From Bacteroidota bacterium (GTDB lineage Bacteria > Bacteroidota > Bacteroidia > Chitinophagales > Chitinophagaceae), in contig JAUZOD010000003.1 in NCBI GenBank assembly GCA_030706635.1, positions 1-64,000 on the forward strand: a DNA stretch of 64,000 bases. Reading direction: 5' to 3'. The first letter of the stretch is position 1, and each line of letters begins with the position of its first letter. This document shows, one piece after another, positions 1-64,000 of this stretch. The translations under genes were made by a program, and so were the position numbers. A model generated the notes under the pieces. It was not told where the DNA came from, did not search any database, and saw only the letters and a program-made list of their open reading frames with translations.

Positions 1-291
1 CATCCGTCAGAAATTCTCAATATCCCTTTTGATATCAGGCCGAAGTATAAATTGAGCCCGAAGCGCCAGGATAGGGATAAGCTGACGTTCAGGATCAGTA
101 AGCTATTTAATGAAACGGATCTTTTTCGTACTTCGGTATTTGCAAAAGATGTAGTACAGTCTCTCAACGATCAATATAAGATCAACGCAAGCTCTTCGGC
201 GGTGTCGCAGGTTTTAAAACGATTGGTTACTGATGGTAAACTGAAATACTCAAAGGTCGGCCGACAGAATTGTTACATCCGGAAGAAATAA
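1..291 (+). CDS. Partial winged-helix-like protein (3' end only)
   Basis: The reading frame is open from the first base, so the gene starts upstream of the window; a TTG at 52 could act as a start but nothing marks it as one. About 96 residues are visible. The second half, with a Ser-rich turn, an amphipathic helix (VSQVLKRLV) and a short basic strand-turn-strand (GKLKYSKVG) before a Lys/Arg-rich end, looks like the recognition helix and wing of a winged helix-turn-helix domain. A DNA-binding or antitoxin-like role is inference from that shape only; I do not recognise the family. Confidence 0.55.
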   Translation, partial: HPSEILNIPFDIRPKYKLSPKRQDRDKLTFRISKLFNETDLFRTSVFAKDVVQSLNDQYKINASSSAVSQVLKRLVTDGKLKYSKVGRQNCYIRKK

Positions 292-301
292 CCCGCCGGG
301 C

Positions 302-1165
302 TCAGGCTTTATCAAAAGATGCTATTTTGTCTTTACAGATGCCTTCCGCAATGGGCATCATTAAATCCACTCTTTTGATAAGAATACTAAGCTCCTCATC
401 CGTAATCAAATAGTCTGACCGGTAGCGGGCGTCTACATAGCCCCGTTTTAATAAATCAAATAAATGCGCCTCATTTTGATCTGTCTCTGCGCGGAATACA
501 GAAAACAATTCCTCGGAATTGGGTTTCGCTTTTTTGCGCAGTTTCCAGAGATTATGGGTCTTGGGCTTATAGTCTGTAAATACCAGTAAGGTCGCATAAT
601 ACAGGCTCTCCGCCGCCTGATGCAGTTCAAAAGCGGCGATCTTACGATGCAACTCGTTTTTATAAAACCTGCTTCCTTTCAGAAATGTTTTCGCCTGAGG
701 GAACCACGTGTCAAAGTATCGCTGGGCCTTTTCTTTCCTTTCCGTGCCTGTCAGTTCCTTTGGCGATACAAACTGCACGCGGCCTGTATCATAGAGTGCA
801 ATACCCCCGGTAACTATATCCACAAAAAAAAATTCACCCGTTTCCAGCCCTCTGTTGATATAACCGATATCATGTATTTCCAGATTAACGGGAGGAGCGT
901 GCCTGTCCGTTCGTTCCATAATCAGGCGTTCCTGGATATGGGTTTTCTCCGGATTTTCGTTCGTAACCACGAGGAAGTCATATTGATCGTTGTTTTCATA
1001 TCGGATGCCATCTCCGGTGATATACTGTCGTTCAACGTATGTTCGCTTTGCATAAGTTCCGAACAGAATAATCATTTCGGGCTTAACCACCTCCCTGATG
1101 ATCTCTGTAATCCGGGCAATTTCCACCTGTTTAGTGGCCGGCAAATGCGCTAACGATGCTTTCAT
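302..1165 (-). CDS. Nucleotidyltransferase-HEPN fusion protein
   Basis: The N-terminal part (about residues 20-110) has the layout of a minimal nucleotidyltransferase: an ILFGTYAKR loop at 33-41 in place of the usual GS-rich loop, and an acidic strand QYDFLVV around 61-67. The C-terminal part (about 150-285) is a HEPN domain with the AAFELHQAAE and YKPKTHNL motifs typical of the fused NT-HEPN proteins of Bacteroidota. I chose the ATG at 1165 because the longer frame to 1342 adds 59 residues of low-complexity sequence with no family resemblance. Family members normally read SDYD where this protein has D60-Q61-Y62-D63, so the first catalytic Asp may be missing. The HEPN domain also lacks the R-x4-6-H RNase motif. 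Function is unknown; a substrate-binding or nucleotidyl-transfer role is inferred from the fold. It ends 10 bases from the stop of the partial gene at 1-291, tail to tail. Confidence 0.8.
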   Translation of the reverse strand: MKASLAHLPATKQVEIARITEIIREVVKPEMIILFGTYAKRTYVERQYITGDGIRYENNDQYDFLVVTNENPEKTHIQERLIMERTDRHAPPVNLEIHDIGYINRGLETGEFFFVDIVTGGIALYDTGRVQFVSPKELTGTERKEKAQRYFDTWFPQAKTFLKGSRFYKNELHRKIAAFELHQAAESLYYATLLVFTDYKPKTHNLWKLRKKAKPNSEELFSVFRAETDQNEAHLFDLLKRGYVDARYRSDYLITDEELSILIKRVDLMMPIAEGICKDKIASFDKA

Positions 1166-1458
1166 AGCAGTTATAATGGGAGAACATCGATGGTTTCGAG
1201 CGATATACATTTGTCCTTCACATGCCGAACCGTCAGCCCATGCTAAAAACACTGCAACTGGAGAAACGGACCAAGGCCGGGCAAAAAGATTTATCAACAA
1301 AAAAATCAAAAACGGAACATGTGTTGCATCACTACCGGACATCCCGACTCCTGAGACAAAATGTAACTTATTGATTACTAATTAGATACAAGTATGGCAT
1401 TTTCTTAGATGCGCAAGGATGGCTGCCCGGTGACTGTAGATTATATTCAAACCTCCAT

Positions 1459-3819
1459 ATGATTAAAAGTTACTTCAAAACCGCCTGGCGGAATATAACA
1501 AGGAACAAGCTCACGGCATTTATCAATGTTTTCGGGCTGGCAATTGGTTTATCCTGCAGTTTGCTGATCTGGCTCTGGGTAAGCGATGAACTGAGCTATA
1601 ACCGCTTTTTACCCGGAGTAAAAGATATTTATGAGGTGCATGTAAATGCACCTTTTAATGGAGATACCATAACGATGACTGCCAGCCCGGGACCGCTGGC
1701 GGAGGCGCTGCAGAATAATATTCCCCAAATTGAGCAGGCCACAAAAATGACGTATGACCGCGATGTGTTGTTTACCGTCGGTGCTAAGTCATTAAAAGAA
1801 AAAGGCACTTATGCTACTGCAGGTTTTTTTAAAGTGTTCCCGTTGAAAACAATTGCCGGCAATCCTAACGAAGCGATTGCCAGCATTGATCAGATCGTTA
1901 TCACAAGAAAGATTGCCCAAAAATATTTTAATGGCTCCGGGGCCGTTGGCAAAACAATACGGATTGATAACAAAAAGGACTATAGGGTCGGTGCAGTGAT
2001 AGAAGATATTCCGCACAACAGCACAATACAGTTCGACTGGATGATAAATTTCAAAGCACAGGAGCAGGACTGGATGAAAACATGGGGCAATATTTCTTTT
2101 TTCACCTATGTGAGATTAAGACCCCATGTGGATCTGTCAAGCACCGTGCGGAATTTACGTACCATTTATCCAAAGTTCGCGTCCGAAGGTTTCAGGCCGA
2201 ATTATCCAACATTGCAGGCCATTACGGATGTGTATTTGTATGCTGATTATAAAAATGGAAAGCCAACCGGAAGCGGCCGCATTGAATATGTAAAGATTTT
2301 TGCCGCGATCGCTATTTTTATTTTGCTGGTTGCATGCATGAATTTTATGAATCTGGCTACGGCAAGAGCATCCCTGCGAGCCAAAGAAATAGGCATACGG
2401 AAAGTTGCCGGCGCCCGAAAAGCATCATTGGTCGGGCAGTTTATGACGGAGTCTCTTTTTACGTGCGTGCTGGCCACCCTGCTCTCCATAGCGATCACAA
2501 CGCTCCTGTTGCCGGCTTTCAACCATTTATTCGACAAACAAATTCAACTGAACTTTTCTCAGCCGGCCCTATGGTGCTCCATTATAGTCCTGGTAACGGT
2601 TACCTCAGTAATTGCCGGTAGTTATCCATCCTTGTTTTTAGCTTCTTTTAAGCCGGTGCGTATATTAAAAGGAAATGCCGGCACTCAAAGTAGCAACACC
2701 GCATCGGTGCGCAAAGCCCTCGTCATTGTGCAATTTGCTTTATCGGCGTTTTTGATCGTTGGCATGCTGGCGGTATCGAAACAGGTAAATTATATTCAGC
2801 ATAAAAATCTGGGCTTCGACAAAGAACATATTATTTACTTACCACTCGACGGGGATCTGTATAAAAGAATAGATGCCTATCAAAATGAGTTAAACAAGCT
2901 GTCGTATGTGCAGGCCTCAGATCCGATCAATACACTTCCGATGGATCTGAATTCCACATCCGGAGATCTGTCATGGCCGGGTAAACCGGCTGACCTGCAG
3001 ACAGAGACCGTGGCCACCTCCACCGGTTATGGATTTGCAAAAACGCTGGGCATAACCATGGCGGAAGGGCGGGATTTTTCTAAAGATTATCCGGGCGACT
3101 CCTTAAGTTATGTGATCAATGAATCTGCCGCTAAAATGATGGGTATGCAAAATGGTGCGGTGGGTAAACAGGTAAAATTCTGGAATGGCAATGGAAGGAT
3201 CATAGGGGTGATGAAAGATTTTCATATGGCCTCGCTGCATACTGCAATAAAACCGCTGATACTATGCCTCGCGCCATCAAACACAAGCTATATGATGATC
3301 CGCCTGCATGCAGGGCAAACCAAAGAAGCGATTGCGGCGATCAGTAAAATTACAGCAAGCTTCAATCCCGCGTACCCGTTTGAATACCATTTTGCCGATG
3401 AAACGTATGAGCAAATGTACAAAAGTGAAATGCAGGTAAGCGCCCTGGTGAATTATTTTGGAATACTGGCGGCGGTCATTTCCTGTTTGGGCTTGTTTGG
3501 CATGATCGCTTTCAGTGCCGAAAGGCGTACCAGGGAAATTGGCATTCGTAAAGTGCTGGGCTCTTCTGTTCTCGGTATCGTCAGGCTGCTTTCTGTGGAG
3601 TCTTTGAAGACAATAATTATTTCCATGACCATTGCTTTTCCTCTTGCTTATTGGGCGATGAATGAATGGCTGGCATCCTTTGCCTACAAATCGTCCGGGG
3701 GCATCTGGATTTTCATTGTAACCGCATCGGTGATGTTAATGGTATCCTGTGTTACCATTGGTTTCCAGGCAATAAAAGCGGCAATGGCAAACCCTGTGAA
3801 GTCACTTCGTACGGAGTGA
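1459..3819 (+). CDS. FtsX-family ABC transporter permease (MacB-like)
   Basis: This 786-residue membrane protein has the two-module plan of Bacteroidota FtsX permeases. It has an N-terminal helix (about 18-42), a periplasmic MacB-PCD-like domain, a three-helix FtsX block (about 278-395), a second short anchor near 420-445, another periplasmic domain and a C-terminal three-helix FtsX block (about 672-775). The cytoplasmic signature EIGIRKV occurs twice, after the first helix of each block, as expected where the ATPase binds. No ATP-binding subunit is adjacent, which is usual for this paralogous family. Likely substrates (peptides, lipoproteins or antibiotics) cannot be told from sequence. It stands alone between a divergent HEPN gene and a decayed gene downstream. 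Confidence 0.92.
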   Translation: MIKSYFKTAWRNITRNKLTAFINVFGLAIGLSCSLLIWLWVSDELSYNRFLPGVKDIYEVHVNAPFNGDTITMTASPGPLAEALQNNIPQIEQATKMTYDRDVLFTVGAKSLKEKGTYATAGFFKVFPLKTIAGNPNEAIASIDQIVITRKIAQKYFNGSGAVGKTIRIDNKKDYRVGAVIEDIPHNSTIQFDWMINFKAQEQDWMKTWGNISFFTYVRLRPHVDLSSTVRNLRTIYPKFASEGFRPNYPTLQAITDVYLYADYKNGKPTGSGRIEYVKIFAAIAIFILLVACMNFMNLATARASLRAKEIGIRKVAGARKASLVGQFMTESLFTCVLATLLSIAITTLLLPAFNHLFDKQIQLNFSQPALWCSIIVLVTVTSVIAGSYPSLFLASFKPVRILKGNAGTQSSNTASVRKALVIVQFALSAFLIVGMLAVSKQVNYIQHKNLGFDKEHIIYLPLDGDLYKRIDAYQNELNKLSYVQASDPINTLPMDLNSTSGDLSWPGKPADLQTETVATSTGYGFAKTLGITMAEGRDFSKDYPGDSLSYVINESAAKMMGMQNGAVGKQVKFWNGNGRIIGVMKDFHMASLHTAIKPLILCLAPSNTSYMMIRLHAGQTKEAIAAISKITASFNPAYPFEYHFADETYEQMYKSEMQVSALVNYFGILAAVISCLGLFGMIAFSAERRTREIGIRKVLGSSVLGIVRLLSVESLKTIIISMTIAFPLAYWAMNEWLASFAYKSSGGIWIFIVTASVMLMVSCVTIGFQAIKAAMANPVKSLRTE

Positions 3820-3965
3820 CGGAACCGGAAAAAAATGAGGCGCCGGGCAACGAATATGGAAAATATTTTATACATTTAATTCGATCTTCACTCTATTATT
3901 TCTACAGTTCCTTCGTACGCCGTTTCTAACCGACCAAGCCGTTTCCACTACGCCAAAACAACCAA

Positions 3966-4839
3966 ATGAAAAAGACCAGGATCCAGTCCATCGACCTCTT
4001 ACGAGGTGTTGTGATGATCATCATGGCACTTGACCATATCCGGGATTATTTTCATGCGGACGCCTTTCTTTATGATCCGGTTGATTTGAATAAAACCAAT
4101 GTGGGTGGCGGGTCATAACCTGCTGGATCGGGTGCATGTTCCTGGCCAGGGCTTAAAATCCATCGCCTGGGCCTTATTGCACGAAAGAAAATCATTTCAC
4201 CTGGGGAGCTGGAATATACAAACGGTTTATCCTGTGCTGCCCTGGGTCGGCCTGATGGCTTTGGGCTATTGCCTGGGGAGCCTGTACAGACAGGACGTTG
4301 ACATCGTGAAAAGAAAACGTTTGTTGCTGCAGTTGGGATCCGCGGCCCTGCCCCTGTTTTTCCTGCTCAGGCTTACCAATATATACGGGGATCTGGTTCC
4401 CTGGTCCCGGCAAGCCAGCCCGGTATTCAGCTTTCTCTCTTTCATCAATGTTACCAAGTATCCCCCGTTGCTGGATTACGTCTTGCTGATGATCGGGCCA
4501 GCCCTGCTGTTCCTGGCCCTGACAGAAAAGCCCCTCAACCGGCTCACCCGAATCATTTCCGTTTACGGCCGCGTTCCCTTTTTCTATTATATGATTCATA
4601 TCTTTTTGATCCATCTGGGCGCCTTGATAGCCGCGACCCTGAGCGGATACCCGTGGACGGCAATGACGGGTTTTAAAACCTGGATAGATTTTGATCCCCG
4701 CCTGCAAGGGTATGGATTCAGCCTGTGGGTCGTTTATCTCATTTGGATTTCCCTCATTGTGCTGTTGTATCCTTTGTGCAGGCGGTACGATCGTTATAAA
4801 TCGGAACACAAAGAAAAGTGGTGGCTGAGTTATTTATAG
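3966..4839 (+). pseudogene. DUF1624 / acyltransferase-like membrane protein, broken by internal deletion
   Basis: An ATG at 3966 opens a frame coding for the typical DUF1624 N terminus ([19 protein letters not shown], then DYFHADAF and DLNKTN), but it stops at 4116-4118 after 50 codons. The next frame, open from 4099, begins with VAGHNLLD and continues through the rest of the family to the normal C terminus at 4839. In intact relatives roughly 100 residues (several membrane helices) lie between the KTN and VAGHNLL motifs. They are missing here and the junction, inside a GTGGGTGG at about 4101-4108, is out of frame. Intact family members are about 380 residues with around ten helices and are related to heparan-alpha-glucosaminide acetyltransferases. 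The gene is almost certainly non-functional unless the assembly is wrong here. Confidence 0.85.
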
Positions 4840-4884
4840 CATTCACATCCATCAGAAGAGAATAAGCATTGAGTTTATTTTTAT

Positions 4885-4892
4885 TAATTTTG
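4885..4892 (+). promoter_or_regulatory. Bacteroidota -7 element for the DUF3127 gene
   Basis: TAATTTTG matches the phylum's -7 consensus TAnnTTTG and lies 20 bases before the ATG at 4912, giving a predicted leader of about 12-15 bases. No clear -33 TTG is seen at the usual spacing. Confidence 0.5.
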
Positions 4893-4911
4893 AAGGCTCA
4901 ATATTTAAAGT

Positions 4912-5268
4912 ATGCAACTATCAGCTAAACTCGTTCAATTGCTTCCCCTCCAAACCGGCACTGGCAAAAACGGTCAGTGGAAGAAACAGGATATTATTGT
5001 GGAAACAGAAGGTTCGGCATATCCGAAAAAAGTCTGCATTTCCATCTGGGGTGATAAAATTGATGCCAGCCAGTTGCAGCCGGGCAATCAGTTGAAAATA
5101 GATTTCGATGTGGAAAGCCGGGAATATAATGGTCGCTGGTACACTGATGTAAAGGCCTGGAAGATAGAAGCAACGGGAAGCACTCCGGCGACAGTTGCTG
5201 ATTTCCCGGCACAGACAGCGGTTGAGGGTGTGGGCACTAAGGCCGACGATGATGATCTTCCCTTTTAG
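4912..5268 (+). CDS. DUF3127 protein, OB-fold / SSB-like
   Basis: The 118-residue protein has a single small beta-rich domain (about residues 1-86) with the signatures GQWKKQDIIVETE, KVCISIWGDK and WYTDVKAWKIE, followed by a disordered linker. It ends in an acidic tip DDDDLPF that closely resembles the C-terminal tail of single-stranded DNA-binding proteins. DUF3127 proteins are a Bacteroidota family with an OB-like fold. A DNA-related role is inference, supported mainly by the SSB-like tail, which in SSB recruits replication and repair proteins. It lies 47 bases upstream of the DUF3293 gene and may be cotranscribed with it. Confidence 0.85.
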   Translation: MQLSAKLVQLLPLQTGTGKNGQWKKQDIIVETEGSAYPKKVCISIWGDKIDASQLQPGNQLKIDFDVESREYNGRWYTDVKAWKIEATGSTPATVADFPAQTAVEGVGTKADDDDLPF

Positions 5269-5315
5269 TTCAGAAAAAAACGAGGCCCACGGTAAAAAAC
5301 TTTGAACGCCAGAGC

Positions 5316-5720
5316 ATGATCGAACAGGAATTGATAGAGGTTTATCATCGCACGCAATACCGTGTATTCAATACCCAGATCATTTTACAGATCGGGGAGC
5401 ATAGCTCCATGCTGGATACCCTGCTGAATCAATACCATCAGCAGGACTGGGCATTTATTACCGCCTGCAATCCGGGCTCCGATCCCCTGCCGGATGAAGT
5501 GAACAGATTAAGACATGAGCAGTTAAAAGAGGCTTTGGGTTTATACAGCTATTTTGAAGGGGAAGGCGTGGGCGAAAATCCACCCTGGAAACCGGAGCAA
5601 AGTCTGCTGATTGTTGGCATCAGCAGATCAAAAGCGATCGAGATCGGGAATCTCTTTGAACAAAATGCAATTGTGGCGGGAAGGATTTATTTGCCGGCCG
5701 AACTGCTCATCCTAAGATAA
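5316..5720 (+). CDS. DUF3293 domain protein
   Basis: The 134 residues fit the whole DUF3293 family: an N-terminal YHRTQYRV strand, the central ITACNPGSDPL turn followed by N-x-LRHEQL, and the later W-x-PEQSLLIVGISRSKAIEIG segment, with an aromatic patch between. The family has no assigned function. The start ATG at 5316 follows the DUF3127 stop by 47 bases, so the two may form a small transcription unit. Confidence 0.8.
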   Translation: MIEQELIEVYHRTQYRVFNTQIILQIGEHSSMLDTLLNQYHQQDWAFITACNPGSDPLPDEVNRLRHEQLKEALGLYSYFEGEGVGENPPWKPEQSLLIVGISRSKAIEIGNLFEQNAIVAGRIYLPAELLILR

Positions 5721-5771
5721 TCCCATCGAATTTCTTTTTCCTGGCCGGCAGCGGTTATTTAACGATGAAAC

Positions 5772-6150
5772 TTATTTCGGCAGCGAAAAGGTAATCGGCT
5801 GTTTCTTATAGGACTTTAGCGGCTTTCCGTCGCCCCTGACGGGAATCCGGTCCCGACTTGATTTGATGATTCGAACGGCCTCATCCGTCAACAAGGGATC
5901 TCCCCTAATGGCCTGCACCTCGGTAACCCTGCCAACTTTTTCTTGGAAACTCTATGATGCTTTGATTGCCTGACCTCGCAGATTGAATTATCCTGATGCC
6001 TCCGTTGTCGGTGGGTTCTTTTATGTCAATGGATTTTACCCAGCGAAACGAGATCCCCATAAAAATGCAAAGCACAATGGCCGTGATATGCGGAATCGCC
6101 TGGACATAGGTATTGTAATCCTTGCTGAGAACAATAGACAGATCCACCAT
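5772..6150 (-). pseudogene. TonB C-terminal-domain protein, frameshifted remnant
   Basis: Read on the minus strand, an ATG at 6150 opens a frame with one membrane helix (about residues 17-36) that runs to QSIIEFPRKS and then goes out of register. From about 5938 down to the stop at 5772-5774 a different frame encodes GRVTEVQAIRGDPLLTDEAV and, after a short gap, a KPLKSYKKQPITFSLP end, which is the strand-helix-strand of a TonB C-terminal domain. Dropping one T from the AGTTGG at about 5938 joins the two parts smoothly. Only some 125 residues are recoverable, shorter than a normal TonB, so the N terminus may be eroded too. A sequencing error is the alternative to a real frameshift. Confidence 0.65.
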
Positions 6151-6262
6151 CGTAATAGAACTGTCCGGGAATTATGGCAAATCTAACTGAAAAGGGACCT
6201 GATAATGGAAAGCGCCCGGATTTATTGCAACTTTATACCCATTAACCGGTCTGATCCCTTCA

Positions 6263-6871
6263 GTGAACGATACTATTGCAAATAATCCGGCTGACAAACA
6301 CCTGGTTGACCGGGTTTTGCGTGGGGATACCCGGGCTTTTGGAACGATCATTAAAAATACCGAAGGCCTGGTGGCCCAGATCGTTTTCAAATTGATCCCG
6401 GTGGCCGAAGACCGGAAAGATATGGCACAGGATATCTACCTGAAAGCTTTTCATAACCTTCCCGGTTTCAAATTTCAATCTAAACTTTCCACCTGGATTG
6501 CCCGGATCGCCTATAATTCCTGTTTATCCTGGATTGAAAAGAAAAAACTAGTGCTACCCGGCAATCTGCATGAAGAAGAGGACTTTTACACAGTATCCAC
6601 GGAAACTGTTTACAACGGGTCTGCGACGGGCAGCGATTCCGAAAACCGGCTTTTTCAAAAAGAGCTTTCGGGTATCCTAAACAAGGAAATTGATCAGCTG
6701 CCGCCCATTTACCAAACGCTTATTATTCTCTTTCACCACGAGTCCATGAGTTATGAAGAACTATCGCAAATAACCGGTCTGCCCGATGGTACGGTAAAAA
6801 GCTACCTGTTCCGGGCCCGGAGAATGCTGAAAGAGAATTTATTGTCAAAATATAAAAAGGAGGCATTATGA
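6263..6871 (+). CDS. ECF-type RNA polymerase sigma-70 factor
   Basis: The 202-residue protein has sigma region 2 (about residues 20-95, with DMAQDIYLKAF and the KLSTWIARIAYNSC helix) and region 4 (about 140-195, with the helix-turn-helix MSYEELSQITGLPDGTVKSYLFRARRML). There is no region 1 or 3, which defines the ECF class. The start codon is GTG at 6263; it gives a normal ECF N-terminal length. Its stop overlaps the start of the anti-sigma gene by four bases (ATGA at 6868-6871), so the two are translationally coupled. The loop between regions is longer than usual and acidic. Its target is probably the promoter at 7325-7352 just downstream. Confidence 0.93.
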   Translation: MNDTIANNPADKHLVDRVLRGDTRAFGTIIKNTEGLVAQIVFKLIPVAEDRKDMAQDIYLKAFHNLPGFKFQSKLSTWIARIAYNSCLSWIEKKKLVLPGNLHEEEDFYTVSTETVYNGSATGSDSENRLFQKELSGILNKEIDQLPPIYQTLIILFHHESMSYEELSQITGLPDGTVKSYLFRARRMLKENLLSKYKKEAL

Positions 6872-7317
6872 ATACCGGTCATCCGTCCGAAAAGGAAATA
6901 CAGCAATACGCGCTGGATAAGTCCGATTGCCCTATGGAACTTGCGGAGCATATCAGTTCCTGTGAATCCTGCAGTGCAGGCGTTGACGGCTACCAGTTGC
7001 TGTTCTCAGGAATAAAACAACAGTCCAAACCATCTTTCGATTTTGATTTAACCGTCATCGTCCTCCGGCAATTACCTTCTCCACAATCCCGGTTATCAGC
7101 GGACCGTTTTATTGCCTGCTTCCTGTTCATTTTCGTCGGCTGTTGCATCGGCATTCCGTTGTTCCTGTTCAGGCAGTACCTGTTGAATATATTTACCGGG
7201 ATCTCTCCATTTTTTATTTATGCCATCATCGTCAGTACCGCCATTATCTCATCTATTAAAATCCTGAACATGTATAAGAAATACCAGCAGCAAATGAATC
7301 TGCTAAATTTTAATTGA
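6868..7317 (+). CDS. Zinc-finger anti-sigma factor, membrane-bound
   Basis: The N terminus carries a C21-x6-H28-x3-C32-x2-C35 cluster, the zinc site of zf-HC2 anti-sigma domains. Residues about 82-103 and 112-131 form two membrane helices near the C-terminal half, leaving a short cytoplasmic tail. The gene overlaps the ECF sigma gene by ATGA, which is the usual arrangement for a sigma/anti-sigma pair that must be made in fixed ratio. It most likely holds the sigma factor at the membrane until an unknown signal releases it. The protein has no large extracytoplasmic sensor domain, so sensing may fall to the downstream gene products. Confidence 0.85.
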   Translation: MNTGHPSEKEIQQYALDKSDCPMELAEHISSCESCSAGVDGYQLLFSGIKQQSKPSFDFDLTVIVLRQLPSPQSRLSADRFIACFLFIFVGCCIGIPLFLFRQYLLNIFTGISPFFIYAIIVSTAIISSIKILNMYKKYQQQMNLLNFN

Positions 7318-7324
7318 CTTTTTT

Positions 7325-7352
7325 GGAACAATTCATCAGCATAGCAGTCTAA
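7325..7352 (+). promoter_or_regulatory. Candidate ECF sigma-dependent promoter
   Basis: GGAAC at 7325-7329 is followed after exactly 17 bases by GTCTAA at 7347-7352. This resembles the classic ECF promoter form (GGAAC -35, GTC/TCTAA -10) and lies 28 bases before the ATG at 7381. It is directly behind the sigma/anti-sigma pair, so autoregulation of the operon's distal genes is the natural inference. The same stretch also contains a TAATTTTC resembling the housekeeping -7 element, so both forms of RNA polymerase may use it. Confidence 0.5.
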
Positions 7353-7380
7353 TTTTCACAACCCACGTTAAAAAATAAAA

Positions 7381-7818
7381 ATGAAAAAAATACTAAGCAC
7401 CGCGATCATCCTGAGTTTAGCCTTTGCCGTACAGGCGCAGCCGCAGGAAGTTTTCGATCCTTTGAGGGACAGGCAGCTGTATTTCGATATACTGAATATC
7501 AGCGCCGTGCTTACCGGGATGTACCTGATATCTTCTTTTATCCTGCAGATCTTTAAGCAGCATTATAACTACCGGATCAAAAACAGGATGCTCGATAAGG
7601 GAACAGAAGAAAACATCGTGCGGCAACTGTTGCAACCAGGTAAAAAAGAAAACAAAAATGGAATCCTGCAGTGGTTCTTCATGCTGGCGGCCATCGGCGC
7701 CGGACTTTTGCTGGTTACTGTAATCCGTCCTTTTGGCCTCCATTCCCTGGCCATCCTGGCATTCAGCCTGGCTGCAGGTTTCGGCGGCTATTATTATTTT
7801 TCGAGGGAAAGGGGATGA
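7381..7818 (+). CDS. Small membrane protein of the ECF operon
   Basis: The 145-residue protein begins with a cleavable-looking signal peptide (residues 1-19, ending VQAQ). It then has a helix at about 37-58, a basic cytoplasmic-type loop (YRIKNRMLDKGTEENIVRQLL) and two closely spaced helices at about 95-138. I do not recognise a family. Its position after the candidate ECF promoter and before the 34-residue-repeat protein suggests that it belongs to the regulon or signalling path of the sigma factor; that is inference from context. Confidence 0.75.
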   Translation: MKKILSTAIILSLAFAVQAQPQEVFDPLRDRQLYFDILNISAVLTGMYLISSFILQIFKQHYNYRIKNRMLDKGTEENIVRQLLQPGKKENKNGILQWFFMLAAIGAGLLLVTVIRPFGLHSLAILAFSLAAGFGGYYYFSRERG

Positions 7819-7819
7819 G

Positions 7820-7925
7820 GGAATTTGAAAATTTGAAGATGTGCAAATTTGAAAATGATCTGAATACCGGGATTTTTCTCAATTCCCGGGGCTCCGTCGA
7901 AGGCGAATGGGAATTTGAAAATGGA
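7820..7925. repeat. AT-rich octamer-like tandem tract (GAATTTGA / AAATTTGA)
   Basis: Directly after the stop at 7818, units close to AAATTTGA follow one another with an 8-base period (7822-7860), and a similar GAATTTGAAAATGG recurs at 7912-7925. The second copy is direct, not inverted, so this is not a hairpin like the elements at 13504 or 17084. It shares with the 41565 element the 8-base period and the position right behind a stop codon. It may be a decayed member of the same group. Confidence 0.45.
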
Positions 7926-7953
7926 TGATTGGGAATCCTAAAAAATTATACAA

Positions 7954-9057
7954 GTGAAACTTATTTTTTTTCTGGTCGCCTTTTGTCTGCTGAGTATCCG
8001 GGTTTATTTTTCCTGGTCAGGTAAGGACAGGGAAAGAAGAGGAGAAAGCACAGCGGATATGGTTATCAAATCGGATAACTTTTATCAGGAAATAAAATAT
8101 TCCGGGAAATTCAGGCTGAAAGACGATGAAACAGGCTTTAAAAGTATTTCTCCGGGAGGCTATTTTAAATTCCGCAGGAATGATGAATGGGTAAAGGCCG
8201 AAAGCAACCTGCAGGGGGAAATCGAATACCGGATTTATGATGGGAAAAATCAATTGACACTGAATGATGAATCCGGCAGAAGACTTATGCTTGAAGCCGT
8301 CAAAGAAATGATTGCCTGGGGCTTTGATGCCGACGCCCGGATGGAACGCATTTACCGGAAGGGGGGAAGCCAGGCTCTGTTAAATCAGGTTGACAGCATG
8401 AGAACTGACCAGGTTAAGATGCTGTATATTGAACGCCTGCTGGCTGTTGATTCCCTTTCTTCCGGGGACCTATCGGATATTGCAAAAAAAATTGGTTCTC
8501 TTGGCTCCGATATGGATAAGGATCGGCTCCTAAACAGGCTTTCAACGTCCCAGTTGAAAGATTCAGCAACTAATCAGGCCTATTTTAATGTGATAGCGGG
8601 AATGGGTTCCGATCTCGAAAAGGCAAACGCCCTGAGGCATGTTTTGGATCAGGATTCTTTTCAGAAAAAAAATGCGGACAAAATCCTGGATATTGCCGGC
8701 ACCCTGGGTTCTGACCTGGATAAGGCAAATCTTTTCCGGGAGCTTATCGGCAAAGGTTATATCACGGGAGCGCGATTTGACAGCCTGCTGGATCGCATAG
8801 ACCGATTGGGCTCTGACCTGGATAAAATAAGCCTTTATAAAGATCTGATCGAAATAAAAGGTTTAACGGATCCTCAATGGATCAATCTGATGAACAAAAC
8901 GGCGAAGCTGGGCTCTGATATGGATAAGGCTTATCTGCTGCAGGAGATTGCTAAAAAAATGCCCAGGACTGAAAATCTGAAAGCTGCTTATCTGACCGCA
9001 GCCAAAACCATAAGCAACGACCCCGATTACGGAAAAGCAGTCCGGGCAGTAGAATGA
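7954..9057 (+). CDS. Exported protein with seven 34-residue GSD repeats
   Basis: The 367-residue protein starts at GTG 7954 with a membrane anchor or signal (residues 1-20). Residues about 40-100 form a beta-rich domain with the SISPGGYFKF motif. From about 140 to the end the chain consists of helical repeats: the triplet GSD recurs at 184, 218, 252, 286 and 320, exactly 34 residues apart, each followed by [ML][DE]K and a Leu-rich helix. Weaker copies occur at 150 (RTD) and 354 (SND). A similar SPGG domain followed by SD-K repeats occurs, to my knowledge, in proteins tied to M56/BlaR1-like sensors and ECF systems; no function is established. Its place suggests a periplasmic sensor or effector for the ECF sigma factor. 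Its 3' end overlaps the convergent RES gene by 31 bases. Confidence 0.8.
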   Translation: MKLIFFLVAFCLLSIRVYFSWSGKDRERRGESTADMVIKSDNFYQEIKYSGKFRLKDDETGFKSISPGGYFKFRRNDEWVKAESNLQGEIEYRIYDGKNQLTLNDESGRRLMLEAVKEMIAWGFDADARMERIYRKGGSQALLNQVDSMRTDQVKMLYIERLLAVDSLSSGDLSDIAKKIGSLGSDMDKDRLLNRLSTSQLKDSATNQAYFNVIAGMGSDLEKANALRHVLDQDSFQKKNADKILDIAGTLGSDLDKANLFRELIGKGYITGARFDSLLDRIDRLGSDLDKISLYKDLIEIKGLTDPQWINLMNKTAKLGSDMDKAYLLQEIAKKMPRTENLKAAYLTAAKTISNDPDYGKAVRAVE

Positions 9058-9545
9058 TTTTTTAATAAAGCTTCGATCCGTTCATCAGGAATAAAGTCGC
9101 TCACCTGGACAAGCTCTATTTTATTAAAAGCCGGATGCGTGCTGTTTATTACATAGTTGAAGGATTCCGGCAGAACGGCGGACGGGACTTTTAATAATGA
9201 ATAGATCCCCTCATCGTACCATGCATTTCCTACGCGCTGACAGATTGAATAGTCCGTAAACTTTCGCCAGCCTGCAGGAAGTTCATCCGGGTTGATGATC
9301 TGGATTTTCAAACCGCCCGCCTTCGCTGAAGCCACGGCGGCCAAGCGGGGTATTTCCAGGATCATAATTTTGAAATCCTCGTTAAATCCTACGCCCTGTC
9401 GGCGGACCATATTCTCAAGGAATGCAAGCGCTATTGATTCTGCACAATAGATAACTTTTCGTCCGCTACCATTCCAGCGACCCGCAAGGCCAGGTGCAAA
9501 AAGTTTTCTGCTGTATTTTTTGTGAGTGATCCGATAGACCAGCAT
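9027..9545 (-). CDS. RES-domain toxin (NAD+-consuming)
   Basis: The 172-residue protein fits the RES family: an early Arg in VYRI (R5), an Arg in GRWNGSG (R23), the YCAES motif with E36 and S37, and the AFLENMVR helix. Known RES toxins degrade NAD+ by phosphorolysis or hydrolysis and so stop growth. The gene lies 11 bases downstream of an Xre/MbcA-type antitoxin gene on the same strand, the standard type II toxin-antitoxin order. Its last 31 bases overlap the end of the convergent repeat-protein gene, so run-on transcription from either side could interfere. Confidence 0.92.
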   Translation of the reverse strand: MLVYRITHKKYSRKLFAPGLAGRWNGSGRKVIYCAESIALAFLENMVRRQGVGFNEDFKIMILEIPRLAAVASAKAGGLKIQIINPDELPAGWRKFTDYSICQRVGNAWYDEGIYSLLKVPSAVLPESFNYVINSTHPAFNKIELVQVSDFIPDERIEALLKNHSTARTAFP

Positions 9546-9556
9546 AAATGCAAATA

Positions 9557-10084
9557 TTACACAACATAAGCATGGGAAAGCCGGTCAATTTCGTCCATTA
9601 TCAGATCAACTCCTCCCGGTGTGATCAGCCAGTCAACTGGTTTTTCTTTACTATTCCAGAAAGGCTTTTGCAACCAGTAATTGAACTCATCTATGTTCCC
9701 GAATACTTCCTCTCCCTTTCCGAAAAGTGCGATCAGTTTTAGTAAATGTTCGCTCTGTAAGGGATCCAGGGGTTTTTGCTGTTCATTATAATTACTGACC
9801 GTACGGGATGACATATTGAGCAATATCGCCAGATTCTTTTCCGGCATTTTAATAGAATCGGCAAATTCATAAAATACTTTGGGCTTCACGCCCTTTCTTG
9901 CGGAAAAAACGAGATCAAAAGCACTCTTTAAATCCAGTTTACTAAACCGGTCCCGGATGGAAAGAGAAGCAATAGGTGATCTGGCCATAGCTTGTGTTTT
10001 CAGCAAGGTATTGAAAATTTTCCATATTGGAAATGAAATATTTCCACTAGGCATATTTTGGGTTTGAGCAATTTCAATACTCAT
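9557..10084 (-). CDS. Xre/MbcA/ParS-type antitoxin (DUF2384)
   Basis: The 175-residue protein has a central helix-turn-helix (about residues 60-115, with LAILLNMSSRTVSNYNEQQ) and a C-terminal MbcA/ParS toxin-binding domain (about 120-175, with FGNIDEFNYWLQKPFWN and TPGGVDLIMDEIDRL). The last motif normally sits in the RES active site and blocks NAD+ access. It precedes the RES gene by 11 bases in one operon and should repress that operon. The first 40 or so residues are poorly conserved in this family; the ATG at 10084 is the likely start. The 196 bases upstream hold two GTATTC direct repeats (10159 and 10182), a weak operator candidate. Confidence 0.9.
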   Translation of the reverse strand: MSIEIAQTQNMPSGNISFPIWKIFNTLLKTQAMARSPIASLSIRDRFSKLDLKSAFDLVFSARKGVKPKVFYEFADSIKMPEKNLAILLNMSSRTVSNYNEQQKPLDPLQSEHLLKLIALFGKGEEVFGNIDEFNYWLQKPFWNSKEKPVDWLITPGGVDLIMDEIDRLSHAYVV

Positions 10085-10280
10085 GATTCGGGATTATTTT
10101 TTTAATGAAAATGGATGATGTCCTCCGCGCCGCAGGGCATCCTGCCTCACCGGTAGTCGTATTCTAATACTAACATCAATTGTATTCGAAGGTCGCTATT
10201 CCAAATAGGTTCAGAAACGTGATTTAACCCTTAAAATAGAAGAATTTTCGGGTAATCGTTTCCGTCCTGCCATTATCAAA

Positions 10281-11453
10281 TCAGTACATTTTCAAATTTC
10301 CCGCCACTCCCATTTCCAATCCCCTCAACTCCGCAAGTCCTTTCAGCCTGCCGATAGCGGAATAGCCCGGGTTGGTTTTCTTATGCAGATCGTCCAGCAT
10401 CTGGTGACCGTGATCCGGCCGCATGGGGATTGAAACACCGCGTGACCGCATCAGCTTCACCACTTCCACCATCACCGCAAACATATCGATGCTGCCGTCC
10501 AGATGGTCGGCCTCATGAAAATTGCCTTCTCCTTCCCGGCGCACGTTGCGCAGATGCAGAAAATGAATCCGTTCACCGAATTGCCGCAGCATGGCTGGCA
10601 GATCGTTATCCGCGCGAACACCCAATGAGCCGGTGCAGAAACAGAGCCCGTTGTGTACTGAGGGAACCGCAGCAAATAAAGCAGAAAGGTCAGCAGCGGT
10701 TTTAATAATCCTGGGCAACCCGAATATCGCAAATGGCGGGTCATCGGGATGGATGGCTAAATGAACACCGGCCTGTTCTGCCACCGGAACAATTTCCTTC
10801 AGAAAAGCAATGAGGTTATTACGAAGTTTATCTTCATCTATTCCCTGATAGGCATTCAGTGCAGATTGAAATTGTTCCAGTGTAAAACTTTCTTCGCTGC
10901 CCGGGAGCCCGGCAATGATGTTCTTCTGCAATTGCTTTTTTTCTTCCGTTCCCATCGCACCCAGCCGTATGCGGACGAGGTCTAGTTCGGAAGAGGAATA
11001 TTCTGCGTCTTTTCTTCCTAAAATAAAAGCATCAAAAGCAATCAAGGCGGATTGTTCGAAACGCAGGGCCCTGGCGCCATTGGGGAGTTCATAAGCCAGG
11101 TCGGTGCGCGTCCAGTCCAGCACCGGCATAAAATTATAGGTGATCACTTCGATGCCGGCTTTCGAAAGGTTAATAATGCTTTGCTTGTAATGTTCAATAT
11201 ACTGCCCGAAATTCCCTTTCTGCGTTTTAATATCTTCATGCACGGGAACACTTTCCACCACTGTCCATTTCAGCCCGGCGGCCTCTACTTCCTTTATACG
11301 CTTGCGGATTTCTCCCGGCGTCCACGGTTCTCCGTTAGGTATGTGATGGAGGGCCGTCACCACTTCAGTGCAGCCGGCCTGGCGGATATCCCATAAACTG
11401 ACCGGGTCGGATGGGCCATACCATCGCATGGTCTGTTTTAGTTGATCACTCAT
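10281..11453 (-). CDS. uxuA: Mannonate dehydratase
   Basis: The 390-residue protein matches UxuA over its full length: it begins with the [19 protein letters not shown] segment, and carries [55 protein letters not shown] and MRPDHGHQM. These contain the Mn-binding and catalytic His, Asp and Cys residues of the family. UxuA converts D-mannonate to 2-keto-3-deoxy-D-gluconate in hexuronate breakdown. It stands alone here without other uronate genes, so its partners must lie elsewhere. A TATATTTA at 11459-11466 (one change from the -7 consensus) lies directly before the start. Confidence 0.96.
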
Positions 11454-11470
11454 GTTGTAAATATAATTAA

Positions 11471-12040
11471 TCAGGGAAGGCGGACGCCAAAGCTAATGCC
11501 TCCAACCCCGTACGCCTTACTGGATTTCCCGCCGGATCCATCAGGTAGGTCGCTGGTGAAGCGGAGCCAGTTATACTTTGCCTGCAGATAAACTCTTTTG
11601 TATATCACCCCAAAGCCATAAGCAATATAAAAACCACCGCTCTGGCTGGCGGTCTGTTCGGGAGAGCCGGTCATAATATAAGCGACATGCCGGTGAAAGA
11701 TCCCATAACCCGGATCAAGAAAAGAATACAACTTGAATTTGCCTGTACCTATAACCCGGATATCCGCAAATAGCGGAATATAAGGAGCACCGAGATCACT
11801 AAAGGAGTTGAAGGACACACCCGGGCCCAGAAGTAAAAAGGAATTTACTGGCTTATCCGCCGTGAGCTCGAGGGTGAACCCGGATTTCAGGGGATTCGCA
11901 TCGTATGCGGAGATATGCACATCCGCAGAAGATCCCGGGTAAAAAAGATATCCACCGCCCACCTGAAAACCGAGGCCCTTTTCTTTCTGGCTGAAACAAA
12001 GTACCGGCACGAGCAAAAACAAAAACAACCAGCTTTTCAT
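11471..12040 (-). CDS. Secreted outer-membrane beta-barrel-like protein
   Basis: The 189-residue protein has a signal peptide ([18 protein letters not shown]) and then alternating hydrophobic strands rich in Gly, Tyr and Phe, ending in a Gly-rich strand with a hydrophobic penultimate residue, as in small porin-like barrels. The start is placed at ATG 12040; a TTG nine bases further out lies inside the likely -7 promoter element (GAAATTTG, 12054-12047) and so cannot be the translated start. The gene precedes uxuA's stop region on the same strand but 17 bases separate them from the other side, so they may be cotranscribed. No family was recognised. Confidence 0.7.
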
Positions 12041-12155
12041 TGGGTGCAAATTTCACGAATAAAGCGCTATTTTAACCATATTTTACTTCGTTCCTTTACA
12101 TTTACTTTTTTATAAATGCTAAATTGGTACCCGTTAACTCAGTACAACCTTTCAT

Positions 12156-12920
12156 ATGCCAAGATTATTTTTTTCCGCCCTTTGTGTTTTTTGCCTGCTG
12201 ATTTGCTATGGCCAGGACAAGCCAAAAGATGCTGTGGTGCATCCTAATGAACATGCACCGGCGCCCGAAAGAATCATTTCCTTCAGCGGATATCAATGGA
12301 CGGTCAGGAATACTACCGCTAAACAAGGTCCGGGTCCGAATTATTTTGGTGATTATTCCGCGTTTGTGGACGATAAAGGATATCTCCATCTATGGATACG
12401 GAAAGATAAACTGACCGGGCAGTGGCAATGTGCAGAAATTACTTCCGTCCAGTCTTTTGAGTACGGCACTTACCAGTTTGTGGTGGAAGGAGCGATTGAC
12501 AAGTTCGACAAGAACCTGGTGCTTGGTCTGTTTAATTATTCCGGGAATGACGGCCTTGACGAAATGGATATAGAAATAGCCAGGTGGGGCGACAGCAGCC
12601 ACCCCAACCTGAACTATACCATCTGGCCGGCCAAGAAAGAATTCAAGAACAGCACGGCCGTGAAAGAATTCACCCTTAAATCCAACCTGAGTACGCATTA
12701 TTTCAGACGCAATGCGGATACGGTGGTCTGTGCCAGTTTCAATGGCGTTTCCACCGATCCGAAAGATCTGATCTTCACGTCCACCTTTAGCAGTCCGACC
12801 ACTTCGATCAGTCATTTTGCCATGCCGGTGCACATTAACTTCTGGCTGTTCAAGGGCGAGCCTGTTAGTAAACAGGAAAATGTGGAAGTGGTCATCCGGA
12901 GTTTTAAGTACATTCCTTAA
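12156..12920 (+). CDS. Glycoside hydrolase family 16-like secreted protein
   Basis: After a signal peptide (residues 1-20, ending CYGQ) the 254-residue chain has the jelly-roll pattern of GH16. The catalytic signature E136-M-D138-I-E140 is intact (in LDEMDIEIARWG), with the nucleophile and acid/base at E136 and E140. Family members cleave beta-1,3- or mixed-linkage glucans, agarose or related polymers; the exact substrate cannot be read from sequence. There is no carbohydrate-binding module, no lipobox and no T9SS tail, so it is probably periplasmic. Its stop overlaps the convergent DinB-fold gene by four bases. Confidence 0.82.
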   Translation: MPRLFFSALCVFCLLICYGQDKPKDAVVHPNEHAPAPERIISFSGYQWTVRNTTAKQGPGPNYFGDYSAFVDDKGYLHLWIRKDKLTGQWQCAEITSVQSFEYGTYQFVVEGAIDKFDKNLVLGLFNYSGNDGLDEMDIEIARWGDSSHPNLNYTIWPAKKEFKNSTAVKEFTLKSNLSTHYFRRNADTVVCASFNGVSTDPKDLIFTSTFSSPTTSISHFAMPVHINFWLFKGEPVSKQENVEVVIRSFKYIP

Positions 12921-13411
12921 GCCTCATCTGCGCTCGGACCATAAGTTCCGGGGATGGGGATATCTAACAGTCTCAGGTAAACGCCGAGCTGAGCCCTGTG
13001 GTGAATGATCTGGGAAAGGGTCATGCGGAGCACTTCGCCTTTGGGAAGGGTGAAAAAGATCTCTTCTCCGTTGCGCATGCTCCAGGGTTGCTCCAGGATA
13101 TCGTCTGAAACCTTTTCGAGGGCGGCCTTCCCGTCTATCCTGTTTTTCTCAAAATAATCCAGCAGGTCCTTATTGCTGCTGATGGGCTGGGGAGCATAGT
13201 TGCCCTTCGAAAAATCCAGTTCATCCATTTCGGTCACCATCGGGATCCAGTTAGGGATCTCGGCCACATGGGTGGCGAGGCGGACGAGACTCATGCTCTT
13301 GGGATGCGGCTGCCAATCCAGCTTTTCCGTGGGAACCCTTTCCAGCATTTTCCTGGTGGTTGCGGATTCTTCCTGAAGCTGATTCTGAAAATACTGAATG
13401 ATGCTGTTCAT
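12917..13411 (-). CDS. DinB-fold protein
   Basis: The 164-residue four-helix protein carries H48 in the ATHVAEIP helix and a C-terminal HHRAQLGVYLRLLDIP block followed by GTYGPSADE, which is characteristic of a Bacteroidota DinB subfamily. Relatives usually have a further metal-binding His four residues before the HRAQ histidine (NHLxHHR); here the sequence is SQIIHHR, so one of the three metal ligands seems to be Gln. DinB-fold proteins include bacillithiol-dependent transferases and many of unknown role. The gene lies about 200 bases downstream of the WYL regulator on the same strand, with a repeat element between them. Confidence 0.88.
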   Translation of the reverse strand: MNSIIQYFQNQLQEESATTRKMLERVPTEKLDWQPHPKSMSLVRLATHVAEIPNWIPMVTEMDELDFSKGNYAPQPISSNKDLLDYFEKNRIDGKAALEKVSDDILEQPWSMRNGEEIFFTLPKGEVLRMTLSQIIHHRAQLGVYLRLLDIPIPGTYGPSADEA

Positions 13412-13503
13412 GATCGTGTTTTTTGATGATGAACAAAGTAAACAGGGAGGACTGACAACGTTATGGCAGAGCTAGAAATAAAATTTTAAGTCCTTGATTT
13501 CCG

Positions 13504-13591
13504 GGTGTATGGTATATGGTGGATAGTGGATGGACCGCAAGTGCAAATTCGCAATAGAAATCCATTCACTATCCACCATATACCATACACC
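13504..13591. repeat. Inverted-repeat element, copy A (heptamer arms)
   Basis: The 31-base arms 13504-13534 and 13561-13591 are complementary at 30 of 31 positions, with a 26-base loop. Each arm is a run of 7-base units (GTGTATG, GTATATG, GTGGATA, GTGGATG). The loop holds GTGCAAATTCGCAATAGA, which matches the core seen in copies B, C and D. It lies 28 bases past the stop of the WYL regulator gene. The size and near-perfection of the stem make it an obvious RNA or DNA hairpin. Confidence 0.85.
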
Positions 13592-13618
13592 ACCTACCAG
13601 AATAGCACGCCCCGGGGA

Positions 13619-14308
13619 CTAAAAATCCACCGGGAGCTGCTTTACATACTCACTCATCTCCATATGCTTCTTCCGGGTAAAGTCTTCCTCCGTGCAGCGG
13701 AGCCGGAGGATGCGGGAAACGCGAAAATCGCGGTAATCTTTTTTCACATGGCACCATCCGATCAGGTGCCAGTTAAAGGCATAAAAAACCAGTCCGATGG
13801 GTTCGGCCTTTCTCTTCGAAATTTCCTTCTGAAGGTTCGTATATTCTATTTCTACCACGCGGCGACCGGAGATGGCCTGCTGAATGCTGGCCAGATATTC
13901 AAAATGCTGGATAAAACAGGGCGGCGCCTGGAACTTGATGCTGTTGGCCAGCAGTTCGATGGAATCCTTCTGCGTTGAGCGGAGCACGGATTTCACTTTG
14001 GTGAGCGCATTGGAATAATGCTGCTGGATGGATTTATCTGCAAAACCCGAAACAATGGCCTCCATTAATAATAAGGCGTTTGCTTCTTCCGTACTGAAAG
14101 AAACCGGCTGCAGAAAATAACCATTCACAATAAAATAGCCGCGGTAAGGCTCGAAGCTTACGGGAATTCCCTGTTCGTTGAGGGCCTTGACGTCCCGGTA
14201 TACCGACCTTATGCTGATGTGAAATTTCTCTGCGATCTTTTCTCCAGTGACGTATTTTTTAGACTGGAGCAGCGTAAGGATGCCGAATAATCTGTCAATA
14301 CGGTTCAT
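13619..14308 (-). CDS. HTH/WYL-domain transcriptional regulator (YafY-like)
   Basis: The 229-residue protein begins with an HTH_11 winged helix (residues 1-60, RLFGILTLLQSKKYVTGEKI then HISIRSVYRDVKALNEQG). A WYL domain follows (about 135-210), here with the YAFNWHLIGWCH strand and the FRVSRILRL strand. WYL domains bind ligands or nucleic acid ends and often control DNA-damage or defence genes. Divergent recA is its nearest neighbour, 259 bases away. A palindrome TACCA-N6-TGGTA overlaps its promoter and is a likely autoregulatory site. The HTH/WYL call is firm; target genes are unknown. Confidence 0.92.
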   Translation of the reverse strand: MNRIDRLFGILTLLQSKKYVTGEKIAEKFHISIRSVYRDVKALNEQGIPVSFEPYRGYFIVNGYFLQPVSFSTEEANALLLMEAIVSGFADKSIQQHYSNALTKVKSVLRSTQKDSIELLANSIKFQAPPCFIQHFEYLASIQQAISGRRVVEIEYTNLQKEISKRKAEPIGLVFYAFNWHLIGWCHVKKDYRDFRVSRILRLRCTEEDFTRKKHMEMSEYVKQLPVDF

Positions 14309-14313
14309 GTTTT

Positions 14314-14335
14314 CAAAATTACCACATTAATGGTA
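14314..14335 (-). promoter_or_regulatory. Promoter and palindromic operator of the WYL regulator
   Basis: On the minus strand TAATTTTG (14321-14314) matches the -7 consensus and ends five bases before the ATG at 14308, so the transcript would be leaderless or nearly so. The palindrome TACCACATTAATGGTA (14320-14335) overlaps the promoter, a good position for repression by the regulator itself. Confidence 0.55.
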
Positions 14336-14430
14336 TTGACTTGTGACGCGGAATTTCTTCTCTTTACCAAATGAAAGCGGCTGAAGGCTGTTTTCAGAAC
14401 CAGTTCTTTAGATCAGAATTCTCTCATGTC

Positions 14431-14458
14431 GGCCCCGTCTTTTGCCGGGGCCTTTTTT
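14431..14458 (+). terminator. Rho-independent terminator upstream of recA
   Basis: GGCCCCG (14431-14437) and CGGGGCC (14446-14452) form a perfect 7-bp stem with an 8-base loop, followed by TTTTTT. No plus-strand gene lies upstream for 1.5 kb, so it must end either a small untranslated transcript starting after 14340 or a long recA leader (attenuator). No promoter for such a transcript is evident. Confidence 0.75.
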
Positions 14459-14474
14459 AAACTAAACCAAAAAT

Positions 14475-14530
14475 ATTAGTGAATTATTACTAATTTTATT
14501 AGTGTGAATAAAATATTTCTCTTAGCTTTG
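14475..14530 (+). promoter_or_regulatory. recA promoter with ATTAGT repeats
   Basis: TAGCTTTG at 14523-14530 fits the -7 consensus, 38 bases before the recA ATG. Just upstream, ATTAGT (14475-14480) and ACTAAT (14489-14494) form an inverted pair with an 8-base gap, and ATTAGT recurs at 14498-14503. Such spaced repeats upstream of recA could bind a damage-responsive regulator; this is inference, as no LexA box is recognisable. Confidence 0.5.
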
Positions 14531-14567
14531 GGGAATCCACTACTTTAAATGATTAAATAAAGAAAAA

Positions 14568-15581
14568 ATGTCAAACGCAGACTCAAACACAGAAAAACTG
14601 AAGGCGCTTAAGCTGACCATAGATAAAATAGACAAGGACTACGGTAAAGGAAGTGTGATGATGATGAATGAAAAAAGCAGCGAACCGATGGAGGTTGTCT
14701 CAACCGGATCCATCGGGCTGGATGTAGCCCTGGGTATCGGCGGCCTGCCCCGCGGACGGGTCATCGAAATCTACGGTCCGGAGTCTTCCGGTAAAACAAC
14801 GATCGCGACCCACGTGATCGCGGAAGCCCAGAAGAAAGGTGGCATGTGCGCCATCATTGATGCCGAACATGCTTTCGACAGCAACTATGCCCGCAAGCTG
14901 GGTGTGGATGTGGATAGCCTTTTGATCTCCCAGCCGGATTATGGTGAGCAGGCCCTCGAAATCGCAGACCGCCTGATCCTGTCCGGTGCGCTGGACGTGG
15001 TCGTAATTGATTCCGTTGCCGCCCTGGTACCGAAAAGTGAACTGGAAGGCGAAATGGGAGATAGTAAGATGGGGCTTCATGCCAGGCTGATGTCGCAGGC
15101 CCTGCGTAAGCTGACGGCAACGATCAGCAAAACCAATACCATTTGCATTTTCATCAACCAGCTCCGGGAAAAGATCGGGGTGATGTTCGGAAATCCCGAA
15201 ACCACTACGGGTGGAAACGCGCTGAAGTTTTACGCTTCCGTTCGGCTGGATATCCGGCGGATGGCCCAGATAAAAGACGGTGAAGAAGCCATTGGAAACC
15301 ACGTGAAAGTAAAGGTCGTGAAAAACAAAGTAGCCCCTCCTTTCCGCAGTGCAGAATTTGACATAATCTTCGGAGAAGGAATTTCAAAAATGGGTGAGGT
15401 GATTGATATGGGTGTTGAGCTCGGCATCGTGCAAAAAAGCGGAAGCTGGTTCAGCTATGGTACCGATAAACTCGGGCAGGGAAGGGATGCCGTAAGGCAA
15501 TTGTTGACGGATAATCCCGAACTGGCCACTGAAATCGAAGGAAAGATTCGTGCAAAAATCAAAGAAATGCAGGAAGCTTAA
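14568..15581 (+). CDS. recA: RecA recombinase
   Basis: The 337-residue protein is a standard RecA. It has Walker [10 protein letters not shown] at 70-78, the [12 protein letters not shown] Walker B strand, the MSQALRKL helix, the L1 loop around [10 protein letters not shown], the [20 protein letters not shown] loop 2 region and the C-terminal lobe. It forms filaments on single-stranded DNA and drives strand exchange and repair. It is monocistronic, with its own promoter (14523) and a hairpin region downstream. The C terminus is short and only mildly acidic. Confidence 0.98.
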
Positions 15582-15624
15582 CGATATACTATTTGCTTGG
15601 GTTGGTAAGTACGGAGGCTGTCTG

Positions 15625-15648
15625 AAAGGATGGCCTTTGTTGTTTTTT
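15625..15648 (+). terminator. Weak terminator after recA
   Basis: AAAGG (15625-15629) pairs with CCTTT (15634-15638) across a 4-base loop and is followed by GTTGTTTTTT. The stem is short, so the call is tentative. Confidence 0.4.
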
Positions 15649-15680
15649 GGGAGTTCGTCAGCCTGGAAAATAAACCCATA

Positions 15681-15716
15681 AAAAAAGGGGTCAGAATAAA
15701 AATTCAACCCCGTTTT
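15681..15716. terminator. Bidirectional hairpin between recA and the T9SS gene
   Basis: AAAAAAGGGGT (15681-15691) faces ACCCCGTTTT (15707-15716). The A-tract on one side and the T-tract on the other allow termination on both strands, which fits its place between two convergent genes. Confidence 0.5.
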
Positions 15717-15841
15717 AAAATCCAATATCCTATGAAAAACCGAGGTAAAGATAGTAGTAAAGACTGAGATGTGCAACAGGTATCGCTAAATATATTATCA
15801 GACAATTATCCGATTTTCCTGTTGAAAACAGGCTGAAAAAA

Positions 15842-16462
15842 TCAGTTTTTGATGAGTTGCTCGGAAATAAACGTGCCATTTTCCTTGTCCGTGGCCTTCA
15901 GGATGTAATTGCCCTTTTGCAGTGTTGAAACATTAATTATCTGCATACCCGCGTTCACATCCTGATTGAACCAGACTATACCATAAGCATCCATCACCTG
16001 GATAAGCAGCGGATGAGAGCTGCGAACGATAAGTAGCTTATCAACCGGGTTTGGATAAAATCGAAAATCCAACCTTGAAATCACATTCGCACTGACCGTT
16101 TTGGAATAAATGACATTTCCACTTCCTCCCGAAACCCGAATCCGGTAATATATCATTCCGGTGCCGGGCGAATTGTCGGTAATGGAAAAAGTAGTATCCG
16201 GATCAGCAGAACCACTTCCGATGGCACTGAGGGTTTCAAAATGGATTCCATCGGCGCTTTTTTCCACGATAAAATAATAATCCGGCCTCACGACGGATGC
16301 CGCCCATTTCAAAACGGCCATACCGTTTCGCTCGTTCACGTTAAAATTCGAAAATTGAATGGAACTATCCTTTCCGGAAAAGTGGGTAAGATTTTCAGAA
16401 GTCTGACACACCGCGGCACAACAGCACATGGCCGTGACCAGCGTCAACCAAAGTTTGCTCAT
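15842..16462 (-). CDS. Secreted protein with type IX secretion sorting domain
   Basis: The 206-residue protein has an N-terminal signal peptide (residues 1-19), a fibronectin-III-like segment (about 35-125, LKWAASVVRPDYYFIVEKS and YYRIRVSG), and a C-terminal type A sorting domain (about 130-206). The domain is marked by FRFYPNPVDKLLIVRS, the middle DAYGIVW strand, and the QKGNYILKAT and SEQLIKN ends. Such tails direct proteins through the gliding/T9SS machinery to the cell surface. Here almost nothing lies between the FN3 segment and the tail, so it is a minimal cargo, perhaps a small adhesin. No enzymatic domain is seen. Confidence 0.9.
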   Translation of the reverse strand: MSKLWLTLVTAMCCCAAVCQTSENLTHFSGKDSSIQFSNFNVNERNGMAVLKWAASVVRPDYYFIVEKSADGIHFETLSAIGSGSADPDTTFSITDNSPGTGMIYYRIRVSGGSGNVIYSKTVSANVISRLDFRFYPNPVDKLLIVRSSHPLLIQVMDAYGIVWFNQDVNAGMQIINVSTLQKGNYILKATDKENGTFISEQLIKN

Positions 16463-16628
16463 GAGTTAGTGAAAATAATGGGGATAACATGTGAACAAAT
16501 TCCATGCCGTTCCGTGAACTATTTGAAAATAACGCGAATCTACTCTGCCGGGTTGCCTGTTTCTCAAACAGGTTGATGTGCTCCCGAACAGGCAATCTCC
16601 TATCTTGCAGGCTACCAAATGACCCCTC

Positions 16629-17081
16629 ATGAATATTCATAAAATGGGCAGCAACAAGCGTATTGCCCTGATTGCGCACGACAATAAAAAAGCCGAACTC
16701 ATCGAATGGGCAATCTATAATAAGACCGCCCTTTCCCGTCACCGGCTTTTTGCCACCGGCACTACCGGGAAAATGCTGGAGAAAGCCCTGGACCAGACCA
16801 TCACCAAATACATGAGCGGTCCGCTCGGCGGCGACCAGCAGATCGGAGCCCGTATCGCCGAAAGAAAGATAGACGTCCTTATTTTTTTCTGGGATCCGAT
16901 GGAGGCCCAGCCTCATGATCCGGATATCAAGGCGCTGCTCCGTCTGGGTGTTGTATGGAATATACCCTTTGCCTGTGACCGGTCAACGGCCGATTTCCTG
17001 CTCACTTCCCCACTCATGCACCAGGATTATGATGTGATTCAACCGGATTATTCGGTGTATTTGAAGAGGCCGCCGAGATAG
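16629..17081 (+). CDS. mgsA: Methylglyoxal synthase
   Basis: The 150-residue protein matches MgsA throughout: RIALIAHDNKK at the N terminus, LFATGTTGKMLE with the phosphate-binding Thr residues, GPLGGDQQIGA with the catalytic Asp, and DVLIFFWDPMEAQPHDPDI. It converts dihydroxyacetone phosphate to methylglyoxal, a bypass of lower glycolysis when sugar phosphates pile up. The second ATG at 16644 (MGSNKR) is an equally good start. The stop codon at 17079-17081 is directly followed by repeat copy B. Confidence 0.96.
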   Translation: MNIHKMGSNKRIALIAHDNKKAELIEWAIYNKTALSRHRLFATGTTGKMLEKALDQTITKYMSGPLGGDQQIGARIAERKIDVLIFFWDPMEAQPHDPDIKALLRLGVVWNIPFACDRSTADFLLTSPLMHQDYDVIQPDYSVYLKRPPR

Positions 17082-17083
17082 GA

Positions 17084-17169
17084 GATGACGGATGACAAAT
17101 GACGGTTGACCGACTTCAGGTGCGAATCCGCAATAAAAGTCGGTCATCCGTCATCCGTCAACCGTCAAC
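17084..17169. repeat. Inverted-repeat element, copy B (heptamer arms)
   Basis: The 32-base arms 17084-17115 and 17138-17169 pair at 27 positions. The arms are runs of the 7-mer GATGACG/GTTGACC and, on the other side, CCGTCAT/CCGTCAA. The 22-base loop is the best copy of the shared core, GTGCGAATCCGCAATA. The element starts two bases after the mgsA stop codon. Confidence 0.85.
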
Positions 17170-17241
17170 CTTAAGAAGGGCTGGTTCGATAATTGAAAGG
17201 CTGAATGGGCTTAGGTGCTCATTGATTACTTAAATTCCCGA

Positions 17242-19695
17242 ATGAAAAAAGTCTTAAAATACAGCCTTCGGTTTCTGGCGGTTATTCTGGGTCTTCTCCT
17301 TTTACTTTCTTTTGGTGGCTGGATATATCTAAGACGGCATAAGGCGGAAGTGATCAGTTATATTAAAACCGAATCCGCCAAACGGCTTAACGGCGAAGTT
17401 TCTATAGGCGAGATCAGCGTCAGCCTATTCCATACCTTCCCCAAAATTTCCGTCTCCCTCGAAAATGTGAGTATCCGGGACAGTCTATGGACACAACATC
17501 ACCACGACCTGCTCAACGCTCCGAAGGTTTTCGCCAGCCTGGATATTTTTGAACTAATCACTGGTCACTTCCGGGTGAGCAAGATCATCCTGGAGAATGC
17601 GCTCGTCTATCTTTATACCGATTCAGCCGGATATGACAATACCTCCATTTTCCGGAAGCGTCCGCCGGCAAGCAATGGGCCCCCGGAACCGGTCCATTAT
17701 CCAAACCTGGAGATCCGCAATTCAAACCTGGTGGTGGAGAAAAAAAACAAACACAAACTATTCTCTTTTGATATTCACCGGCTTCTCTGTCGCGTAAAGA
17801 CCCAACCGGACCAGCCCCAGCTTGACCTGGATATCAATCTTCAGGCCCAGGTGACAAGTCTGATCTTTAACCAGGAAAAGGGAAGTTTTGCAGAAGGGAA
17901 AATGGCCCGGGGGAAATTTCTGATTCATTTTAACCCAGATAGCAAAATCCTGCAGTTCGATAAAATCAAACTCCTTATAGATAAACAGATTTTTACATCC
18001 AGCGGCAAGTTCTTTCTGGCTGAAGTACCAGCCCTGTTTACCCTTTCCCTGGAAACAGAAAACCTGGATCTCAAAAAGGCATCTTCGTTGCTGACCAGGA
18101 ATATCAGTTCCAAGCTCAACCAATATGGTATTTCCGGTGAAATCAACCGCGTCAAATGCAGCCTCGACGGGACGGATACTGCCTATAAGACGCCGCTGAT
18201 CCGTATCCAAGCTTCGGTCAAAAACAGGTCCGTTCACACCCCTGTTATGGATTTAGAAAGAGCTTCCTTTGAAGGGTTCTTCACCAATGAATATATCAAA
18301 GGCATGGGTCACGATGATGAAAATTCCGTTCTTCGATTCACGGGTCTGAACGCCAACTGGCAGGATATGGATTTCCATTCTGATTCCATGATCATCCAAA
18401 ACCTTATCCTGCCTTCCATAAAATGCAACGTGAGATCCGTCTTCCGGCTGGATGGTCTCAATAGCCTGCTGGGTGACCGAACATTCAGCTTCAGCAAGGG
18501 TGGAGGCAAAGTGGATCTCCAATACAGCGGCCCCCTTGTGGATGGGTCCACTGTTCCCAAAACGCTAAACGGTAGTTTCCTTATGGACTCGGCAGCATTT
18601 ACCTACCTGCCCCGGAATTTCAATCTGCTGAATGGCAAAGGAAAAATCCGTTTTGCCGCCAGCGATATGTTCATCGAGGATCTTCATGTAAATACCGGAA
18701 ACACTGACCTGCTGATGAACGGAAGCATGAAGAACTTATTATCACTGATCGACAGGAATCCCGGTCAGCTCACGCTCGCCTGGGATATCCGGAGCAACAG
18801 GATCAATCTGAACGATTTTAAAGCCTTCCTGAAAAAAAGAACGGGCACGGTTTCCAAAAAGAAAAAGAAAGCCATGCTTTCAGAAACCCTTTACCAAATC
18901 ACCCGCCTGATGGTGACCAGCAGTATGGAACTCAACCTGCAGGCCAAGCAACTTAATTATAAAAAATTCACGGCAACGGGTATCCGCACCACCATGGAGC
19001 TCAACGACGATGCCATCACTATGAAAAGTCTTGTGCTTGAGCATGCCGGCGGATCCATTGAAGCACACGGGTCCCTGAGGAATGAAACGAATTCCAATCC
19101 CTTTTCCTTTAAAGCGACCCTGAAACATGTGGACGTAAGTAAAGTATTCGATGCTTTCAATAATTTCGGTCAGCAAGCCATCGCGGCCAAAAACATCCAG
19201 GGCTCCCTTAATGCCGGCATAGATCTGAAAGGAGAAGTAACCGAAAAAGTATTACTGATCCCAGACAGCACCCGGGGTCAGATAAATTTTAACCTGGAGA
19301 ATGGCCGGCTCATTGACTTTGAACCGGTCCAGAAGATTTCCGAGACGGTTTTTAAAAAACGCAACTTTTCGGATATCCAGTTTGCGGATCTCCACGACCT
19401 GTTTACCATATCCGGCAACAGGATTACCATCGACCGCATGGAAATCCGCTCTACGGTCATGACCATGTTCGTAGAGGGTACTTATGATGTGAAAAAGGGA
19501 GCGGACCTCAGCATCCAGGTGCCGCTCAGCAACCTTAAAAATAAACATGCCGATGTTGTACCGGAAAATCAGGGAATCGACAGCAAAACTGGCGTAAGCG
19601 CCAAACTGAGGGCAAAAACCGGGGATGATCACAAGCTGCACATCAGCTGGGACCCTTTCAATAAAGCCTCCCGCAAAATGAAGAAACATAAATAA
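17242..19695 (+). CDS. AsmA-family inner-membrane protein
   Basis: The 817-residue protein begins with a basic stretch and one membrane helix (about 7-28, RFLAVILGLLLLLSFGGWIYL), followed by the RRHKAEVISYIKTESAKRLNGEVSIGE start of an AsmA domain. It then has a long series of beta strands of the kind that form the lipid-conducting groove of AsmA/TamB/DUF3971 proteins, and an AsmA C-terminal region near 640-790 (LKNMQGSLNA-like and NLENGRLIDFEPVQKIS). I placed the start at ATG 17242; the GTG at 17215 adds nine residues with no merit. Relatives help lipid transport to, or homeostasis of, the outer membrane. Confidence 0.85.
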   Translation: MKKVLKYSLRFLAVILGLLLLLSFGGWIYLRRHKAEVISYIKTESAKRLNGEVSIGEISVSLFHTFPKISVSLENVSIRDSLWTQHHHDLLNAPKVFASLDIFELITGHFRVSKIILENALVYLYTDSAGYDNTSIFRKRPPASNGPPEPVHYPNLEIRNSNLVVEKKNKHKLFSFDIHRLLCRVKTQPDQPQLDLDINLQAQVTSLIFNQEKGSFAEGKMARGKFLIHFNPDSKILQFDKIKLLIDKQIFTSSGKFFLAEVPALFTLSLETENLDLKKASSLLTRNISSKLNQYGISGEINRVKCSLDGTDTAYKTPLIRIQASVKNRSVHTPVMDLERASFEGFFTNEYIKGMGHDDENSVLRFTGLNANWQDMDFHSDSMIIQNLILPSIKCNVRSVFRLDGLNSLLGDRTFSFSKGGGKVDLQYSGPLVDGSTVPKTLNGSFLMDSAAFTYLPRNFNLLNGKGKIRFAASDMFIEDLHVNTGNTDLLMNGSMKNLLSLIDRNPGQLTLAWDIRSNRINLNDFKAFLKKRTGTVSKKKKKAMLSETLYQITRLMVTSSMELNLQAKQLNYKKFTATGIRTTMELNDDAITMKSLVLEHAGGSIEAHGSLRNETNSNPFSFKATLKHVDVSKVFDAFNNFGQQAIAAKNIQGSLNAGIDLKGEVTEKVLLIPDSTRGQINFNLENGRLIDFEPVQKISETVFKKRNFSDIQFADLHDLFTISGNRITIDRMEIRSTVMTMFVEGTYDVKKGADLSIQVPLSNLKNKHADVVPENQGIDSKTGVSAKLRAKTGDDHKLHISWDPFNKASRKMKKHK

Positions 19696-19762
19696 ATTTC
19701 TCGCTGTCTACCCGTTCCTCCCAAGGCCCTTCAAGAGGCAGAACAAGTCATTCCATGCATGT

Positions 19763-19788
19763 CCGATAAAAATTTATCGGTAACTTTA
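19763..19788 (+). promoter_or_regulatory. Palindrome and -7 element upstream of uvrB
   Basis: CCGATAAAAATTTATCGG (19763-19780) is a perfect 18-base palindrome directly followed by TAACTTTA (19781-19788), one base from the -7 consensus and 24 bases before the uvrB ATG. A palindrome between the -33 and -7 positions is a natural repressor site; the binding protein is unknown. Confidence 0.45.
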
Positions 19789-19812
19789 CAGGCTCTCAAA
19801 AAATCATTTTTA

Positions 19813-21855
19813 ATGGAATTTAAGGTCCATGCTCCTTATTCACCCGCAGGCGATCAGCCCGATGCCATCCGGCAACTTACAGAGGGCATTCTCCAGGGAG
19901 AAAAATATCAGACCCTTCTTGGCGTAACGGGCTCGGGGAAAACATATACCATCGCAAACGTGATCGAGAACGTTCAACGGCCAACGCTCGTGCTTACCCA
20001 CAACAAAACGCTGGTCGCCCAGCTTTACGGCGAATTCAAACAGTTTTTTCCCGATAACGCCGTAGGCTATTTTGTATCCTACTATGACTATTATCAGCCG
20101 GAAGCCTATATGCCAGTGAGTGACACCTATATTGAAAAAGACCTGTCCATCAATGAGGAGCTGGATAAACTGCGGCTCCAGGCCACGACCGAACTGCTCA
20201 GCGGCCGGCGGGACATCATTGTGGTGGCTTCCGTCAGCTGCATTTATGGTATCGGTAATCCGGATGAATTTGAGAATGGGATCATCCGCATTAAACAGGG
20301 GCAAACCATTTCGCGGCAGGGATTTTTACACTCCCTGGTCAATTCCCTTTATTACCGTGATCAGTTTGAATTCAAGAGAGGATCCTTCCGAGTACAGGGT
20401 GATACGGTAGACATCAATCTGCCCTACCTCGATTATGGCTACCGGGTTACTTTTTTCGGAGATCAGATTGAAGAGATCGAGAGTTTTGAAATGAAGACCG
20501 GCAAACGCATCATGCCGATGGAGAATGCTGCTGTATTTCCGGCCAATCTTTATCTAGCCCCAAAGAACATGATCCAGCAGATCCTTCAGGAGATCCAGGA
20601 CGAGATGGCTGCCCAGGTGAACTACTTCAAGAGTACAGGCAAATTCATCGAAGCACAGCGCCTCAGTGAACGTGTTAATTTCGACGTGGAAATGATCCGC
20701 GAACTGGGATATTGCAATGGCGTGGAAAACTACTCCCGTTTTTTTGACCGAAGGAATCCGGGTACAAGACCATTCTGTTTACTCGATTATTTTCCGAAAG
20801 ATTTTTTATGCATTATAGACGAAAGCCACCAGACCATTCCGCAGGTCAGCGGCATGTATGGCGGTGACCGAAGCCGGAAGCTGATCCTTGTGGATTATGG
20901 ATTCCGCCTGCCTTCTGCGCTGGATAACCGCCCGCTCAACTTTCACGAATTCGAATCCATGACCGGGCAAACGATTTACGTATCGGCAACACCAGGCGAT
21001 TACGAACTGGAGAAAACAGAAGGCGTGGTGGTAGAGCAGGTGGTCCGGCCAACCGGATTACTCGATCCACCGATTGAGATCCGACCGAGTGTAAATCAGA
21101 TCGACGACCTGCTGGATGAAATTGACAAACGGATTACCAAAGGAGACCGCGTACTGGTGACGACCCTGACCAAACGCATGGCTGAAGAAATGGATAAATA
21201 CCTGCACCGTATCAATGTCAAATCGAAATACATTCACAGCGAAGTGGACACCCTTGAAAGGGTGGAGATCCTTCGTGAACTGAGGCTGGGTGTGATTGAC
21301 GTACTCGTGGGTGTGAACCTGTTAAGGGAAGGCCTGGATCTTCCGGAAGTCTCCCTGGTTGCCATTCTCGATGCAGACAAGGAAGGATTTTTGAGGAATG
21401 AAAGATCGCTTACGCAAACGGCCGGCCGTGCAGCCCGGAATGTGGACGGGCTGGTGATCTTTTACGCCGATAAAATGACGGAAAGCATGCAGCGCACCAT
21501 TGATGAAACGACCCGTCGCCGTGAAAAACAAAAAGAATATAATGAAGCGCGCGGCATCATTCCCAAAACAATCTTCAAATCCCGGCAGCAGGTTTTTGCT
21601 CAGGGCTCTGTGCTGGACATCAAAGGCTATGATGAAAGGAATCCGTACGCGATTGCGGGAGAACAGGACCTGGTGAGCGTTATAGCGGAAGAAGAAGCAG
21701 AATACAAAACCATACCGCAGATGGAAAAAGCCATCTCCAGAATAAAAAAAGAAATGGAGAAAGCCGCCCGCGATCTGGACTTTATGGAAGCCGCAAGGCT
21801 GAGGGACCAGATGTTCCTGATGCAAAAGAAATTAACAGAAATGAATCACGCCTGA
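19813..21855 (+). CDS. uvrB: Excinuclease ABC subunit B
   Basis: The 680-residue protein is a complete UvrB: Walker A GVTGSGKT at 37-44, the beta-hairpin region SYYDYYQPEAY, the UvrB linker, helicase motifs with DESHQT, QTAGRAARN, and a C-terminal UVR domain (last 35 residues, ARDLDFMEAARLRDQM) that binds UvrC. It verifies damage and prepares the incision in nucleotide excision repair. The start is placed at ATG 19813 because UvrB proteins begin MEFKVHAPYSPAGDQP; the frame is open 18 codons further upstream but that part overlaps the promoter palindrome. polA follows 54 bases later, probably in the same transcript. Confidence 0.98.
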   Translation: MEFKVHAPYSPAGDQPDAIRQLTEGILQGEKYQTLLGVTGSGKTYTIANVIENVQRPTLVLTHNKTLVAQLYGEFKQFFPDNAVGYFVSYYDYYQPEAYMPVSDTYIEKDLSINEELDKLRLQATTELLSGRRDIIVVASVSCIYGIGNPDEFENGIIRIKQGQTISRQGFLHSLVNSLYYRDQFEFKRGSFRVQGDTVDINLPYLDYGYRVTFFGDQIEEIESFEMKTGKRIMPMENAAVFPANLYLAPKNMIQQILQEIQDEMAAQVNYFKSTGKFIEAQRLSERVNFDVEMIRELGYCNGVENYSRFFDRRNPGTRPFCLLDYFPKDFLCIIDESHQTIPQVSGMYGGDRSRKLILVDYGFRLPSALDNRPLNFHEFESMTGQTIYVSATPGDYELEKTEGVVVEQVVRPTGLLDPPIEIRPSVNQIDDLLDEIDKRITKGDRVLVTTLTKRMAEEMDKYLHRINVKSKYIHSEVDTLERVEILRELRLGVIDVLVGVNLLREGLDLPEVSLVAILDADKEGFLRNERSLTQTAGRAARNVDGLVIFYADKMTESMQRTIDETTRRREKQKEYNEARGIIPKTIFKSRQQVFAQGSVLDIKGYDERNPYAIAGEQDLVSVIAEEEAEYKTIPQMEKAISRIKKEMEKAARDLDFMEAARLRDQMFLMQKKLTEMNHA

Positions 21856-21909
21856 ACTTGTCCGCCCCCATAGCCGGTTCAGCAGACTTATTAAAACCAA
21901 CGACATCTT

Positions 21910-24723
21910 ATGGAGAAAAAATTATTCCTGCTCGATGCCATGGCGCTGATCTTCCGTGCTTATTATGCACTGATCCGCAGCCCCCGCATTACTTCCAAGG
22001 GGAAAAACACCAACGCGCAGTTTGGGTTCACCAATACGCTAGTGGAGCTGCTGAACAACCAGAATCCCTCGCACATCGCGGTTTGTTTTGATACCGCTGC
22101 GCCCACCGAACGTCATGTTGATTTCACAGATTATAAGGCCAACCGTCAGGATGCGCCCGAAGACCTGATCATTGCCATCCCGGATATCAAACGGATCATT
22201 CAGGGATTCCAGATTCCCATCATGGAGCTGGATGGTTTTGAAGCAGACGACGTAATCGGCACGCTCAGCAAACAGGCCGCCGCTGCAGGTTATGATGTGT
22301 TCATGGTAACGCCGGACAAGGATTACGGACAGCTGGTCAGCGAAAAAGTAAAAATTTACAAACCCGGATATCAGGGCGGTGATGTGGAAATTATCGGCCC
22401 GGACGAAGTGCTCGGCAAATGGAATATCAAAGACGTTTCCCAGGTAATTGATATCCTGGGCATGATGGGTGACGCCGTGGATAATATTCCGGGCATTCCC
22501 GGTATTGGCGAAAAAACCGCAGCCAAACTACTGGCCGAATACGGCACGCTGGAAAACGTGCTGGCCAATGCGGAAAAGATCAAGGGGGCGGTTGGAGAGA
22601 AAATAAAGGCCGGAAAGGATCTGGCCATTATGAGCAAGAAACTGGCGACCATTATCACGAACGTCCCGGTGCTGTTTCATGAAGAAGATTTCAAGCGGAA
22701 AGACCTGAACAAAGATGCGCTCCGTGAAATCTTTACCGATCTGGAATTCAGGTCGGCAGCAAAAAGAATTCTGGGAGAGGAATTGCCGGGCAGTCAGGGG
22801 CAGAAAATTCAGCCTGAGGGAAAGCAACAGGATCTCTTTGGCAACGTGGTCGAAGCAAAAAAAGAGGCAGAAGAAGAACCTGCGCCACCGGCACTTCAAC
22901 CGGAAAAAAATATTTCCAACACTCCGCATAATTATGTGAGCGTAGATACAGAAGAAAAAATTCAGTCGCTCGTTGCCCAATTGAAGAAAGAAAACGAAGT
23001 TTCATTCGATACAGAAACCACGGGCATCGATGCGAATAATGCAGATCTGGTCGGTCTGAGTTTTTCGTGGAAAGCCGGCGAAGGATATTATGTTCCCGTT
23101 CCGCCGGACCGGGAACAGACCAAAAAAATCCTGTCGGCCTTTCAACCGCTGTTCGATGATCCACATCGTCTTTGGGTAGGACAAAATATCAAATACGATC
23201 TGCTGGTGCTGAAATGGTATGATGTAGAAATAAAGGGCAAACTGTTCGACACCATGCTGGCGCACTACGTAATTGAGCCAGAAGGAAAACGGAATATGGA
23301 CCTGCTCAGCGCACAATATCTGGGTTATGAACCGGTTCACATTGAAGAGCTGATCGGGAAAAAAGGAAAGACGCAGGGCAATATGCGGGATGTGGCGCTG
23401 GATAAAATTACGGAATACGCTGCCGAGGATGCCGACATCACCTGGCAGTTAAAACAAAAATTTTCTCCGCTGTTGAGAACAAAATCAGTAGAGAAAGTTT
23501 TTCTGGAAGTCGAAAACCCCTTACTGAAAGTGCTTGCCGCTATGGAATTTGAAGGGATCCGGGTGGATGAAGACTTCCTGAAAGAATATTCCAAAACGCT
23601 GGAAAAAGAAGCGGGGCTCGCAGAGGAAAGTGTCTATCTGCAGGCCGGTGTCAGATTCAATCTTTCTTCACCCAAACAGCTGGGGGAAGTATTATTTGAC
23701 AAGCTCAAACTGGACCCCAAAGCCAAAAAAACAAAAACAGGTCAGTACGCTACCGGAGAGGATGTGCTGCTCAAGCTCAGCCATCAAAGCAAAATCGTGG
23801 ATGACATCCTCATTTACCGGGAGCTCAGCAAATTAAAATCCACTTATGTGGATGCTCTGCCGGTAATCATCAACCGAAAAACCGGTCGGGTGCATACCAG
23901 TTATGCGCAGGCGGTGGCGGTCACCGGCCGGCTTTCCAGCAACAATCCCAACCTGCAGAATATTCCGGTGCGGACCGAAAGAGGGCGCGAGATCAGGAAG
24001 GCTTTTATACCACGGGACAAGGATCACGTACTGGTTTCCGCCGATTACTCACAGATTGAACTGAGGATCGTAGCCGCCATCAGCGGGGATCCCAATATGG
24101 TAAAAGCCTTTAAGGAAGGAAAGGATATTCACAGCGCTACGGCGGCCAAAGTGTTCGGCGTGGAAGAACAGGATGTAACTAAAGAAATGCGGTACAAGGC
24201 AAAGAGCGTGAATTTTGGTATCATCTACGGGCAGGGGGCGTTCGGACTGGCAGACAACCTGGGCATTTCCAGATCGGAAGCCAGGGAGATCATCGAGAAT
24301 TACAAGAAGCAATTCGTGAATATTCAGAAATATATGGATGATACCATTCAATTTGCCCGCGAAAATGGGTATGTTGAAACGCTGATGGGCAGGAAGCGCT
24401 GGTTGCGGGACATCAATTCTTCCAACTTTACCGTCAGGGGATTTGCCGAACGGAATGCCATTAATTCGCCGATCCAGGGCACGGCTGCGGACATGATCAA
24501 GCTGGCGATGATCAAAATTCACGAGGCTTTTATCAAAAACGCGTTTAAATCAAAAATGCTGCTGCAGGTGCACGATGAACTGGTTTTTGACGCCCACCGG
24601 GACGAGTTGGAAACCATCAAGCCGATCATTATCGAGTCCATGCAACAGGCCCTGCTCCTTCCTAATGGCGTGCCCGCAGAAGCGGAGATCGGATTTGGAG
24701 CTAACTGGCTGGAAGCCCATTAG
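21910..24723 (+). CDS. polA: DNA polymerase I
   Basis: The 937-residue protein has all three domains. The 5' nuclease (about 1-290) carries LFLLDAMALIFRAYYA and GFEADDVIGTL. The 3'-5' exonuclease (about 345-540) keeps its catalytic DTE in SFDTETTGID, so proofreading should be active. The polymerase (about 560-937) has motif A SADYSQIELR, motif B KAKSVNFGIIYG and motif C VHDELVF. It fills gaps after excision repair and Okazaki fragment processing, which fits its place 54 bases behind uvrB. Confidence 0.98.
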   Translation: MEKKLFLLDAMALIFRAYYALIRSPRITSKGKNTNAQFGFTNTLVELLNNQNPSHIAVCFDTAAPTERHVDFTDYKANRQDAPEDLIIAIPDIKRIIQGFQIPIMELDGFEADDVIGTLSKQAAAAGYDVFMVTPDKDYGQLVSEKVKIYKPGYQGGDVEIIGPDEVLGKWNIKDVSQVIDILGMMGDAVDNIPGIPGIGEKTAAKLLAEYGTLENVLANAEKIKGAVGEKIKAGKDLAIMSKKLATIITNVPVLFHEEDFKRKDLNKDALREIFTDLEFRSAAKRILGEELPGSQGQKIQPEGKQQDLFGNVVEAKKEAEEEPAPPALQPEKNISNTPHNYVSVDTEEKIQSLVAQLKKENEVSFDTETTGIDANNADLVGLSFSWKAGEGYYVPVPPDREQTKKILSAFQPLFDDPHRLWVGQNIKYDLLVLKWYDVEIKGKLFDTMLAHYVIEPEGKRNMDLLSAQYLGYEPVHIEELIGKKGKTQGNMRDVALDKITEYAAEDADITWQLKQKFSPLLRTKSVEKVFLEVENPLLKVLAAMEFEGIRVDEDFLKEYSKTLEKEAGLAEESVYLQAGVRFNLSSPKQLGEVLFDKLKLDPKAKKTKTGQYATGEDVLLKLSHQSKIVDDILIYRELSKLKSTYVDALPVIINRKTGRVHTSYAQAVAVTGRLSSNNPNLQNIPVRTERGREIRKAFIPRDKDHVLVSADYSQIELRIVAAISGDPNMVKAFKEGKDIHSATAAKVFGVEEQDVTKEMRYKAKSVNFGIIYGQGAFGLADNLGISRSEAREIIENYKKQFVNIQKYMDDTIQFARENGYVETLMGRKRWLRDINSSNFTVRGFAERNAINSPIQGTAADMIKLAMIKIHEAFIKNAFKSKMLLQVHDELVFDAHRDELETIKPIIIESMQQALLLPNGVPAEAEIGFGANWLEAH

Positions 24724-24847
24724 GTATATATTAACACAGTATTCTGAAATAAACTTCAAACTATCGGGTTTTAGAATAGTCTTACCTTGGAAATGATCCC
24801 TTCACGGGGTCAAAAAACTAATGAATTTGGAATACAAACTATTACAC

Positions 24848-27211
24848 ATGAAAAAGCTCTCTGTGAAACTCATCATGTTAGCCTCTATGATGCTGATTTT
24901 CAGCTTCAGCAGAGCGGCTGACGACCAATGGCCTAAACTGGTTACTGCCTCTGACGGAACCCTGATCAAGGTTTACCAGCCGACGCCGGAATCTTTTGAG
25001 GGGAATACCCTTAAGTTCCGGTCCGCCATTTCTGTTACAGAAAGGGGCAGTTCCGAACCCGTATTTGGTACGTTCTGGGCAACCTCCAAGGTAGAGACAG
25101 ACCGGGACAACCGCCAGGTCATGATCAACACGCTCAACACGACCGACATAAAAATCCCGGCCATCAGCGACCAGAACGAGATCGATTTTATTGATGACGC
25201 ACTGGAAACACAATTTCCGCAAGTGCTTGGTTCTATGTCCCTGGACGATATTCTCACCTCCCTGGATCAAACAAGGCAGGAAACCAAGCTTTCCCAAAAT
25301 ATTTCCACAACGCCGCCCAAAGTGATATTTACCACGCAGCCCTCTATGCTGGTGGTTATTGACGGCGAGCCCAGGTTGAAGCAAAATCCGGATTGGAAAA
25401 TGGACGTGGTAGTAAATACGCCTTTTACCATTGTCAAAAACAATGAAGATGGGCAGTATTACCTCTATGGAGCGAAGCAATGGTATATAGCGCCGGAAGC
25501 CACCGGACCTTACCGTTATGCCAATGGCCGGGTTCCTGCTAATATCAGCAATATTGAACAACAGATCATCAGCAAAGAACAACAGAATAGTACGAACAGT
25601 GCTAATGCAGGCAATAACAATCCCGGTCAGAATAATGCGCAGGCAAACGACCAGGAGTCAACCATTATGAATATTGTGGTCAGTACCGTTCCTGCAGAAC
25701 TGATACAATCCAGGGGGGAACCAAATTTTACACCTATCCAGGGAACATCCCTGCTTTATGTGAATAATTCGGTCAACGATATCTTCATGGATGAGCATTC
25801 CCAGCAATATTTTGTGCTAATCTCCGGAAGGTGGTATCAGGCCAAGACCATGACGGGCAATAACTGGAAATATATCCCGGCTGATCAGTTGCCTTTGGAC
25901 TTTTCGAAAATCCCTCCGGGTTCTCCGAAAGATAACGTGCTTGCCAGCGTGGCGGGTACCGACGCAGCAAAAGATGCCGTCATGGATGCAGAGATCCCCC
26001 AAACCGCCAAGGTTGACCGGAATACGGCAACTACTCAGGTGATTTATGATGGTCGGCCCAAGTTTACCGATATTGACGGTACGAATCTTCAGTATGCCGT
26101 GAATACCTCTTCAACGGTTTTGCGTGCGGACAACGGCAGGTTTTACACGGTGGATAATGGTGTATGGTTTGTTTCGGACAACGCTACCGGCCCCTGGGCC
26201 GTCAGTACGGACCGGCCAGACGAAGTGGATCGTATTCCACCGAATTCTCCAGCTTACAATACAAAATATGTTTATATCTATGATGTGGCTCCGGATTATG
26301 TGTACATGGGGTATACTCCGGGATATCTGAATAGTTATATATACGGGCCCACCGTGGTTTATGGAACCGGATTTTATTATGATCCATGGTTTGGAAATTA
26401 TTATTATCCCAGACCCTGGTCATGGGGCTTTAACTTCGGCTACAATCCCTTTTGTGGCTGGAGCTTTGGATTGGGATACGACTGGGGTTGGTTCAATTCG
26501 GGATTCGGGTATGGATATGGATTTTATGGCGGTTATCATGGTTATGGCTGTGGCTGGTGGGGTCCTTCCTTTTATCATCCGGCTTATTGGGGTGGATGGC
26601 ATGGTGGCGCAAGACCTTATGGGTTTTACGGAAGATCCTTCAGCATGCGGAATAATATCCGGGTAAATTCTTCCAACAATATCTACAGAAATCGCGGCGG
26701 TGTGGTCACCCGCAGCAATATACGTCCTGGTGGCGGTTATAACAGGGCCGGAAATAACAGGCCTTATTCAACCAGGCCGGGGGGAAGCTTTAACAATCCC
26801 CGCCCGAATGCAGTCGGTTCAAGACCGGTTAACGGGGGAAATTATAATGGCACCAATGGCAGACCCGGAGGAAACATCTATTCGGACCGTCAGGGAAATG
26901 TTTACCAGCGCAGTCAACAGGGCCAATGGCAACAAAGGCAAAACCGCAGTTGGTCTCCGGCAAACAACGCAAGACCGGAAGTGATTCAGAATCTAAATCG
27001 TCAGCAGGTTATGCGTGACCGCGGACAAATACGTACGCAGAACTTTGAAAGAGCCAGGCCTTCTGCGCCCAGTGGCGGAGGTTTCCGTCCTTCAGGAGGT
27101 GGTGGAAGTTTCCGTCCTTCTGGAGGCGGTGGCGGCAGACCATCCGGAGGCGGCGGCTCGGCACCCAGATCTTCCGGCGGTGGAGGGGGCGGCAGCAGAA
27201 GAGGAAGATAA
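24848..27211 (+). CDS. Large exported Gly/Tyr/Trp-rich repeat protein
   Basis: The 787-residue protein has a signal peptide (1-23), an N-terminal alpha/beta region, then three related modules of about 70 residues. Each has a pattern like T-x-P-x-L-I-x-x-x-GEP-x-F, a YYVxxGxWY strand and a T-GPW or TG-x-W-x-Y end (about 165-235, 280-355, 410-480). Next comes a strikingly Tyr/Gly/Trp-rich stretch (about 500-600) and finally an Arg/Asn/Gly-rich tail ending in many SGGGG and RPSGGG copies. Automated annotation tends to call such proteins carbohydrate-binding family V/XII; no enzyme motif is visible. It is probably surface or periplasmic. The start at 24848 gives the signal peptide; an ATG at 24821 adds nine residues. 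Confidence 0.8.
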   Translation: MKKLSVKLIMLASMMLIFSFSRAADDQWPKLVTASDGTLIKVYQPTPESFEGNTLKFRSAISVTERGSSEPVFGTFWATSKVETDRDNRQVMINTLNTTDIKIPAISDQNEIDFIDDALETQFPQVLGSMSLDDILTSLDQTRQETKLSQNISTTPPKVIFTTQPSMLVVIDGEPRLKQNPDWKMDVVVNTPFTIVKNNEDGQYYLYGAKQWYIAPEATGPYRYANGRVPANISNIEQQIISKEQQNSTNSANAGNNNPGQNNAQANDQESTIMNIVVSTVPAELIQSRGEPNFTPIQGTSLLYVNNSVNDIFMDEHSQQYFVLISGRWYQAKTMTGNNWKYIPADQLPLDFSKIPPGSPKDNVLASVAGTDAAKDAVMDAEIPQTAKVDRNTATTQVIYDGRPKFTDIDGTNLQYAVNTSSTVLRADNGRFYTVDNGVWFVSDNATGPWAVSTDRPDEVDRIPPNSPAYNTKYVYIYDVAPDYVYMGYTPGYLNSYIYGPTVVYGTGFYYDPWFGNYYYPRPWSWGFNFGYNPFCGWSFGLGYDWGWFNSGFGYGYGFYGGYHGYGCGWWGPSFYHPAYWGGWHGGARPYGFYGRSFSMRNNIRVNSSNNIYRNRGGVVTRSNIRPGGGYNRAGNNRPYSTRPGGSFNNPRPNAVGSRPVNGGNYNGTNGRPGGNIYSDRQGNVYQRSQQGQWQQRQNRSWSPANNARPEVIQNLNRQQVMRDRGQIRTQNFERARPSAPSGGGFRPSGGGGSFRPSGGGGGRPSGGGGSAPRSSGGGGGGSRRGR

Positions 27212-27240
27212 TTGTCTTTATTTTACCTGCCATATACAGA

Positions 27241-27266
27241 AAGACCTGGCCACATGGCCAGGTCTT
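27241..27266. terminator. Bidirectional terminator
   Basis: AAGACCTGGCC (27241-27251) and GGCCAGGTCTT (27256-27266) form a perfect 11-bp stem with a 4-base ACAT loop between two convergent genes. Weak T-runs occur on both sides. Confidence 0.8.
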
Positions 27267-27288
27267 CTATTTATAAAGACCACCTTTG

Positions 27289-27744
27289 CTAGACGTATTG
27301 ATTCCTTAAATCTCTTATTTCGTCGTGGGACACTTTCAGCGTTTCCTGCTGATTTTTCAGCATTTCCCTTAAAAAGGCCGGCAATTTTTCGGTTTCCAAC
27401 GCTTTGTTGTAAGCCTTCTGTGCGGCATCTTCCCCGTATTCGCAATTGGACAATATGGCGTGCCTGCTGGCGCCTGTAAATATGGCCTTCAGTCCCATCC
27501 ATCCGCGGTAAATTTTGCCCATTTCCGTGGTTCCTTTTTCCGTCTCCCCATGCAGGACCTGTACTTCCTGCACCAGGTCCGATTTTATTTGCTGGCTTTC
27601 CAGAATCATATGTTCAAAAAGACTTTTCAGGTCATGATCTTCCTCTTTCAGTTCCTTTACCGCCCGCTCATATCCGCCAATACGGTCATTATTAATCAGC
27701 ACAAGGTCATTCAGCACCTCTATGATTTCTTTTGACTTTTCCAT
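27289..27744 (-). CDS. DUF2383 four-helix-bundle protein (PA2169 family)
   Basis: The 151-residue, all-helical protein starts with EIIEVLNDLVLINNDRIGGYERA and continues with an acidic Glu-His-rich second helix and the WMGLKAIFTG / ILSNCEYGEDAAQKAYN pair, which are the family hallmarks. These ferritin-like bundles often accompany stress and envelope genes, but no activity is established. It is single, convergent with the large secreted protein, and separated from it by a strong terminator. Confidence 0.88.
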   Translation of the reverse strand: MEKSKEIIEVLNDLVLINNDRIGGYERAVKELKEEDHDLKSLFEHMILESQQIKSDLVQEVQVLHGETEKGTTEMGKIYRGWMGLKAIFTGASRHAILSNCEYGEDAAQKAYNKALETEKLPAFLREMLKNQQETLKVSHDEIRDLRNQYV

Positions 27745-27866
27745 ATTATAAGTTTTATGTTACAGCGTTTACATAAAAAACCATACCAGCCAGATCCCCG
27801 CGGAACCGGAACAGGTTTTCCTTTTTATGATTAACTTGCACCACTTTTAAAATTTATTTCAGCATT

Positions 27867-28517
27867 ATGGAATATTCCAAGATCATTGCGATTACCGGCC
27901 TTCCGGGACTATATGAACTGATCAGCAGCAAATCGGATGGCGGCATTGTCCGGTCGCTCGAAGACAAGACAACGCGTTTTGTGTCCAGTCGCGTACACCA
28001 GTTCTCTCATCTTGAGAGCATCGAGGTATATACAAACCGGCACAACGAGAATCTGGTAACGATCCTGAAAGCCATGGAAGGCAGCGAGGAAAAATTACCC
28101 GATGATAAAGATCCCGCTGCGCTAAAATCCTATTTCGAAAAAGTTTATCCCGAACTGGATCACACCCGGGTATATACCAGCGATCTGAAGAAAATGATAA
28201 AATGGTTTACTGTACTGCAGTCAAACAAGGTAGAGATCAAACTTTCTGAGCCGGTTGCCGAAGCCGTTAATGAAGAAACAGAGGAAGAACAAAAACCGGA
28301 AGCTAAACCTAAACCGGTTAAAAAGACAGAAAAAGAGAAAGAATCTGAGCCAAAAAAGCCAGTGAAAAAAGCTCCCGCAGCCAAAGAAGAAAAAACGGAA
28401 AAATCCACAAAGAAAACACCGGCAAAAAAAGCAGCAGCTTCAAAAGCCAAAGACGAAGAAAAATCAGCGGCGAAGGATAAGCCCAAAGCTCCGGCGGCAA
28501 AAAAGAAATCTAAATAA
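27867..28517 (+). CDS. DUF5606 protein with Lys/Ala/Pro-rich tail
   Basis: Residues 1-125 form the DUF5606 domain, with IIAITGLPGLYELISSKSDG, the GGIVRSLEDKTTRFV strand and SHLESIEVYT. The last 85 residues are a disordered tail of Lys, Ala, Pro and Glu resembling histone H1-like or AlgP-like tails (KKTPAKKAAASK). The domain is restricted to Bacteroidota and has no known function; the basic tail suggests nucleic-acid binding. Its stop is 34 bases before the M3 peptidase start, so the two are probably cotranscribed. TAACTTGC at 27832-27839 is a near-consensus -7 element. Confidence 0.88.
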   Translation: MEYSKIIAITGLPGLYELISSKSDGGIVRSLEDKTTRFVSSRVHQFSHLESIEVYTNRHNENLVTILKAMEGSEEKLPDDKDPAALKSYFEKVYPELDHTRVYTSDLKKMIKWFTVLQSNKVEIKLSEPVAEAVNEETEEEQKPEAKPKPVKKTEKEKESEPKKPVKKAPAAKEEKTEKSTKKTPAKKAAASKAKDEEKSAAKDKPKAPAAKKKSK

Positions 28518-28551
28518 GCCCAGGATCCTGCCCATAAATACTTTTTGAGAA

Positions 28552-30279
28552 ATGATGAAAACGTTTACCGCAGATCTTCAAAAGCCGGTGCGCCGGTTTC
28601 TTCCTGAGAACTTCGAACTGACCGATTGGGAATCCGTAGCACCGTATTTCATTGACCTGGAAGAAAGGTCAATAACGGTCACAGCGGATCTTGAAAAATG
28701 GCTGCACGATATGAGTGAACTGGAAGCCATCATCAGCGAAGATGTTTCCTGGCGCCATATCCGGATGACCTGCAATACAGAAGATAAAAAGCTGCAGGAG
28801 CATTTTACTTTTTTTATGATGGAGATTCAGCCAAAGATCCAGCCCTATGCAGACCGGCTGAATCGCAAACTGATTGCAAGTCCACTAACGGCTAAACTCG
28901 ATCACGATAAATATTTCACTTACCTGCGCTCCGTAAAAAAGAGCATTGATCTTTACCGGGAAGAAAATATTCCCATCCAGTCTGAATTAAGCGTAATGGC
29001 CCAGCAATTCGGAGCCATATCCGGCAAGATGACGGTTTCGGTCAATGATAAGGAATATACACTGCAGCAAGCCATGAAGTTCCTGGAAAGCCCTGACCGC
29101 CCGCTGCGCGAAAAAGTATATCGTGAAGTTCAGGACCGAAGGCTGCAGGATAAAGAACCACTCAATAAATTGTATAGCGAACTGATTCGGCGCCGGCATC
29201 AGATAGCCAGGAATGCAGGATTCGGGAATTACCGCGATTATAAATTCGTGGAACTGGGCCGTTTTGATTATACCAAAGAAGATTGTTTCCGTTTTCATGA
29301 CTCCGTAAAGCAACATGTGCTTCCTTTGGTGAACCTGATCAATGAGCACAAGAAAAAAAAACTGGGTCTCGATAAACTCAGACCCTGGGATACCGAAGCG
29401 GAACCCGCTGGTGTAACGCCTTTAAACCCGTTTAAATCTGGCAGTGAACTGCTGGAAAAAACGATTACCTGCTTTGGAGAACTTCGTCCGTTTTTTGCCG
29501 ACTGCCTAAAGACGATGAAAAAAATGGATCGCTTTGATCTGGAAAGCCGGATCGGTAAAGCACCTGGCGGATATAACTGTCCCCTGGCCGAAACGGGTGC
29601 TCCTTTCATTTTCATGAATGCTGCAGGACAGATGCACGATGTAACGACCATGGTTCATGAGGGCGGCCATGCCATTCATTCTTTTCTCTCCCATCATCTG
29701 GATCTCAGTGCATTCAAGGAATATCCCATGGAGATTGCCGAAGTGGCCAGCATGGCGATGGAATTGTTCAGTATGCAAAACTGGGAAGTGTATTTCAATA
29801 ATCCGGAAGATCTCAAACGCGCAAAAATTCAACAACTCGAAAGAGTCATCACCATTTTCCCATGGATTGCGACCATTGATAAATTCCAGCACTGGGTTTA
29901 TGAAAATCCGGAGCATTCGCTGGAAGAAAGAACTGAAAACTGGTATCGGATATATCTTGAATTTTCTTCCGGAACCGTCGATTGGAGCGGCCTCGGGGAG
30001 TATCAGAAAAATTTCTGGCAAAAGCAACTGCATCTGTTTGAAGTGCCCTTTTATTACATTGAATATGGAATCGCCCAGCTGGGGGCCATCGGGTTGTGGA
30101 AGCAATTCAAAAAAGACAAAGAAACGGCACTGAACAACTACATCGCTGCATTGGAACTCGGAGGAACTAAAACACTGCCTGAGTTATATGCCGCTGCCGG
30201 CTTGAAATTTGATTTTTCCGGAGCCTACATAAAAGAATTGATGGATTTTGTAGAGGAGGAAATAAAATTCGTTTTCTAG
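28552..30279 (+). CDS. M3 family oligoendopeptidase
   Basis: The 575-residue protein has the M3/PepF fold with the zinc motif HEGGH at residues 369-373 (in MVHEGGHAIHSF), the downstream EVASMAMELF Glu ligand, and the YIEYGIAQLGAIGLW C-terminal motif. It is cytoplasmic (no signal peptide) and cleaves short peptides. The length is typical of the Bacteroidota subgroup. It follows the DUF5606 gene closely. Confidence 0.94.
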   Translation: MMKTFTADLQKPVRRFLPENFELTDWESVAPYFIDLEERSITVTADLEKWLHDMSELEAIISEDVSWRHIRMTCNTEDKKLQEHFTFFMMEIQPKIQPYADRLNRKLIASPLTAKLDHDKYFTYLRSVKKSIDLYREENIPIQSELSVMAQQFGAISGKMTVSVNDKEYTLQQAMKFLESPDRPLREKVYREVQDRRLQDKEPLNKLYSELIRRRHQIARNAGFGNYRDYKFVELGRFDYTKEDCFRFHDSVKQHVLPLVNLINEHKKKKLGLDKLRPWDTEAEPAGVTPLNPFKSGSELLEKTITCFGELRPFFADCLKTMKKMDRFDLESRIGKAPGGYNCPLAETGAPFIFMNAAGQMHDVTTMVHEGGHAIHSFLSHHLDLSAFKEYPMEIAEVASMAMELFSMQNWEVYFNNPEDLKRAKIQQLERVITIFPWIATIDKFQHWVYENPEHSLEERTENWYRIYLEFSSGTVDWSGLGEYQKNFWQKQLHLFEVPFYYIEYGIAQLGAIGLWKQFKKDKETALNNYIAALELGGTKTLPELYAAAGLKFDFSGAYIKELMDFVEEEIKFVF

Positions 30280-30321
30280 TTGTTAATGGCCAAAATACCA
30301 CAAAAATGGTATCCTGCAATC

Positions 30322-30352
30322 TTGCGGGAATGAAGGGAGGCCCCTATATTTG
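30322..30352 (+). promoter_or_regulatory. Full-consensus promoter in an intergenic region
   Basis: TTG at 30322-30324 and TATATTTG at 30345-30352 have the 20-base spacing of Bacteroidota promoters. No coding region follows on this strand before the terminator at 30419-30453, so it appears to drive the small RNA candidate. Confidence 0.6.
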
Positions 30353-30357
30353 CTAAG

Positions 30358-30453
30358 CAGAAAATAAAAAGCAGCGTTCAGCTGATCTAAAATAGCTACT
30401 AATCAGAGCCTTAACCAAAAGTCCCGGTGTTTCTACATCGGGGCTTTCTTTTT
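30358..30453 (+). ncRNA. Candidate small non-coding RNA
   Basis: Between a consensus promoter (30322-30352) and a rho-independent terminator lies a segment of about 95 bases with no open frame. The terminator stem pairs AAGTCCCGGTG (30419-30429) with CATCGGGGCTT (30436-30446) using two G-U pairs, followed by T-rich sequence to 30453. The inner part holds a short CAGCTGATC / GATTAG-like partial fold only. It sits between the M3 peptidase and the convergent SCO gene. I do not recognise an Rfam class. Confidence 0.5.
30419..30453 (+). terminator. Rho-independent terminator
   Basis: An 11-bp stem with two G-U wobbles and a 6-base loop is followed by TTTCTTTTT-like sequence. It would end both the small RNA candidate and any read-through from the M3 peptidase gene. 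Confidence 0.75.
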
Positions 30454-30471
30454 AATTCAAAATCAGGATAA

Positions 30472-31125
30472 TTAACCGGGATTCAGGTAAGGGGACCGGG
30501 TCAGATGACGGTCCGGGTCCTCCTTCAATAACTGGTCAATGGCATCATCCATTTCCCTAAGTTCATCTTTTTCGAGTCCATCTATAATTTTCCGGACTTT
30601 TCCACTTTTATCTACGAGCGCAAAGAACTGGGTATGGATGAACTGTTCAGAGATGGGTGTAAGATTATTCTTTGGGTCATCGAGCAAATAACTCACGCGT
30701 GCAGCTGTGTAGAGGGAATCTTTATTCCCGGTAAGAAAAATCCAGGAGCCGGAATCAACGCCCAGGGAATCTGCGTATTTCTTCAACCTGCCCACACTGT
30801 CCGTTTCCGGATCAACACTATGGGACAGGATCATGAATCCGGGCACCCCTTTATATTTTTCGTAAACGGCCTTGAGGTTGGTGTTCAGCTTGGGACAAAT
30901 GCCTTTACAGGTAGTGAAAAAATATTCCGCCACATACACTTTACCTGCTACATCCTTGTTGGTGATCGTATCTCCGTGCTGATCGATAAAAGAGAAAGGT
31001 CTTACATCGCTTAGCACGGGATAAGTAACTTTTCCAAATCCGGGAATAAGTCGCGTGATCGCAAAATAGAATCCCAGGAATAAAACCACGAAAAACAGTA
31101 TGTAATACCAGGTCCTCCTTTTCAT
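30472..31125 (-). CDS. SCO1/SenC family copper chaperone-like protein
   Basis: After one N-terminal membrane helix (about 6-24) the protein has the thioredoxin-like SCO domain with the copper-binding C73-KGI-C77 (in TTCKGICP) and the downstream His in FIHTQFF near 164. SCO proteins deliver copper to the CuA site of cytochrome oxidase or act as redox sensors. I placed the start at ATG 31125 because the TTG at 31134 lies inside the -7 promoter element. The gene is divergent from merC. Confidence 0.93.
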   Translation of the reverse strand: MKRRTWYYILFFVVLFLGFYFAITRLIPGFGKVTYPVLSDVRPFSFIDQHGDTITNKDVAGKVYVAEYFFTTCKGICPKLNTNLKAVYEKYKGVPGFMILSHSVDPETDSVGRLKKYADSLGVDSGSWIFLTGNKDSLYTAARVSYLLDDPKNNLTPISEQFIHTQFFALVDKSGKVRKIIDGLEKDELREMDDAIDQLLKEDPDRHLTRSPYLNPG

Positions 31126-31131
31126 AATGGG

Positions 31132-31139
31132 CAAAATTA
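31132..31139 (-). promoter_or_regulatory. -7 element of the SCO gene, nearly leaderless
   Basis: TAATTTTG on the minus strand ends six bases before the ATG at 31125, so transcription would start at about the first coding base. This also rules out the upstream TTG as the start codon. Confidence 0.6.
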
Positions 31140-31178
31140 CTATACCTGGACGGGAGCAAAAAGTTTAGTCAATTTGTC

Positions 31179-31186
31179 TATCTTTG
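31179..31186 (+). promoter_or_regulatory. -7 element of merC
   Basis: TATCTTTG matches the consensus and ends ten bases before the ATG at 31197, predicting a leader of only about four to six bases. Confidence 0.55.
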
Positions 31187-31196
31187 CAGGTCTTCC

Positions 31197-31586
31197 ATGA
31201 AAGTGAAAATCAACAAGGATGCTTTAGGGATCGGCGCCTCCATTGCCTGTGCGATCCATTGCGCTATTCTACCGCTCTTTCTGAGCAGTTTTTCCCTGTT
31301 GGGAATCAACATCATCCACAACAAACTGTTTGAATACGGAATGATCTTATTTGCTTTTGTGGTAGGATTGATGGCGCTCAGGCATGGTTTTGTGCAGCAT
31401 CACCGGAGTTATGTTCCATTTATGCTTTTTTCAGCCGGAATGCTCTTTTTGGCAGCCAAACAGTACTGGCATTCCTATGAATTGCTTTTGCTCCCTTTTG
31501 CCGTGATTTTGATCGTGACCGCGCATGTGTGCAATCTGAAGTTTAAGCGGGTAGCTGAAGGGCATGCAGCGAGCTGTTCCGGTTGA
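31197..31586 (+). CDS. MerC-domain membrane protein
   Basis: The 129-residue protein has four membrane helices and the Cys pair of the family in IACAIHCAILP (C18 and C22), as in the inner-membrane mercury carrier MerC. In Bacteroidota this family is common without mer operons and its substrate is unclear; the divergent SCO gene suggests a metal context. The last residues include SCSG, and the stop codon TGA at 31584-31586 lies within the left arm of repeat copy C. Confidence 0.88.
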   Translation: MKVKINKDALGIGASIACAIHCAILPLFLSSFSLLGINIIHNKLFEYGMILFAFVVGLMALRHGFVQHHRSYVPFMLFSAGMLFLAAKQYWHSYELLLLPFAVILIVTAHVCNLKFKRVAEGHAASCSG

Positions 31587-31655
31587 CCGTTGACTGACTT
31601 CAGGCGCGGATTCGCAATAAAAGACCGTCAACGGTCAGCCGTCATCCGCCAACTC
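31581..31655. repeat. Inverted-repeat element, copy C (heptamer arms)
   Basis: The left arm 31581-31599 (GGTTGACCGTTGACTGACT) pairs with part of the right arm 31622-31655, which continues with further CCGTCAA/CCGTCAT-like units. Between them lies the shared core, here as GCGCGGATTCGCAATAAA. The left arm contains the stop codon of the merC gene. Confidence 0.75.
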
Positions 31656-31700
31656 TCTTATTCTTTCCCGAATTCACAACCATTCTCCCGCGATAAATGT

Positions 31701-31708
31701 TAATTTTG
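31701..31708 (+). promoter_or_regulatory. -7 element of the NifU gene
   Basis: TAATTTTG matches the consensus 19 bases before the ATG at 31727. Confidence 0.5.
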
Positions 31709-31726
31709 AACCATAAACAGTGAGCT

Positions 31727-32320
31727 ATGATTAAAACCGGCAACCCGGTCATCAGTATTTATACCGAGATGACACCCAATCCAGAAACTATGAAGTTTGT
31801 GGCTAACAAACTGCTATACCCAGGGAAAAGCATTGATTTCCCGGATGTTGAGAGCGCGAAGCCATCCCCGCTGGCCATTGAATTGTTTGGATTTCCTTTT
31901 ATTAAAAGTGTTTTTATAGCCAGCAATTTTGTGACCCTTACCAAAACCAATGATACGGACTGGGCCGATGTAATCCCGTCTATCCGCCAATTCCTTAAGG
32001 ATTACCTGGAAGACGCAAAGCCGGTTATTAATGAAGAAGAAATTACAGTGGCCCATTCCGACGGGAATGCCATCGGCGCCGATGATGACGATGTGGTCAA
32101 GCGCATTAAAGAGCTGCTGGAGAGCTATGTGAAGCCGGCCGTTGAAATGGACGGTGGCGCTATCCAGTTCAAAAGTTATAATGAAGGTACGGTCAACCTG
32201 ATGCTTCACGGCTCGTGCTCCGGATGTCCTTCGTCCATGATTACGCTCAAAGCCGGTATCGAAGGCATGATGAAACGCATGATCCCGGAAGTAAGGGAAG
32301 TTGTTGCAGAAGCAGATTGA
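31727..32320 (+). CDS. NifU/Nfu-type iron-sulfur cluster scaffold
   Basis: The 197-residue protein joins an Nfu N-terminal domain (about 9-95, with YTEMTPNPETMKFVAN and FGFPFIKSVFIA) to a C-terminal NifU domain (about 120-195) whose cluster-binding cysteines are C164-SG-C167 in HGSCSGCPSS. Such proteins assemble [4Fe-4S] clusters and hand them to apo-enzymes. It is monocistronic with its own -7 element and a strong terminator right after it. Confidence 0.95.
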   Translation: MIKTGNPVISIYTEMTPNPETMKFVANKLLYPGKSIDFPDVESAKPSPLAIELFGFPFIKSVFIASNFVTLTKTNDTDWADVIPSIRQFLKDYLEDAKPVINEEEITVAHSDGNAIGADDDDVVKRIKELLESYVKPAVEMDGGAIQFKSYNEGTVNLMLHGSCSGCPSSMITLKAGIEGMMKRMIPEVREVVAEAD

Positions 32321-32342
32321 TTATTTCCCGTAATATTTTTAT

Positions 32343-32368
32343 TCCCGCCAACCGGCGGGATTTTTTTT
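32343..32368 (+). terminator. Strong rho-independent terminator after nifU-type gene
   Basis: TCCCGCC (32343-32349) and GGCGGGA (32354-32360) form a perfect 7-bp stem with a 4-base loop followed by TTTTTTTT. It separates the NifU gene from pnuC. Confidence 0.9.
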
Positions 32369-32397
32369 AACTTTCCGCCCTCCCAATTCATTTCGCT

Positions 32398-33051
32398 TTG
32401 CAGCAGATCGTCCAGCAATTCCTCTCGGATATTCATCAAACCACCTGGATCGAATTTATTGCAGTGATTACAGGCATCGCGAGTGTGATCTATTCCCGGA
32501 GGGAAAACATTCTCGTTTATCCGGTGGGTATGGTGAGTACAGGGATTTTTATCTACCTCTACCTGAAACACGGCCTGTATGCAGATGCCTCCGTAAATTT
32601 TTATTATACCGTCATGAGCATCGTCGGATGGTATATGTGGTCGGGAAAAGCAGGAAGCAGCCCCTCCCGTCATCCGTCATCCGTCATCCGTCATCCAAAA
32701 AAAGGAGCTGCACTAAAAATTACCGTATCCACATCCAAAGAATGGCGAGATACGCTGATTTTCTTTTTTGTCTGCTGGGCAGTCCTCTATTTAGTTTTGA
32801 AACATTTTACAGACAGTACGGTTCCGGTTGCAGACAGCTTTACGTCCGGCGCCGCATTTACCGGTATGTGGCTGATGAATAAAAAGAAACTGGAAAACTG
32901 GACCTGGTGGGTCATTACCAACCTGGCATCCATTCCGCTCAATTTTTACAAACACCTTGTTTTTACGAGCTTTCAATATGTCGTATTCCTGATTCTTGCC
33001 ATTATGGGCTATATTACCTGGAGAAAAAAGATCCTGCATGCAGGCGCCTAA
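32398..33051 (+). CDS. pnuC: Nicotinamide riboside transporter PnuC
   Basis: The 217-residue protein has the seven-helix plan of PnuC with the DIHQTTWIEFIAVITGIASV start, NILVYPVGMVSTGIF, YADASVNFYYTVMSIVGWYMW, and the WWVITNLASIPLNFYKHL substrate helix. The start is TTG at 32398, supported by alignment of the N terminus to the family and by lack of another start. A loop near residues 88-102 (SSPSRHPSSVIRHPKK) is made by four tandem CCGTCAT units in the DNA, which is not usual for the family. It overlaps nadR by 14 bases, so uptake and phosphorylation of nicotinamide riboside are coupled. A TAACTTTC at 32369 is a weak promoter candidate. Confidence 0.93.
   Translation: MQQIVQQFLSDIHQTTWIEFIAVITGIASVIYSRRENILVYPVGMVSTGIFIYLYLKHGLYADASVNFYYTVMSIVGWYMWSGKAGSSPSRHPSSVIRHPKKGAALKITVSTSKEWRDTLIFFFVCWAVLYLVLKHFTDSTVPVADSFTSGAAFTGMWLMNKKKLENWTWWVITNLASIPLNFYKHLVFTSFQYVVFLILAIMGYITWRKKILHAGA
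32667..32694. repeat. Four tandem copies of CCGTCAT inside pnuC
   Basis: The 7-base unit CCGTCAT occurs four times without change. The unit length is not a multiple of three, so gain or loss of one copy would shift the pnuC frame. The same unit makes up the arms of repeat copies B, C and D. Confidence 0.9.
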
Positions 33052-33571
33052 AAAAGTTGTTGTCCTCGGTCCCGAATCAACCGGCAAGAGCACGCTTTGC
33101 GCACAACTTGCCGCCCATTATCATACGAACTGGATACCGGAATTTGCCCGGAAATATTTAATGGAGCTCGGCAGGCCTTATAACTATGATGACCTGCTCA
33201 TTATAGCGCGCGGACAAATTGAATCCGAAACAGACTTGACAAAGCGCAACTCCGACCGGATCCTGTTCATTGATACGGATATGTATGTAATGAAAGTGTG
33301 GTGCGAATTTGTTTTTGGGAAATGCCATCCCTTTATCCTGGATCAAATCGTAGAAAGAACTTACGATCTCTATCTGCTTTGCAATACCGATTTACCCTGG
33401 ACAAAAGACGAATTAAGAGAATATCCGGATATTGTAAACCGAAATAAACTTTTCCGGATCTACAAGGATCTGATGATCAATCAGCATACCCCGTGGGTTG
33501 AGATCCGCGGGCTGGATGATGAAAGAATCCGACAGGCGATAGAATCGGTTGACGCATTCCTATTGCAATAA
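33038..33571 (+). CDS. nadR: NadR-like ribosylnicotinamide kinase (AAA domain)
   Basis: The 177-residue protein begins with the P-loop GPESTGKST (about residues 10-18) and continues through EFARKYL, the IARGQIESE helix, the FIDTDMYVMKVW Walker B strand and the NRNKLFRIYKDL lid region. These are the features of the NadR kinase domain that phosphorylates nicotinamide riboside to NMN. It lacks the N-terminal adenylyltransferase and HTH domains of enterobacterial NadR, so NAD formation must use another adenylyltransferase. I use ATG 33038 because the frame upstream is inside pnuC. Its 3' end overlaps mtgA by 12 bases, tail to tail. Confidence 0.9.
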   Translation: MQAPKKVVVLGPESTGKSTLCAQLAAHYHTNWIPEFARKYLMELGRPYNYDDLLIIARGQIESETDLTKRNSDRILFIDTDMYVMKVWCEFVFGKCHPFILDQIVERTYDLYLLCNTDLPWTKDELREYPDIVNRNKLFRIYKDLMINQHTPWVEIRGLDDERIRQAIESVDAFLLQ

Positions 33572-34261
33572 TTTAATGATATCCGGGTCATCCTGCAGAT
33601 GGTTCATCTGGGTGAGTATCCAGGGATATCTCAAAGATACGTGTTTGGACAAAGGCCTGATGGTATATACTTTGGGATTCGGGAGACAGCTGGCAATCAT
33701 GGCTGATTCACTCCGGGTGAGCAACCTGGCGTGTTTATTAAAATATGTTTTCGCCGCTGCCTCAATACCAAAAACACCTTTGCCCATTTCGCTGATGTTG
33801 AGATACATTTCGAGGATTCGCTTTTTACCCCAGATCTTTTCTATCATAAAGGTAAAGTAGGCCTCCAGCGCCTTTCTTATCCAGCTTCGGCCCTGCCACA
33901 AAAAAACATTCTTGGCCACCTGCTGACTGATTGTGCTGGCACCGTGGAGCGATTTGCTTTTCTGGTTATGTTTCATGGCTTTTTCGATAGATTTAAAATC
34001 AAATCCATCGTGATCAGGAAATAATTGATCTTCAGAAGCGATCACCCCCAGTTTGGCATAGGGAGAAATATTGGACATCGAAACATAATCCCGCTTTAGT
34101 CCATACCCATGAATAAAACTACTCAGTTGCGTAAGCGTGACCGGCGGGTTCACCCACTTTAATATCAGCAGATAAAAAATATGAAGGAAAAATAAAAAGA
34201 TCAGGATCCGCTTAACCCATCTCCAGGTGCGGGGCACCAATCCCTTTGTTTTAATGGCCAT
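33560..34261 (-). CDS. mtgA: Monofunctional peptidoglycan glycosyltransferase
   Basis: The 233-residue protein has an N-terminal membrane helix (about 16-36) and a GT51 domain with the catalytic EDQLFPDHDGFD motif, HGASTISQQVAKN, WIRKALEAYF, KKRILEMYLNISEMG and GIEAAAKTYFNK. There is no transpeptidase domain. It polymerises lipid II into glycan strands. It lies 12 bases behind the hypothetical gene at 34274-34801, which follows the LysE exporter gene, so the three probably form one operon. Confidence 0.96.
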   Translation of the reverse strand: MAIKTKGLVPRTWRWVKRILIFLFFLHIFYLLILKWVNPPVTLTQLSSFIHGYGLKRDYVSMSNISPYAKLGVIASEDQLFPDHDGFDFKSIEKAMKHNQKSKSLHGASTISQQVAKNVFLWQGRSWIRKALEAYFTFMIEKIWGKKRILEMYLNISEMGKGVFGIEAAAKTYFNKHARLLTRSESAMIASCLPNPKVYTIRPLSKHVSLRYPWILTQMNHLQDDPDIIKLLQ

Positions 34262-34273
34262 CTATTCGCTTGG

Positions 34274-34801
34274 TTAATGTGTATCTGCCGGCGGGTGATC
34301 CGTATGCGGCGGTTTATATGAACGAAGTTCAAGATAATGCAAACCATATTTCTTTCCGAGTGGAAAAGTCCTGATCCTTGCTTTTTTTAGCAAAATTCCT
34401 CCCACAATAAGGGCGCCGGAGGTAATCCAGCCCGTAGTGGAGAACCAGGTGCCCGCTTTGTCTTTTCTGTACAATCCATTGACTGTGTTTAAAGCCAGCA
34501 CACCGACGCCTGCGATGATCATCAGTGTTCCGTCTGCGGAGTAATTCAATTTCGTGCGTTCCACCCGCATGGTTTTAATTTCATTATAGTGGAAGGGAAT
34601 GCCGTTGATGAATACGCTGTCGTTTCTCAGGTCCGTGAGCGTACCATCAAACCATTGCTGATAAACGGTTTCAAAAATGATGGGCTGACCCGGAGCATAG
34701 GTTTTAATATTTCGATCGTTTTTTTGAAGAATGAGCACGTCCGTTTGGGAGAAGCTGATCAGCGGCAGGAGAAAAAATAATACAGCGATGGTTTTCCGCA
34801 T
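34274..34801 (-). CDS. Exported protein with two C-terminal membrane helices
   Basis: The 175-residue protein has a signal peptide (MRKTIAVLFFLLPLISFSQ), a soluble beta-rich part (about 20-100, with VYQQWFDGTLTDL and PFHYNEIKTMRVERT), two hydrophobic segments (about 101-120 and 132-150) and a short basic end. I do not recognise a named family; similar proteins occur in Bacteroidota. The upstream ATG at 34837 overlaps the LysE stop as TAATG, so translation may be coupled, but ATG 34801 gives the clean signal peptide. It belongs to a LysE - this gene - mtgA operon. Confidence 0.72.
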   Translation of the reverse strand: MRKTIAVLFFLLPLISFSQTDVLILQKNDRNIKTYAPGQPIIFETVYQQWFDGTLTDLRNDSVFINGIPFHYNEIKTMRVERTKLNYSADGTLMIIAGVGVLALNTVNGLYRKDKAGTWFSTTGWITSGALIVGGILLKKARIRTFPLGKKYGLHYLELRSYKPPHTDHPPADTH

Positions 34802-34836
34802 AAAAAAATATACTACCGGCCGGCTGTTCAATAACA

Positions 34837-35478
34837 TTACCTGATCCTGTGTTCGAGAAATATCACTCCGTAGAGCAAAGCGATCCCGAAAGCTATCAAA
34901 ATACCGCCTGAAATTTTGTTAATGATGGAAAGATTATGCACCGTAAGCCGTTTTCTCAGTTTACCAGCCATCATCACTTTGCCAACATCCGCGCCCATAT
35001 TGATGATCAGGCAGGTAGAAAAAATGATGATTCTTTGTTTTAACGTATGGGTAAGCGCAAGCACCGTGGCGTTGCCCAGCCAGAAGGCCAGCACACCGGG
35101 GTTCAGCGTATTGATGATGAATCCTGAGGCGAAAGTTCTCAGCATATCGTGAACGCTGAAATCATCCAGGTGAACCGCTGCGGTAGATTTCAGATGAACC
35201 TTTTTGAAAAAGAAGAAATATACGCCCAGGGCAATCAGGAAACTGCTTCCACCGTAGCCAATGAGTTTTTTATACTCGAGCAGTCGGGTTACCCATTCCG
35301 TAAATACGTTGCTGAGAATAACCAGAATGAGATCACTCAACCAAACACCGGCGACAAAACTGAGGCCACCCTTATGACCGCTGGTTAGACTTTGTTTGAT
35401 GATGGTAAAAATGATGGGGCCAACAGATAATGCAAGCACAATCCCGAGCGCTAATCCTTTCCATATGGCTTCGATCAT
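34837..35478 (-). CDS. LysE-family amino acid exporter
   Basis: The 213-residue protein has about six membrane helices and the LysE/RhtB signatures LGIVLALSVGPIIFTIIKQSLTSGHKGGLSFVAG-like start (seen at residues 8-45), FASGFIINTLNPGVLAFWLG and NKISGGILIAFGIALL. It most likely exports amino acids or related metabolites. The gene is first of a three-gene minus-strand unit ending with mtgA. Confidence 0.9.
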   Translation of the reverse strand: MIEAIWKGLALGIVLALSVGPIIFTIIKQSLTSGHKGGLSFVAGVWLSDLILVILSNVFTEWVTRLLEYKKLIGYGGSSFLIALGVYFFFFKKVHLKSTAAVHLDDFSVHDMLRTFASGFIINTLNPGVLAFWLGNATVLALTHTLKQRIIIFSTCLIINMGADVGKVMMAGKLRKRLTVHNLSIINKISGGILIAFGIALLYGVIFLEHRIR

Positions 35479-35558
35479 AGGCTGTAAATTTTACGGGTGC
35501 CAGGCGAATATAACGGAACCCGGAAAATAGTTCAACAATTTTCATCTGTAATGTCAAA

Positions 35559-37097
35559 TCAAAACTGTGCATGTTCTGTTTTCTGATCCAGAAAATTTAA
35601 CCAGTCTTTTAACATTTTTCCCTTTAAAACCCTCGGAAACTTATGCTGGCCGCCCTCTTTGCCGGTGACCCGCATGAACTCCATAAAAATGTCGGGGTCG
35701 AGCACCTTCACCCGGATATCTCTCAGCGCGCTTTTCCGTTCCACGGCATAATCATCGTTCAGCCGCTTCAGGTTTTCATCTATGATATTCCGGATGACAT
35801 CCGGATCAAGTTCAGTTTCGCTGGCAACATACCACTGATGCGCAAAGAAAAGCCCATGAGGCATGCCGGCAACCGTAAATTCCGGAATGGATATATTTAA
35901 TTCTTCACTCACCACCTGAATGGCCTGGTTCATATTGTCCACACTCAGATGTTCCCCGACCAGGCTGAGATAATGCTTGGTGCGACCGGTAATTATGATT
36001 TCGCTTTTCTCCTTATTCGTAAACCGGATGGTATCACCGATCAGGTATCGCCATGCACCGGCACAGGTACTGATCAACAGGGCATAGTCCTTTCCCTCCT
36101 CCACTTCATGGATCTGGAGGGCTACCGGATTCTTTACCATATTTCCCTCCTGATCAAAGTTATTGCTGTCGAACGGAACAAATTCAAAGAACAAATGCTG
36201 ATAAGTGACCAGTCGCATGCCACGCTCATCCTGGCGATCCTGATAAGCGATGAATCCTTCTGAAGCCAGATATGTTTCAATATACGTAATCGGCTTACCC
36301 AGCAGCTTCTCGAATCCCCTTTTATACGGTTCGAAAGAAACACCCCCGTGAACGAAAAACCCAAGGTTGGGCCAGATCTCATGAATATTTTTCAGCTGGT
36401 ACTTCTCAATGATTTTTTCCATGCACATCTGTATCCAGGCCGGTACACCTACAATAAAACCAATATCCCAGTTTGGCGCCTGTTCTACAATTTCTTCCAG
36501 CTTCTGGTTCCAGTCCCTGGTTTTAGCGATCCGCCGTCCCGGCTTGTAAAAAGGGGAAAACCAAAAAGGAACTTTTTTGGCAGAAATACCACTGAGGTCA
36601 CCCTCATAATAACCCGCACCTTTTTGAAGATCCGTACTGCCGCCAATCATCAGCCATCCTTTGCCGATGCTTTTCATGGGAATATCCTGGTAATTCCGGA
36701 GGCTCAGCAACTGACGGACCATTACTACCCGATTGCCCCTGAGCAGGTCGTTGGTAACCGGAATATATTTGCTTGCCGCTTCCGAGGTGCCGGAGCTGAG
36801 GGCATAATATTTTATTTTACCGGGCCAGCAGATATCCGGTTTCCCCTCCAGGGTTTTATACCACCATTCTTTATATATCTTGCTGTAATCGTAAACAGGC
36901 ACGTTTTCCTGGAAACTTTTTACAGTATGTTTATTGAGTAATATCTTATCGAAATGGAATTGCTGCCCAAACTCTGTAAAGCGTGCTTTTTTCAGTAATT
37001 TTTTAAGAACCTTCAATTGCTGGCGCCTGGGGGATTTTTTGGGCAACCGCAATGCCCTGGCCAGTGAATTGGGTAGCTGTACGTCAATTAACGCCAT
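35559..37097 (-). CDS. GH3-family acyl-adenylating enzyme
   Basis: The 512-residue protein matches the GH3 auxin-responsive family, which adenylates carboxylates and joins them to amino acids in plants. Motif 1 is ALSSGTSEAASKYIPVT; others are the YLASEGFIAYQD region, YRYLIGDTIRF-like RYLIGDTIRFTNK and TGRTKHYLSLVGEHLS. Bacterial members are widespread in Bacteroidota with unknown substrates. The gene has its own -7 element at 37131-37124 and lies 75 bases behind GHL10. Confidence 0.93.
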   Translation of the reverse strand: MALIDVQLPNSLARALRLPKKSPRRQQLKVLKKLLKKARFTEFGQQFHFDKILLNKHTVKSFQENVPVYDYSKIYKEWWYKTLEGKPDICWPGKIKYYALSSGTSEAASKYIPVTNDLLRGNRVVMVRQLLSLRNYQDIPMKSIGKGWLMIGGSTDLQKGAGYYEGDLSGISAKKVPFWFSPFYKPGRRIAKTRDWNQKLEEIVEQAPNWDIGFIVGVPAWIQMCMEKIIEKYQLKNIHEIWPNLGFFVHGGVSFEPYKRGFEKLLGKPITYIETYLASEGFIAYQDRQDERGMRLVTYQHLFFEFVPFDSNNFDQEGNMVKNPVALQIHEVEEGKDYALLISTCAGAWRYLIGDTIRFTNKEKSEIIITGRTKHYLSLVGEHLSVDNMNQAIQVVSEELNISIPEFTVAGMPHGLFFAHQWYVASETELDPDVIRNIIDENLKRLNDDYAVERKSALRDIRVKVLDPDIFMEFMRVTGKEGGQHKFPRVLKGKMLKDWLNFLDQKTEHAQF

Positions 37098-37123
37098 TGA
37101 AAATGGGGATTATTGATTGTCCT

Positions 37124-37131
37124 CAAAATTA
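37124..37131 (-). promoter_or_regulatory. -7 element of the GH3 gene
   Basis: TAATTTTG on the minus strand matches the consensus and gives a predicted leader of about 20 bases before the ATG at 37097. Confidence 0.5.
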
Positions 37132-37172
37132 AGCTTTTGAATACATATACCAGCGATTGAAGGCAACTGTAT

Positions 37173-38696
37173 TTACGGAGCACTCACGGTTACGGGATAG
37201 AGCGGGATAGGCTCACTTTCATTATTTGTTTTGCTGATGGCAGTAACAAAATACCGTTCATTTTTATGCTGAAGTAAACTGGCCACCGTGAATACCAGTT
37301 TTGGCTCATTCCCATTCGGAATAAACAGGAATACCCTTTCAGAATCGAGGTGGATGGATCCGGTTGAATCCATCGGAAAATTTCCCATGGTCTTGTACAC
37401 AGCAAATCCCCTGAGTGTGTCTGCAGGCTTTCCGCTTTCGAAATAAAAAATCAGAGAATCCCTGGTGTCGGCTATTTTCAATACCGGTGGTGAAGGCTTT
37501 ACACTATCTATCCAGGGCATTGGGGCGATCAGCGCAGGGTAATTATAGAAATGCTCCCGGAGAGTATCATTCCAGCCGTAGGGATTCCTTTGAAATGATG
37601 TACTGCTGAAATAGACTTCCCCGCCAATATCAGGCGTGTTCCGGATGGCGGTCAGTTGCCTCGGCAATTGGCTTTTGTCCCGCCAGTATATATTAGACCC
37701 TGCCCGGTAATATCCTAGTCCGATATAGCAGGGGCGGCCATAACTGTGTTTGCTCCACCAGTCCAGCAAAACCCCAAAAGGCGCATTTTTCTGTTCAAAT
37801 TCCCAATACAGCTGCGGAACCACGTAGTCTATCCAGCCCTTTTTCAGCCACAGCAGGATGTCCGCATAGAGATCGTCATAATTTGTTTGCCCCGCATTCG
37901 TATTGCTGCCCAGGGAATCCTGCGAAAGATTTCTCCAGACGCCAAAAGGGCTGACCCCGAATTTGCAGGTCTTTTTTTCTTCGTGAATGGCGCGGCTCAG
38001 CATAAGAATAACGGAATCCACATTGCTCCTTCTCCAGGTTTCCCTGTCCATCCCCGCGCCGTATTTCGCATAAGAGGCATTATCCGGAAATTCCTTACCT
38101 GCGATGCGGTAGGGATAAAAGTAATCGTCGAAATGAATGGCATCGATATCATATCTCCGAAGCATATCCCGGATTACCGAAACCACATATAACTGAACCT
38201 GCTTGTTTCCGGGATCCAGGTACTTCGTGTCGCCATAAGTAATAACCCAGTCAGGGTGTACCCGGCTAACATGATTGCTGGCGATGGAAGACCGGTTCGC
38301 CCGGAATACAGCGCGGTATGGGTTACACCATGCGTGAAACTCCATGCCCCGCTTGTGCGTCTCATTGATCATGAACTCCAGGGGGTCATAGAAAGGAACA
38401 GGTGCTTTCCCCTGTTTGCCCGTCAGCCATTCACTCCACGGTTCATAGTCCGAAGGAAAAAAGGCATCACAGGCAGGACGCACCTGCATTACAATCGCAT
38501 TCATTCCATTCCGCTGATGCATGTTCAGCTGGCTGATGAATTCTTCCTTTTGCAAGGCGGTATTGTAGTTCCCCCGGCTGGGCCAGTCAATATTATCAAC
38601 GGTTGCAATCCAGACCGCCCGAAATTCATATTTCGGTTGACCGGAAACTAAAAGTGAAAACAACATCGCTATGGGGAGCGAGATTAATCTTTTCAT
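37173..38696 (-). CDS. GHL10-type glycoside hydrolase-like protein
   Basis: The 507-residue protein has a signal peptide (1-19) and a TIM-barrel (about 22-370) with the GHL10 motifs EFRAVWIATVDNIDWPS, GMNAIVMQVRPACDAFF, FHAWCNPYRA and IDAIHFDDYFYPY, the latter holding the acidic catalytic pair. About 100 residues of a beta-sandwich follow (RGFAVYKT and YFVTAISKTNNESEP). Members of this family act on cell-wall-like or other glycans; the substrate is not established. It begins two bases after the stop of the MarR-type gene, so it is the last gene of a radical SAM - MarR - GHL10 run. Confidence 0.92.
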   Translation of the reverse strand: MKRLISLPIAMLFSLLVSGQPKYEFRAVWIATVDNIDWPSRGNYNTALQKEEFISQLNMHQRNGMNAIVMQVRPACDAFFPSDYEPWSEWLTGKQGKAPVPFYDPLEFMINETHKRGMEFHAWCNPYRAVFRANRSSIASNHVSRVHPDWVITYGDTKYLDPGNKQVQLYVVSVIRDMLRRYDIDAIHFDDYFYPYRIAGKEFPDNASYAKYGAGMDRETWRRSNVDSVILMLSRAIHEEKKTCKFGVSPFGVWRNLSQDSLGSNTNAGQTNYDDLYADILLWLKKGWIDYVVPQLYWEFEQKNAPFGVLLDWWSKHSYGRPCYIGLGYYRAGSNIYWRDKSQLPRQLTAIRNTPDIGGEVYFSSTSFQRNPYGWNDTLREHFYNYPALIAPMPWIDSVKPSPPVLKIADTRDSLIFYFESGKPADTLRGFAVYKTMGNFPMDSTGSIHLDSERVFLFIPNGNEPKLVFTVASLLQHKNERYFVTAISKTNNESEPIPLYPVTVSAP

Positions 38697-38698
38697 AA

Positions 38699-39151
38699 TT
38701 AAACGCAGGTTCTGATCTTATCTAACAAGTCATTTAATTTTTTGGCCTCTTCCTGATTCAGACTTTTAAATACCGCATCAAATTCTTCATTTAGTGCATC
38801 TATTTGCTGCAATAACTTATTGCCTTTTTCGGTAAGTTCCACGTCAACCAGCCGGCGGTCTTCGAGACATACTGCCTTTTTAACCAACCCTTTTTTTATA
38901 AGACGGCCTACGATCCGGCTGGAATCGCTCATCTTGTCCAGCATACGCTGCCGGATCTGAAGGGTGGATATCGGATGTCCTGCACCCCGCAGGATGCGTA
39001 AAATATTAAACTGCTGCTGGGTAACTTCAAAGGGTTCAAAATACCTGTTCAGTCTTTCATTCATCCAGTTGAATGTGTAGATCAGGTTGATGACCGATTT
39101 CTGGTATTCGTTACGGAATACATGCTGATTTATATCATTTTCTAAAGTCAT
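38699..39151 (-). CDS. MarR-family transcriptional regulator
   Basis: The 150-residue protein has the winged helix of MarR regulators: QQQFNILRILRGAGHPISTL, the RMLDKMSDSSRIVGRL recognition helix and the LEDRRLVDVELTEKG wing. N- and C-terminal helices form the dimer interface. I use ATG 39151 because the longer frame runs into the radical SAM gene. It lies two bases upstream of GHL10 and 17 bases behind the radical SAM gene; targets are unknown. Confidence 0.92.
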   Translation of the reverse strand: MTLENDINQHVFRNEYQKSVINLIYTFNWMNERLNRYFEPFEVTQQQFNILRILRGAGHPISTLQIRQRMLDKMSDSSRIVGRLIKKGLVKKAVCLEDRRLVDVELTEKGNKLLQQIDALNEEFDAVFKSLNQEEAKKLNDLLDKIRTCV

Positions 39152-39168
39152 ACCATTTCTTATTTGGA

Positions 39169-40200
39169 TCAGTCTCCCCATACTTTTACCCCTTCGCTGC
39201 AATTGGAACAGATATCAATATGCGAACGGCTTTGAAGGATCTGCCTGCGGAAATGAACATATTCGGTATTGTGCCAGATTTCTTTGAACGTTTTTTCCCG
39301 CAGATCTCCCATCCGGTGTGTTGCATCTTTATCAAAACAACAGGGAACTACCAGGCCATCCCAGGTGATTACCGGAGAATGCCAGAGCCGCCAGCAATGG
39401 TTATTCAGTTTATTTTTTGCTTCATAGTGCCCGTCTGGTTTTTTCCGGTAACGCGTGAGGGCGCTGTGCTGCGGGATCAGTTGGTTGGGATCATTTTCGT
39501 AATCATATATCTGGGCGGTTTTAAACCGGATTCCATCCACTCCCGTCTTTTTTGCCAGGGCTCTCGCCTCGTCCATCTGGTGTTCATTGGGCCGCACTAC
39601 CAGGAACTGGAAAAAGACATAGGGAGTTTTGCTGCGGAGCTTTTCCTTCCATTTTACAATATTGGCAGCGCCTGCCAGCACTTTTTCCAGGTGGCCTCCT
39701 ATGCGGTACTGACTATACACTTCCTGCGTGGTTCCATCTATGGAGATGATCAGTCGGTCCAGGCCACTCTCTACGGTTCTGCGCGCATTTTCATCATTCA
39801 GGTAATGGGCGTTGGTAGAGGTGGCCGTATATAAGTTTTTTCCGGACGCGTACCGCACCATATCCAGAAAAGCCGGATTCAAATACGGCTCACCCTGAAA
39901 ATAGAAAGTAAGATAAAGTAGCTCCGGCGCCAGCTGGTCAATCATGTCCCGGAAAAATTCCTTTTCGAGCATGCCGGTAGGCCGGGTAAACGCGCGCAAG
40001 CCACTGGGACATTCCGGGCATCGCAGATTGCAGGACGTGGTGGGCTCAAAAGAAATGGAAACAGGCAATCCCCACTGAACGGATTTTCGGGTCCATTTAC
40101 TCACATAATAACTCGAAAGCACCTTTACTCCGTTCCACGCCCGGCGGAGACTAAGTTTGGAAAACAGGTTTATGGTATCATTCCGGTTAAAATCAGGCAT
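39169..40200 (-). CDS. Radical SAM/SPASM domain protein
   Basis: The 343-residue protein has the radical SAM cysteines C57-x3-C61-x2-C64 (in SCNLRCPEC), the GEPYLNP turn, the DRLIISIDGTTQEVYSQYR strand, and a C-terminal SPASM region with NHCWRLW, VVPCCFDKDATHRMG and ICSNC, which holds an extra iron-sulfur cluster. SPASM proteins modify peptides, proteins or sugars. No precursor peptide is visible beside it, so the substrate is open. I use ATG 40200; the frame upstream to 40257 is unlikely to be translated because it overlaps the divergent promoter region. Confidence 0.92.
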   Translation of the reverse strand: MPDFNRNDTINLFSKLSLRRAWNGVKVLSSYYVSKWTRKSVQWGLPVSISFEPTTSCNLRCPECPSGLRAFTRPTGMLEKEFFRDMIDQLAPELLYLTFYFQGEPYLNPAFLDMVRYASGKNLYTATSTNAHYLNDENARRTVESGLDRLIISIDGTTQEVYSQYRIGGHLEKVLAGAANIVKWKEKLRSKTPYVFFQFLVVRPNEHQMDEARALAKKTGVDGIRFKTAQIYDYENDPNQLIPQHSALTRYRKKPDGHYEAKNKLNNHCWRLWHSPVITWDGLVVPCCFDKDATHRMGDLREKTFKEIWHNTEYVHFRRQILQSRSHIDICSNCSEGVKVWGD

Positions 40201-40269
40201 ATCCGGGCATAAAATTAGTTTTAAAAAATGGAAAGTGCGAATAGCGGCCCTCCGCATTTTCAGGGAGTT

Positions 40270-40277
40270 TATATTTG
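40270..40277 (+). promoter_or_regulatory. -7 element of the GH25 gene
   Basis: TATATTTG matches the consensus, 14 bases before the ATG at 40291. It shows that the open frame reaching back to 40228 is not the real start. Confidence 0.6.
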
Positions 40278-40290
40278 CAATCGTTTAAAT

Positions 40291-41067
40291 ATGCTGATGG
40301 CGAAAAAGAAGAGCAAGGTTTGGAGAATTCTCCTGTTTATTTTGTCCACTTCCATCATCGTCATGCTGATGGTGATGCTTTATCAGTGGTGGGTAGTGAA
40401 AAAAGCCGGATTTGTTCATTATCCCGAATTCGGGATTGAAATCCCGATGAATTATTCCATACATGGCATCGACGTATCTAAATACCAGAGCACAATTAAC
40501 TGGCAAGCGGTCAGGGAAATGCGGGTGAATGATGTGCGTATCAGTTTCGCCTTTATTAAGGCCACCGAGGGTCTTGGAAATGAGGATGCCCTGTTCGACC
40601 GGAACTGGCGTAAAATTAAAAGTGCCGGTATTATCCGCGGCGCCTATCATTTTTTTCTGGCCACCAAGAGCGGCAAGGCTCAGGCTGAAAACTTCATCAA
40701 CTCGGTTACCCTGCTACCGGGCGATCTGCCGCCGGTACTCGATATCGAACAGACCTATGGGGTGCCCGCCGATAAGTTAAAGGAGCGGGCAAAGGAATGG
40801 CTTGAAACGGTACAGGCTTATTATGGAACGCCCCCGATCATTTATACGAATGTGGATTTTTATAAAAGATACCTGAAAGATGATTTTGACGGATATTTAT
40901 TGTGGGTTGCCCATTATCTTCAGCCGGTACAACCCCAGATATACCGTCCCTGGACCTTTTGGCAACACAATGAGCGGGGTCGGGTAAACGGAATTTACAG
41001 CATCGTTGATTTTGATGTATTCAATGGCGATTCCACGGCTTTCAGCAAACTGTTATTAAGAAACTAA
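40291..41067 (+). CDS. GH25 family lysozyme
   Basis: The 258-residue protein has an N-terminal membrane anchor (about 10-30) and a GH25 barrel with HGIDVSKYQSTINW, ISFAFIKATEG, AYHFFLA, the acidic PPVLDIEQTYG motif and WTFWQHNERG. These are the active-site elements of the Chalaropsis-type muramidases, which cut peptidoglycan. The ATG at 40297 is an alternative start. It is single-gene with its own promoter. Confidence 0.93.
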   Translation: MLMAKKKSKVWRILLFILSTSIIVMLMVMLYQWWVVKKAGFVHYPEFGIEIPMNYSIHGIDVSKYQSTINWQAVREMRVNDVRISFAFIKATEGLGNEDALFDRNWRKIKSAGIIRGAYHFFLATKSGKAQAENFINSVTLLPGDLPPVLDIEQTYGVPADKLKERAKEWLETVQAYYGTPPIIYTNVDFYKRYLKDDFDGYLLWVAHYLQPVQPQIYRPWTFWQHNERGRVNGIYSIVDFDVFNGDSTAFSKLLLRN

Positions 41068-41079
41068 ACGGCACAATGC

Positions 41080-41210
41080 GGAAATGTGCTGATGTGGAAA
41101 TGCCTTGCCCGCCGTAGCTTTTTTCAACCACCATTGCTCCAACGAAGGTGGTGGCGAAGGTCGGCGTAAATATGGACATGCAATTTTGATGCGGTCAATA
41201 AAAGTCCGGG
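41080..41210. repeat. Decayed repeat and hairpin region between GH25 and ArsC-like genes
   Basis: GGAAATGTGCTGATGTG at 41080-41096 is identical to 41572-41588 in repeat copy E. Further on, CCACCATTGCTCCAACGAAGG-type sequence (about 41130-41152) folds on a CCACC/GGTGG pair, and GTCAATAAAAGTCCGG (about 41195-41210) resembles the core-to-right-arm junction of copy B. The segment looks like a broken member of the same repeat group with another hairpin inside it. Confidence 0.45.
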
Positions 41211-41234
41211 GCTAAATCACAAAATTATTAAAGG

Positions 41235-41591
41235 ATGAAAAAAGTATACTTTCTTTCCACCTGCAGCACCTGTCAGAAGATTATCAGGGAAACGGGGCTT
41301 GAAAAAAAGGGATTCATTTTTCAGAATATCAAAGTGGAAAACATCAGCCCGGAACAGCTCGACGAAATGAAAGACCTCGTCGGGTCCTACGAAGCCTTGT
41401 TCAGCAGGAAATCGTTAAAGTACCGGTCCATGGGATTAAAAGATGTAAAGCTCACTGAAAAAGATTACCGCAGGCTGATCCTGCAGGAATATACATTTTT
41501 GAAGCGCCCGGTGGTGATTTTGGGAAAGAAGATCTTCGCCGGCAGTGAAAAGAAAACGGTGGAGTTAATGTGGAAATGTGCTGATGTGTAA
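41235..41591 (+). CDS. ArsC/Spx-family thioredoxin-fold protein
   Basis: The 118-residue protein has the ArsC/Spx fold with C10-ST-C13 near the N terminus (FLSTCSTCQK) and the KRPVVILGKKIFAG C-terminal strand pair with the conserved Arg. It may be an arsenate reductase-like or Spx-like redox protein; arsenate genes are absent nearby, so a regulatory or thiol role is as likely. The last residues (WKCADV) and the stop codon are encoded by the left arm of repeat copy E, so the natural C terminus may have been altered. Confidence 0.85.
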   Translation: MKKVYFLSTCSTCQKIIRETGLEKKGFIFQNIKVENISPEQLDEMKDLVGSYEALFSRKSLKYRSMGLKDVKLTEKDYRRLILQEYTFLKRPVVILGKKIFAGSEKKTVELMWKCADV

Positions 41592-41690
41592 ATGGGTAAA
41601 TGGGTTGTAATGCGGATTGCAAAACTGGTCAATTCGATTTCGTCAAGGTATCAACGGGCAAATCATTTACACGTTTACACATCAGCACAT

Positions 41691-41701
<11 letters not shown>
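41565..41701. repeat. Inverted-repeat element, copy E (octamer arms), shared by two stop codons
   Basis: The roughly 41-base arms 41565-41605 and 41661-41701 pair with about four mismatches. Each arm is made of 8-base units (AATGTGTA, AATGTGCT, GATGTGTA). The left arm encodes the end of the ArsC-like gene and the right arm encodes the end of the convergent pcrA gene; both genes stop with GTG-TAA supplied by the repeat. Read on the minus strand, the loop contains TGCAATCCGCATTA, close to the core of copies A-D. Confidence 0.8.
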
Positions 41702-44060
<2,359 letters not shown>

Positions 44061-44131
44061 GCCTGCAATTTACGAAGACTGCCACTGCCTGCAATTAAGG
44101 GAATGGGAAAAGAGGACAAGTATTAAAACCC

Positions 44132-44587
44132 TCAGGTTGTTAATACTTGAGCAGGTTTAATTATTTTCCGGCTCCATCGGGATACTTCGCTGCCATCCAC
44201 CATAAGGACCAGCATACCGTTCCGTATTTTATACCCGTTTACCCGGATCAGATTCTTCAGAAAGGCGGCTTCGTTATATCCCACACACATCATTTTCGTG
44301 GTTATGATCTGCCCGCCGATCGTAAGCGTGGAATCTGATATCCGGAAATCACCGCGCATGGTATTACAACCGGTATTACCCGTAAAGTGACCGCCGGCCA
44401 GATCAAAACTAATTTCCGGGACTCTGCCTGTAGAGGTATCGCTGCTCAGCACAGCCCGCAGATACCATTTCCCCTGAATCGTTGCATTTCGTCCAGAATA
44501 CCGGCCAGGGGTGGTTTGTGCCTGCAATGCGGGCAGCATGGCAATCAGCGCGGCGATAAGTATAAAAGATTTTACCTTTGTGTGCAT
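44132..44587 (-). CDS. META-domain (HslJ-like) secreted protein
   Basis: The 151-residue protein has a signal peptide (about 1-24) and a META domain with QGKWYLRAVLSSD, HFTGNTGCNTMRGDFRIS, and TKMMCVGYNEAAFLKNL. This family occurs in HslJ and related envelope stress proteins and has no known enzymatic role. I use ATG 44587, which gives a clean signal peptide; the ATG codons at 44605 and 44611 are within 15 bases of the divergent kdnA-like start. Confidence 0.85.
   Translation of the reverse strand: MHTKVKSFILIAALIAMLPALQAQTTPGRYSGRNATIQGKWYLRAVLSSDTSTGRVPEISFDLAGGHFTGNTGCNTMRGDFRISDSTLTIGGQIITTKMMCVGYNEAAFLKNLIRVNGYKIRNGMLVLMVDGSEVSRWSRKIIKPAQVLTT
44573..44580 (+). promoter_or_regulatory. 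-7 element of the KdnA-like gene, inside the META gene
   Basis: TACCTTTG matches the consensus, 39 bases before the ATG at 44620. It lies within the 5' coding end of the divergent META gene, so the two genes' control regions overlap. Confidence 0.5.
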
Positions 44588-44619
44588 CGATATTTTTCCA
44601 TCCATAATCATACCTGAAC

Positions 44620-45864
44620 ATGCCCGGATTTGAATTTTTTGGAGAAGAGGAGAGAAAAGAAGTCAACGACGTTTTGCAAACCGGAATCCTGATGCGCTAT
44701 GGCTTTGACGGCCCCCGCAAGGGAATCTGGAAGTCGAAGGAACTGGAAGCGGCGCTTTGCAAACGGCTTGATTGCCGTTATGCCCAGCTTACTTCCAGCG
44801 GCACATCCGCGCTCACTACGGCACTGGCAGCCCTGGGTATCGGTGCCGGAGATGAAGTGATCATGCCCTCCTTTACTTTCGTGGCCAGTTTTGAAGCCGT
44901 GCTGAGCGTCGGCGCCATTCCCGTGATCGTGGATGTAAATGAATCCCTGACCATTGATCCGGAATCCATTCGGAATGCCATTACTGATTCTACAAAATGC
45001 ATTATGCCCGTGCACATGTGCGGAAGTATGGCCGATCTGGACGCCATCCTGACCATCTGCCGGGAACACGACCTTCTATTGCTGGAAGATGCCTGTCAAA
45101 GTATCGGCGCGTCCTATAAAGGGAAATTCTTAGGGACTATCGGAAATGCCGGCACCTTGTCTTTTGACTTCGTGAAAACGATAACCTGCGCGGAAGGGGG
45201 TGCCGTCCTGACCAATGATAAAACCATTTATACCCATTGCGATGGCTATTCCGACCACGGACACGATCATGAAGGGCGGGACCGGGGTGCCGAGCTGCAT
45301 CCGTTCATCGGGTATAACTATCGGATTTCAGAATTACATGCTGCGGTAGGACTTGCCCAGTTCCGCAAACTCGATACTTTCCTCGCCATCCAGAAAAAGA
45401 ATCATCAATTCCTGAAGGACACCTTATCCCGGATCCCGGGCGTTTCTTTCCGCCAGATTCCCGATCCGGCGGGAGACAGCCACACTTTCCTCAGCTGGCT
45501 GCTCCCAACGGCCGAATTAACCCGCGCGGTTATTGCGGAGATGAAGAGTCGTAATACGCTGGCAGGCAACTTTTACTGGTTCGAGCATAACTGGCACTAT
45601 ATCCGTAAATGGGATCATCTGAAAAAAGTCGAAACCCTTAACCGGCTGACCGACGTGCAGACCCGGGCGTTGAAAAAGCTGCAACTACAGGATTTCAGCC
45701 AGAGCGACGCCATTATGAGCCGCTGCATCTCGACGGCCATTGGACTTTCCTGGACTGAAGAGCAACTCCGGGAAAAAGCAGACGGTCTGGCTGAAGCGAT
45801 AAAAAAGGTGTTCTCTAATGCTTCCCCTCAAGCGCATTACAGTAATCAAGCGAACCCAGCCTGA
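44620..45864 (+). CDS. PLP-dependent aminotransferase, KdnA-like (DegT family)
   Basis: The 414-residue protein is a DegT/DnrJ/EryC1/StrS aminotransferase with the PLP lysine at K186 (DFVKTITCAEGG), Asp at 157 (LLEDACQ) and SSGTSALTTAL near 59-69. It follows KdnA, the 8-amino-3,8-dideoxy-D-manno-octulosonate transaminase, closely: MPGFEFFG at the start, MRYGFDGPRKGIWKSKE, DHGHDHEGRDRGAE and SDAIMSRCIS are all shared with that subfamily. KdnA acts on the 8-keto form of Kdo made by KdnB. No kdnB-like gene is in the window. The call to subfamily is from recalled sequence similarity. Confidence 0.82.
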   Translation: MPGFEFFGEEERKEVNDVLQTGILMRYGFDGPRKGIWKSKELEAALCKRLDCRYAQLTSSGTSALTTALAALGIGAGDEVIMPSFTFVASFEAVLSVGAIPVIVDVNESLTIDPESIRNAITDSTKCIMPVHMCGSMADLDAILTICREHDLLLLEDACQSIGASYKGKFLGTIGNAGTLSFDFVKTITCAEGGAVLTNDKTIYTHCDGYSDHGHDHEGRDRGAELHPFIGYNYRISELHAAVGLAQFRKLDTFLAIQKKNHQFLKDTLSRIPGVSFRQIPDPAGDSHTFLSWLLPTAELTRAVIAEMKSRNTLAGNFYWFEHNWHYIRKWDHLKKVETLNRLTDVQTRALKKLQLQDFSQSDAIMSRCISTAIGLSWTEEQLREKADGLAEAIKKVFSNASPQAHYSNQANPA

Positions 45865-46198
45865 ACCGGAAGGGAATATGGGTTGCTTTCTCCAGCTTCC
45901 ATTCTTTTTTGCAGAAGAACCCGGACTGGCAATAATAGAAATCCGGCGAAATCATTGTTTCGGATGCCTCATTCCGGTCCGCTGGGGGAATCGGGGCATA
46001 GGCCGAAATGCCGTAAAAACCGGATCCGGCTAAGAAATCTTTGCTTTTAGCTTTTAACATTTCCCCAGGCAGATTCAACTGCGGGAAGTCCTTTTCCCAT
46101 ACTGGCTTTGCCTTTCCCTGGCCCATTACCGGTAAAAAAGACCCCAGGGCCAGGAGGGCAACAAGAAAACTAATTTTTCGTTGGGATCTATTTTTCAT
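45815..46198 (-). CDS. Small exported protein of unknown function
   Basis: The 127-residue protein has a signal peptide (about 1-26, ending PVMGQG) and then a mixed region with three Cys (YYCQSGFFCKKEW and DYCNALEG). I do not recognise a family. Its last 50 bases overlap the end of the convergent KdnA-like gene, an unusually long tail overlap. TAAATTTA 15-22 bases before the start resembles a -7 element. Confidence 0.65.
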   Translation of the reverse strand: MKNRSQRKISFLVALLALGSFLPVMGQGKAKPVWEKDFPQLNLPGEMLKAKSKDFLAGSGFYGISAYAPIPPADRNEASETMISPDFYYCQSGFFCKKEWKLEKATHIPFRFRLGSLDYCNALEGKH

Positions 46199-46289
46199 AA
46201 TTGTATGTAAATTTACGGCGCGGTTTTTGTGGAAATGGCGGATTTTTTGAAAATTTCCGTTTTAAAAGCGACTATCCCCTTTATAAAAG

Positions 46290-47777
46290 ATGGCATTAAG
46301 TCAGTCCCTGCAGCAAAAGTTACTGCAAAAATTATCCCCACAGCAAATTCAGCTGATGAAATTGTTGCAGGTCCCTACAGCCAACCTGGAAGAACGGATC
46401 AAGGAGGAACTGGAGGAAAATCCCGCGCTGGAGGTAGCCGAAGAAGACCACGATGATGGGCTGACGGAGGATACAAAAGATGAATTTGAGAGCGAAGAGG
46501 AGGAGTTTGAACCGGAAGGCACCCAGGAGGAATACGACAATATAGACATCAGCGATTATGTGAATGAACATGATGATGATGTATCTGACTATAAGCTCAG
46601 GGATGATAACTATCCGGAACAGGACGACAATAAGACCATTTCCCATAAGGTAGAGATCAGTTTTTACGAACTGCTCCAGGATCAGTTGGGGATGCTGAAG
46701 CTGGATGATAGAACCCGGAAAATTGCCGAGCAGATCGCTGGAAGTATTGACGACGATGGATATCTGCGCAGGGAAACAGCGTCCATCGTAGACGATCTGG
46801 CTTTCCGGCAGAATATGGAAAGCAGTGAGGCGGAAGTAGAGGCGGTCATAGCCAAAATCCAGCAATTTGATCCGCCGGGAGTTGCTGCCCGGGATCTTCA
46901 GGAGTGTTTGCTGCTTCAGTTAGAAAGAAAAAAAAACGAAGGCAAAAGCGTGGAGCTGGCCATCTCCGTTCTTTCCGATTACTTTGATGAGTTCACCAAA
47001 AAACACTACGATAAAATTCAGCGCGGACTCAATATCACGGAAGAAGAATTCCGCGATGTGATCCGGCAGATCGTCAAACTGAATCCCAAGCCCGGCGGGC
47101 ATGTAGGAGGAGCCGGCAAGGGAGAGGGTTATGTGGTTCCCGATTTTTTTATCTATAATAACGGCGGCATGCTGGAATTGACTTTGAATTCCCGCAATGC
47201 CCCGGATCTGCGCATCAGCGACGGTTACCGGGATATGCTCAAAGATTACGACCGCGGATCAAAGAAGGATAAGCGGCAAAAAGAGGCGGTACTGTTCATA
47301 AAACAAAAGATTGACGCAGCCAAGTGGTTTATCGATGCTATCAAACAAAGACAGCAAACCCTGATCAATACCATGCAGACCATCATGGATTATCAGCATG
47401 AATTTTTTATCACGGGGGATGAAACATCCTTAAAACCGATGATCCTGAAAGATATCGCCGAAAGGACAGGATTGGATATTTCCACCGTGAGTCGGGTGGC
47501 AAACAGCAAATTTGTACAGACTGAATTTGGCACCTACCGCTTGAAATTCTTTTTCAGCGAATCCCTCAGTACAGACAGTGGGGAAGAGGTATCAACCCGG
47601 GAAGTAAAGAAGATCCTGAGCAACCTGATAGAAGGAGAAAGTAAAAAGAAACCCCTGAGTGACGAGCGGCTGACTGAACTTCTTCAGGAAAAAGGGTATA
47701 ATATTGCGCGCAGAACGGTGGCCAAATACCGGGAACAACTGAATATTCCGGTCGCCCGTCTGCGAAGAGAATTATAA
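46290..47777 (+). CDS. rpoN: RNA polymerase sigma-54 factor
   Basis: The 495-residue protein has region I (SQSLQQKLLQKLSPQQIQLMKLLQ, residues 3-26, for enhancer-dependent control), an acidic region II (about 45-110), the core-binding domain, a C-terminal HTH (LKDIAERTGLDISTVSRVANSKFV) and the RpoN box ARRTVAKYRE near the end. It directs transcription from -24/-12 promoters with AAA+ activators. The following membrane protein gene starts 10 bases after its stop. Confidence 0.97.
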   Translation: MALSQSLQQKLLQKLSPQQIQLMKLLQVPTANLEERIKEELEENPALEVAEEDHDDGLTEDTKDEFESEEEEFEPEGTQEEYDNIDISDYVNEHDDDVSDYKLRDDNYPEQDDNKTISHKVEISFYELLQDQLGMLKLDDRTRKIAEQIAGSIDDDGYLRRETASIVDDLAFRQNMESSEAEVEAVIAKIQQFDPPGVAARDLQECLLLQLERKKNEGKSVELAISVLSDYFDEFTKKHYDKIQRGLNITEEEFRDVIRQIVKLNPKPGGHVGGAGKGEGYVVPDFFIYNNGGMLELTLNSRNAPDLRISDGYRDMLKDYDRGSKKDKRQKEAVLFIKQKIDAAKWFIDAIKQRQQTLINTMQTIMDYQHEFFITGDETSLKPMILKDIAERTGLDISTVSRVANSKFVQTEFGTYRLKFFFSESLSTDSGEEVSTREVKKILSNLIEGESKKKPLSDERLTELLQEKGYNIARRTVAKYREQLNIPVARLRREL

Positions 47778-47787
47778 TACCAACCAG

Positions 47788-48462
47788 ATGGACTCCGCTT
47801 TCACGGCATTATCAGAAAACCCCAGGCAGGCTCAGCCCCATCCATCACATGGACTTCGGATTGCGGCACATTTTTTTTCTGCCGTTTTTCATCCTCTATT
47901 GCTCAGTACTTATGTGATTGCTTTTTTAATCTTTCTGCATCCTTCGGCATTCGTGGGCGTTGATGAGCGAACCCGCATCCTCCGGATATCCAGTACAATT
48001 TTATTTACTTTCTTATACCCGGCCATTGTCATCTTCCTGGCCTGGAGGCTGAAACTTGTCCGTTCGCTTTCCCTGAACAACATGCAGGACCGGATCGTGG
48101 GCTTTCTGGTAACGATGTTCTTTTACTGGTGGACCTGGAATGTTTTCAGGAACCTGTCCGACGTTCCACCGGTAGCCGTACACTTTGCACTTGGATCATT
48201 TCTGGCGATCTGCGGGGGATGGATGTGTAATATTTTTTTCAAGATCAGCATGCACGCCCTGGCAGCGGGAGGGCTTTGTGCCTTTTTTATTTGCTTTGGT
48301 ATGCAAGATCCTTTCGCTTCAGGGCTATACATTGCGGTGCCCATCCTCATCGCCGGCTTTGTCTGCAGTTCCCGTCTCGTGCTCGCCCAGCACACTCCTT
48401 TTGAAATATATATTGGCCTGTTCATCGGCGCGCTTGCACAATGGGTGGCCTGGCTGTTTTAA
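47788..48462 (+). CDS. PAP2-like membrane protein
   Basis: The 224-residue protein has about six membrane helices. The segment KISMHALAAGGLC resembles the S-x-H motif of PAP2 phosphatases, and SSRLVLAQHTPFEIYIG resembles their R-x5-H motif, so a lipid phosphatase activity is possible, though the first (K-x6-RP) motif is not obvious. It lies 10 bases behind rpoN and is probably cotranscribed. The start at ATG 47788 fits the close spacing. Confidence 0.65.
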   Translation: MDSAFTALSENPRQAQPHPSHGLRIAAHFFSAVFHPLLLSTYVIAFLIFLHPSAFVGVDERTRILRISSTILFTFLYPAIVIFLAWRLKLVRSLSLNNMQDRIVGFLVTMFFYWWTWNVFRNLSDVPPVAVHFALGSFLAICGGWMCNIFFKISMHALAAGGLCAFFICFGMQDPFASGLYIAVPILIAGFVCSSRLVLAQHTPFEIYIGLFIGALAQWVAWLF

Positions 48463-48507
48463 AAAAAAAGAAAAGCCCAATCATAGGGTACGAACCTATA
48501 TTGAGCC
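48463..48507 (-). terminator. Terminator behind the L,D-transpeptidase gene
   Basis: GCCCAATCATAGG and CCTATATTGAGC (48475-48506) pair in an imperfect stem. Read on the minus strand the stem is followed by TTTTCTTTTTTTT (48474-48463). It lies between two convergent genes and mainly fits the minus-strand transcript. Confidence 0.6.
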
Positions 48508-48542
48508 TTTTCACCTTCAAACCATCGGAAGTTTACGTCCGC

Positions 48543-49292
48543 TTAGCCGTTGAGTATCTTGGAAGATTGCAAATATTTTTTTGCAGGATAGTAAATAAAT
48601 AAACAGGATCCCCCTCTTATATCTTCAATGAGGTCAGACACATCACTCATGGGTACTGCCGGACAACCAAAACTTCTGCCGCTGATGCGATTCGATTTCA
48701 AAAATTCTTCGCCTATATATTTGGATCCATGAACAACAATATTCCGCCGGTCTGCCTTATCATTAAATCCCTTTTCCAAACCGTGGATCTTTAAAGCCAG
48801 GCCATGCTTGCCAAAATAAGTTTGCTCCGTTATATAAAATCCGAGGCTGCTTTTATGCGAGCTGGCGCTATTTGAAAAAGTTTTCGCATACTCACCCCCG
48901 GAACGCCTTCCATGGGCTACAAAAGTATTAACCAGTATCTTTTTATTTTCGAGATCAACCACATAAAGGCGGCGATTTCTGGATGACTGACTGAAATCAC
49001 AGATCGTAATCACATCGCTTTTACTCAGCTTGTGCTGCTCGAGCAGAACCAGATATCCTTTATAAGCATATTCAAATATGGACCGTTTAAGGCCTGATTG
49101 CTCCAGGTTGGTCTGATGATATATTGTGCTGACTTCAGCCTCAAATTTGATGGAAGATCCGGCCGTGTTGAACCGGTAAGGGGTAGCTTTCAGGGAAGTG
49201 GCTCTCAGACCATTGTCTGTTTCTAAAACAGGGGCAAGCAATAAGAGCAGATTCAGTAGGGCTACGGCTAAAACACGATAAGCTTTTTGCAT
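48543..49292 (-). CDS. Murein L,D-transpeptidase-type protein (YkuD_2)
   Basis: The 249-residue protein has a signal peptide (about 1-20) and a catalytic domain with the SSHKSSLGFYI turn, the VVHGSKY His and the SGRSFGCPAVP nucleophile Cys. This is the L,D-transpeptidase catalytic-domain family common in Bacteroidota, which links peptidoglycan stems or attaches proteins. A palindrome ATTGATT-N5-AATCAAT (49347-49365) lies 55 bases upstream of the start and may be a control site. Confidence 0.9.
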   Translation of the reverse strand: MQKAYRVLAVALLNLLLLLAPVLETDNGLRATSLKATPYRFNTAGSSIKFEAEVSTIYHQTNLEQSGLKRSIFEYAYKGYLVLLEQHKLSKSDVITICDFSQSSRNRRLYVVDLENKKILVNTFVAHGRRSGGEYAKTFSNSASSHKSSLGFYITEQTYFGKHGLALKIHGLEKGFNDKADRRNIVVHGSKYIGEEFLKSNRISGRSFGCPAVPMSDVSDLIEDIRGGSCLFIYYPAKKYLQSSKILNG

Positions 49293-49650
49293 AGGGTATT
49301 ACGGATGTTGGATTAAACGGGTCAAAGTGCTAAAATATTATCTGATATTGATTTATGCAATCAATTTGTGCTTCTTTATTTATTGTGTTCCAAAGAAAAA
49401 AATTAGACCAGCATTTTGCGTAAACTCCCCCTATTATTAAGGCATCTTCTTCCATTCTTATCGCCAGTGCCCGTAAAATACCTAAGTAGTTTCCCCTGTC
49501 TTAATTATGTTCCATATACCGTGGCGGGTACGAAGCTACCCATTTCTGATAAGCGTTTTCCATGAATTAACTTAAAAAATCCCTAATTTCTCACAGGTTA
49601 CAACTTCTTATTTTACCTTAGGTGCCGCAGGGGATAAAAACACGCTACAA
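49293..49650. other. Gene-free divergent spacer
   Basis: This 358-base stretch has no open frame of note. It holds the 7-bp inverted repeat ATTGATT-TATGC-AATCAAT at 49347-49365 and a weak GGGTA/TACCC hairpin at 49526-49541. A near-consensus -7 element TACCTTAG (about 49613) could serve sixA. It presumably carries both divergent promoters. Confidence 0.5.
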
Positions 49651-50145
49651 ATGAAGACTTTGTTCCTGGTAAGACACGCTAAAAGTGAACCCCATTTTTC
49701 GGCAGCCTCGGATTTTAATCGCAGACTGAATGCAAAAGGAATTAAGGACGCTGCCGAAATGGCGAAACGATTGGTCAATCAGAATATCCTGATTGATCAG
49801 TTTGCGTCCAGCCCGGCCCTCCGGACAAAGGAAACGGCGGAAATTTTTATCAGCAAATACAACCGCAAATCAGATGAAATCAATCTGATTCCCGCATTAT
49901 ATCAGGCGTTGCCCGAAACATTTGAAGAGATTGTGTCCGGCCTGGACGATCAGTTTAATCGGGTTGCCATTTTTGCGCATAATCCGGGCATTACAGACTA
50001 TGCCTCCTCCCTGACCAAAACACCCGTTCCGCATATGTCTACCAGCAGCATATTCGCCGTGACTTCAGATGTTAAAAGCTGGCAGGATTTCCCTATTGCT
50101 GAAAAAACCTTTCTTTTTTTCGATTCACCCAGGGCTGCAGATTAA
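49651..50145 (+). CDS. sixA: SixA-type histidine phosphatase
   Basis: The 164-residue protein has the RHA catalytic motif at LVRHAKSEPHF, the DQFASSPALRTKETAE strand with its Arg, and the second His in IFAHNPGITDYA. SixA dephosphorylates phosphohistidine residues, in E. coli those of phosphotransferase or phosphorelay proteins; the target here is unknown. It ends 21 bases inside the convergent glycosyltransferase gene. Confidence 0.9.
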   Translation: MKTLFLVRHAKSEPHFSAASDFNRRLNAKGIKDAAEMAKRLVNQNILIDQFASSPALRTKETAEIFISKYNRKSDEINLIPALYQALPETFEEIVSGLDDQFNRVAIFAHNPGITDYASSLTKTPVPHMSTSSIFAVTSDVKSWQDFPIAEKTFLFFDSPRAAD

Positions 50146-51237
50146 GGGATTGTCTAAGAATTCCGCCACCTTCTCTTTCAGGAACAAGTCATCCGGGAAT
50201 TCAGGAAAACCAAATGTTTCCTCATGAAATATTTCAATGCATCTTTCCAGATCAAAATCTTCCAGCGATACTGTGAATGCCCATTTTTTTTTATGCAGGT
50301 AAGCCCCCAGGTATTCCTGCTCCGGCTGCCCTGCCGTTGGAATCAGAATTGCCTTTTTCTTTAACCGCGCCAGATCCATCAGGGTGCTGTATCCGCTGCT
50401 GCAGATCACGAATTCCGATCTATTCATTAAATCATTGAGGGGGCCTGAAGCCAGGTGGTTATAAATATAAACCTGCTGGTTAGAGAGGTTTATTTTTTCT
50501 TCAGTTCCCGGCAAACCCCGAACCAATACGGCGTGGCCTTTATATTGTTCCACGAGCCGGAGTATTTTGTTTTCAAACAGCTTTCGCTGCGGCTCCGGAC
50601 CAGAAATCAGAATCAGTAGTGGATTAGTGATGACTTCTGTCTTTTCCCGCTTGAACCGGGAAAGGATGCCGCAGTATTTTACCGGAATCTCGGGCAGGCG
50701 GGGGGGATGGGACAGGATGCCCGCCAGTGCATCGGCGTTTTGAAAATCCGGAACCCAGCATTCCGAAAACCGGTTGATAAAATGATGATTTAGCTTTAAA
50801 AGGATACGGTTTGCCCAATCGCCTAGTCCGGACCTTATGTATAGCTGATGCGTAATAAAAATACTGTGAATATGGCTGTGGTAAAATCCATACCGACTAT
50901 CTGAAATGACCGCATCAATCGGCCTTGACCTGCATAAGGTTTTCAACCATGCTTGCTCCTTTCGGACGCTCCTGAGAATACGCGGAATCCTGAAAATCAG
51001 ACTCCAGACTAAGCCCTTCCCTTTTCCCTCCAGCCGGATCCCATACCCCGGAATTTCGAGAAATTCCAGCGTTGGAAATTCAGTTTGCAACAAAAATTTT
51101 TGCGGCCCTCCTGCGGCCACCAGTACCTGAATTCCTCTTTTTTTCAAGGCATTAATTATTGGAATACAACGGGTTGCATGACCCAATCCCCAGTCCAGCG
51201 GCGCAATGATTACATTCCTGGTTAAACGATGGGGCAT
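50125..51237 (-). CDS. MurG/GT28-like glycosyltransferase
   Basis: The 370-residue protein has a GT-B fold: an N-terminal domain beginning IIAPLDWGLGHATRCIPIINAL, and a C-terminal domain with VLVRGLPG, the FVICSSGYSTLMDLARLKKKAILIPT nucleotide-sugar-binding helix and GQPEQEYLGAYL. This resembles glycosyltransferases such as MurG or teichoic-acid and lipid-linked enzymes; the substrate is not known. It stands alone, convergent with sixA. Confidence 0.85.
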   Translation of the reverse strand: MPHRLTRNVIIAPLDWGLGHATRCIPIINALKKRGIQVLVAAGGPQKFLLQTEFPTLEFLEIPGYGIRLEGKGKGLVWSLIFRIPRILRSVRKEQAWLKTLCRSRPIDAVISDSRYGFYHSHIHSIFITHQLYIRSGLGDWANRILLKLNHHFINRFSECWVPDFQNADALAGILSHPPRLPEIPVKYCGILSRFKREKTEVITNPLLILISGPEPQRKLFENKILRLVEQYKGHAVLVRGLPGTEEKINLSNQQVYIYNHLASGPLNDLMNRSEFVICSSGYSTLMDLARLKKKAILIPTAGQPEQEYLGAYLHKKKWAFTVSLEDFDLERCIEIFHEETFGFPEFPDDLFLKEKVAEFLDNPLICSPG

Positions 51238-51311
51238 GTTAATTTTCTAAATATGGGACTAAAAAGCTAAGAATAACCACAAAGTTTTTCTAAATTAGTG
51301 TAAAGAATTCT

Positions 51312-51452
51312 ATGAAAACCCCGGTTACCCTATTGATTTTTGTATTATTAATGATTAGCATTGTAGGCGCAAGCTGCAATTCAAGCAACCACATCGGTGG
51401 AAGCAGTAAGAAATGCGGATGCGGTCTGAACAAAGGTATGGTCGGTTATTAA
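51312..51452 (+). CDS. Small lipoprotein, 46 residues
   Basis: An ATG at 51312 opens a frame with a hydrophobic signal (TLLIFVLLMISIV) ending in the lipobox VGAS-C, followed by a short Ser/Gly/Cys-rich mature part (SSKKCGCGLNKGMVG). It is too short for most gene callers. The second small gene starts 11 bases after its stop, so the two are likely one unit. Similar tiny lipoproteins are common in the phylum; the role is unknown. Confidence 0.65.
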   Translation: MKTPVTLLIFVLLMISIVGASCNSSNHIGGSSKKCGCGLNKGMVGY

Positions 51453-51463
51453 AATCTAATTAA

Positions 51464-51712
51464 ATGAAAACACCGGATAGAGATCTACTTGTCCTCATGA
51501 AAGATGAGTTTGTAACGGAGCAGTTCATGGCCTGCGAACTGGAAAAGTTAAACGATCTTCTCTACCGTTATGAGACATTGGAAAATTTCTGCGTCGCTCA
51601 CGAAGTTTTCGATATCAACAGCTATAAAATTCTCAGGGGCTCCCGTTATATACAGCGCGTGGTCAGACAACAGGAACTAAAGCCCTTTCAGTTTCTCTGC
51701 AACAAAAATTAA
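51464..51712 (+). CDS. Small helical protein of unknown function
   Basis: The 82-residue, charged and mostly helical protein (FMACELEKLNDLLYRYETL and GSRYIQRVVRQQ) has no signal peptide and no family I recognise. It follows a 46-residue lipoprotein by 11 bases and is convergent with dnaN. Confidence 0.6.
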   Translation: MKTPDRDLLVLMKDEFVTEQFMACELEKLNDLLYRYETLENFCVAHEVFDINSYKILRGSRYIQRVVRQQELKPFQFLCNKN

Positions 51713-51738
51713 TTGATCCTTTTTCTTTACTTCTCCGC

Positions 51739-52854
51739 TTAACTGTTTAACATGAGCGGCATGACCAGCATAAGCAGATCTTCCTGCTCATCCTGATCCA
51801 CGGGTTTAATTATTCCCGCCTTGGTTGACGTGGACAATTCGATCCTGATCTCTTCGGACGATGTTGCATTCAGCATTTCAATGAGAAACCGGGCATTGAA
51901 TGCTATGGACATGTCCTCCCCATCGTACTGGCATTTCATCCGCTCATTTCCCTCAAAAGAGAAATCTACATCCTGCGACGCAAGCTGAAGCTCACTGCCG
52001 TGAATGCTCAGTACAACCTGGTTGGTGCTTTTATTACTAAAAACACTCACCCTGCGCAACGCATTCTGAAAATCAGTCCGGCTTACGATCAGCTTGTACG
52101 GATTGTCTGACGGTATTACCACTTTATAATCCGGAAACCGGGCATCAATCAGGCGGCAGCTCATCTGGAGCCCACCATAGCTTACAAACAAATGATTGCT
52201 GTTGTAAGAAAGTTTTACGTGTTCATCCGTTGAGGGAAGGGCCGACTTCAGCAGATTCAGCGGTTTTTTGGGAACGATCAGTGATTCGTTTTTGGCACAC
52301 TCAATATTTTTCAGCTTATATCGGATAAGGCGGTGAGCGTCGGTGGCCACAAACTGGATCCCGGAAGTACTCATCTCCACCAAAACACCGGTCATGGCTG
52401 GTCTCAGATCATCATTGCTGACTGCAAAAAGGGACTTGTTAACGGCCGCGATAAGGGCAGAAGCCGGCATCTCAAACAAGCTGGTCTCGTCGGCAGAAGG
52501 ATCCTTCGGAAAATTATCCGGATTTTCCCCCAATACCTTGTATTTGCCATTGTCGCTTGTAATCTCCACTCCGAACTGTTTGTCGATCGTAAAGGTCAGC
52601 GGCTGATCTGCAATATTCTTCAGGGAATCCAGAAGGATCTTGGCGGGGATACAAACCCTGCCGGTTTCTTTGGCTTCCGCATCCAGCTTAACTTTCATGA
52701 CCGTTTCCAAATCCGTTGCCACGATGGTCAGCTTGTTCTTCTCCACCTCAAATAAAAAATCTTCCAGAATCGGTAATACGGTGTTGGCGCTGATGACACC
52801 GCTGATCTGCTGCAGTTGTTTGAGCAAAGCCGAGGACGAAACAATAAACTTCAT
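51739..52854 (-). CDS. dnaN: DNA polymerase III beta subunit (sliding clamp)
   Basis: The 371-residue protein matches DnaN in full: MKFIVSSSALLKQLQQISGVI at the start, PILEDFLFEVE, RPAMTGVLVE, VATDAHRLIRYK and the C-terminal LVMPLMLN end, in the three-domain arrangement of the clamp. It tethers polymerases to DNA. It is divergent from recX and convergent with the small gene at 51464; dnaA is not next to it, unlike in many other bacteria. Confidence 0.98.
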   Translation of the reverse strand: MKFIVSSSALLKQLQQISGVISANTVLPILEDFLFEVEKNKLTIVATDLETVMKVKLDAEAKETGRVCIPAKILLDSLKNIADQPLTFTIDKQFGVEITSDNGKYKVLGENPDNFPKDPSADETSLFEMPASALIAAVNKSLFAVSNDDLRPAMTGVLVEMSTSGIQFVATDAHRLIRYKLKNIECAKNESLIVPKKPLNLLKSALPSTDEHVKLSYNSNHLFVSYGGLQMSCRLIDARFPDYKVVIPSDNPYKLIVSRTDFQNALRRVSVFSNKSTNQVVLSIHGSELQLASQDVDFSFEGNERMKCQYDGEDMSIAFNARFLIEMLNATSSEEIRIELSTSTKAGIIKPVDQDEQEDLLMLVMPLMLNS

Positions 52855-53003
52855 GAATCGGGACTTTGGAACGAAACTACTGATTTTTTCTTATAGCAAC
52901 AGGCGAATATCGCATAGTGAATATCTTGATCCCAGGTGTGCATTCGGGTTATAAAACAGGTTGAAAATGCGTTGTAAAACAAGGAACCGAACCCGGGTTG
53001 ATT

Positions 53004-53011
53004 TAAATTTG
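53004..53011 (+). promoter_or_regulatory. -7 element and palindrome of recX
   Basis: TAAATTTG matches the consensus and ends six bases before ATG 53018, so recX mRNA may be leaderless. It overlaps an ATTTGG-G-CCAAAT palindrome (53007-53019), a possible operator. Confidence 0.5.
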
Positions 53012-53017
53012 GGCCAA

Positions 53018-53521
53018 ATGACCATTCAGGGTTCAGCATTCAAGCCCGGCAGGATTTCGAAGGAAAAAGCACTTCAAAAGCTAAAACATTATTGCGCTTA
53101 CCAGGAACGCAATCATCAAGAAGTGAAGCAAAAACTATATGCCCTTGGCTTATTCAAAAAAGAAACGGAGGAAGTGATCTCCGATTTAATCCAGGAAGGG
53201 TATCTGAATGAAGAACGTTATGCCATTCAGTTTGCCTCCGGCAAGTTCCGGGTGAAAGGCTGGGGAAAACAAAAGATCCTGTATGAACTGAAGCAGAAAG
53301 GAATCAGTCCCTATTGCACTGGCAAAGCACTGGAAGCGATAGATCAGGCTGAATATCACAAAAGTTTTAGCCGGCAGGCCAACAAAAAATGGGATTCGCT
53401 CCACGCTGAAAAGAATATTTTTGCAAAAAAAACCAAATGGCGGAACTATCTGGTGCAAAGGGGTTTCGAGCCACTATTGATTAAAACATTTACATTTCCA
53501 GTCAGGCCTGAAGCTGATTAA
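53018..53521 (+). CDS. recX: Regulatory protein RecX
   Basis: The 167-residue protein has the three-helix repeats of RecX: ALQKLKHYCAYQERNHQEVKQKL, EVISDLIQEGYLNEERYAIQFA and GKQKILYELKQKGIS. RecX binds RecA filaments and limits their activity. Here it is far from recA (38 kb), which is common in the phylum. I use ATG 53018 because the frame upstream to 52961 lies across the promoter element. The omega-amidase gene follows 11 bases later. Confidence 0.9.
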   Translation: MTIQGSAFKPGRISKEKALQKLKHYCAYQERNHQEVKQKLYALGLFKKETEEVISDLIQEGYLNEERYAIQFASGKFRVKGWGKQKILYELKQKGISPYCTGKALEAIDQAEYHKSFSRQANKKWDSLHAEKNIFAKKTKWRNYLVQRGFEPLLIKTFTFPVRPEAD

Positions 53522-53532
53522 TCTTAAATTAT

Positions 53533-54360
53533 ATGCGAAGTCTCAGCATTTCCTTAGTGCAGACCGATCTTTTCTGGGAAGACAAAATTTCGAACCTTCA
53601 GATGCTCGCGGAAAAGATATCGGGCATCAGGGAAAAAACGGAGGTTGTTATCCTTCCGGAAATGTTCAGTACCGGATTCAGCATGAATACCGCCGGCCTT
53701 GCGGAGACCATGGACGGACCGACCATGCAGTGGATGAGAAGAATGGCGGCGGAAAAAAAATGCATCATCACGGGAAGCATAATAGCCAGGGATGCCCGAA
53801 CGTCTGAGCCTCATTTTTATAACCGGCTCGTATGGATGCTTCCAGACGGCCATTACGGCTATTATGATAAAAGGCATCTGTTTGCTTACGGCAAAGAGCA
53901 CCAACACTATACTGCCGGCAAAAGCCGGCTCATTGCATCGGCAAAAGGATGGAAAATCAACCTCCAGGTTTGCTATGATCTGCGGTTCCCGGTTTGGCTT
54001 CGTCAATCCAACCCGGCTCAGGCTTCCCCTGGCAAAAAAAAGAATGAACCTGAATATGATATCCTGATTTTTGTGGCCAACTGGCCTGCCGCGAGAAGCC
54101 ACGCCTGGAAAACATTATTGCAGGCGCGCGCCATAGAAAATCAATGTTTTGTTGTCGGTGTCAACCGTACAGGGACCGATGGAAACGGGTTAATCTATGC
54201 CGGGGATTCCCTGGTGGCCGGTCCGCTTGGAGAGATCCTGCATCCTCTTTCCGGAAATGAAGAAATCATTACCATGACCCTCCACAAAGAAATGCTGGAA
54301 TCAGTTCGAGGCCAGTTTCCTTTTCTGGAAGATGCAAATCACTTTTTAATTCAATCCTGA
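53533..54360 (+). CDS. Nitrilase-superfamily amidase, omega-amidase type
   Basis: The 275-residue protein carries the catalytic triad of the superfamily: E43 (ILPEMFSTGF), K113 (YYDKRHLF) and C147 (LQVCYDLRFPVW). The ILPEMF and DKRHLFAYGKEH motifs are typical of the YafV/omega-amidase branch, which hydrolyses alpha-ketoglutaramate or similar products of transamination. It is followed after three bases by nagA and preceded by recX, in one plus-strand run. Confidence 0.92.
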   Translation: MRSLSISLVQTDLFWEDKISNLQMLAEKISGIREKTEVVILPEMFSTGFSMNTAGLAETMDGPTMQWMRRMAAEKKCIITGSIIARDARTSEPHFYNRLVWMLPDGHYGYYDKRHLFAYGKEHQHYTAGKSRLIASAKGWKINLQVCYDLRFPVWLRQSNPAQASPGKKKNEPEYDILIFVANWPAARSHAWKTLLQARAIENQCFVVGVNRTGTDGNGLIYAGDSLVAGPLGEILHPLSGNEEIITMTLHKEMLESVRGQFPFLEDANHFLIQS

Positions 54361-54363
54361 TTC

Positions 54364-55464
54364 ATGAAACAAGCTTACCTGGCGGATGCTGTTTTTACCG
54401 GAAAGGACATGTTGAAACGGCATGCCGTTCTAACAGAGAACAAGATGGTTACCGGCATAGTAGAAGCGCGTGGGATCCCATCAGATTATGCCCTTACGGA
54501 ACATCCGGATTGCCTGATTGCTCCTGCATTCATCGACCTGCAGATTTACGGTGGCCTGGGTAAACTATTCTCCCATTCCCTGGATTTCGCTTCCCTGGAA
54601 GCCACTTATGCCTATTGTCTTTCCGGGGGTTGTACGCATTTTATGATTACCATGGCCACCAACTCAACAGAAAATTTTTTAAAAGGAATTCAGGTGGCGG
54701 GAGAATATATGTCTTCCGGTAAAAAAGGCTTGCTGGGAATCCATCTGGAGGGGCCTTATATTAACCCGGTAAAAAGGGGTGCACATATTGAAAAATTTAT
54801 TAAATCGCCCACCCGGGAGGAAGTCGATATGTTCCTGAAAAAAGGCAGGGGCGTTTTTAAAATGATCACCCTGGCTCCCGAACAATGCAGTGATGAGATC
54901 GTAAAATACCTGATGGATCAGGGCATCCTGGTTTCTGCCGGCCACAGCAACGCAAGCTATTCAGAAGCCACCCATGCTTTTGATCTGGGCATTCCCACCG
55001 CCACCCATTTCTTCAATGCCATGTCTCCGCTCCAGGGCAGAGCACCGGGAATGGTGGGTGCTATTTATGCGCATTCAAAAATTATGAGCAGCGTGATATG
55101 CGACGGCGTGCATGTTGATTTTGATTCCGTCAGGCTGAGCAAAAAAATTATGGGCGAACGATTGTTCTTTATCACCGATGCGGTTACCCAGATTGCAGAG
55201 GGCTACTATGAACATGTCTTTCAGGGTGACCGGTACACACTGCCTGACGGAACACTCTCCGGATCCTGTATGACCATGATGTCCAGCCTGAAAAATGCTG
55301 TAGAAAAGGTGGGCATACCTCTCGGCGAAGCACTGAAAATGTGCTCCGTCTATCCGGCTTCCCTATTGAAGGATCCGATGCTGGGGAAAATAGCCATTGG
55401 GGGGCCGGCTGATTTCTTATTGATTAACCAGCAGTCGCTTACCCTTAAAGAAATAGTGAATTAA
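54364..55464 (+). CDS. nagA: N-acetylglucosamine-6-phosphate deacetylase
   Basis: The 366-residue TIM-barrel enzyme has the metal-binding Glu in GIHLEGPYINPVKRGAH, the His residues of SAGHSNASY and THFFNAM, and the catalytic Asp in FITDAVTQ. The N-terminal strand reads FIDLQIYGG rather than HxH, as in the E. coli enzyme with one metal. It deacetylates GlcNAc-6-phosphate from amino-sugar and cell-wall recycling. Spacing of three bases from the amidase gene suggests cotranscription. Confidence 0.96.
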   Translation: MKQAYLADAVFTGKDMLKRHAVLTENKMVTGIVEARGIPSDYALTEHPDCLIAPAFIDLQIYGGLGKLFSHSLDFASLEATYAYCLSGGCTHFMITMATNSTENFLKGIQVAGEYMSSGKKGLLGIHLEGPYINPVKRGAHIEKFIKSPTREEVDMFLKKGRGVFKMITLAPEQCSDEIVKYLMDQGILVSAGHSNASYSEATHAFDLGIPTATHFFNAMSPLQGRAPGMVGAIYAHSKIMSSVICDGVHVDFDSVRLSKKIMGERLFFITDAVTQIAEGYYEHVFQGDRYTLPDGTLSGSCMTMMSSLKNAVEKVGIPLGEALKMCSVYPASLLKDPMLGKIAIGGPADFLLINQQSLTLKEIVN

Positions 55465-55471
55465 TCCGGCA

Positions 55472-55966
55472 TCAGGGATTGCTACGATAGATGGAAAGAA
55501 GCTTCTGATACAGGTAATTGTCGCTTCCGGCCGACCATCCCGACTGTTGGTAAACAATTTTATTTTTATAGATGATCATAGATTGCGGAAGATTATTGGA
55601 ATGAAGCGCTCTCCGCAGATCACCATATAAATCCAGAAAGACATCAAAGGTCCATGAGTTCATATTGTAAGTTGGCCTCAGCTTATTTGCCGCCTTGCCT
55701 TCATCTACACAAACGCCAAGAAACCGGAACGGAACAGACGATTTCCAATTGTCCAGCCCGGCATTGATCGCGTTCATTTCCTGGACACTTTCATCTGAAG
55801 AGGTGGCCCAGAAACAGATCAGAAAAAGAGAGTCTTTTTTTGCAATTGTGGAAAAAGGAGCAACAACGCCTTTCAATGTTTTTAATCTTGCCTGCGAAAG
55901 AGAATCCTGGGCTTCAACAACCGTGGCACTGAAGAAGAGCAACAGGAAAAGTATTTGTTTCATCAC
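55472..55966 (-). CDS. TlpA-like thioredoxin-fold protein without active-site cysteines
   Basis: The 164-residue exported protein (signal 1-19) has the TlpA/AhpC pattern FLICFWATSSDESVQEMNAI, a cis-Pro loop NLPQSMI and the long insertion of TlpA relatives. Where the family has W-C-x-x-C it reads S56-S57-D58-E59-S60, so both cysteines are replaced by Ser. It cannot do normal disulfide chemistry; a binding or structural role is likely. It is the last gene of a minus-strand run with the S41 protease. Confidence 0.8.
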   Translation of the reverse strand: MMKQILFLLLFFSATVVEAQDSLSQARLKTLKGVVAPFSTIAKKDSLFLICFWATSSDESVQEMNAINAGLDNWKSSVPFRFLGVCVDEGKAANKLRPTYNMNSWTFDVFLDLYGDLRRALHSNNLPQSMIIYKNKIVYQQSGWSAGSDNYLYQKLLSIYRSNP

Positions 55967-55987
55967 CGCACTTTAATGAACAATTAT

Positions 55988-57505
55988 TTATCGGTTCTGA
56001 GATTTTCGCTGATCAATAAGCTCCCGAACTTTCATCGATTTAAAATCTATGCCAAGCTGTATCGCTCTGGCAGAAGGAGTTGCCCATACGTCGGGCATGA
56101 TACCCCGGCCATCCTTTTCCCGATTTTTGTCAATCACCATCCTGAATCTTGGAAGCCTGAACCGGACGCCGGTATTTGGTAAAGTTACATCCTGGATGAT
56201 CCAGGCGGAATTGCCGTAATGGCCCCCGCCGGTTTCCTCACCCACTACGGTCACGTTCTTCTGCCCTTTTATAGCCCCGACAAACAAGGTGGTTGCCGAA
56301 AAAGAATTGCCGCCAATCAGGATATATACCTGACCGTTAAAATGATCTTTTTCCCTGGGTGAAAACTCGTGCCTTTCGAAATATCTGAAATGATATTTCC
56401 CATCTGGCTCCCTGCGGGTTACGAAACGGGTGAGCAGATTATACCAGAAGTCTTTCCCGATGTATTTGTTGTATTCCCTTGGCGCTTTCACAGTGTATAG
56501 AGAATCCGCCAGCCTGAATTTCCGGTCAATCAGGTACCGGGTCAGCAGGGTGGATATTCCGGCATCTCCTCCGCCGTTGGACCGGACGTCTATCACCAGG
56601 TCGGAAATGTGATCCCGTCTGATTTCCCTAAAGGAATTCCTGAAAAATTTTCTCAGATGATTACTCCGGTCAAACGTAGCTACAGACATGAATGCCGTTT
56701 TCATCACCGTATCCAGCTGCAGATTTACAGAAGAGAAATACTCCAGGCTGGGCTGTTTCTTTTCCCGCTTTTTATTTCCGGGATCCAGTCCGGAATGGAT
56801 CCTATTTAAAGTGTCCGCCTTGAAATTATACAGGGGAACAAAGGCCTGCCTTTCCACACCAAGGCTGTCAATGTAGCGGACGTCAAAGCTGCCCTTTTCG
56901 CCCAATACTTCTTTATACAAATGCGCAAAAGTAAACCCTGTACTCAGGGTTTGGAATTTCCCGCAAGCACTATATCCATCTGTTGTAACATAATTAAAAA
57001 GCGTATCTGTAAGCTGACGGGCATCGTACCCGTTGATACTTTTTAAAACCGTTCCTCTCCTGAAAATGGGATCCCGCCGCCAGAGATTGGCTGTAATGAC
57101 CATGGAGTCTGACCAGAACTTAAGGGCAAACGGAAATGTGCTTTCCGTTGCCGTATCCAGATAGCGGCTATAGGCCTTCGACGTTTTTATACTGGTATGG
57201 CCACAATCTATTTTTGCAATTACATAACTCAGATCCGTTCTGAACTGTGGTTCCGTCATGGAATCCCGCAAGGCTGAATCGCCTTCATTAAAAAAATAAT
57301 TCATGCTGTCTTTGGTCGTGTACCAATAAAGACTGGGATGTGCAGATTGAAGGATGCCGCGGAATATCCTGTAGTCCGATCGCAGGGCTTCGGGAGAATA
57401 TTTTTTATCCGGGTCAAACGGTTTCCGTGAAGCCGTGCAGGAGACGAGCGTCAAGCCAGCGATCCACAGGAGGCAGGTAATTTTCAGAATACGGCTTGTT
57501 TTCAT
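55988..57505 (-). CDS. S41-family peptidase, lipoprotein
   Basis: The 505-residue protein has a lipobox TLVSC (C23) after a short signal, an N-terminal helical/PDZ-like region, and an S41 protease domain with LVIDVRSNGGGDAGIS and the catalytic Ser in GGNSFSATTLF, followed by GEETGGGHYG. It resembles tail-specific or tricorn-like proteases at the cell envelope. I use ATG 57505, since the frame up to 57544 overlaps thiL. It lies in the run suhB - thiL - this gene - TlpA-like gene. Confidence 0.9.
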   Translation of the reverse strand: MKTSRILKITCLLWIAGLTLVSCTASRKPFDPDKKYSPEALRSDYRIFRGILQSAHPSLYWYTTKDSMNYFFNEGDSALRDSMTEPQFRTDLSYVIAKIDCGHTSIKTSKAYSRYLDTATESTFPFALKFWSDSMVITANLWRRDPIFRRGTVLKSINGYDARQLTDTLFNYVTTDGYSACGKFQTLSTGFTFAHLYKEVLGEKGSFDVRYIDSLGVERQAFVPLYNFKADTLNRIHSGLDPGNKKREKKQPSLEYFSSVNLQLDTVMKTAFMSVATFDRSNHLRKFFRNSFREIRRDHISDLVIDVRSNGGGDAGISTLLTRYLIDRKFRLADSLYTVKAPREYNKYIGKDFWYNLLTRFVTRREPDGKYHFRYFERHEFSPREKDHFNGQVYILIGGNSFSATTLFVGAIKGQKNVTVVGEETGGGHYGNSAWIIQDVTLPNTGVRFRLPRFRMVIDKNREKDGRGIMPDVWATPSARAIQLGIDFKSMKVRELIDQRKSQNR

Positions 57506-57522
57506 AAGTGGGCAAAAAATAC

Positions 57523-58554
57523 TCATTTTGTAAACGCATTCCAACCCTGTGCCGTAATATCAAACTGGTTTCCCCCCTTGGTAATGATTCTCGTGCCCTC
57601 CTCCGGAGAGGTCATATAGCCAATTACGCTGATCTTTTCATTTAGCACCAGTTTATCGTAATCCGTCTGTTTGATGGTAAACAACAACTCATAATCTTCC
57701 CCGCCGCTCAATGCGCAAGCGGTAGGATCCAGCTCGAACTTATAAGCTGCATTGCGGGTTTCTTCCAGAATGGGGATTTTCTCCTCGTATATTACACAAC
57801 CCAGATTACTTTGTTTACAGAGATGAAGGATCTCGGAGCTTAATCCGTCGCTGATGTCCATCATCGCTGTCGGAATGATCTGTTCCCTTTCAAAAAAATC
57901 AATCACGTCTTTTGCGGCTTCCGGTTTGAGTATCCGGCCGATAACATATTTTTCACCTTCCAGATCGGGTTTTATGTCGGGATTCTCGAGAAAGATCTTT
58001 TTTTCCCTTTCCAGAAAAACGAGTCCAAGGTAAGCTGCACCCAGATCTCCGCTGCAGCAGAGGAGATCGCCTTTCTGTGCCGTACTCCTCTGAACAAATT
58101 TGTCGGGGCTCACTTCGCCGATGGCGGTAACTGAAATGATAAAACCCTTTTGGGAGGAAGAGGTATCGCCGCCAACCAGGTCCACTCCATATTTTTCACA
58201 AGCCGCATATACTCCATCGTAAAATTCATCCAGGGCCTCCACGCTGAACCGGTTACTGAAACCGAGTGAAATAAGGATCTGGGTGGGATGCGCATTCATA
58301 GCGTAGATATCACTCAGATTAACTACCACGGCTTTATAACCCAGGTGTCTGAGCGGAGTATAGATTAAATCAAAATGGATATTTTCTATGAGCAGGTCGG
58401 TGGTGAATACCGTCTGTTTCCCGAAATGGTCTATAACCGCAGCATCGTCCCCCACTCCCAGAATCGACGAAACATTTTTCAATTCAATATTGCGGGTGAG
58501 GTGGTCAATAAGGCCAAATTCTCCCAGGGATGAAATTTCCGTACGTAGGTCCAT
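57523..58554 (-). CDS. thiL: Thiamine-monophosphate kinase
   Basis: The 343-residue protein has the ThiL signatures GVGDDAAVIDHF, TTDLLIENIHFDL, VDLVGGDTSSSQKG, MDISDGLSSEILHL and ALSGGEDYELLFTI. It phosphorylates thiamine monophosphate to the active cofactor, using ATP. It starts 44 bases after the inositol monophosphatase gene on the same strand and overlaps the region upstream of the S41 gene. Confidence 0.97.
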   Translation of the reverse strand: MDLRTEISSLGEFGLIDHLTRNIELKNVSSILGVGDDAAVIDHFGKQTVFTTDLLIENIHFDLIYTPLRHLGYKAVVVNLSDIYAMNAHPTQILISLGFSNRFSVEALDEFYDGVYAACEKYGVDLVGGDTSSSQKGFIISVTAIGEVSPDKFVQRSTAQKGDLLCCSGDLGAAYLGLVFLEREKKIFLENPDIKPDLEGEKYVIGRILKPEAAKDVIDFFEREQIIPTAMMDISDGLSSEILHLCKQSNLGCVIYEEKIPILEETRNAAYKFELDPTACALSGGEDYELLFTIKQTDYDKLVLNEKISVIGYMTSPEEGTRIITKGGNQFDITAQGWNAFTK

Positions 58555-58598
58555 GATGCGTTTTACTTTTTACAATACCTGCTTTCCCGTATCCCTGG

Positions 58599-59381
58599 TT
58601 ATTCCGGCAATTGCCCGTCAATCCATTTAAGCAACTCATCATGGATCTTACCATTGGTCGCCACAATCTGGGGCTGATACAACGAATACCGCGATCCGGT
58701 AAAATCGGTTACCCTGCCGCCAGCCTCTTCCACAATTAAGAATCCGGCAGAGCTGTCCCAGGCGTTCAGCTTATGTTCAAAAAATCCATCAAAACGACCC
58801 GCCGCCACCCAGCAGAGATCCATTGCGGCAGAGCCCAGCCGACGGACCGGAACACCTTTCCGGATCAGGCGGGAAAACACGTCCAGGGGACCATTCGGCT
58901 GATCCAGATATGTATAGGGAAACCCCGTAACCAGGCAGGCTTTTGCGACCTCCGTTTCCTCCGACACCTTAATCGATTGGTCGTTCAGCGTGGCGCCGTA
59001 TCCTTTTTGAGCAAAATAGAATTCATTAAAAAACGGGTTATAGACAGCGCCCATCAGCATTTCACCCTCGTGCTCTAGGCCAATGGATACACAGCAGAGC
59101 GGCAGGCCGTGCGCAAAATTAACCGTGCCATCCAGCGGGTCAATAATCCACTTGTATTTTGAGTCCGAAGGCATGTCCCCGGATTCTTCGCTGAGAATAT
59201 AATGATCCGGAAATTCTAAACGGATAATGTCCATAATAATTTTCTCCGCCGCATGATCCGCCTCCGTAACGAGATTGTTTACGCCTTCCTTATTGGAAAT
59301 CTGAAACCGGGTACCGTAATATTGCTGGATCACTTTGCCCGCGGCTTCAGCCGCTTTGATCAGAGTTTGTTTCAATAACAT
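58599..59381 (-). CDS. suhB: Inositol-monophosphatase-family protein
   Basis: The 260-residue enzyme has the metal-binding EADHAAEKIIMD, the EESGD motif, WIIDPLDGTVNFAHGLP and WDSSAGFLIVEEAGG. These are the Li-sensitive phosphatase motifs of the IMPase/SuhB family, with activity on myo-inositol phosphates or related substrates. The -7 element TATCTTTG (59393-59386) abuts the ATG, so the mRNA is likely leaderless. It heads a minus-strand run with thiL. Confidence 0.93.
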   Translation of the reverse strand: MLLKQTLIKAAEAAGKVIQQYYGTRFQISNKEGVNNLVTEADHAAEKIIMDIIRLEFPDHYILSEESGDMPSDSKYKWIIDPLDGTVNFAHGLPLCCVSIGLEHEGEMLMGAVYNPFFNEFYFAQKGYGATLNDQSIKVSEETEVAKACLVTGFPYTYLDQPNGPLDVFSRLIRKGVPVRRLGSAAMDLCWVAAGRFDGFFEHKLNAWDSSAGFLIVEEAGGRVTDFTGSRYSLYQPQIVATNGKIHDELLKWIDGQLPE

Positions 59382-59385
59382 GGCG

Positions 59386-59393
59386 CAAAGATA
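59386..59393 (-). promoter_or_regulatory. -7 element of the inositol monophosphatase gene, leaderless
   Basis: TATCTTTG on the minus strand is followed after four bases (CGCC) by the ATG at 59381. Confidence 0.6.
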
Positions 59394-59491
59394 ATAAAGG
59401 GGCGGCAGCCTTATGAACAGGAATGGACTTAACCGGATGTATTTTGCCGGCTACCTGAAAAAATCGTACTTCGTGTTAATCTTTATCCAGG

Positions 59492-60652
59492 ATGATTCTT
59501 TCTGTTGTCATCGTTAATTTCAATGTAAGATATTTTCTGGAACAATGCCTTCATTCCATAAAAAAGGCGATTGGCCAGAGTGCGCTCCTTCAGGGAAAGA
59601 CCGAAGTCTTTATTGTGGATAATGCCTCTTCCGATGGAAGCATCGCCTTTCTGGAGCCCCTGTACCCCGGGTTTCGTTTTATTTCAAATACTGAAAACAA
59701 GGGATTTGCCAAATCAAACAACCAGGCTTTGGCGGACTGTTCCGGGAAGTATATATTATTTCTCAATCCGGACACCGTTCTGGCAGAAGACAGCCTGGAT
59801 CAGTGCCTTTCATTTTTTGAGGCGCACCCGAATGCAGGGGCGGTGGGCGTGAGGATGATTGACGGCTGCGGCCGTTTTTTAAAAGAATCCAAACGCGGAT
59901 TCCCTACGGCCACCGCTTCTTTCTTTAAAATGAGTAAACTGGCCGCCGTCTTTCCATCTTCCCGTTTTTTTGCTGCCTACTACGCCGGCCACCTGGATCC
60001 AACCAGCAATCATCCGGTGGAAATCTTGTCCGGCGCATTTATGATGGTGCGGAAAGACGTGCTGGATTTGACGGGTGGTTTCGATGAACAGTTTTTTATG
60101 TACGCAGAAGATATCGACCTCTGTTACCGCATCAGCAAAGCGGGATTCCAGAATTATTACCTTGCTTCCACCACCATCATTCATTTTAAGGGCGAAAGTA
60201 CACCCAGGGACATTCGCTATGTCCATCAGTTTTACCTTGCCATGAAGCAGTTCATGAAAAAACACTTTCATGGATCATCTTCTTCCCTGCTGCTTTATTT
60301 CCTGAACCTGGGGGTTGCTTTGCGACAGCGTCTCGCTGCGGCCGCGGTTGCGTTCCAAAAAAAATCCATTCCGGCAGCATATGCTGGTCCTGTTTTTATA
60401 AAGGTCGCTCCGGAAAATCTATCGGAGGTGAAAGAAGCCTTGCAGCATTCGGGGATAGGCATTACCGATAAAGAAAACACTGCAGGAGAATGGCTGTTTT
60501 TTGAAGGCGGTGATAATTCCCTGAAATGCATCATCCGGGAAATGGATAAAGCATCCCGCAGGATATCCTGTTTTATTCATGGCTCCGGAACGCACGCCGC
60601 CGTCGGTGACGGCCCTGGTGGTATCAAAACAATTCTTTTACCCGTTTCGTAA
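59492..60652 (+). CDS. Family 2 glycosyltransferase
   Basis: The 386-residue protein has a GT-A domain starting SVVIVNFNVRYFLEQCL, FIVDNASSDGS, LFLNPDTVL and GGFDEQFFMYAEDIDLCYR, as in rhamnosyl- or N-acetylglucosaminyl-type transferases acting on surface polysaccharides. A C-terminal 100-residue part (about 280-386) is not of a known type. No polysaccharide cluster lies around it. It is divergent from the inositol monophosphatase gene; the promoter region is 110 bases. Confidence 0.92.
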   Translation: MILSVVIVNFNVRYFLEQCLHSIKKAIGQSALLQGKTEVFIVDNASSDGSIAFLEPLYPGFRFISNTENKGFAKSNNQALADCSGKYILFLNPDTVLAEDSLDQCLSFFEAHPNAGAVGVRMIDGCGRFLKESKRGFPTATASFFKMSKLAAVFPSSRFFAAYYAGHLDPTSNHPVEILSGAFMMVRKDVLDLTGGFDEQFFMYAEDIDLCYRISKAGFQNYYLASTTIIHFKGESTPRDIRYVHQFYLAMKQFMKKHFHGSSSSLLLYFLNLGVALRQRLAAAAVAFQKKSIPAAYAGPVFIKVAPENLSEVKEALQHSGIGITDKENTAGEWLFFEGGDNSLKCIIREMDKASRRISCFIHGSGTHAAVGDGPGGIKTILLPVS

Positions 60653-60686
60653 ATAAATGACCTTTGTAAACCATTAAATAAAGGGT

Positions 60687-62054
60687 ATGCCGAATCTGAA
60701 GGATATTAAAAATCTGTTGCAGAACAACCGCATTACTGAGTTTGTAAAACTCAATAAACTTTCGTCCCGGGACATTATTGAGTTTACCAACCGGTACACC
60801 AATTGGGCAGGTAAGCTGTTCCAGCATCTGGATGTAAAACATGCAGCACGTGTTTTTAAATTCATACGGCGCAAAAAACAGGAGATCATCATTAAATCGC
60901 TTCCTGATGAAAAAGCGGCCGAACTGCTGAATGCGCTGCAGCCCGATGACAGAACCGCCTTCCTGGGTATGCTTCCGGGTAGTGCCGTAAAAGAGTTATT
61001 AAAAGTCCTTTCTCCGGAAACCCGCGCGGAAACACTGAAGCTGCTGGGATATCCCGAAGGATCCGTCGGTCGTTTGATGACTCCCGATTATATTGCTATT
61101 AAAGCAACCAACACGGTACGGGAAGTACTGGATATGATCCGCAAACTCGGACAGGTAACCGACACACTCAATTTTCTCTTTGTAATAGATGATCACGGGG
61201 TATTGATTGACGATATCAATCTCAAAGAATTTTTAATTGTTGATCCATCCCTGTCCGTTGAAAAACTCATGGACCGCCAGTTCCTGGCCCTGTCAGTAAA
61301 TGATGCGCAGACCGAAACGATTACCATTTTCCGGCAAAACAGCCGGTTTGCACTACCGGTAGTCAACGAGGCGGGTGTGCTGCTGGGGGTGGTAACAGCC
61401 GATGATGTGTTGCGACTGGCTGAAAAGGAAAATACCCGCGAGATCCAGCGGATAGGGGGTTCTGAAGCATTGGATGAAGCCTACACTTCCATTTCTTTTG
61501 GCCATCTGGTGAAGAAGCGGGCCGGCTGGCTTGTCATTCTGTTCCTGGGCGAGATGCTAACGGCCACTGCTATGGGCTTTTTTGAAGGAGAAATTAGCAA
61601 AGCCGTCGTACTAGCCTTGTTTATTCCGCTCATTATCTCCAGCGGTGGTAATTCCGGATCGCAGGCATCCTCCATCATTATCCGGGCCATGGCGCTGGGA
61701 GAAGTTAAATTCCGCGACTGGCTATACGTCATGCGTAAAGAAATCATGTCCGGCGTGGTGCTCGGTTCTATCCTGGGCGCAGTGGGCTTTCTGCGCATTG
61801 CACTCTGGCAACGGTTTCATTTTTATAATTATGGGGAAAGCTGGTTTAAGGTTGCGTTAACGGTTGCCTTTTCTCTGCTGGGTGTTGTGCTGTGGGGAAC
61901 GATATCGGGTTCGATGTTACCCATCCTGTTGAAAAAACTGGGGGCCGACCCGGCCGCTTCTTCTGCTCCATTCGTGGCAACTCTGGTAGACGTGACCGGA
62001 TTGATCATCTACTTTTCGGTGGCCGTATTTATACTTAAAGGCAGTCTGCTCTAA
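60687..62054 (+). CDS. mgtE: Magnesium transporter MgtE
   Basis: The 455-residue protein has an N-terminal MgtE domain (about 30-130), two CBS domains (about 130-260) and five membrane helices (about 280-455) with SSGGNSGSQASSIIIRAMALGE and PAASSAPFVATLVDVTGLIIYF, the pore motifs. Magnesium bound to the N and CBS domains gates the channel. It is single-gene with a near-consensus -7 (GACCTTTG, about 60659-60666). Confidence 0.96.
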   Translation: MPNLKDIKNLLQNNRITEFVKLNKLSSRDIIEFTNRYTNWAGKLFQHLDVKHAARVFKFIRRKKQEIIIKSLPDEKAAELLNALQPDDRTAFLGMLPGSAVKELLKVLSPETRAETLKLLGYPEGSVGRLMTPDYIAIKATNTVREVLDMIRKLGQVTDTLNFLFVIDDHGVLIDDINLKEFLIVDPSLSVEKLMDRQFLALSVNDAQTETITIFRQNSRFALPVVNEAGVLLGVVTADDVLRLAEKENTREIQRIGGSEALDEAYTSISFGHLVKKRAGWLVILFLGEMLTATAMGFFEGEISKAVVLALFIPLIISSGGNSGSQASSIIIRAMALGEVKFRDWLYVMRKEIMSGVVLGSILGAVGFLRIALWQRFHFYNYGESWFKVALTVAFSLLGVVLWGTISGSMLPILLKKLGADPAASSAPFVATLVDVTGLIIYFSVAVFILKGSLL

Positions 62055-62060
62055 GGAGAT

Positions 62061-62567
62061 TTATTTGCTTTTATAAACAGGAACCGTACTGCAGGGTTCT
62101 CCATACATAATGCTTTTAACTACCGGACGGAGCAGGCGGGTGATTTCCAGGTAAGCAAACTCTCCTATTGGTTTTTCGCCGCATCCCTTCACCACAACCC
62201 TTTTGTCTTTATATTCTGACGGATCAATGGCTCCGATCCTTTTCAATAATATTTGCCGGAGCACCATTTGTTCATCCCCCTGAATAACGTCTTTGGCCAC
62301 GGGCTGAAGATAGCTGGCTACCAGCATATAGGCCCATACCGGGATAACGGCATCGGCGGAACAGTAAACCCCTACGATCTGATCTTTATATTGATTCCAG
62401 TCTGTACTCTGAAGTGCAGTACGAAAATCTTTTTCCTTAAGGATAAGCTCCATAAAAAGGAAAGATTTCAGATCAAACATCACGATCTTTTCTTCCGGGA
62501 AGTATTTCTCCAGATCCAGGGTCAGCAGGGCGCTCTGACTTATCTTATTGACAATCTCTTCCTCCAT
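62061..62567 (-). CDS. DUF2480 family protein
   Basis: The 168-residue protein starts EEEIVNKISQSALLTLDLEKYFPEEK and contains WNQYKDQIVGVYCSADAVIPVWAYM and KDKRVVVKGCGEKPIGEFAY, the features of the DUF2480 family of Bacteroidota, with conserved Cys residues in VYCSAD and VKGCG. Function is unknown. It has its own -7 element at 62594-62587 and is convergent with mgtE (6 bases between stop codons). Confidence 0.88.
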   Translation of the reverse strand: MEEEIVNKISQSALLTLDLEKYFPEEKIVMFDLKSFLFMELILKEKDFRTALQSTDWNQYKDQIVGVYCSADAVIPVWAYMLVASYLQPVAKDVIQGDEQMVLRQILLKRIGAIDPSEYKDKRVVVKGCGEKPIGEFAYLEITRLLRPVVKSIMYGEPCSTVPVYKSK

Positions 62568-62586
62568 AATATGCCTGTATCACCCG

Positions 62587-62594
62587 CAAAGGTA
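62587..62594 (-). promoter_or_regulatory. -7 element of the DUF2480 gene
   Basis: TACCTTTG on the minus strand matches the consensus and ends 19 bases before the ATG at 62567. Repeat copy D begins only ten bases further upstream. Confidence 0.55.
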
Positions 62595-62603
62595 AGTAGT
62601 TCC

Positions 62604-62725
62604 GGGGTTGACCGTTGACGGATTTCAGGTGTGAATCCGCAATTGACATCCGTCATCATGCTGCCCGATTTAAGTTTGAAGCCTGCACAGAAAGTCCGTC
62701 AACGGTCATCCGTCAACCGTCAACT
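62604..62725. repeat. Inverted-repeat element, copy D (heptamer arms, with insertion)
   Basis: The left arm 62606-62623 (GGTTGACCGTTGACGGAT) pairs both with ATCCGTC just across the core and with the units at 62694-62725 (GTCAACGGTCATCCGTCAAC). About 38 bases of unrelated sequence (62656-62693) split the right arm. The core reads GTGTGAATCCGCAATT. The right arm abuts the stop codon of the foldase gene at 62724-62726. Confidence 0.7.
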
Positions 62726-64000
62726 AAAGAAACTTGGCCCGGTTATCCTTCACTTTGGCCGTTTTTTCAAGCGCATCCACGGCCGCACGCTGGATGATCG
62801 ACTCCTGGGTTTGCAACATGCTCTGGCGGATCTGTTCTATATCGCCGTTATAACTTGCTTTTGCTCCCACTTCTCTGATCTTAAGGACAAATACCCCTTC
62901 GTTGCCACCTACGGGTTGCGAAACGGCCTTCCCCACGAGTTGTTTATCAAAAGCATATCCCACTACTTTGGGTTCTGGTCCAACATTGGGGATATAGGGA
63001 GAAGAAAACAAAAGGCTGTCCGCTTTGGCAACGGTCCGTCCCGTGGCAGCCGCAACGGCTTCCAGTGAAGTGGCAGACGCAATCTTTTGGGAGATCTGTT
63101 CCGCTTTTTTCTGATTTCTCAGAATGGGCTCAATGATTGGCCTTGCTTTGGCTTCAGTCATATCTCCCTTTTTATTGATCTCGGTTAGAATAGCTACTAC
63201 ATATTTATCTCCTACAGAAAAAGATTCGGAGACCTCGCCCAGCTTGGCATCGAAGATCCAGCGGACGAGGGAGCGGCTTGATCCAAGACCCGGAATGGTA
63301 AAATCTGTCGGGTGAATATCCTGAGCGGGGATTTTCTGGAGGTTTGCTTTTTTAACGTTTTCGTCAAAAGCGGCCTGGCTTCTGCTTTCGCCGGCAAACT
63401 GGCTGGCCAGTCCGGAAGCATTATCATCTGTCTCCGTACTGGGTTCAATTTTCCGGGCAAAATAAGCAATCTTATACGCGGGCTCAAAATTCTTCTGATC
63501 CTCGATCTCAATATAATGATATCCGAATTGGGTCTTAACTATCTTCCTTTCGCCCACCTTGCCGCTAAACACAAAATCCCCAAACTCCTTCACCATTTGT
63601 CCGGGTGCAAAATAACCCAGGTCGCCGCCTTTGATCCGGGTGCCCTCATCGTCAGAAAGATGGTATGCAACACTGTCAAACCGGGCGCCTTTATCAATCA
63701 GGTTTTTAATGCTGTCTATTTTCTTTTTTGCGGTACTGTCGTCCAGTGTTGGCTGATTCGTTTTCAGATTCACCGTGGCAACGAGTATATGACGGGCTCT
63801 CGCGGAGTCCGGCAATGTTTTAATATCCATGATCCGGGCAATAACATAATTCGGTCCATCCAGGTAAGGTCCGATAACGGATCCTTTGGGAAGCATGCTC
63901 AGCGAATCTTTTCTGGCTCCCGTTAATCTGGATTTGGGCGTATAGCCGTCATGATAATTGATTTCTGTGCCGTTGCGCGCCAGAAAACCTTCCACGTCTG
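62724..64000 (-). CDS. PpiD/SurA-type periplasmic foldase, 3' part
   Basis: The frame is open to the end of the window, so the gene begins beyond 64000. The roughly 425 visible residues contain a parvulin-type isomerase domain (ARARHILVATVNLKT, then GGDLGYFAPGQMVKEFGDFVFSGKVGE and TQFGYHYIEI) and a long C-terminal region resembling PpiD (PGLGSSRSLVRWIF, GEVSESFSVGDKYVVAILTEI and GNEGVFVLKIREV). PpiD-like proteins are membrane-anchored chaperones for outer membrane and secreted proteins; the anchor would be in the missing N terminus. Confidence 0.85.
   Translation of the reverse strand, partial: DVEGFLARNGTEINYHDGYTPKSRLTGARKDSLSMLPKGSVIGPYLDGPNYVIARIMDIKTLPDSARARHILVATVNLKTNQPTLDDSTAKKKIDSIKNLIDKGARFDSVAYHLSDDEGTRIKGGDLGYFAPGQMVKEFGDFVFSGKVGERKIVKTQFGYHYIEIEDQKNFEPAYKIAYFARKIEPSTETDDNASGLASQFAGESRSQAAFDENVKKANLQKIPAQDIHPTDFTIPGLGSSRSLVRWIFDAKLGEVSESFSVGDKYVVAILTEINKKGDMTEAKARPIIEPILRNQKKAEQISQKIASATSLEAVAAATGRTVAKADSLLFSSPYIPNVGPEPKVVGYAFDKQLVGKAVSQPVGGNEGVFVLKIREVGAKASYNGDIEQIRQSMLQTQESIIQRAAVDALEKTAKVKDNRAKFL

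What the first reader, a model, noticed from the sequence alone, without database searches (positions are those of the whole stretch)
13504..62725. A family of inverted repeats with a shared core and 7- or 8-base tandem arms
Copies A (13504-13591), B (17084-17169), C (31581-31655) and D (62604-62725) share a core resembling GTGCGAATCCGCAATA; copy E (41565-41701) shows a related core on the minus strand. In each copy the flanking arms are long, self-complementary runs of degenerate 7-base units (8-base in E). The arm sequence differs from copy to copy, for example GTGGATA-type units in A and GTTGACG-type units in B, while the core is kept. Arms that change in concert while a core stays fixed point to repair-like copying or transposition of the hairpin, or selection on its structure. 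I do not know a named family with this design. No transposase is in the window.
Basis: seen in the sequence. Interest (0 to 1): 0.78.

Follow-up and report, generated by a model that had tools for sequence, protein, structure and literature searches.

The report
Repeat-built DNA hairpins at gene ends
A bacterium of the Chitinophagaceae group carries at least 88 DNA hairpins, mostly just after the ends of genes, whose two arms are built of 7-letter repeats that change together while a small centre is kept, a design for which we found no described family.

Summary
Of 33 genus genomes searched, only two others carry it in similar number. E belongs to a separate 8-nt-unit family (AATGTGNN) with other loops, abundant in the same three genomes.

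At 18 orthologous sites in two species, an element's arms resemble each other more (2.6 mismatches per 21) than the ortholog's arms (4.9); in 3 of 7 pairs with clear core orientation the core is inverted. Arm homogenisation with spacer inversion is the published signature of template switching between inverted repeats; exchange among copies could look alike.

Elements hug stop codons (63 of 88 within 20 bp of a gene 3' end). The arms are polarised: read inward from either side, 63 of 88 hold stops in all three frames. No RAYT-type transposase match was found in the three genomes, no target-duplication signal and no U-tract enrichment. Best filed as a new variant of dispersed extragenic palindrome; function is inferred, not shown.

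The parts
13504..13591 (+). Copy A: 7-nt arms of the T type (GTGTATG GTATATG GTGGATA GTGGATG), core GTGCAAATTCGCAAT; 27 bp past the 3' end of the minus-strand ORF 13619-14308
   Evidence: RNA MFE -58.6 kcal/mol, z -13.8; a hairpin with partly different units lies at the orthologous site in G173
17084..17169 (+). Copy B: arms of the C type (GATGACG GATGACA AATGACG GTTGACC), core GTGCGAATCCGCAAT; starts 2 bp after the stop of the plus-strand ORF 16629-17081
   Evidence: the orthologous G173 site holds a different palindrome
31581..31655 (+). Copy C: arms GGTTGACC GTTGACT / GACCGTCAACGGTCAGCC, core GCGCGGATTCGCAAT; the ORF 31197-31586 (not verified as a gene) ends on the TGA of the first unit
   Evidence: G173 keeps arms around another loop, G153 shows one arm only
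62604..62725 (+). Copy D: as A-C, about 47 nt longer between core and 3' arm; the 3' arm meets the stop codon of the minus-strand ORF 62724-63995
41565..41701 (.). Copy E: separate family, 8-nt units (AATGTGNN), loop of about 61 nt without the A-D core; the two convergent ORFs 41235-41591 and 41691-44060 both end on a TAA inside its arms
32667..32696 (.). Lone tandem array of CCGTCAT (4.3 copies, 100% match): same unit type, no facing arm or core

Best explanation
The A-D elements are a non-autonomous, clade-restricted family of dispersed palindromes that live at gene 3' ends. Each is two mirrored tracts of degenerate 7-nt tandem units around a core of about 30 nt. Shown: copy number, restriction among the genomes searched, arm complementarity, concerted arm change at orthologous sites, core inversion, gene-end position, inward all-frame stops. 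Inferred: (1) tandem units allow slippage and misaligned annealing; (2) template switching between the two arms, and exchange with other copies, rewrites both arms together and sometimes flips the core; (3) position and polarity are filtered by selection, because a ribosome entering from either side meets a stop at once, so the element can sit on or just behind a stop codon as an end cap, possibly also as an mRNA 3' hairpin. E-type 8-nt hairpins are a second family of the same design.
For: Arms: 3.09 mismatches per 21 within an element against 5.07 (sd 0.19) with 3' arms reshuffled among 77 full-length copies. Orthologs: 2.64 within against 4.88 between, smaller within at 15 of 18 sites, Wilcoxon p 0.0005; core inverted in 3 of 7 clear pairs. 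Mismatches G.T+T.G 74 against A.C+C.A 68. Arm homogenisation and spacer inversion are described outcomes of template switching (PMC8604942, passages; PMC8794818, abstract and outline). Gene ends: 63 of 88 within 20 bp of a facing 3' end against a mean of 40 (max 51) in 300 random placements; 5' ends 9 against 39. Stops: inward 279 against 126 (sd 8) by composition, three frames in 63 of 88; outward 15, three frames in 0 of 88; 25 of 98 facing ORF ends lie inside an arm.
Against: Template switching is inferred, not observed; exchange between copies, or recombination between the inverted arms, would also flip cores, and exchange fits whole-class swaps of units (L280 vs C46:44084) better. Only 18 of 62 G173 elements could be compared as pairs; 35 could not be placed because only stretches near G000 copies had been fetched. 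In 11 of the 18 pairs core orientation was unclear or not scorable. Shared sites suggest selection on the hairpin, which the copying model does not need. The stop excess is carried by a recurring unit, so copies are not independent; in the other tandem sets stops are near composition (60 vs 60.3; 19 vs 14.6; 30 vs 23.4), though still inward-biased. On the transcribed strand of single-gene cases G.U-type mismatches are somewhat commoner than A.C-type (32 vs 21). The ORF caller was crude.
Confidence: 0.55

Rival explanations
1. Intrinsic terminators or mRNA 3'-end protecting hairpins: RNA structure is selected and compensatory substitutions keep the arms paired; the units are incidental.
For: Gene 3'-end position; strong RNA folds (z -13.8, -9.2, -4.0, -3.5, -10.2 for A-E); sites shared between species; 9 sites without an A-D hit in G000 still score higher for hairpins than 146 other gaps (Mann-Whitney p 0.002).
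Against: No U-tract enrichment on the gene-facing side (TTTT in 15 of 98 facing vs 8 of 78 other ends); no clear G.U excess; the core has no orientation to the gene (24 same, 22 opposite) and flips; structure selection alone does not call for 7- or 8-nt periodic arms.
Confidence: 0.3
2. Exchange of whole elements between copies (ectopic gene conversion), without copying between the arms of one element.
For: Complete unit-class swaps at orthologous sites (L280, L282, L215); arms are mostly all-C or all-T type (40 and 15 of 77).
Against: Needs donors that are already complementary; unit orders such as GTAGATG GTATATG GTGGATG mirrored without error look copy-specific (donors elsewhere in the genome were not searched for).
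Confidence: 0.35
3. A REP/REPIN or MITE mobilised by a transposase or other nuclease.
For: Dispersed palindromes with a shared core; CGTC-tagged REPs are reported to lack a dedicated transposase and to occur in Bacteroidetes among five phyla (PMC3733652, passages). One pair of copies (C98:31555 and C98:32270) flanks a NUMOD4 gene with a sub-threshold HNH match.
Against: No PF01797 match in G000, G173 or G153 while 23 of 33 genus genomes have one; no flanking duplication signal; the NUMOD4 gene has a homolog in 28 of 33 genus genomes, mostly one copy, including genomes without the element, and none was found in G153, so it does not track copy number. Other mobile families were not searched.
Confidence: 0.08

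Closest known systems
Repetitive extragenic palindromes (REP, incl. GTAG- and CGTC-tagged; REPIN with RAYT)
   Same: Short, palindromic, intergenic, many copies per genome, clade-restricted
   Different: Arms are tandem 7-nt units that differ between copies; no tetranucleotide tag was established; no RAYT match in the copy-rich genomes
TAACTGA heptamer direct repeats (Beggiatoaceae, Cyanobacteria, some Bacteroidetes; PMC4679880, passages)
   Same: Intergenic 7-nt tandem units, variant units within an array
   Different: Direct repeats, in the main genome described mostly upstream of start codons, one main unit; here inverted, at gene ends, several units, with a core
Quasipalindromes rewritten by template switching (PMC8604942 passages, PMC8794818 abstract)
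   Same: Arm homogenisation and spacer inversion
   Different: A mutational process at single sites, not a dispersed family with tandem-unit arms
Intrinsic transcription terminators
   Same: Stable hairpin just after stop codons
   Different: No U-tract enrichment; inward all-frame stops; periodic arms

Membership tests
REP/REPIN | Short palindrome, many intergenic copies | tested here: met
   88 places, none inside an ORF of 100 aa or more as called here
REP/REPIN | RAYT (PF01797) in the genome | tested here: not met
   0 matches in G000 (99.9% complete), G173 (86%) and G153 (80%); 23 of 33 genus genomes positive
REP/REPIN | Fixed GTAG or CGTC tag beside the stem | tested here: inconclusive
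   CGTC occurs only within the repeated arm unit CGTCAAC and reads CATC in T-type copies; no comparison with the published families was made
MITE | Target-site duplication | tested here: inconclusive
   flanking direct repeats equal shuffled pairs (mean 3.55 vs 3.51), but arm edges are uncertain and no empty site was seen
Intrinsic terminator | Hairpin followed by a U-tract | tested here: not met
   TTTT within 12 nt in 15 of 98 facing and 8 of 78 non-facing ends
Intrinsic terminator | RNA 3' ends map to the hairpin | not testable with these tools
   no transcript data
TAACTGA-type heptamer repeats | Unit TAACTGA as direct repeats upstream of start codons | tested here: not met
   other units, inverted, gene 5' ends avoided
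Template-switch quasipalindrome | Arm homogenisation at orthologous sites | tested here: met
   15 of 18 sites, 1 tie
Template-switch quasipalindrome | Spacer inversion | tested here: met
   3 of 7 pairs with clear core orientation; 11 of 18 pairs not clear
Rfam RNA family | Match above gathering score | tested here: not met
   0 matches in the window

The most novel reading that the evidence does not exclude
Several Chitinophagaceae lineages maintain a class of gene-end caps: palindromes whose arms are tandem 7- or 8-nt units (lengths not divisible by three), polarised so that ribosomes from either side meet stops in every frame. Their letters are interchangeable: one site can carry units of different families in different species, and the units are rewritten in concert by polymerase template switching with a preferred 7- or 8-nt step.
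Probability: 0.25. Interest if true: 0.82.

Novelty: new variant of a known kind. Interest (0 to 1): 0.62.

Why it matters
How hairpin stems stay paired while their sequence changes is an old question. Here one genome offers nearly 90 natural replicates, many with orthologs, in which arms turn over in blocks and the spacer flips, so template switching, exchange between copies and structure selection could be told apart with a few strain genomes. If the end-cap reading holds, it adds a kind of gene end made of all-frame stops plus a hairpin. It also warns that covarying stems found by RNA searches need not mean RNA selection.

Tried and rejected
RAYT-driven REP: disfavoured, no PF01797 match in the three copy-rich genomes. 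A NUMOD4 gene flanked by two copies: rejected as driver, it is present in 28 of 33 genus genomes whether or not they carry the element. Loss of SbcCD as the cause: SbcD (TIGR00619) has no match in G000, G173 or G153, but only 2 of 33 genus genomes pass the cut-off, so it does not discriminate (phylum sample 33 of 90 over the cut-off). Canonical terminator: no U-tract enrichment. RNA-strand selection by wobble: no clear excess. Target duplications: no signal. E's core as homologous to A-D: not supported. Named contigs with the core pattern: of 4, two Chitinophagaceae MAGs carry arms; the Planctomycetaceae and Rhizobium hits do not. Rfam: nothing. A first ortholog table (10 pairs, 1.95 within vs 3.5 between) is superseded, where L209 proved to face another site and L202 could not be placed. 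Searches for a prior description or for the mechanism listed none of this family; they cover one open-access library.

Full report
What is there. The five hairpins exist at the stated coordinates. A-D share a core; their arms are 7-nt tandem units, E's are 8-nt. The common plan of A-D is: 7-nt units, GACTT, CAGG, a TGCG-AATT-CGCA mini-hairpin, ATAA, AAGTC, mirrored 7-nt units. On 24 copies the pairing shows 52 cells changed on both sides against 21.8 in shuffles and a covariation score of 0.236 against 0.122 (0 of 500 shuffles reach either; related copies inflate this), and it collapses when slid by 1-3 columns. The unit arms are well paired, but three of the five pairs next to the core are broken in 8 to 14 of 24 rows, and the pair just outside them in 13.

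Copy number and spread. With the covariance model the own genome, 4.58 Mb in 162 contigs, gives 150 strand-counted hits that collapse to 88 places; 150 of 2054 candidates were scored, so more may exist. In the genus, 11 of 33 genomes have a hit at 1e-4: G000, G173 and G153 with 150, 149 and 109, eight others with 2-54 of lower score. In the family, 28 of 147 genomes have a hit (33 candidates scored per genome); the 21 loci that I printed mostly show, by eye, 7-nt-unit arms around loops without the A-D core. Two Chitinophagaceae MAGs in the named collection carry core and arms.

Other families of the same design. A search of 550 kb of the own genome (window plus stretches fetched around A-D copies) finds 89 strong hairpins: 61 overlap A-D places, 58 of them with period-7 arms; of 26 others between genes, 12 have period-7 and 10 period-8 arms. 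The pattern of three 8-nt units AATGTGNN in a row matches 140 times in G000, 97 in G153, 85 in G173, 19, 7 and 5 in G170, G160 and G166, and 0 in the other 27 genus genomes; overlapping matches within one array count apart, and the reversed control gives 0, 2 and 3 in the first three. So the 7- and 8-nt families abound in the same three genomes. In 240 kb from ten other family genomes, 10 of 14 hairpins have period-7 arms with quite different units (CGTGAGN, AATTGAA, TTAGGAA); all 10 come from four genomes that already had model hits (G004, G021, G009, G109), none from the other six. In 571 kb of other genus genomes, largely chosen by synteny with the window, 6 of 15 have period 7 or 8 (one of the 15 spans a run of N). 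In 57 kb of G173 and G153, 2 of 2. Beyond the family, 0 of 2 in 160 kb.

Concerted arms. Within an element the arms differ at 3.09 of 21 positions; pairing arms of different copies gives 5.07, sd 0.19, minimum 4.49 in 1000 shuffles (77 full-length copies). For 62 G173 elements I sought the same site in the fetched G000 stretches: 18 sites carry an A-D element in both species, 9 were found without an A-D hit in G000, 35 could not be placed. At the 18 sites the mean arm mismatch is 2.64 within and 4.88 between species; within is smaller at 15, equal at 1, larger at 2. Some sites have exchanged whole unit sets in both arms (L280 against C46:44084, L282 against C138:7019). Core orientation was clear in both partners in 7 pairs: 4 same, 3 inverted; in the other 11 it was not clear or not scorable. 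Of the 9 sites without a hit, by eye, G000 holds collapsed palindromes (facing L200, L203), weak A-D-like elements (L204, L271, L292), a hairpin of another 7-nt family (L261), an 8-nt array (L209), a long-loop heptad hairpin (L293) and at one (L262) nothing that my scorer recognises; their hairpin scores exceed those of 146 other gaps (Mann-Whitney p 0.002; 5 of 9 against 20 of 146 at score 13 or more). At copy B's site G173 holds a different palindrome, arms of about 64 nt with a loop over 200 nt, found with a looser loop limit. At copy C's site G153 shows one arm only.

DNA or RNA level. G.T and T.G mismatches in arms (74) hardly exceed A.C and C.A (68) on the core strand; on the transcribed strand of elements with a single facing gene it is 32 against 21, a weak lean to RNA. 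Core flips do not matter for arm pairing and so are not explained by structure selection. Published template switching gives both arm homogenisation and spacer inversion (PMC8604942, passages) and has been proposed to create and maintain RNA stems (PMC8794818, abstract and outline). Exchange among copies, or recombination between arms, is not excluded, and several of these may act.

Position and polarity. With a simple ORF caller (at least 100 aa), 63 of 88 elements lie within 20 bp of a gene 3' end facing them, against a mean of 40 and a maximum of 51 in 300 random placements in gaps of the same stretches; 9 of 88 lie that close to a gene 5' end against 39. The caller makes errors: it missed the ORF 16629-17081 that ends 2 bp before B. 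Elements stand convergent 26, tandem 48, divergent 14, against 48, 128 and 70 for all gaps of 60 bp or more. In other genera, of 27 model-hit loci 13 gave a hairpin by the detector: 8 of 13 within 20 bp of a 3' end, 2 of a 5' end. The core has no orientation towards a single facing gene (24 same, 22 opposite), and no U-tract follows preferentially on the gene-facing side, so by sequence these are not ordinary terminators. Reading inward, the arms of 88 elements hold 279 stop codons (126, sd 8, after shuffling letters), in all three frames in 63, none in 1; outward 15, three frames in 0, no stop in 75. Because the element is a palindrome, both neighbours read the same inward strand. Of 98 facing ORF ends 25 lie inside an arm; in E both convergent ORFs end on TAA codons of the 8-nt units. 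The other tandem sets are inward-biased too (60 vs 13, 19 vs 3, 30 vs 13), but not clearly beyond what their composition gives.

Cause. No PF01797 match is in the three copy-rich genomes, and 23 of 33 genus genomes have one; G173 and G153 are 86% and 80% complete. Ten ORFs were scanned with Pfam, nine of them lying between close copy pairs: eight hit housekeeping-type or common families (RecA, Hsp90, Radical SAM and others), one none, and one, between C98:31555 and C98:32270, is a NUMOD4 protein with a sub-threshold HNH match. Its homologs are in 28 of 33 genus genomes, mostly once, including genomes without the element, so it is not the driver. No flanking duplication signal. SbcD has no match in the three genomes, but neither does it pass the cut-off in most of the genus. 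I see no dedicated mobiliser among the families tested, and favour replication-linked copying acting on seeds that spread in the ancestry of these three species; how the seeds spread is open.

Known or new. REPs share the genomic habit but not the arms, and the RAYT link fails here. TAACTGA repeats share the 7-nt tandem habit but are direct and mostly upstream of start codons in the genome described (PMC4679880, passages). A 2026 survey of perfect inverted repeats reports enrichment at gene starts and ends in prokaryotes; a word search of it for Bacteroid- and Chitinophag- found no occurrence (PMC13155455, passages). Literature searches listed no description of such a family. I file it as a new variant of extragenic palindrome.

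Noticed in passing
window 14568-15581: recA (Pfam RecA) lies between copies A and B.
   Followed up: partly
window 32667-32696: A perfect tandem array of CCGTCAT without a facing arm; may be a seed or a remnant of a hairpin.
   Followed up: partly
window 27072-27132: A 27-nt tandem repeat (2.3 copies) near the 3' end of the ORF 24821-27211.
   Followed up: no
L180 15960-16425 (G173, site of copy B); a similar string in L080 near 13286-13492: A palindrome with arms of about 64 nt built of longer units that contain CCGGAGC; possibly another dispersed hairpin family.
   Followed up: partly
L188 3725-3889, L236 8885-9053, L237 1643-1770 (G170): Very long hairpins (arms 52-58 nt) in a same-genus genome, one with clear 8-nt periodic arms.
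   Followed up: no
L097 4349-4397 and L115 383-486 (G000): Core-less short palindromes where G173 has full elements: apparent collapse of the hairpin centre, or the reverse.
   Followed up: partly
L067 2950-3752 (G000 C98): A conserved NUMOD4 gene sits tightly between two copies; it is widespread in the genus without the element.
   Followed up: yes
G116 (family member): Ten Y1 transposase matches with the same score listed, which looks like a recent IS200/IS605-type burst.
   Followed up: no
genus: SbcD (TIGR00619) passes the cut-off in only 2 of 33 genus genomes.
   Followed up: partly
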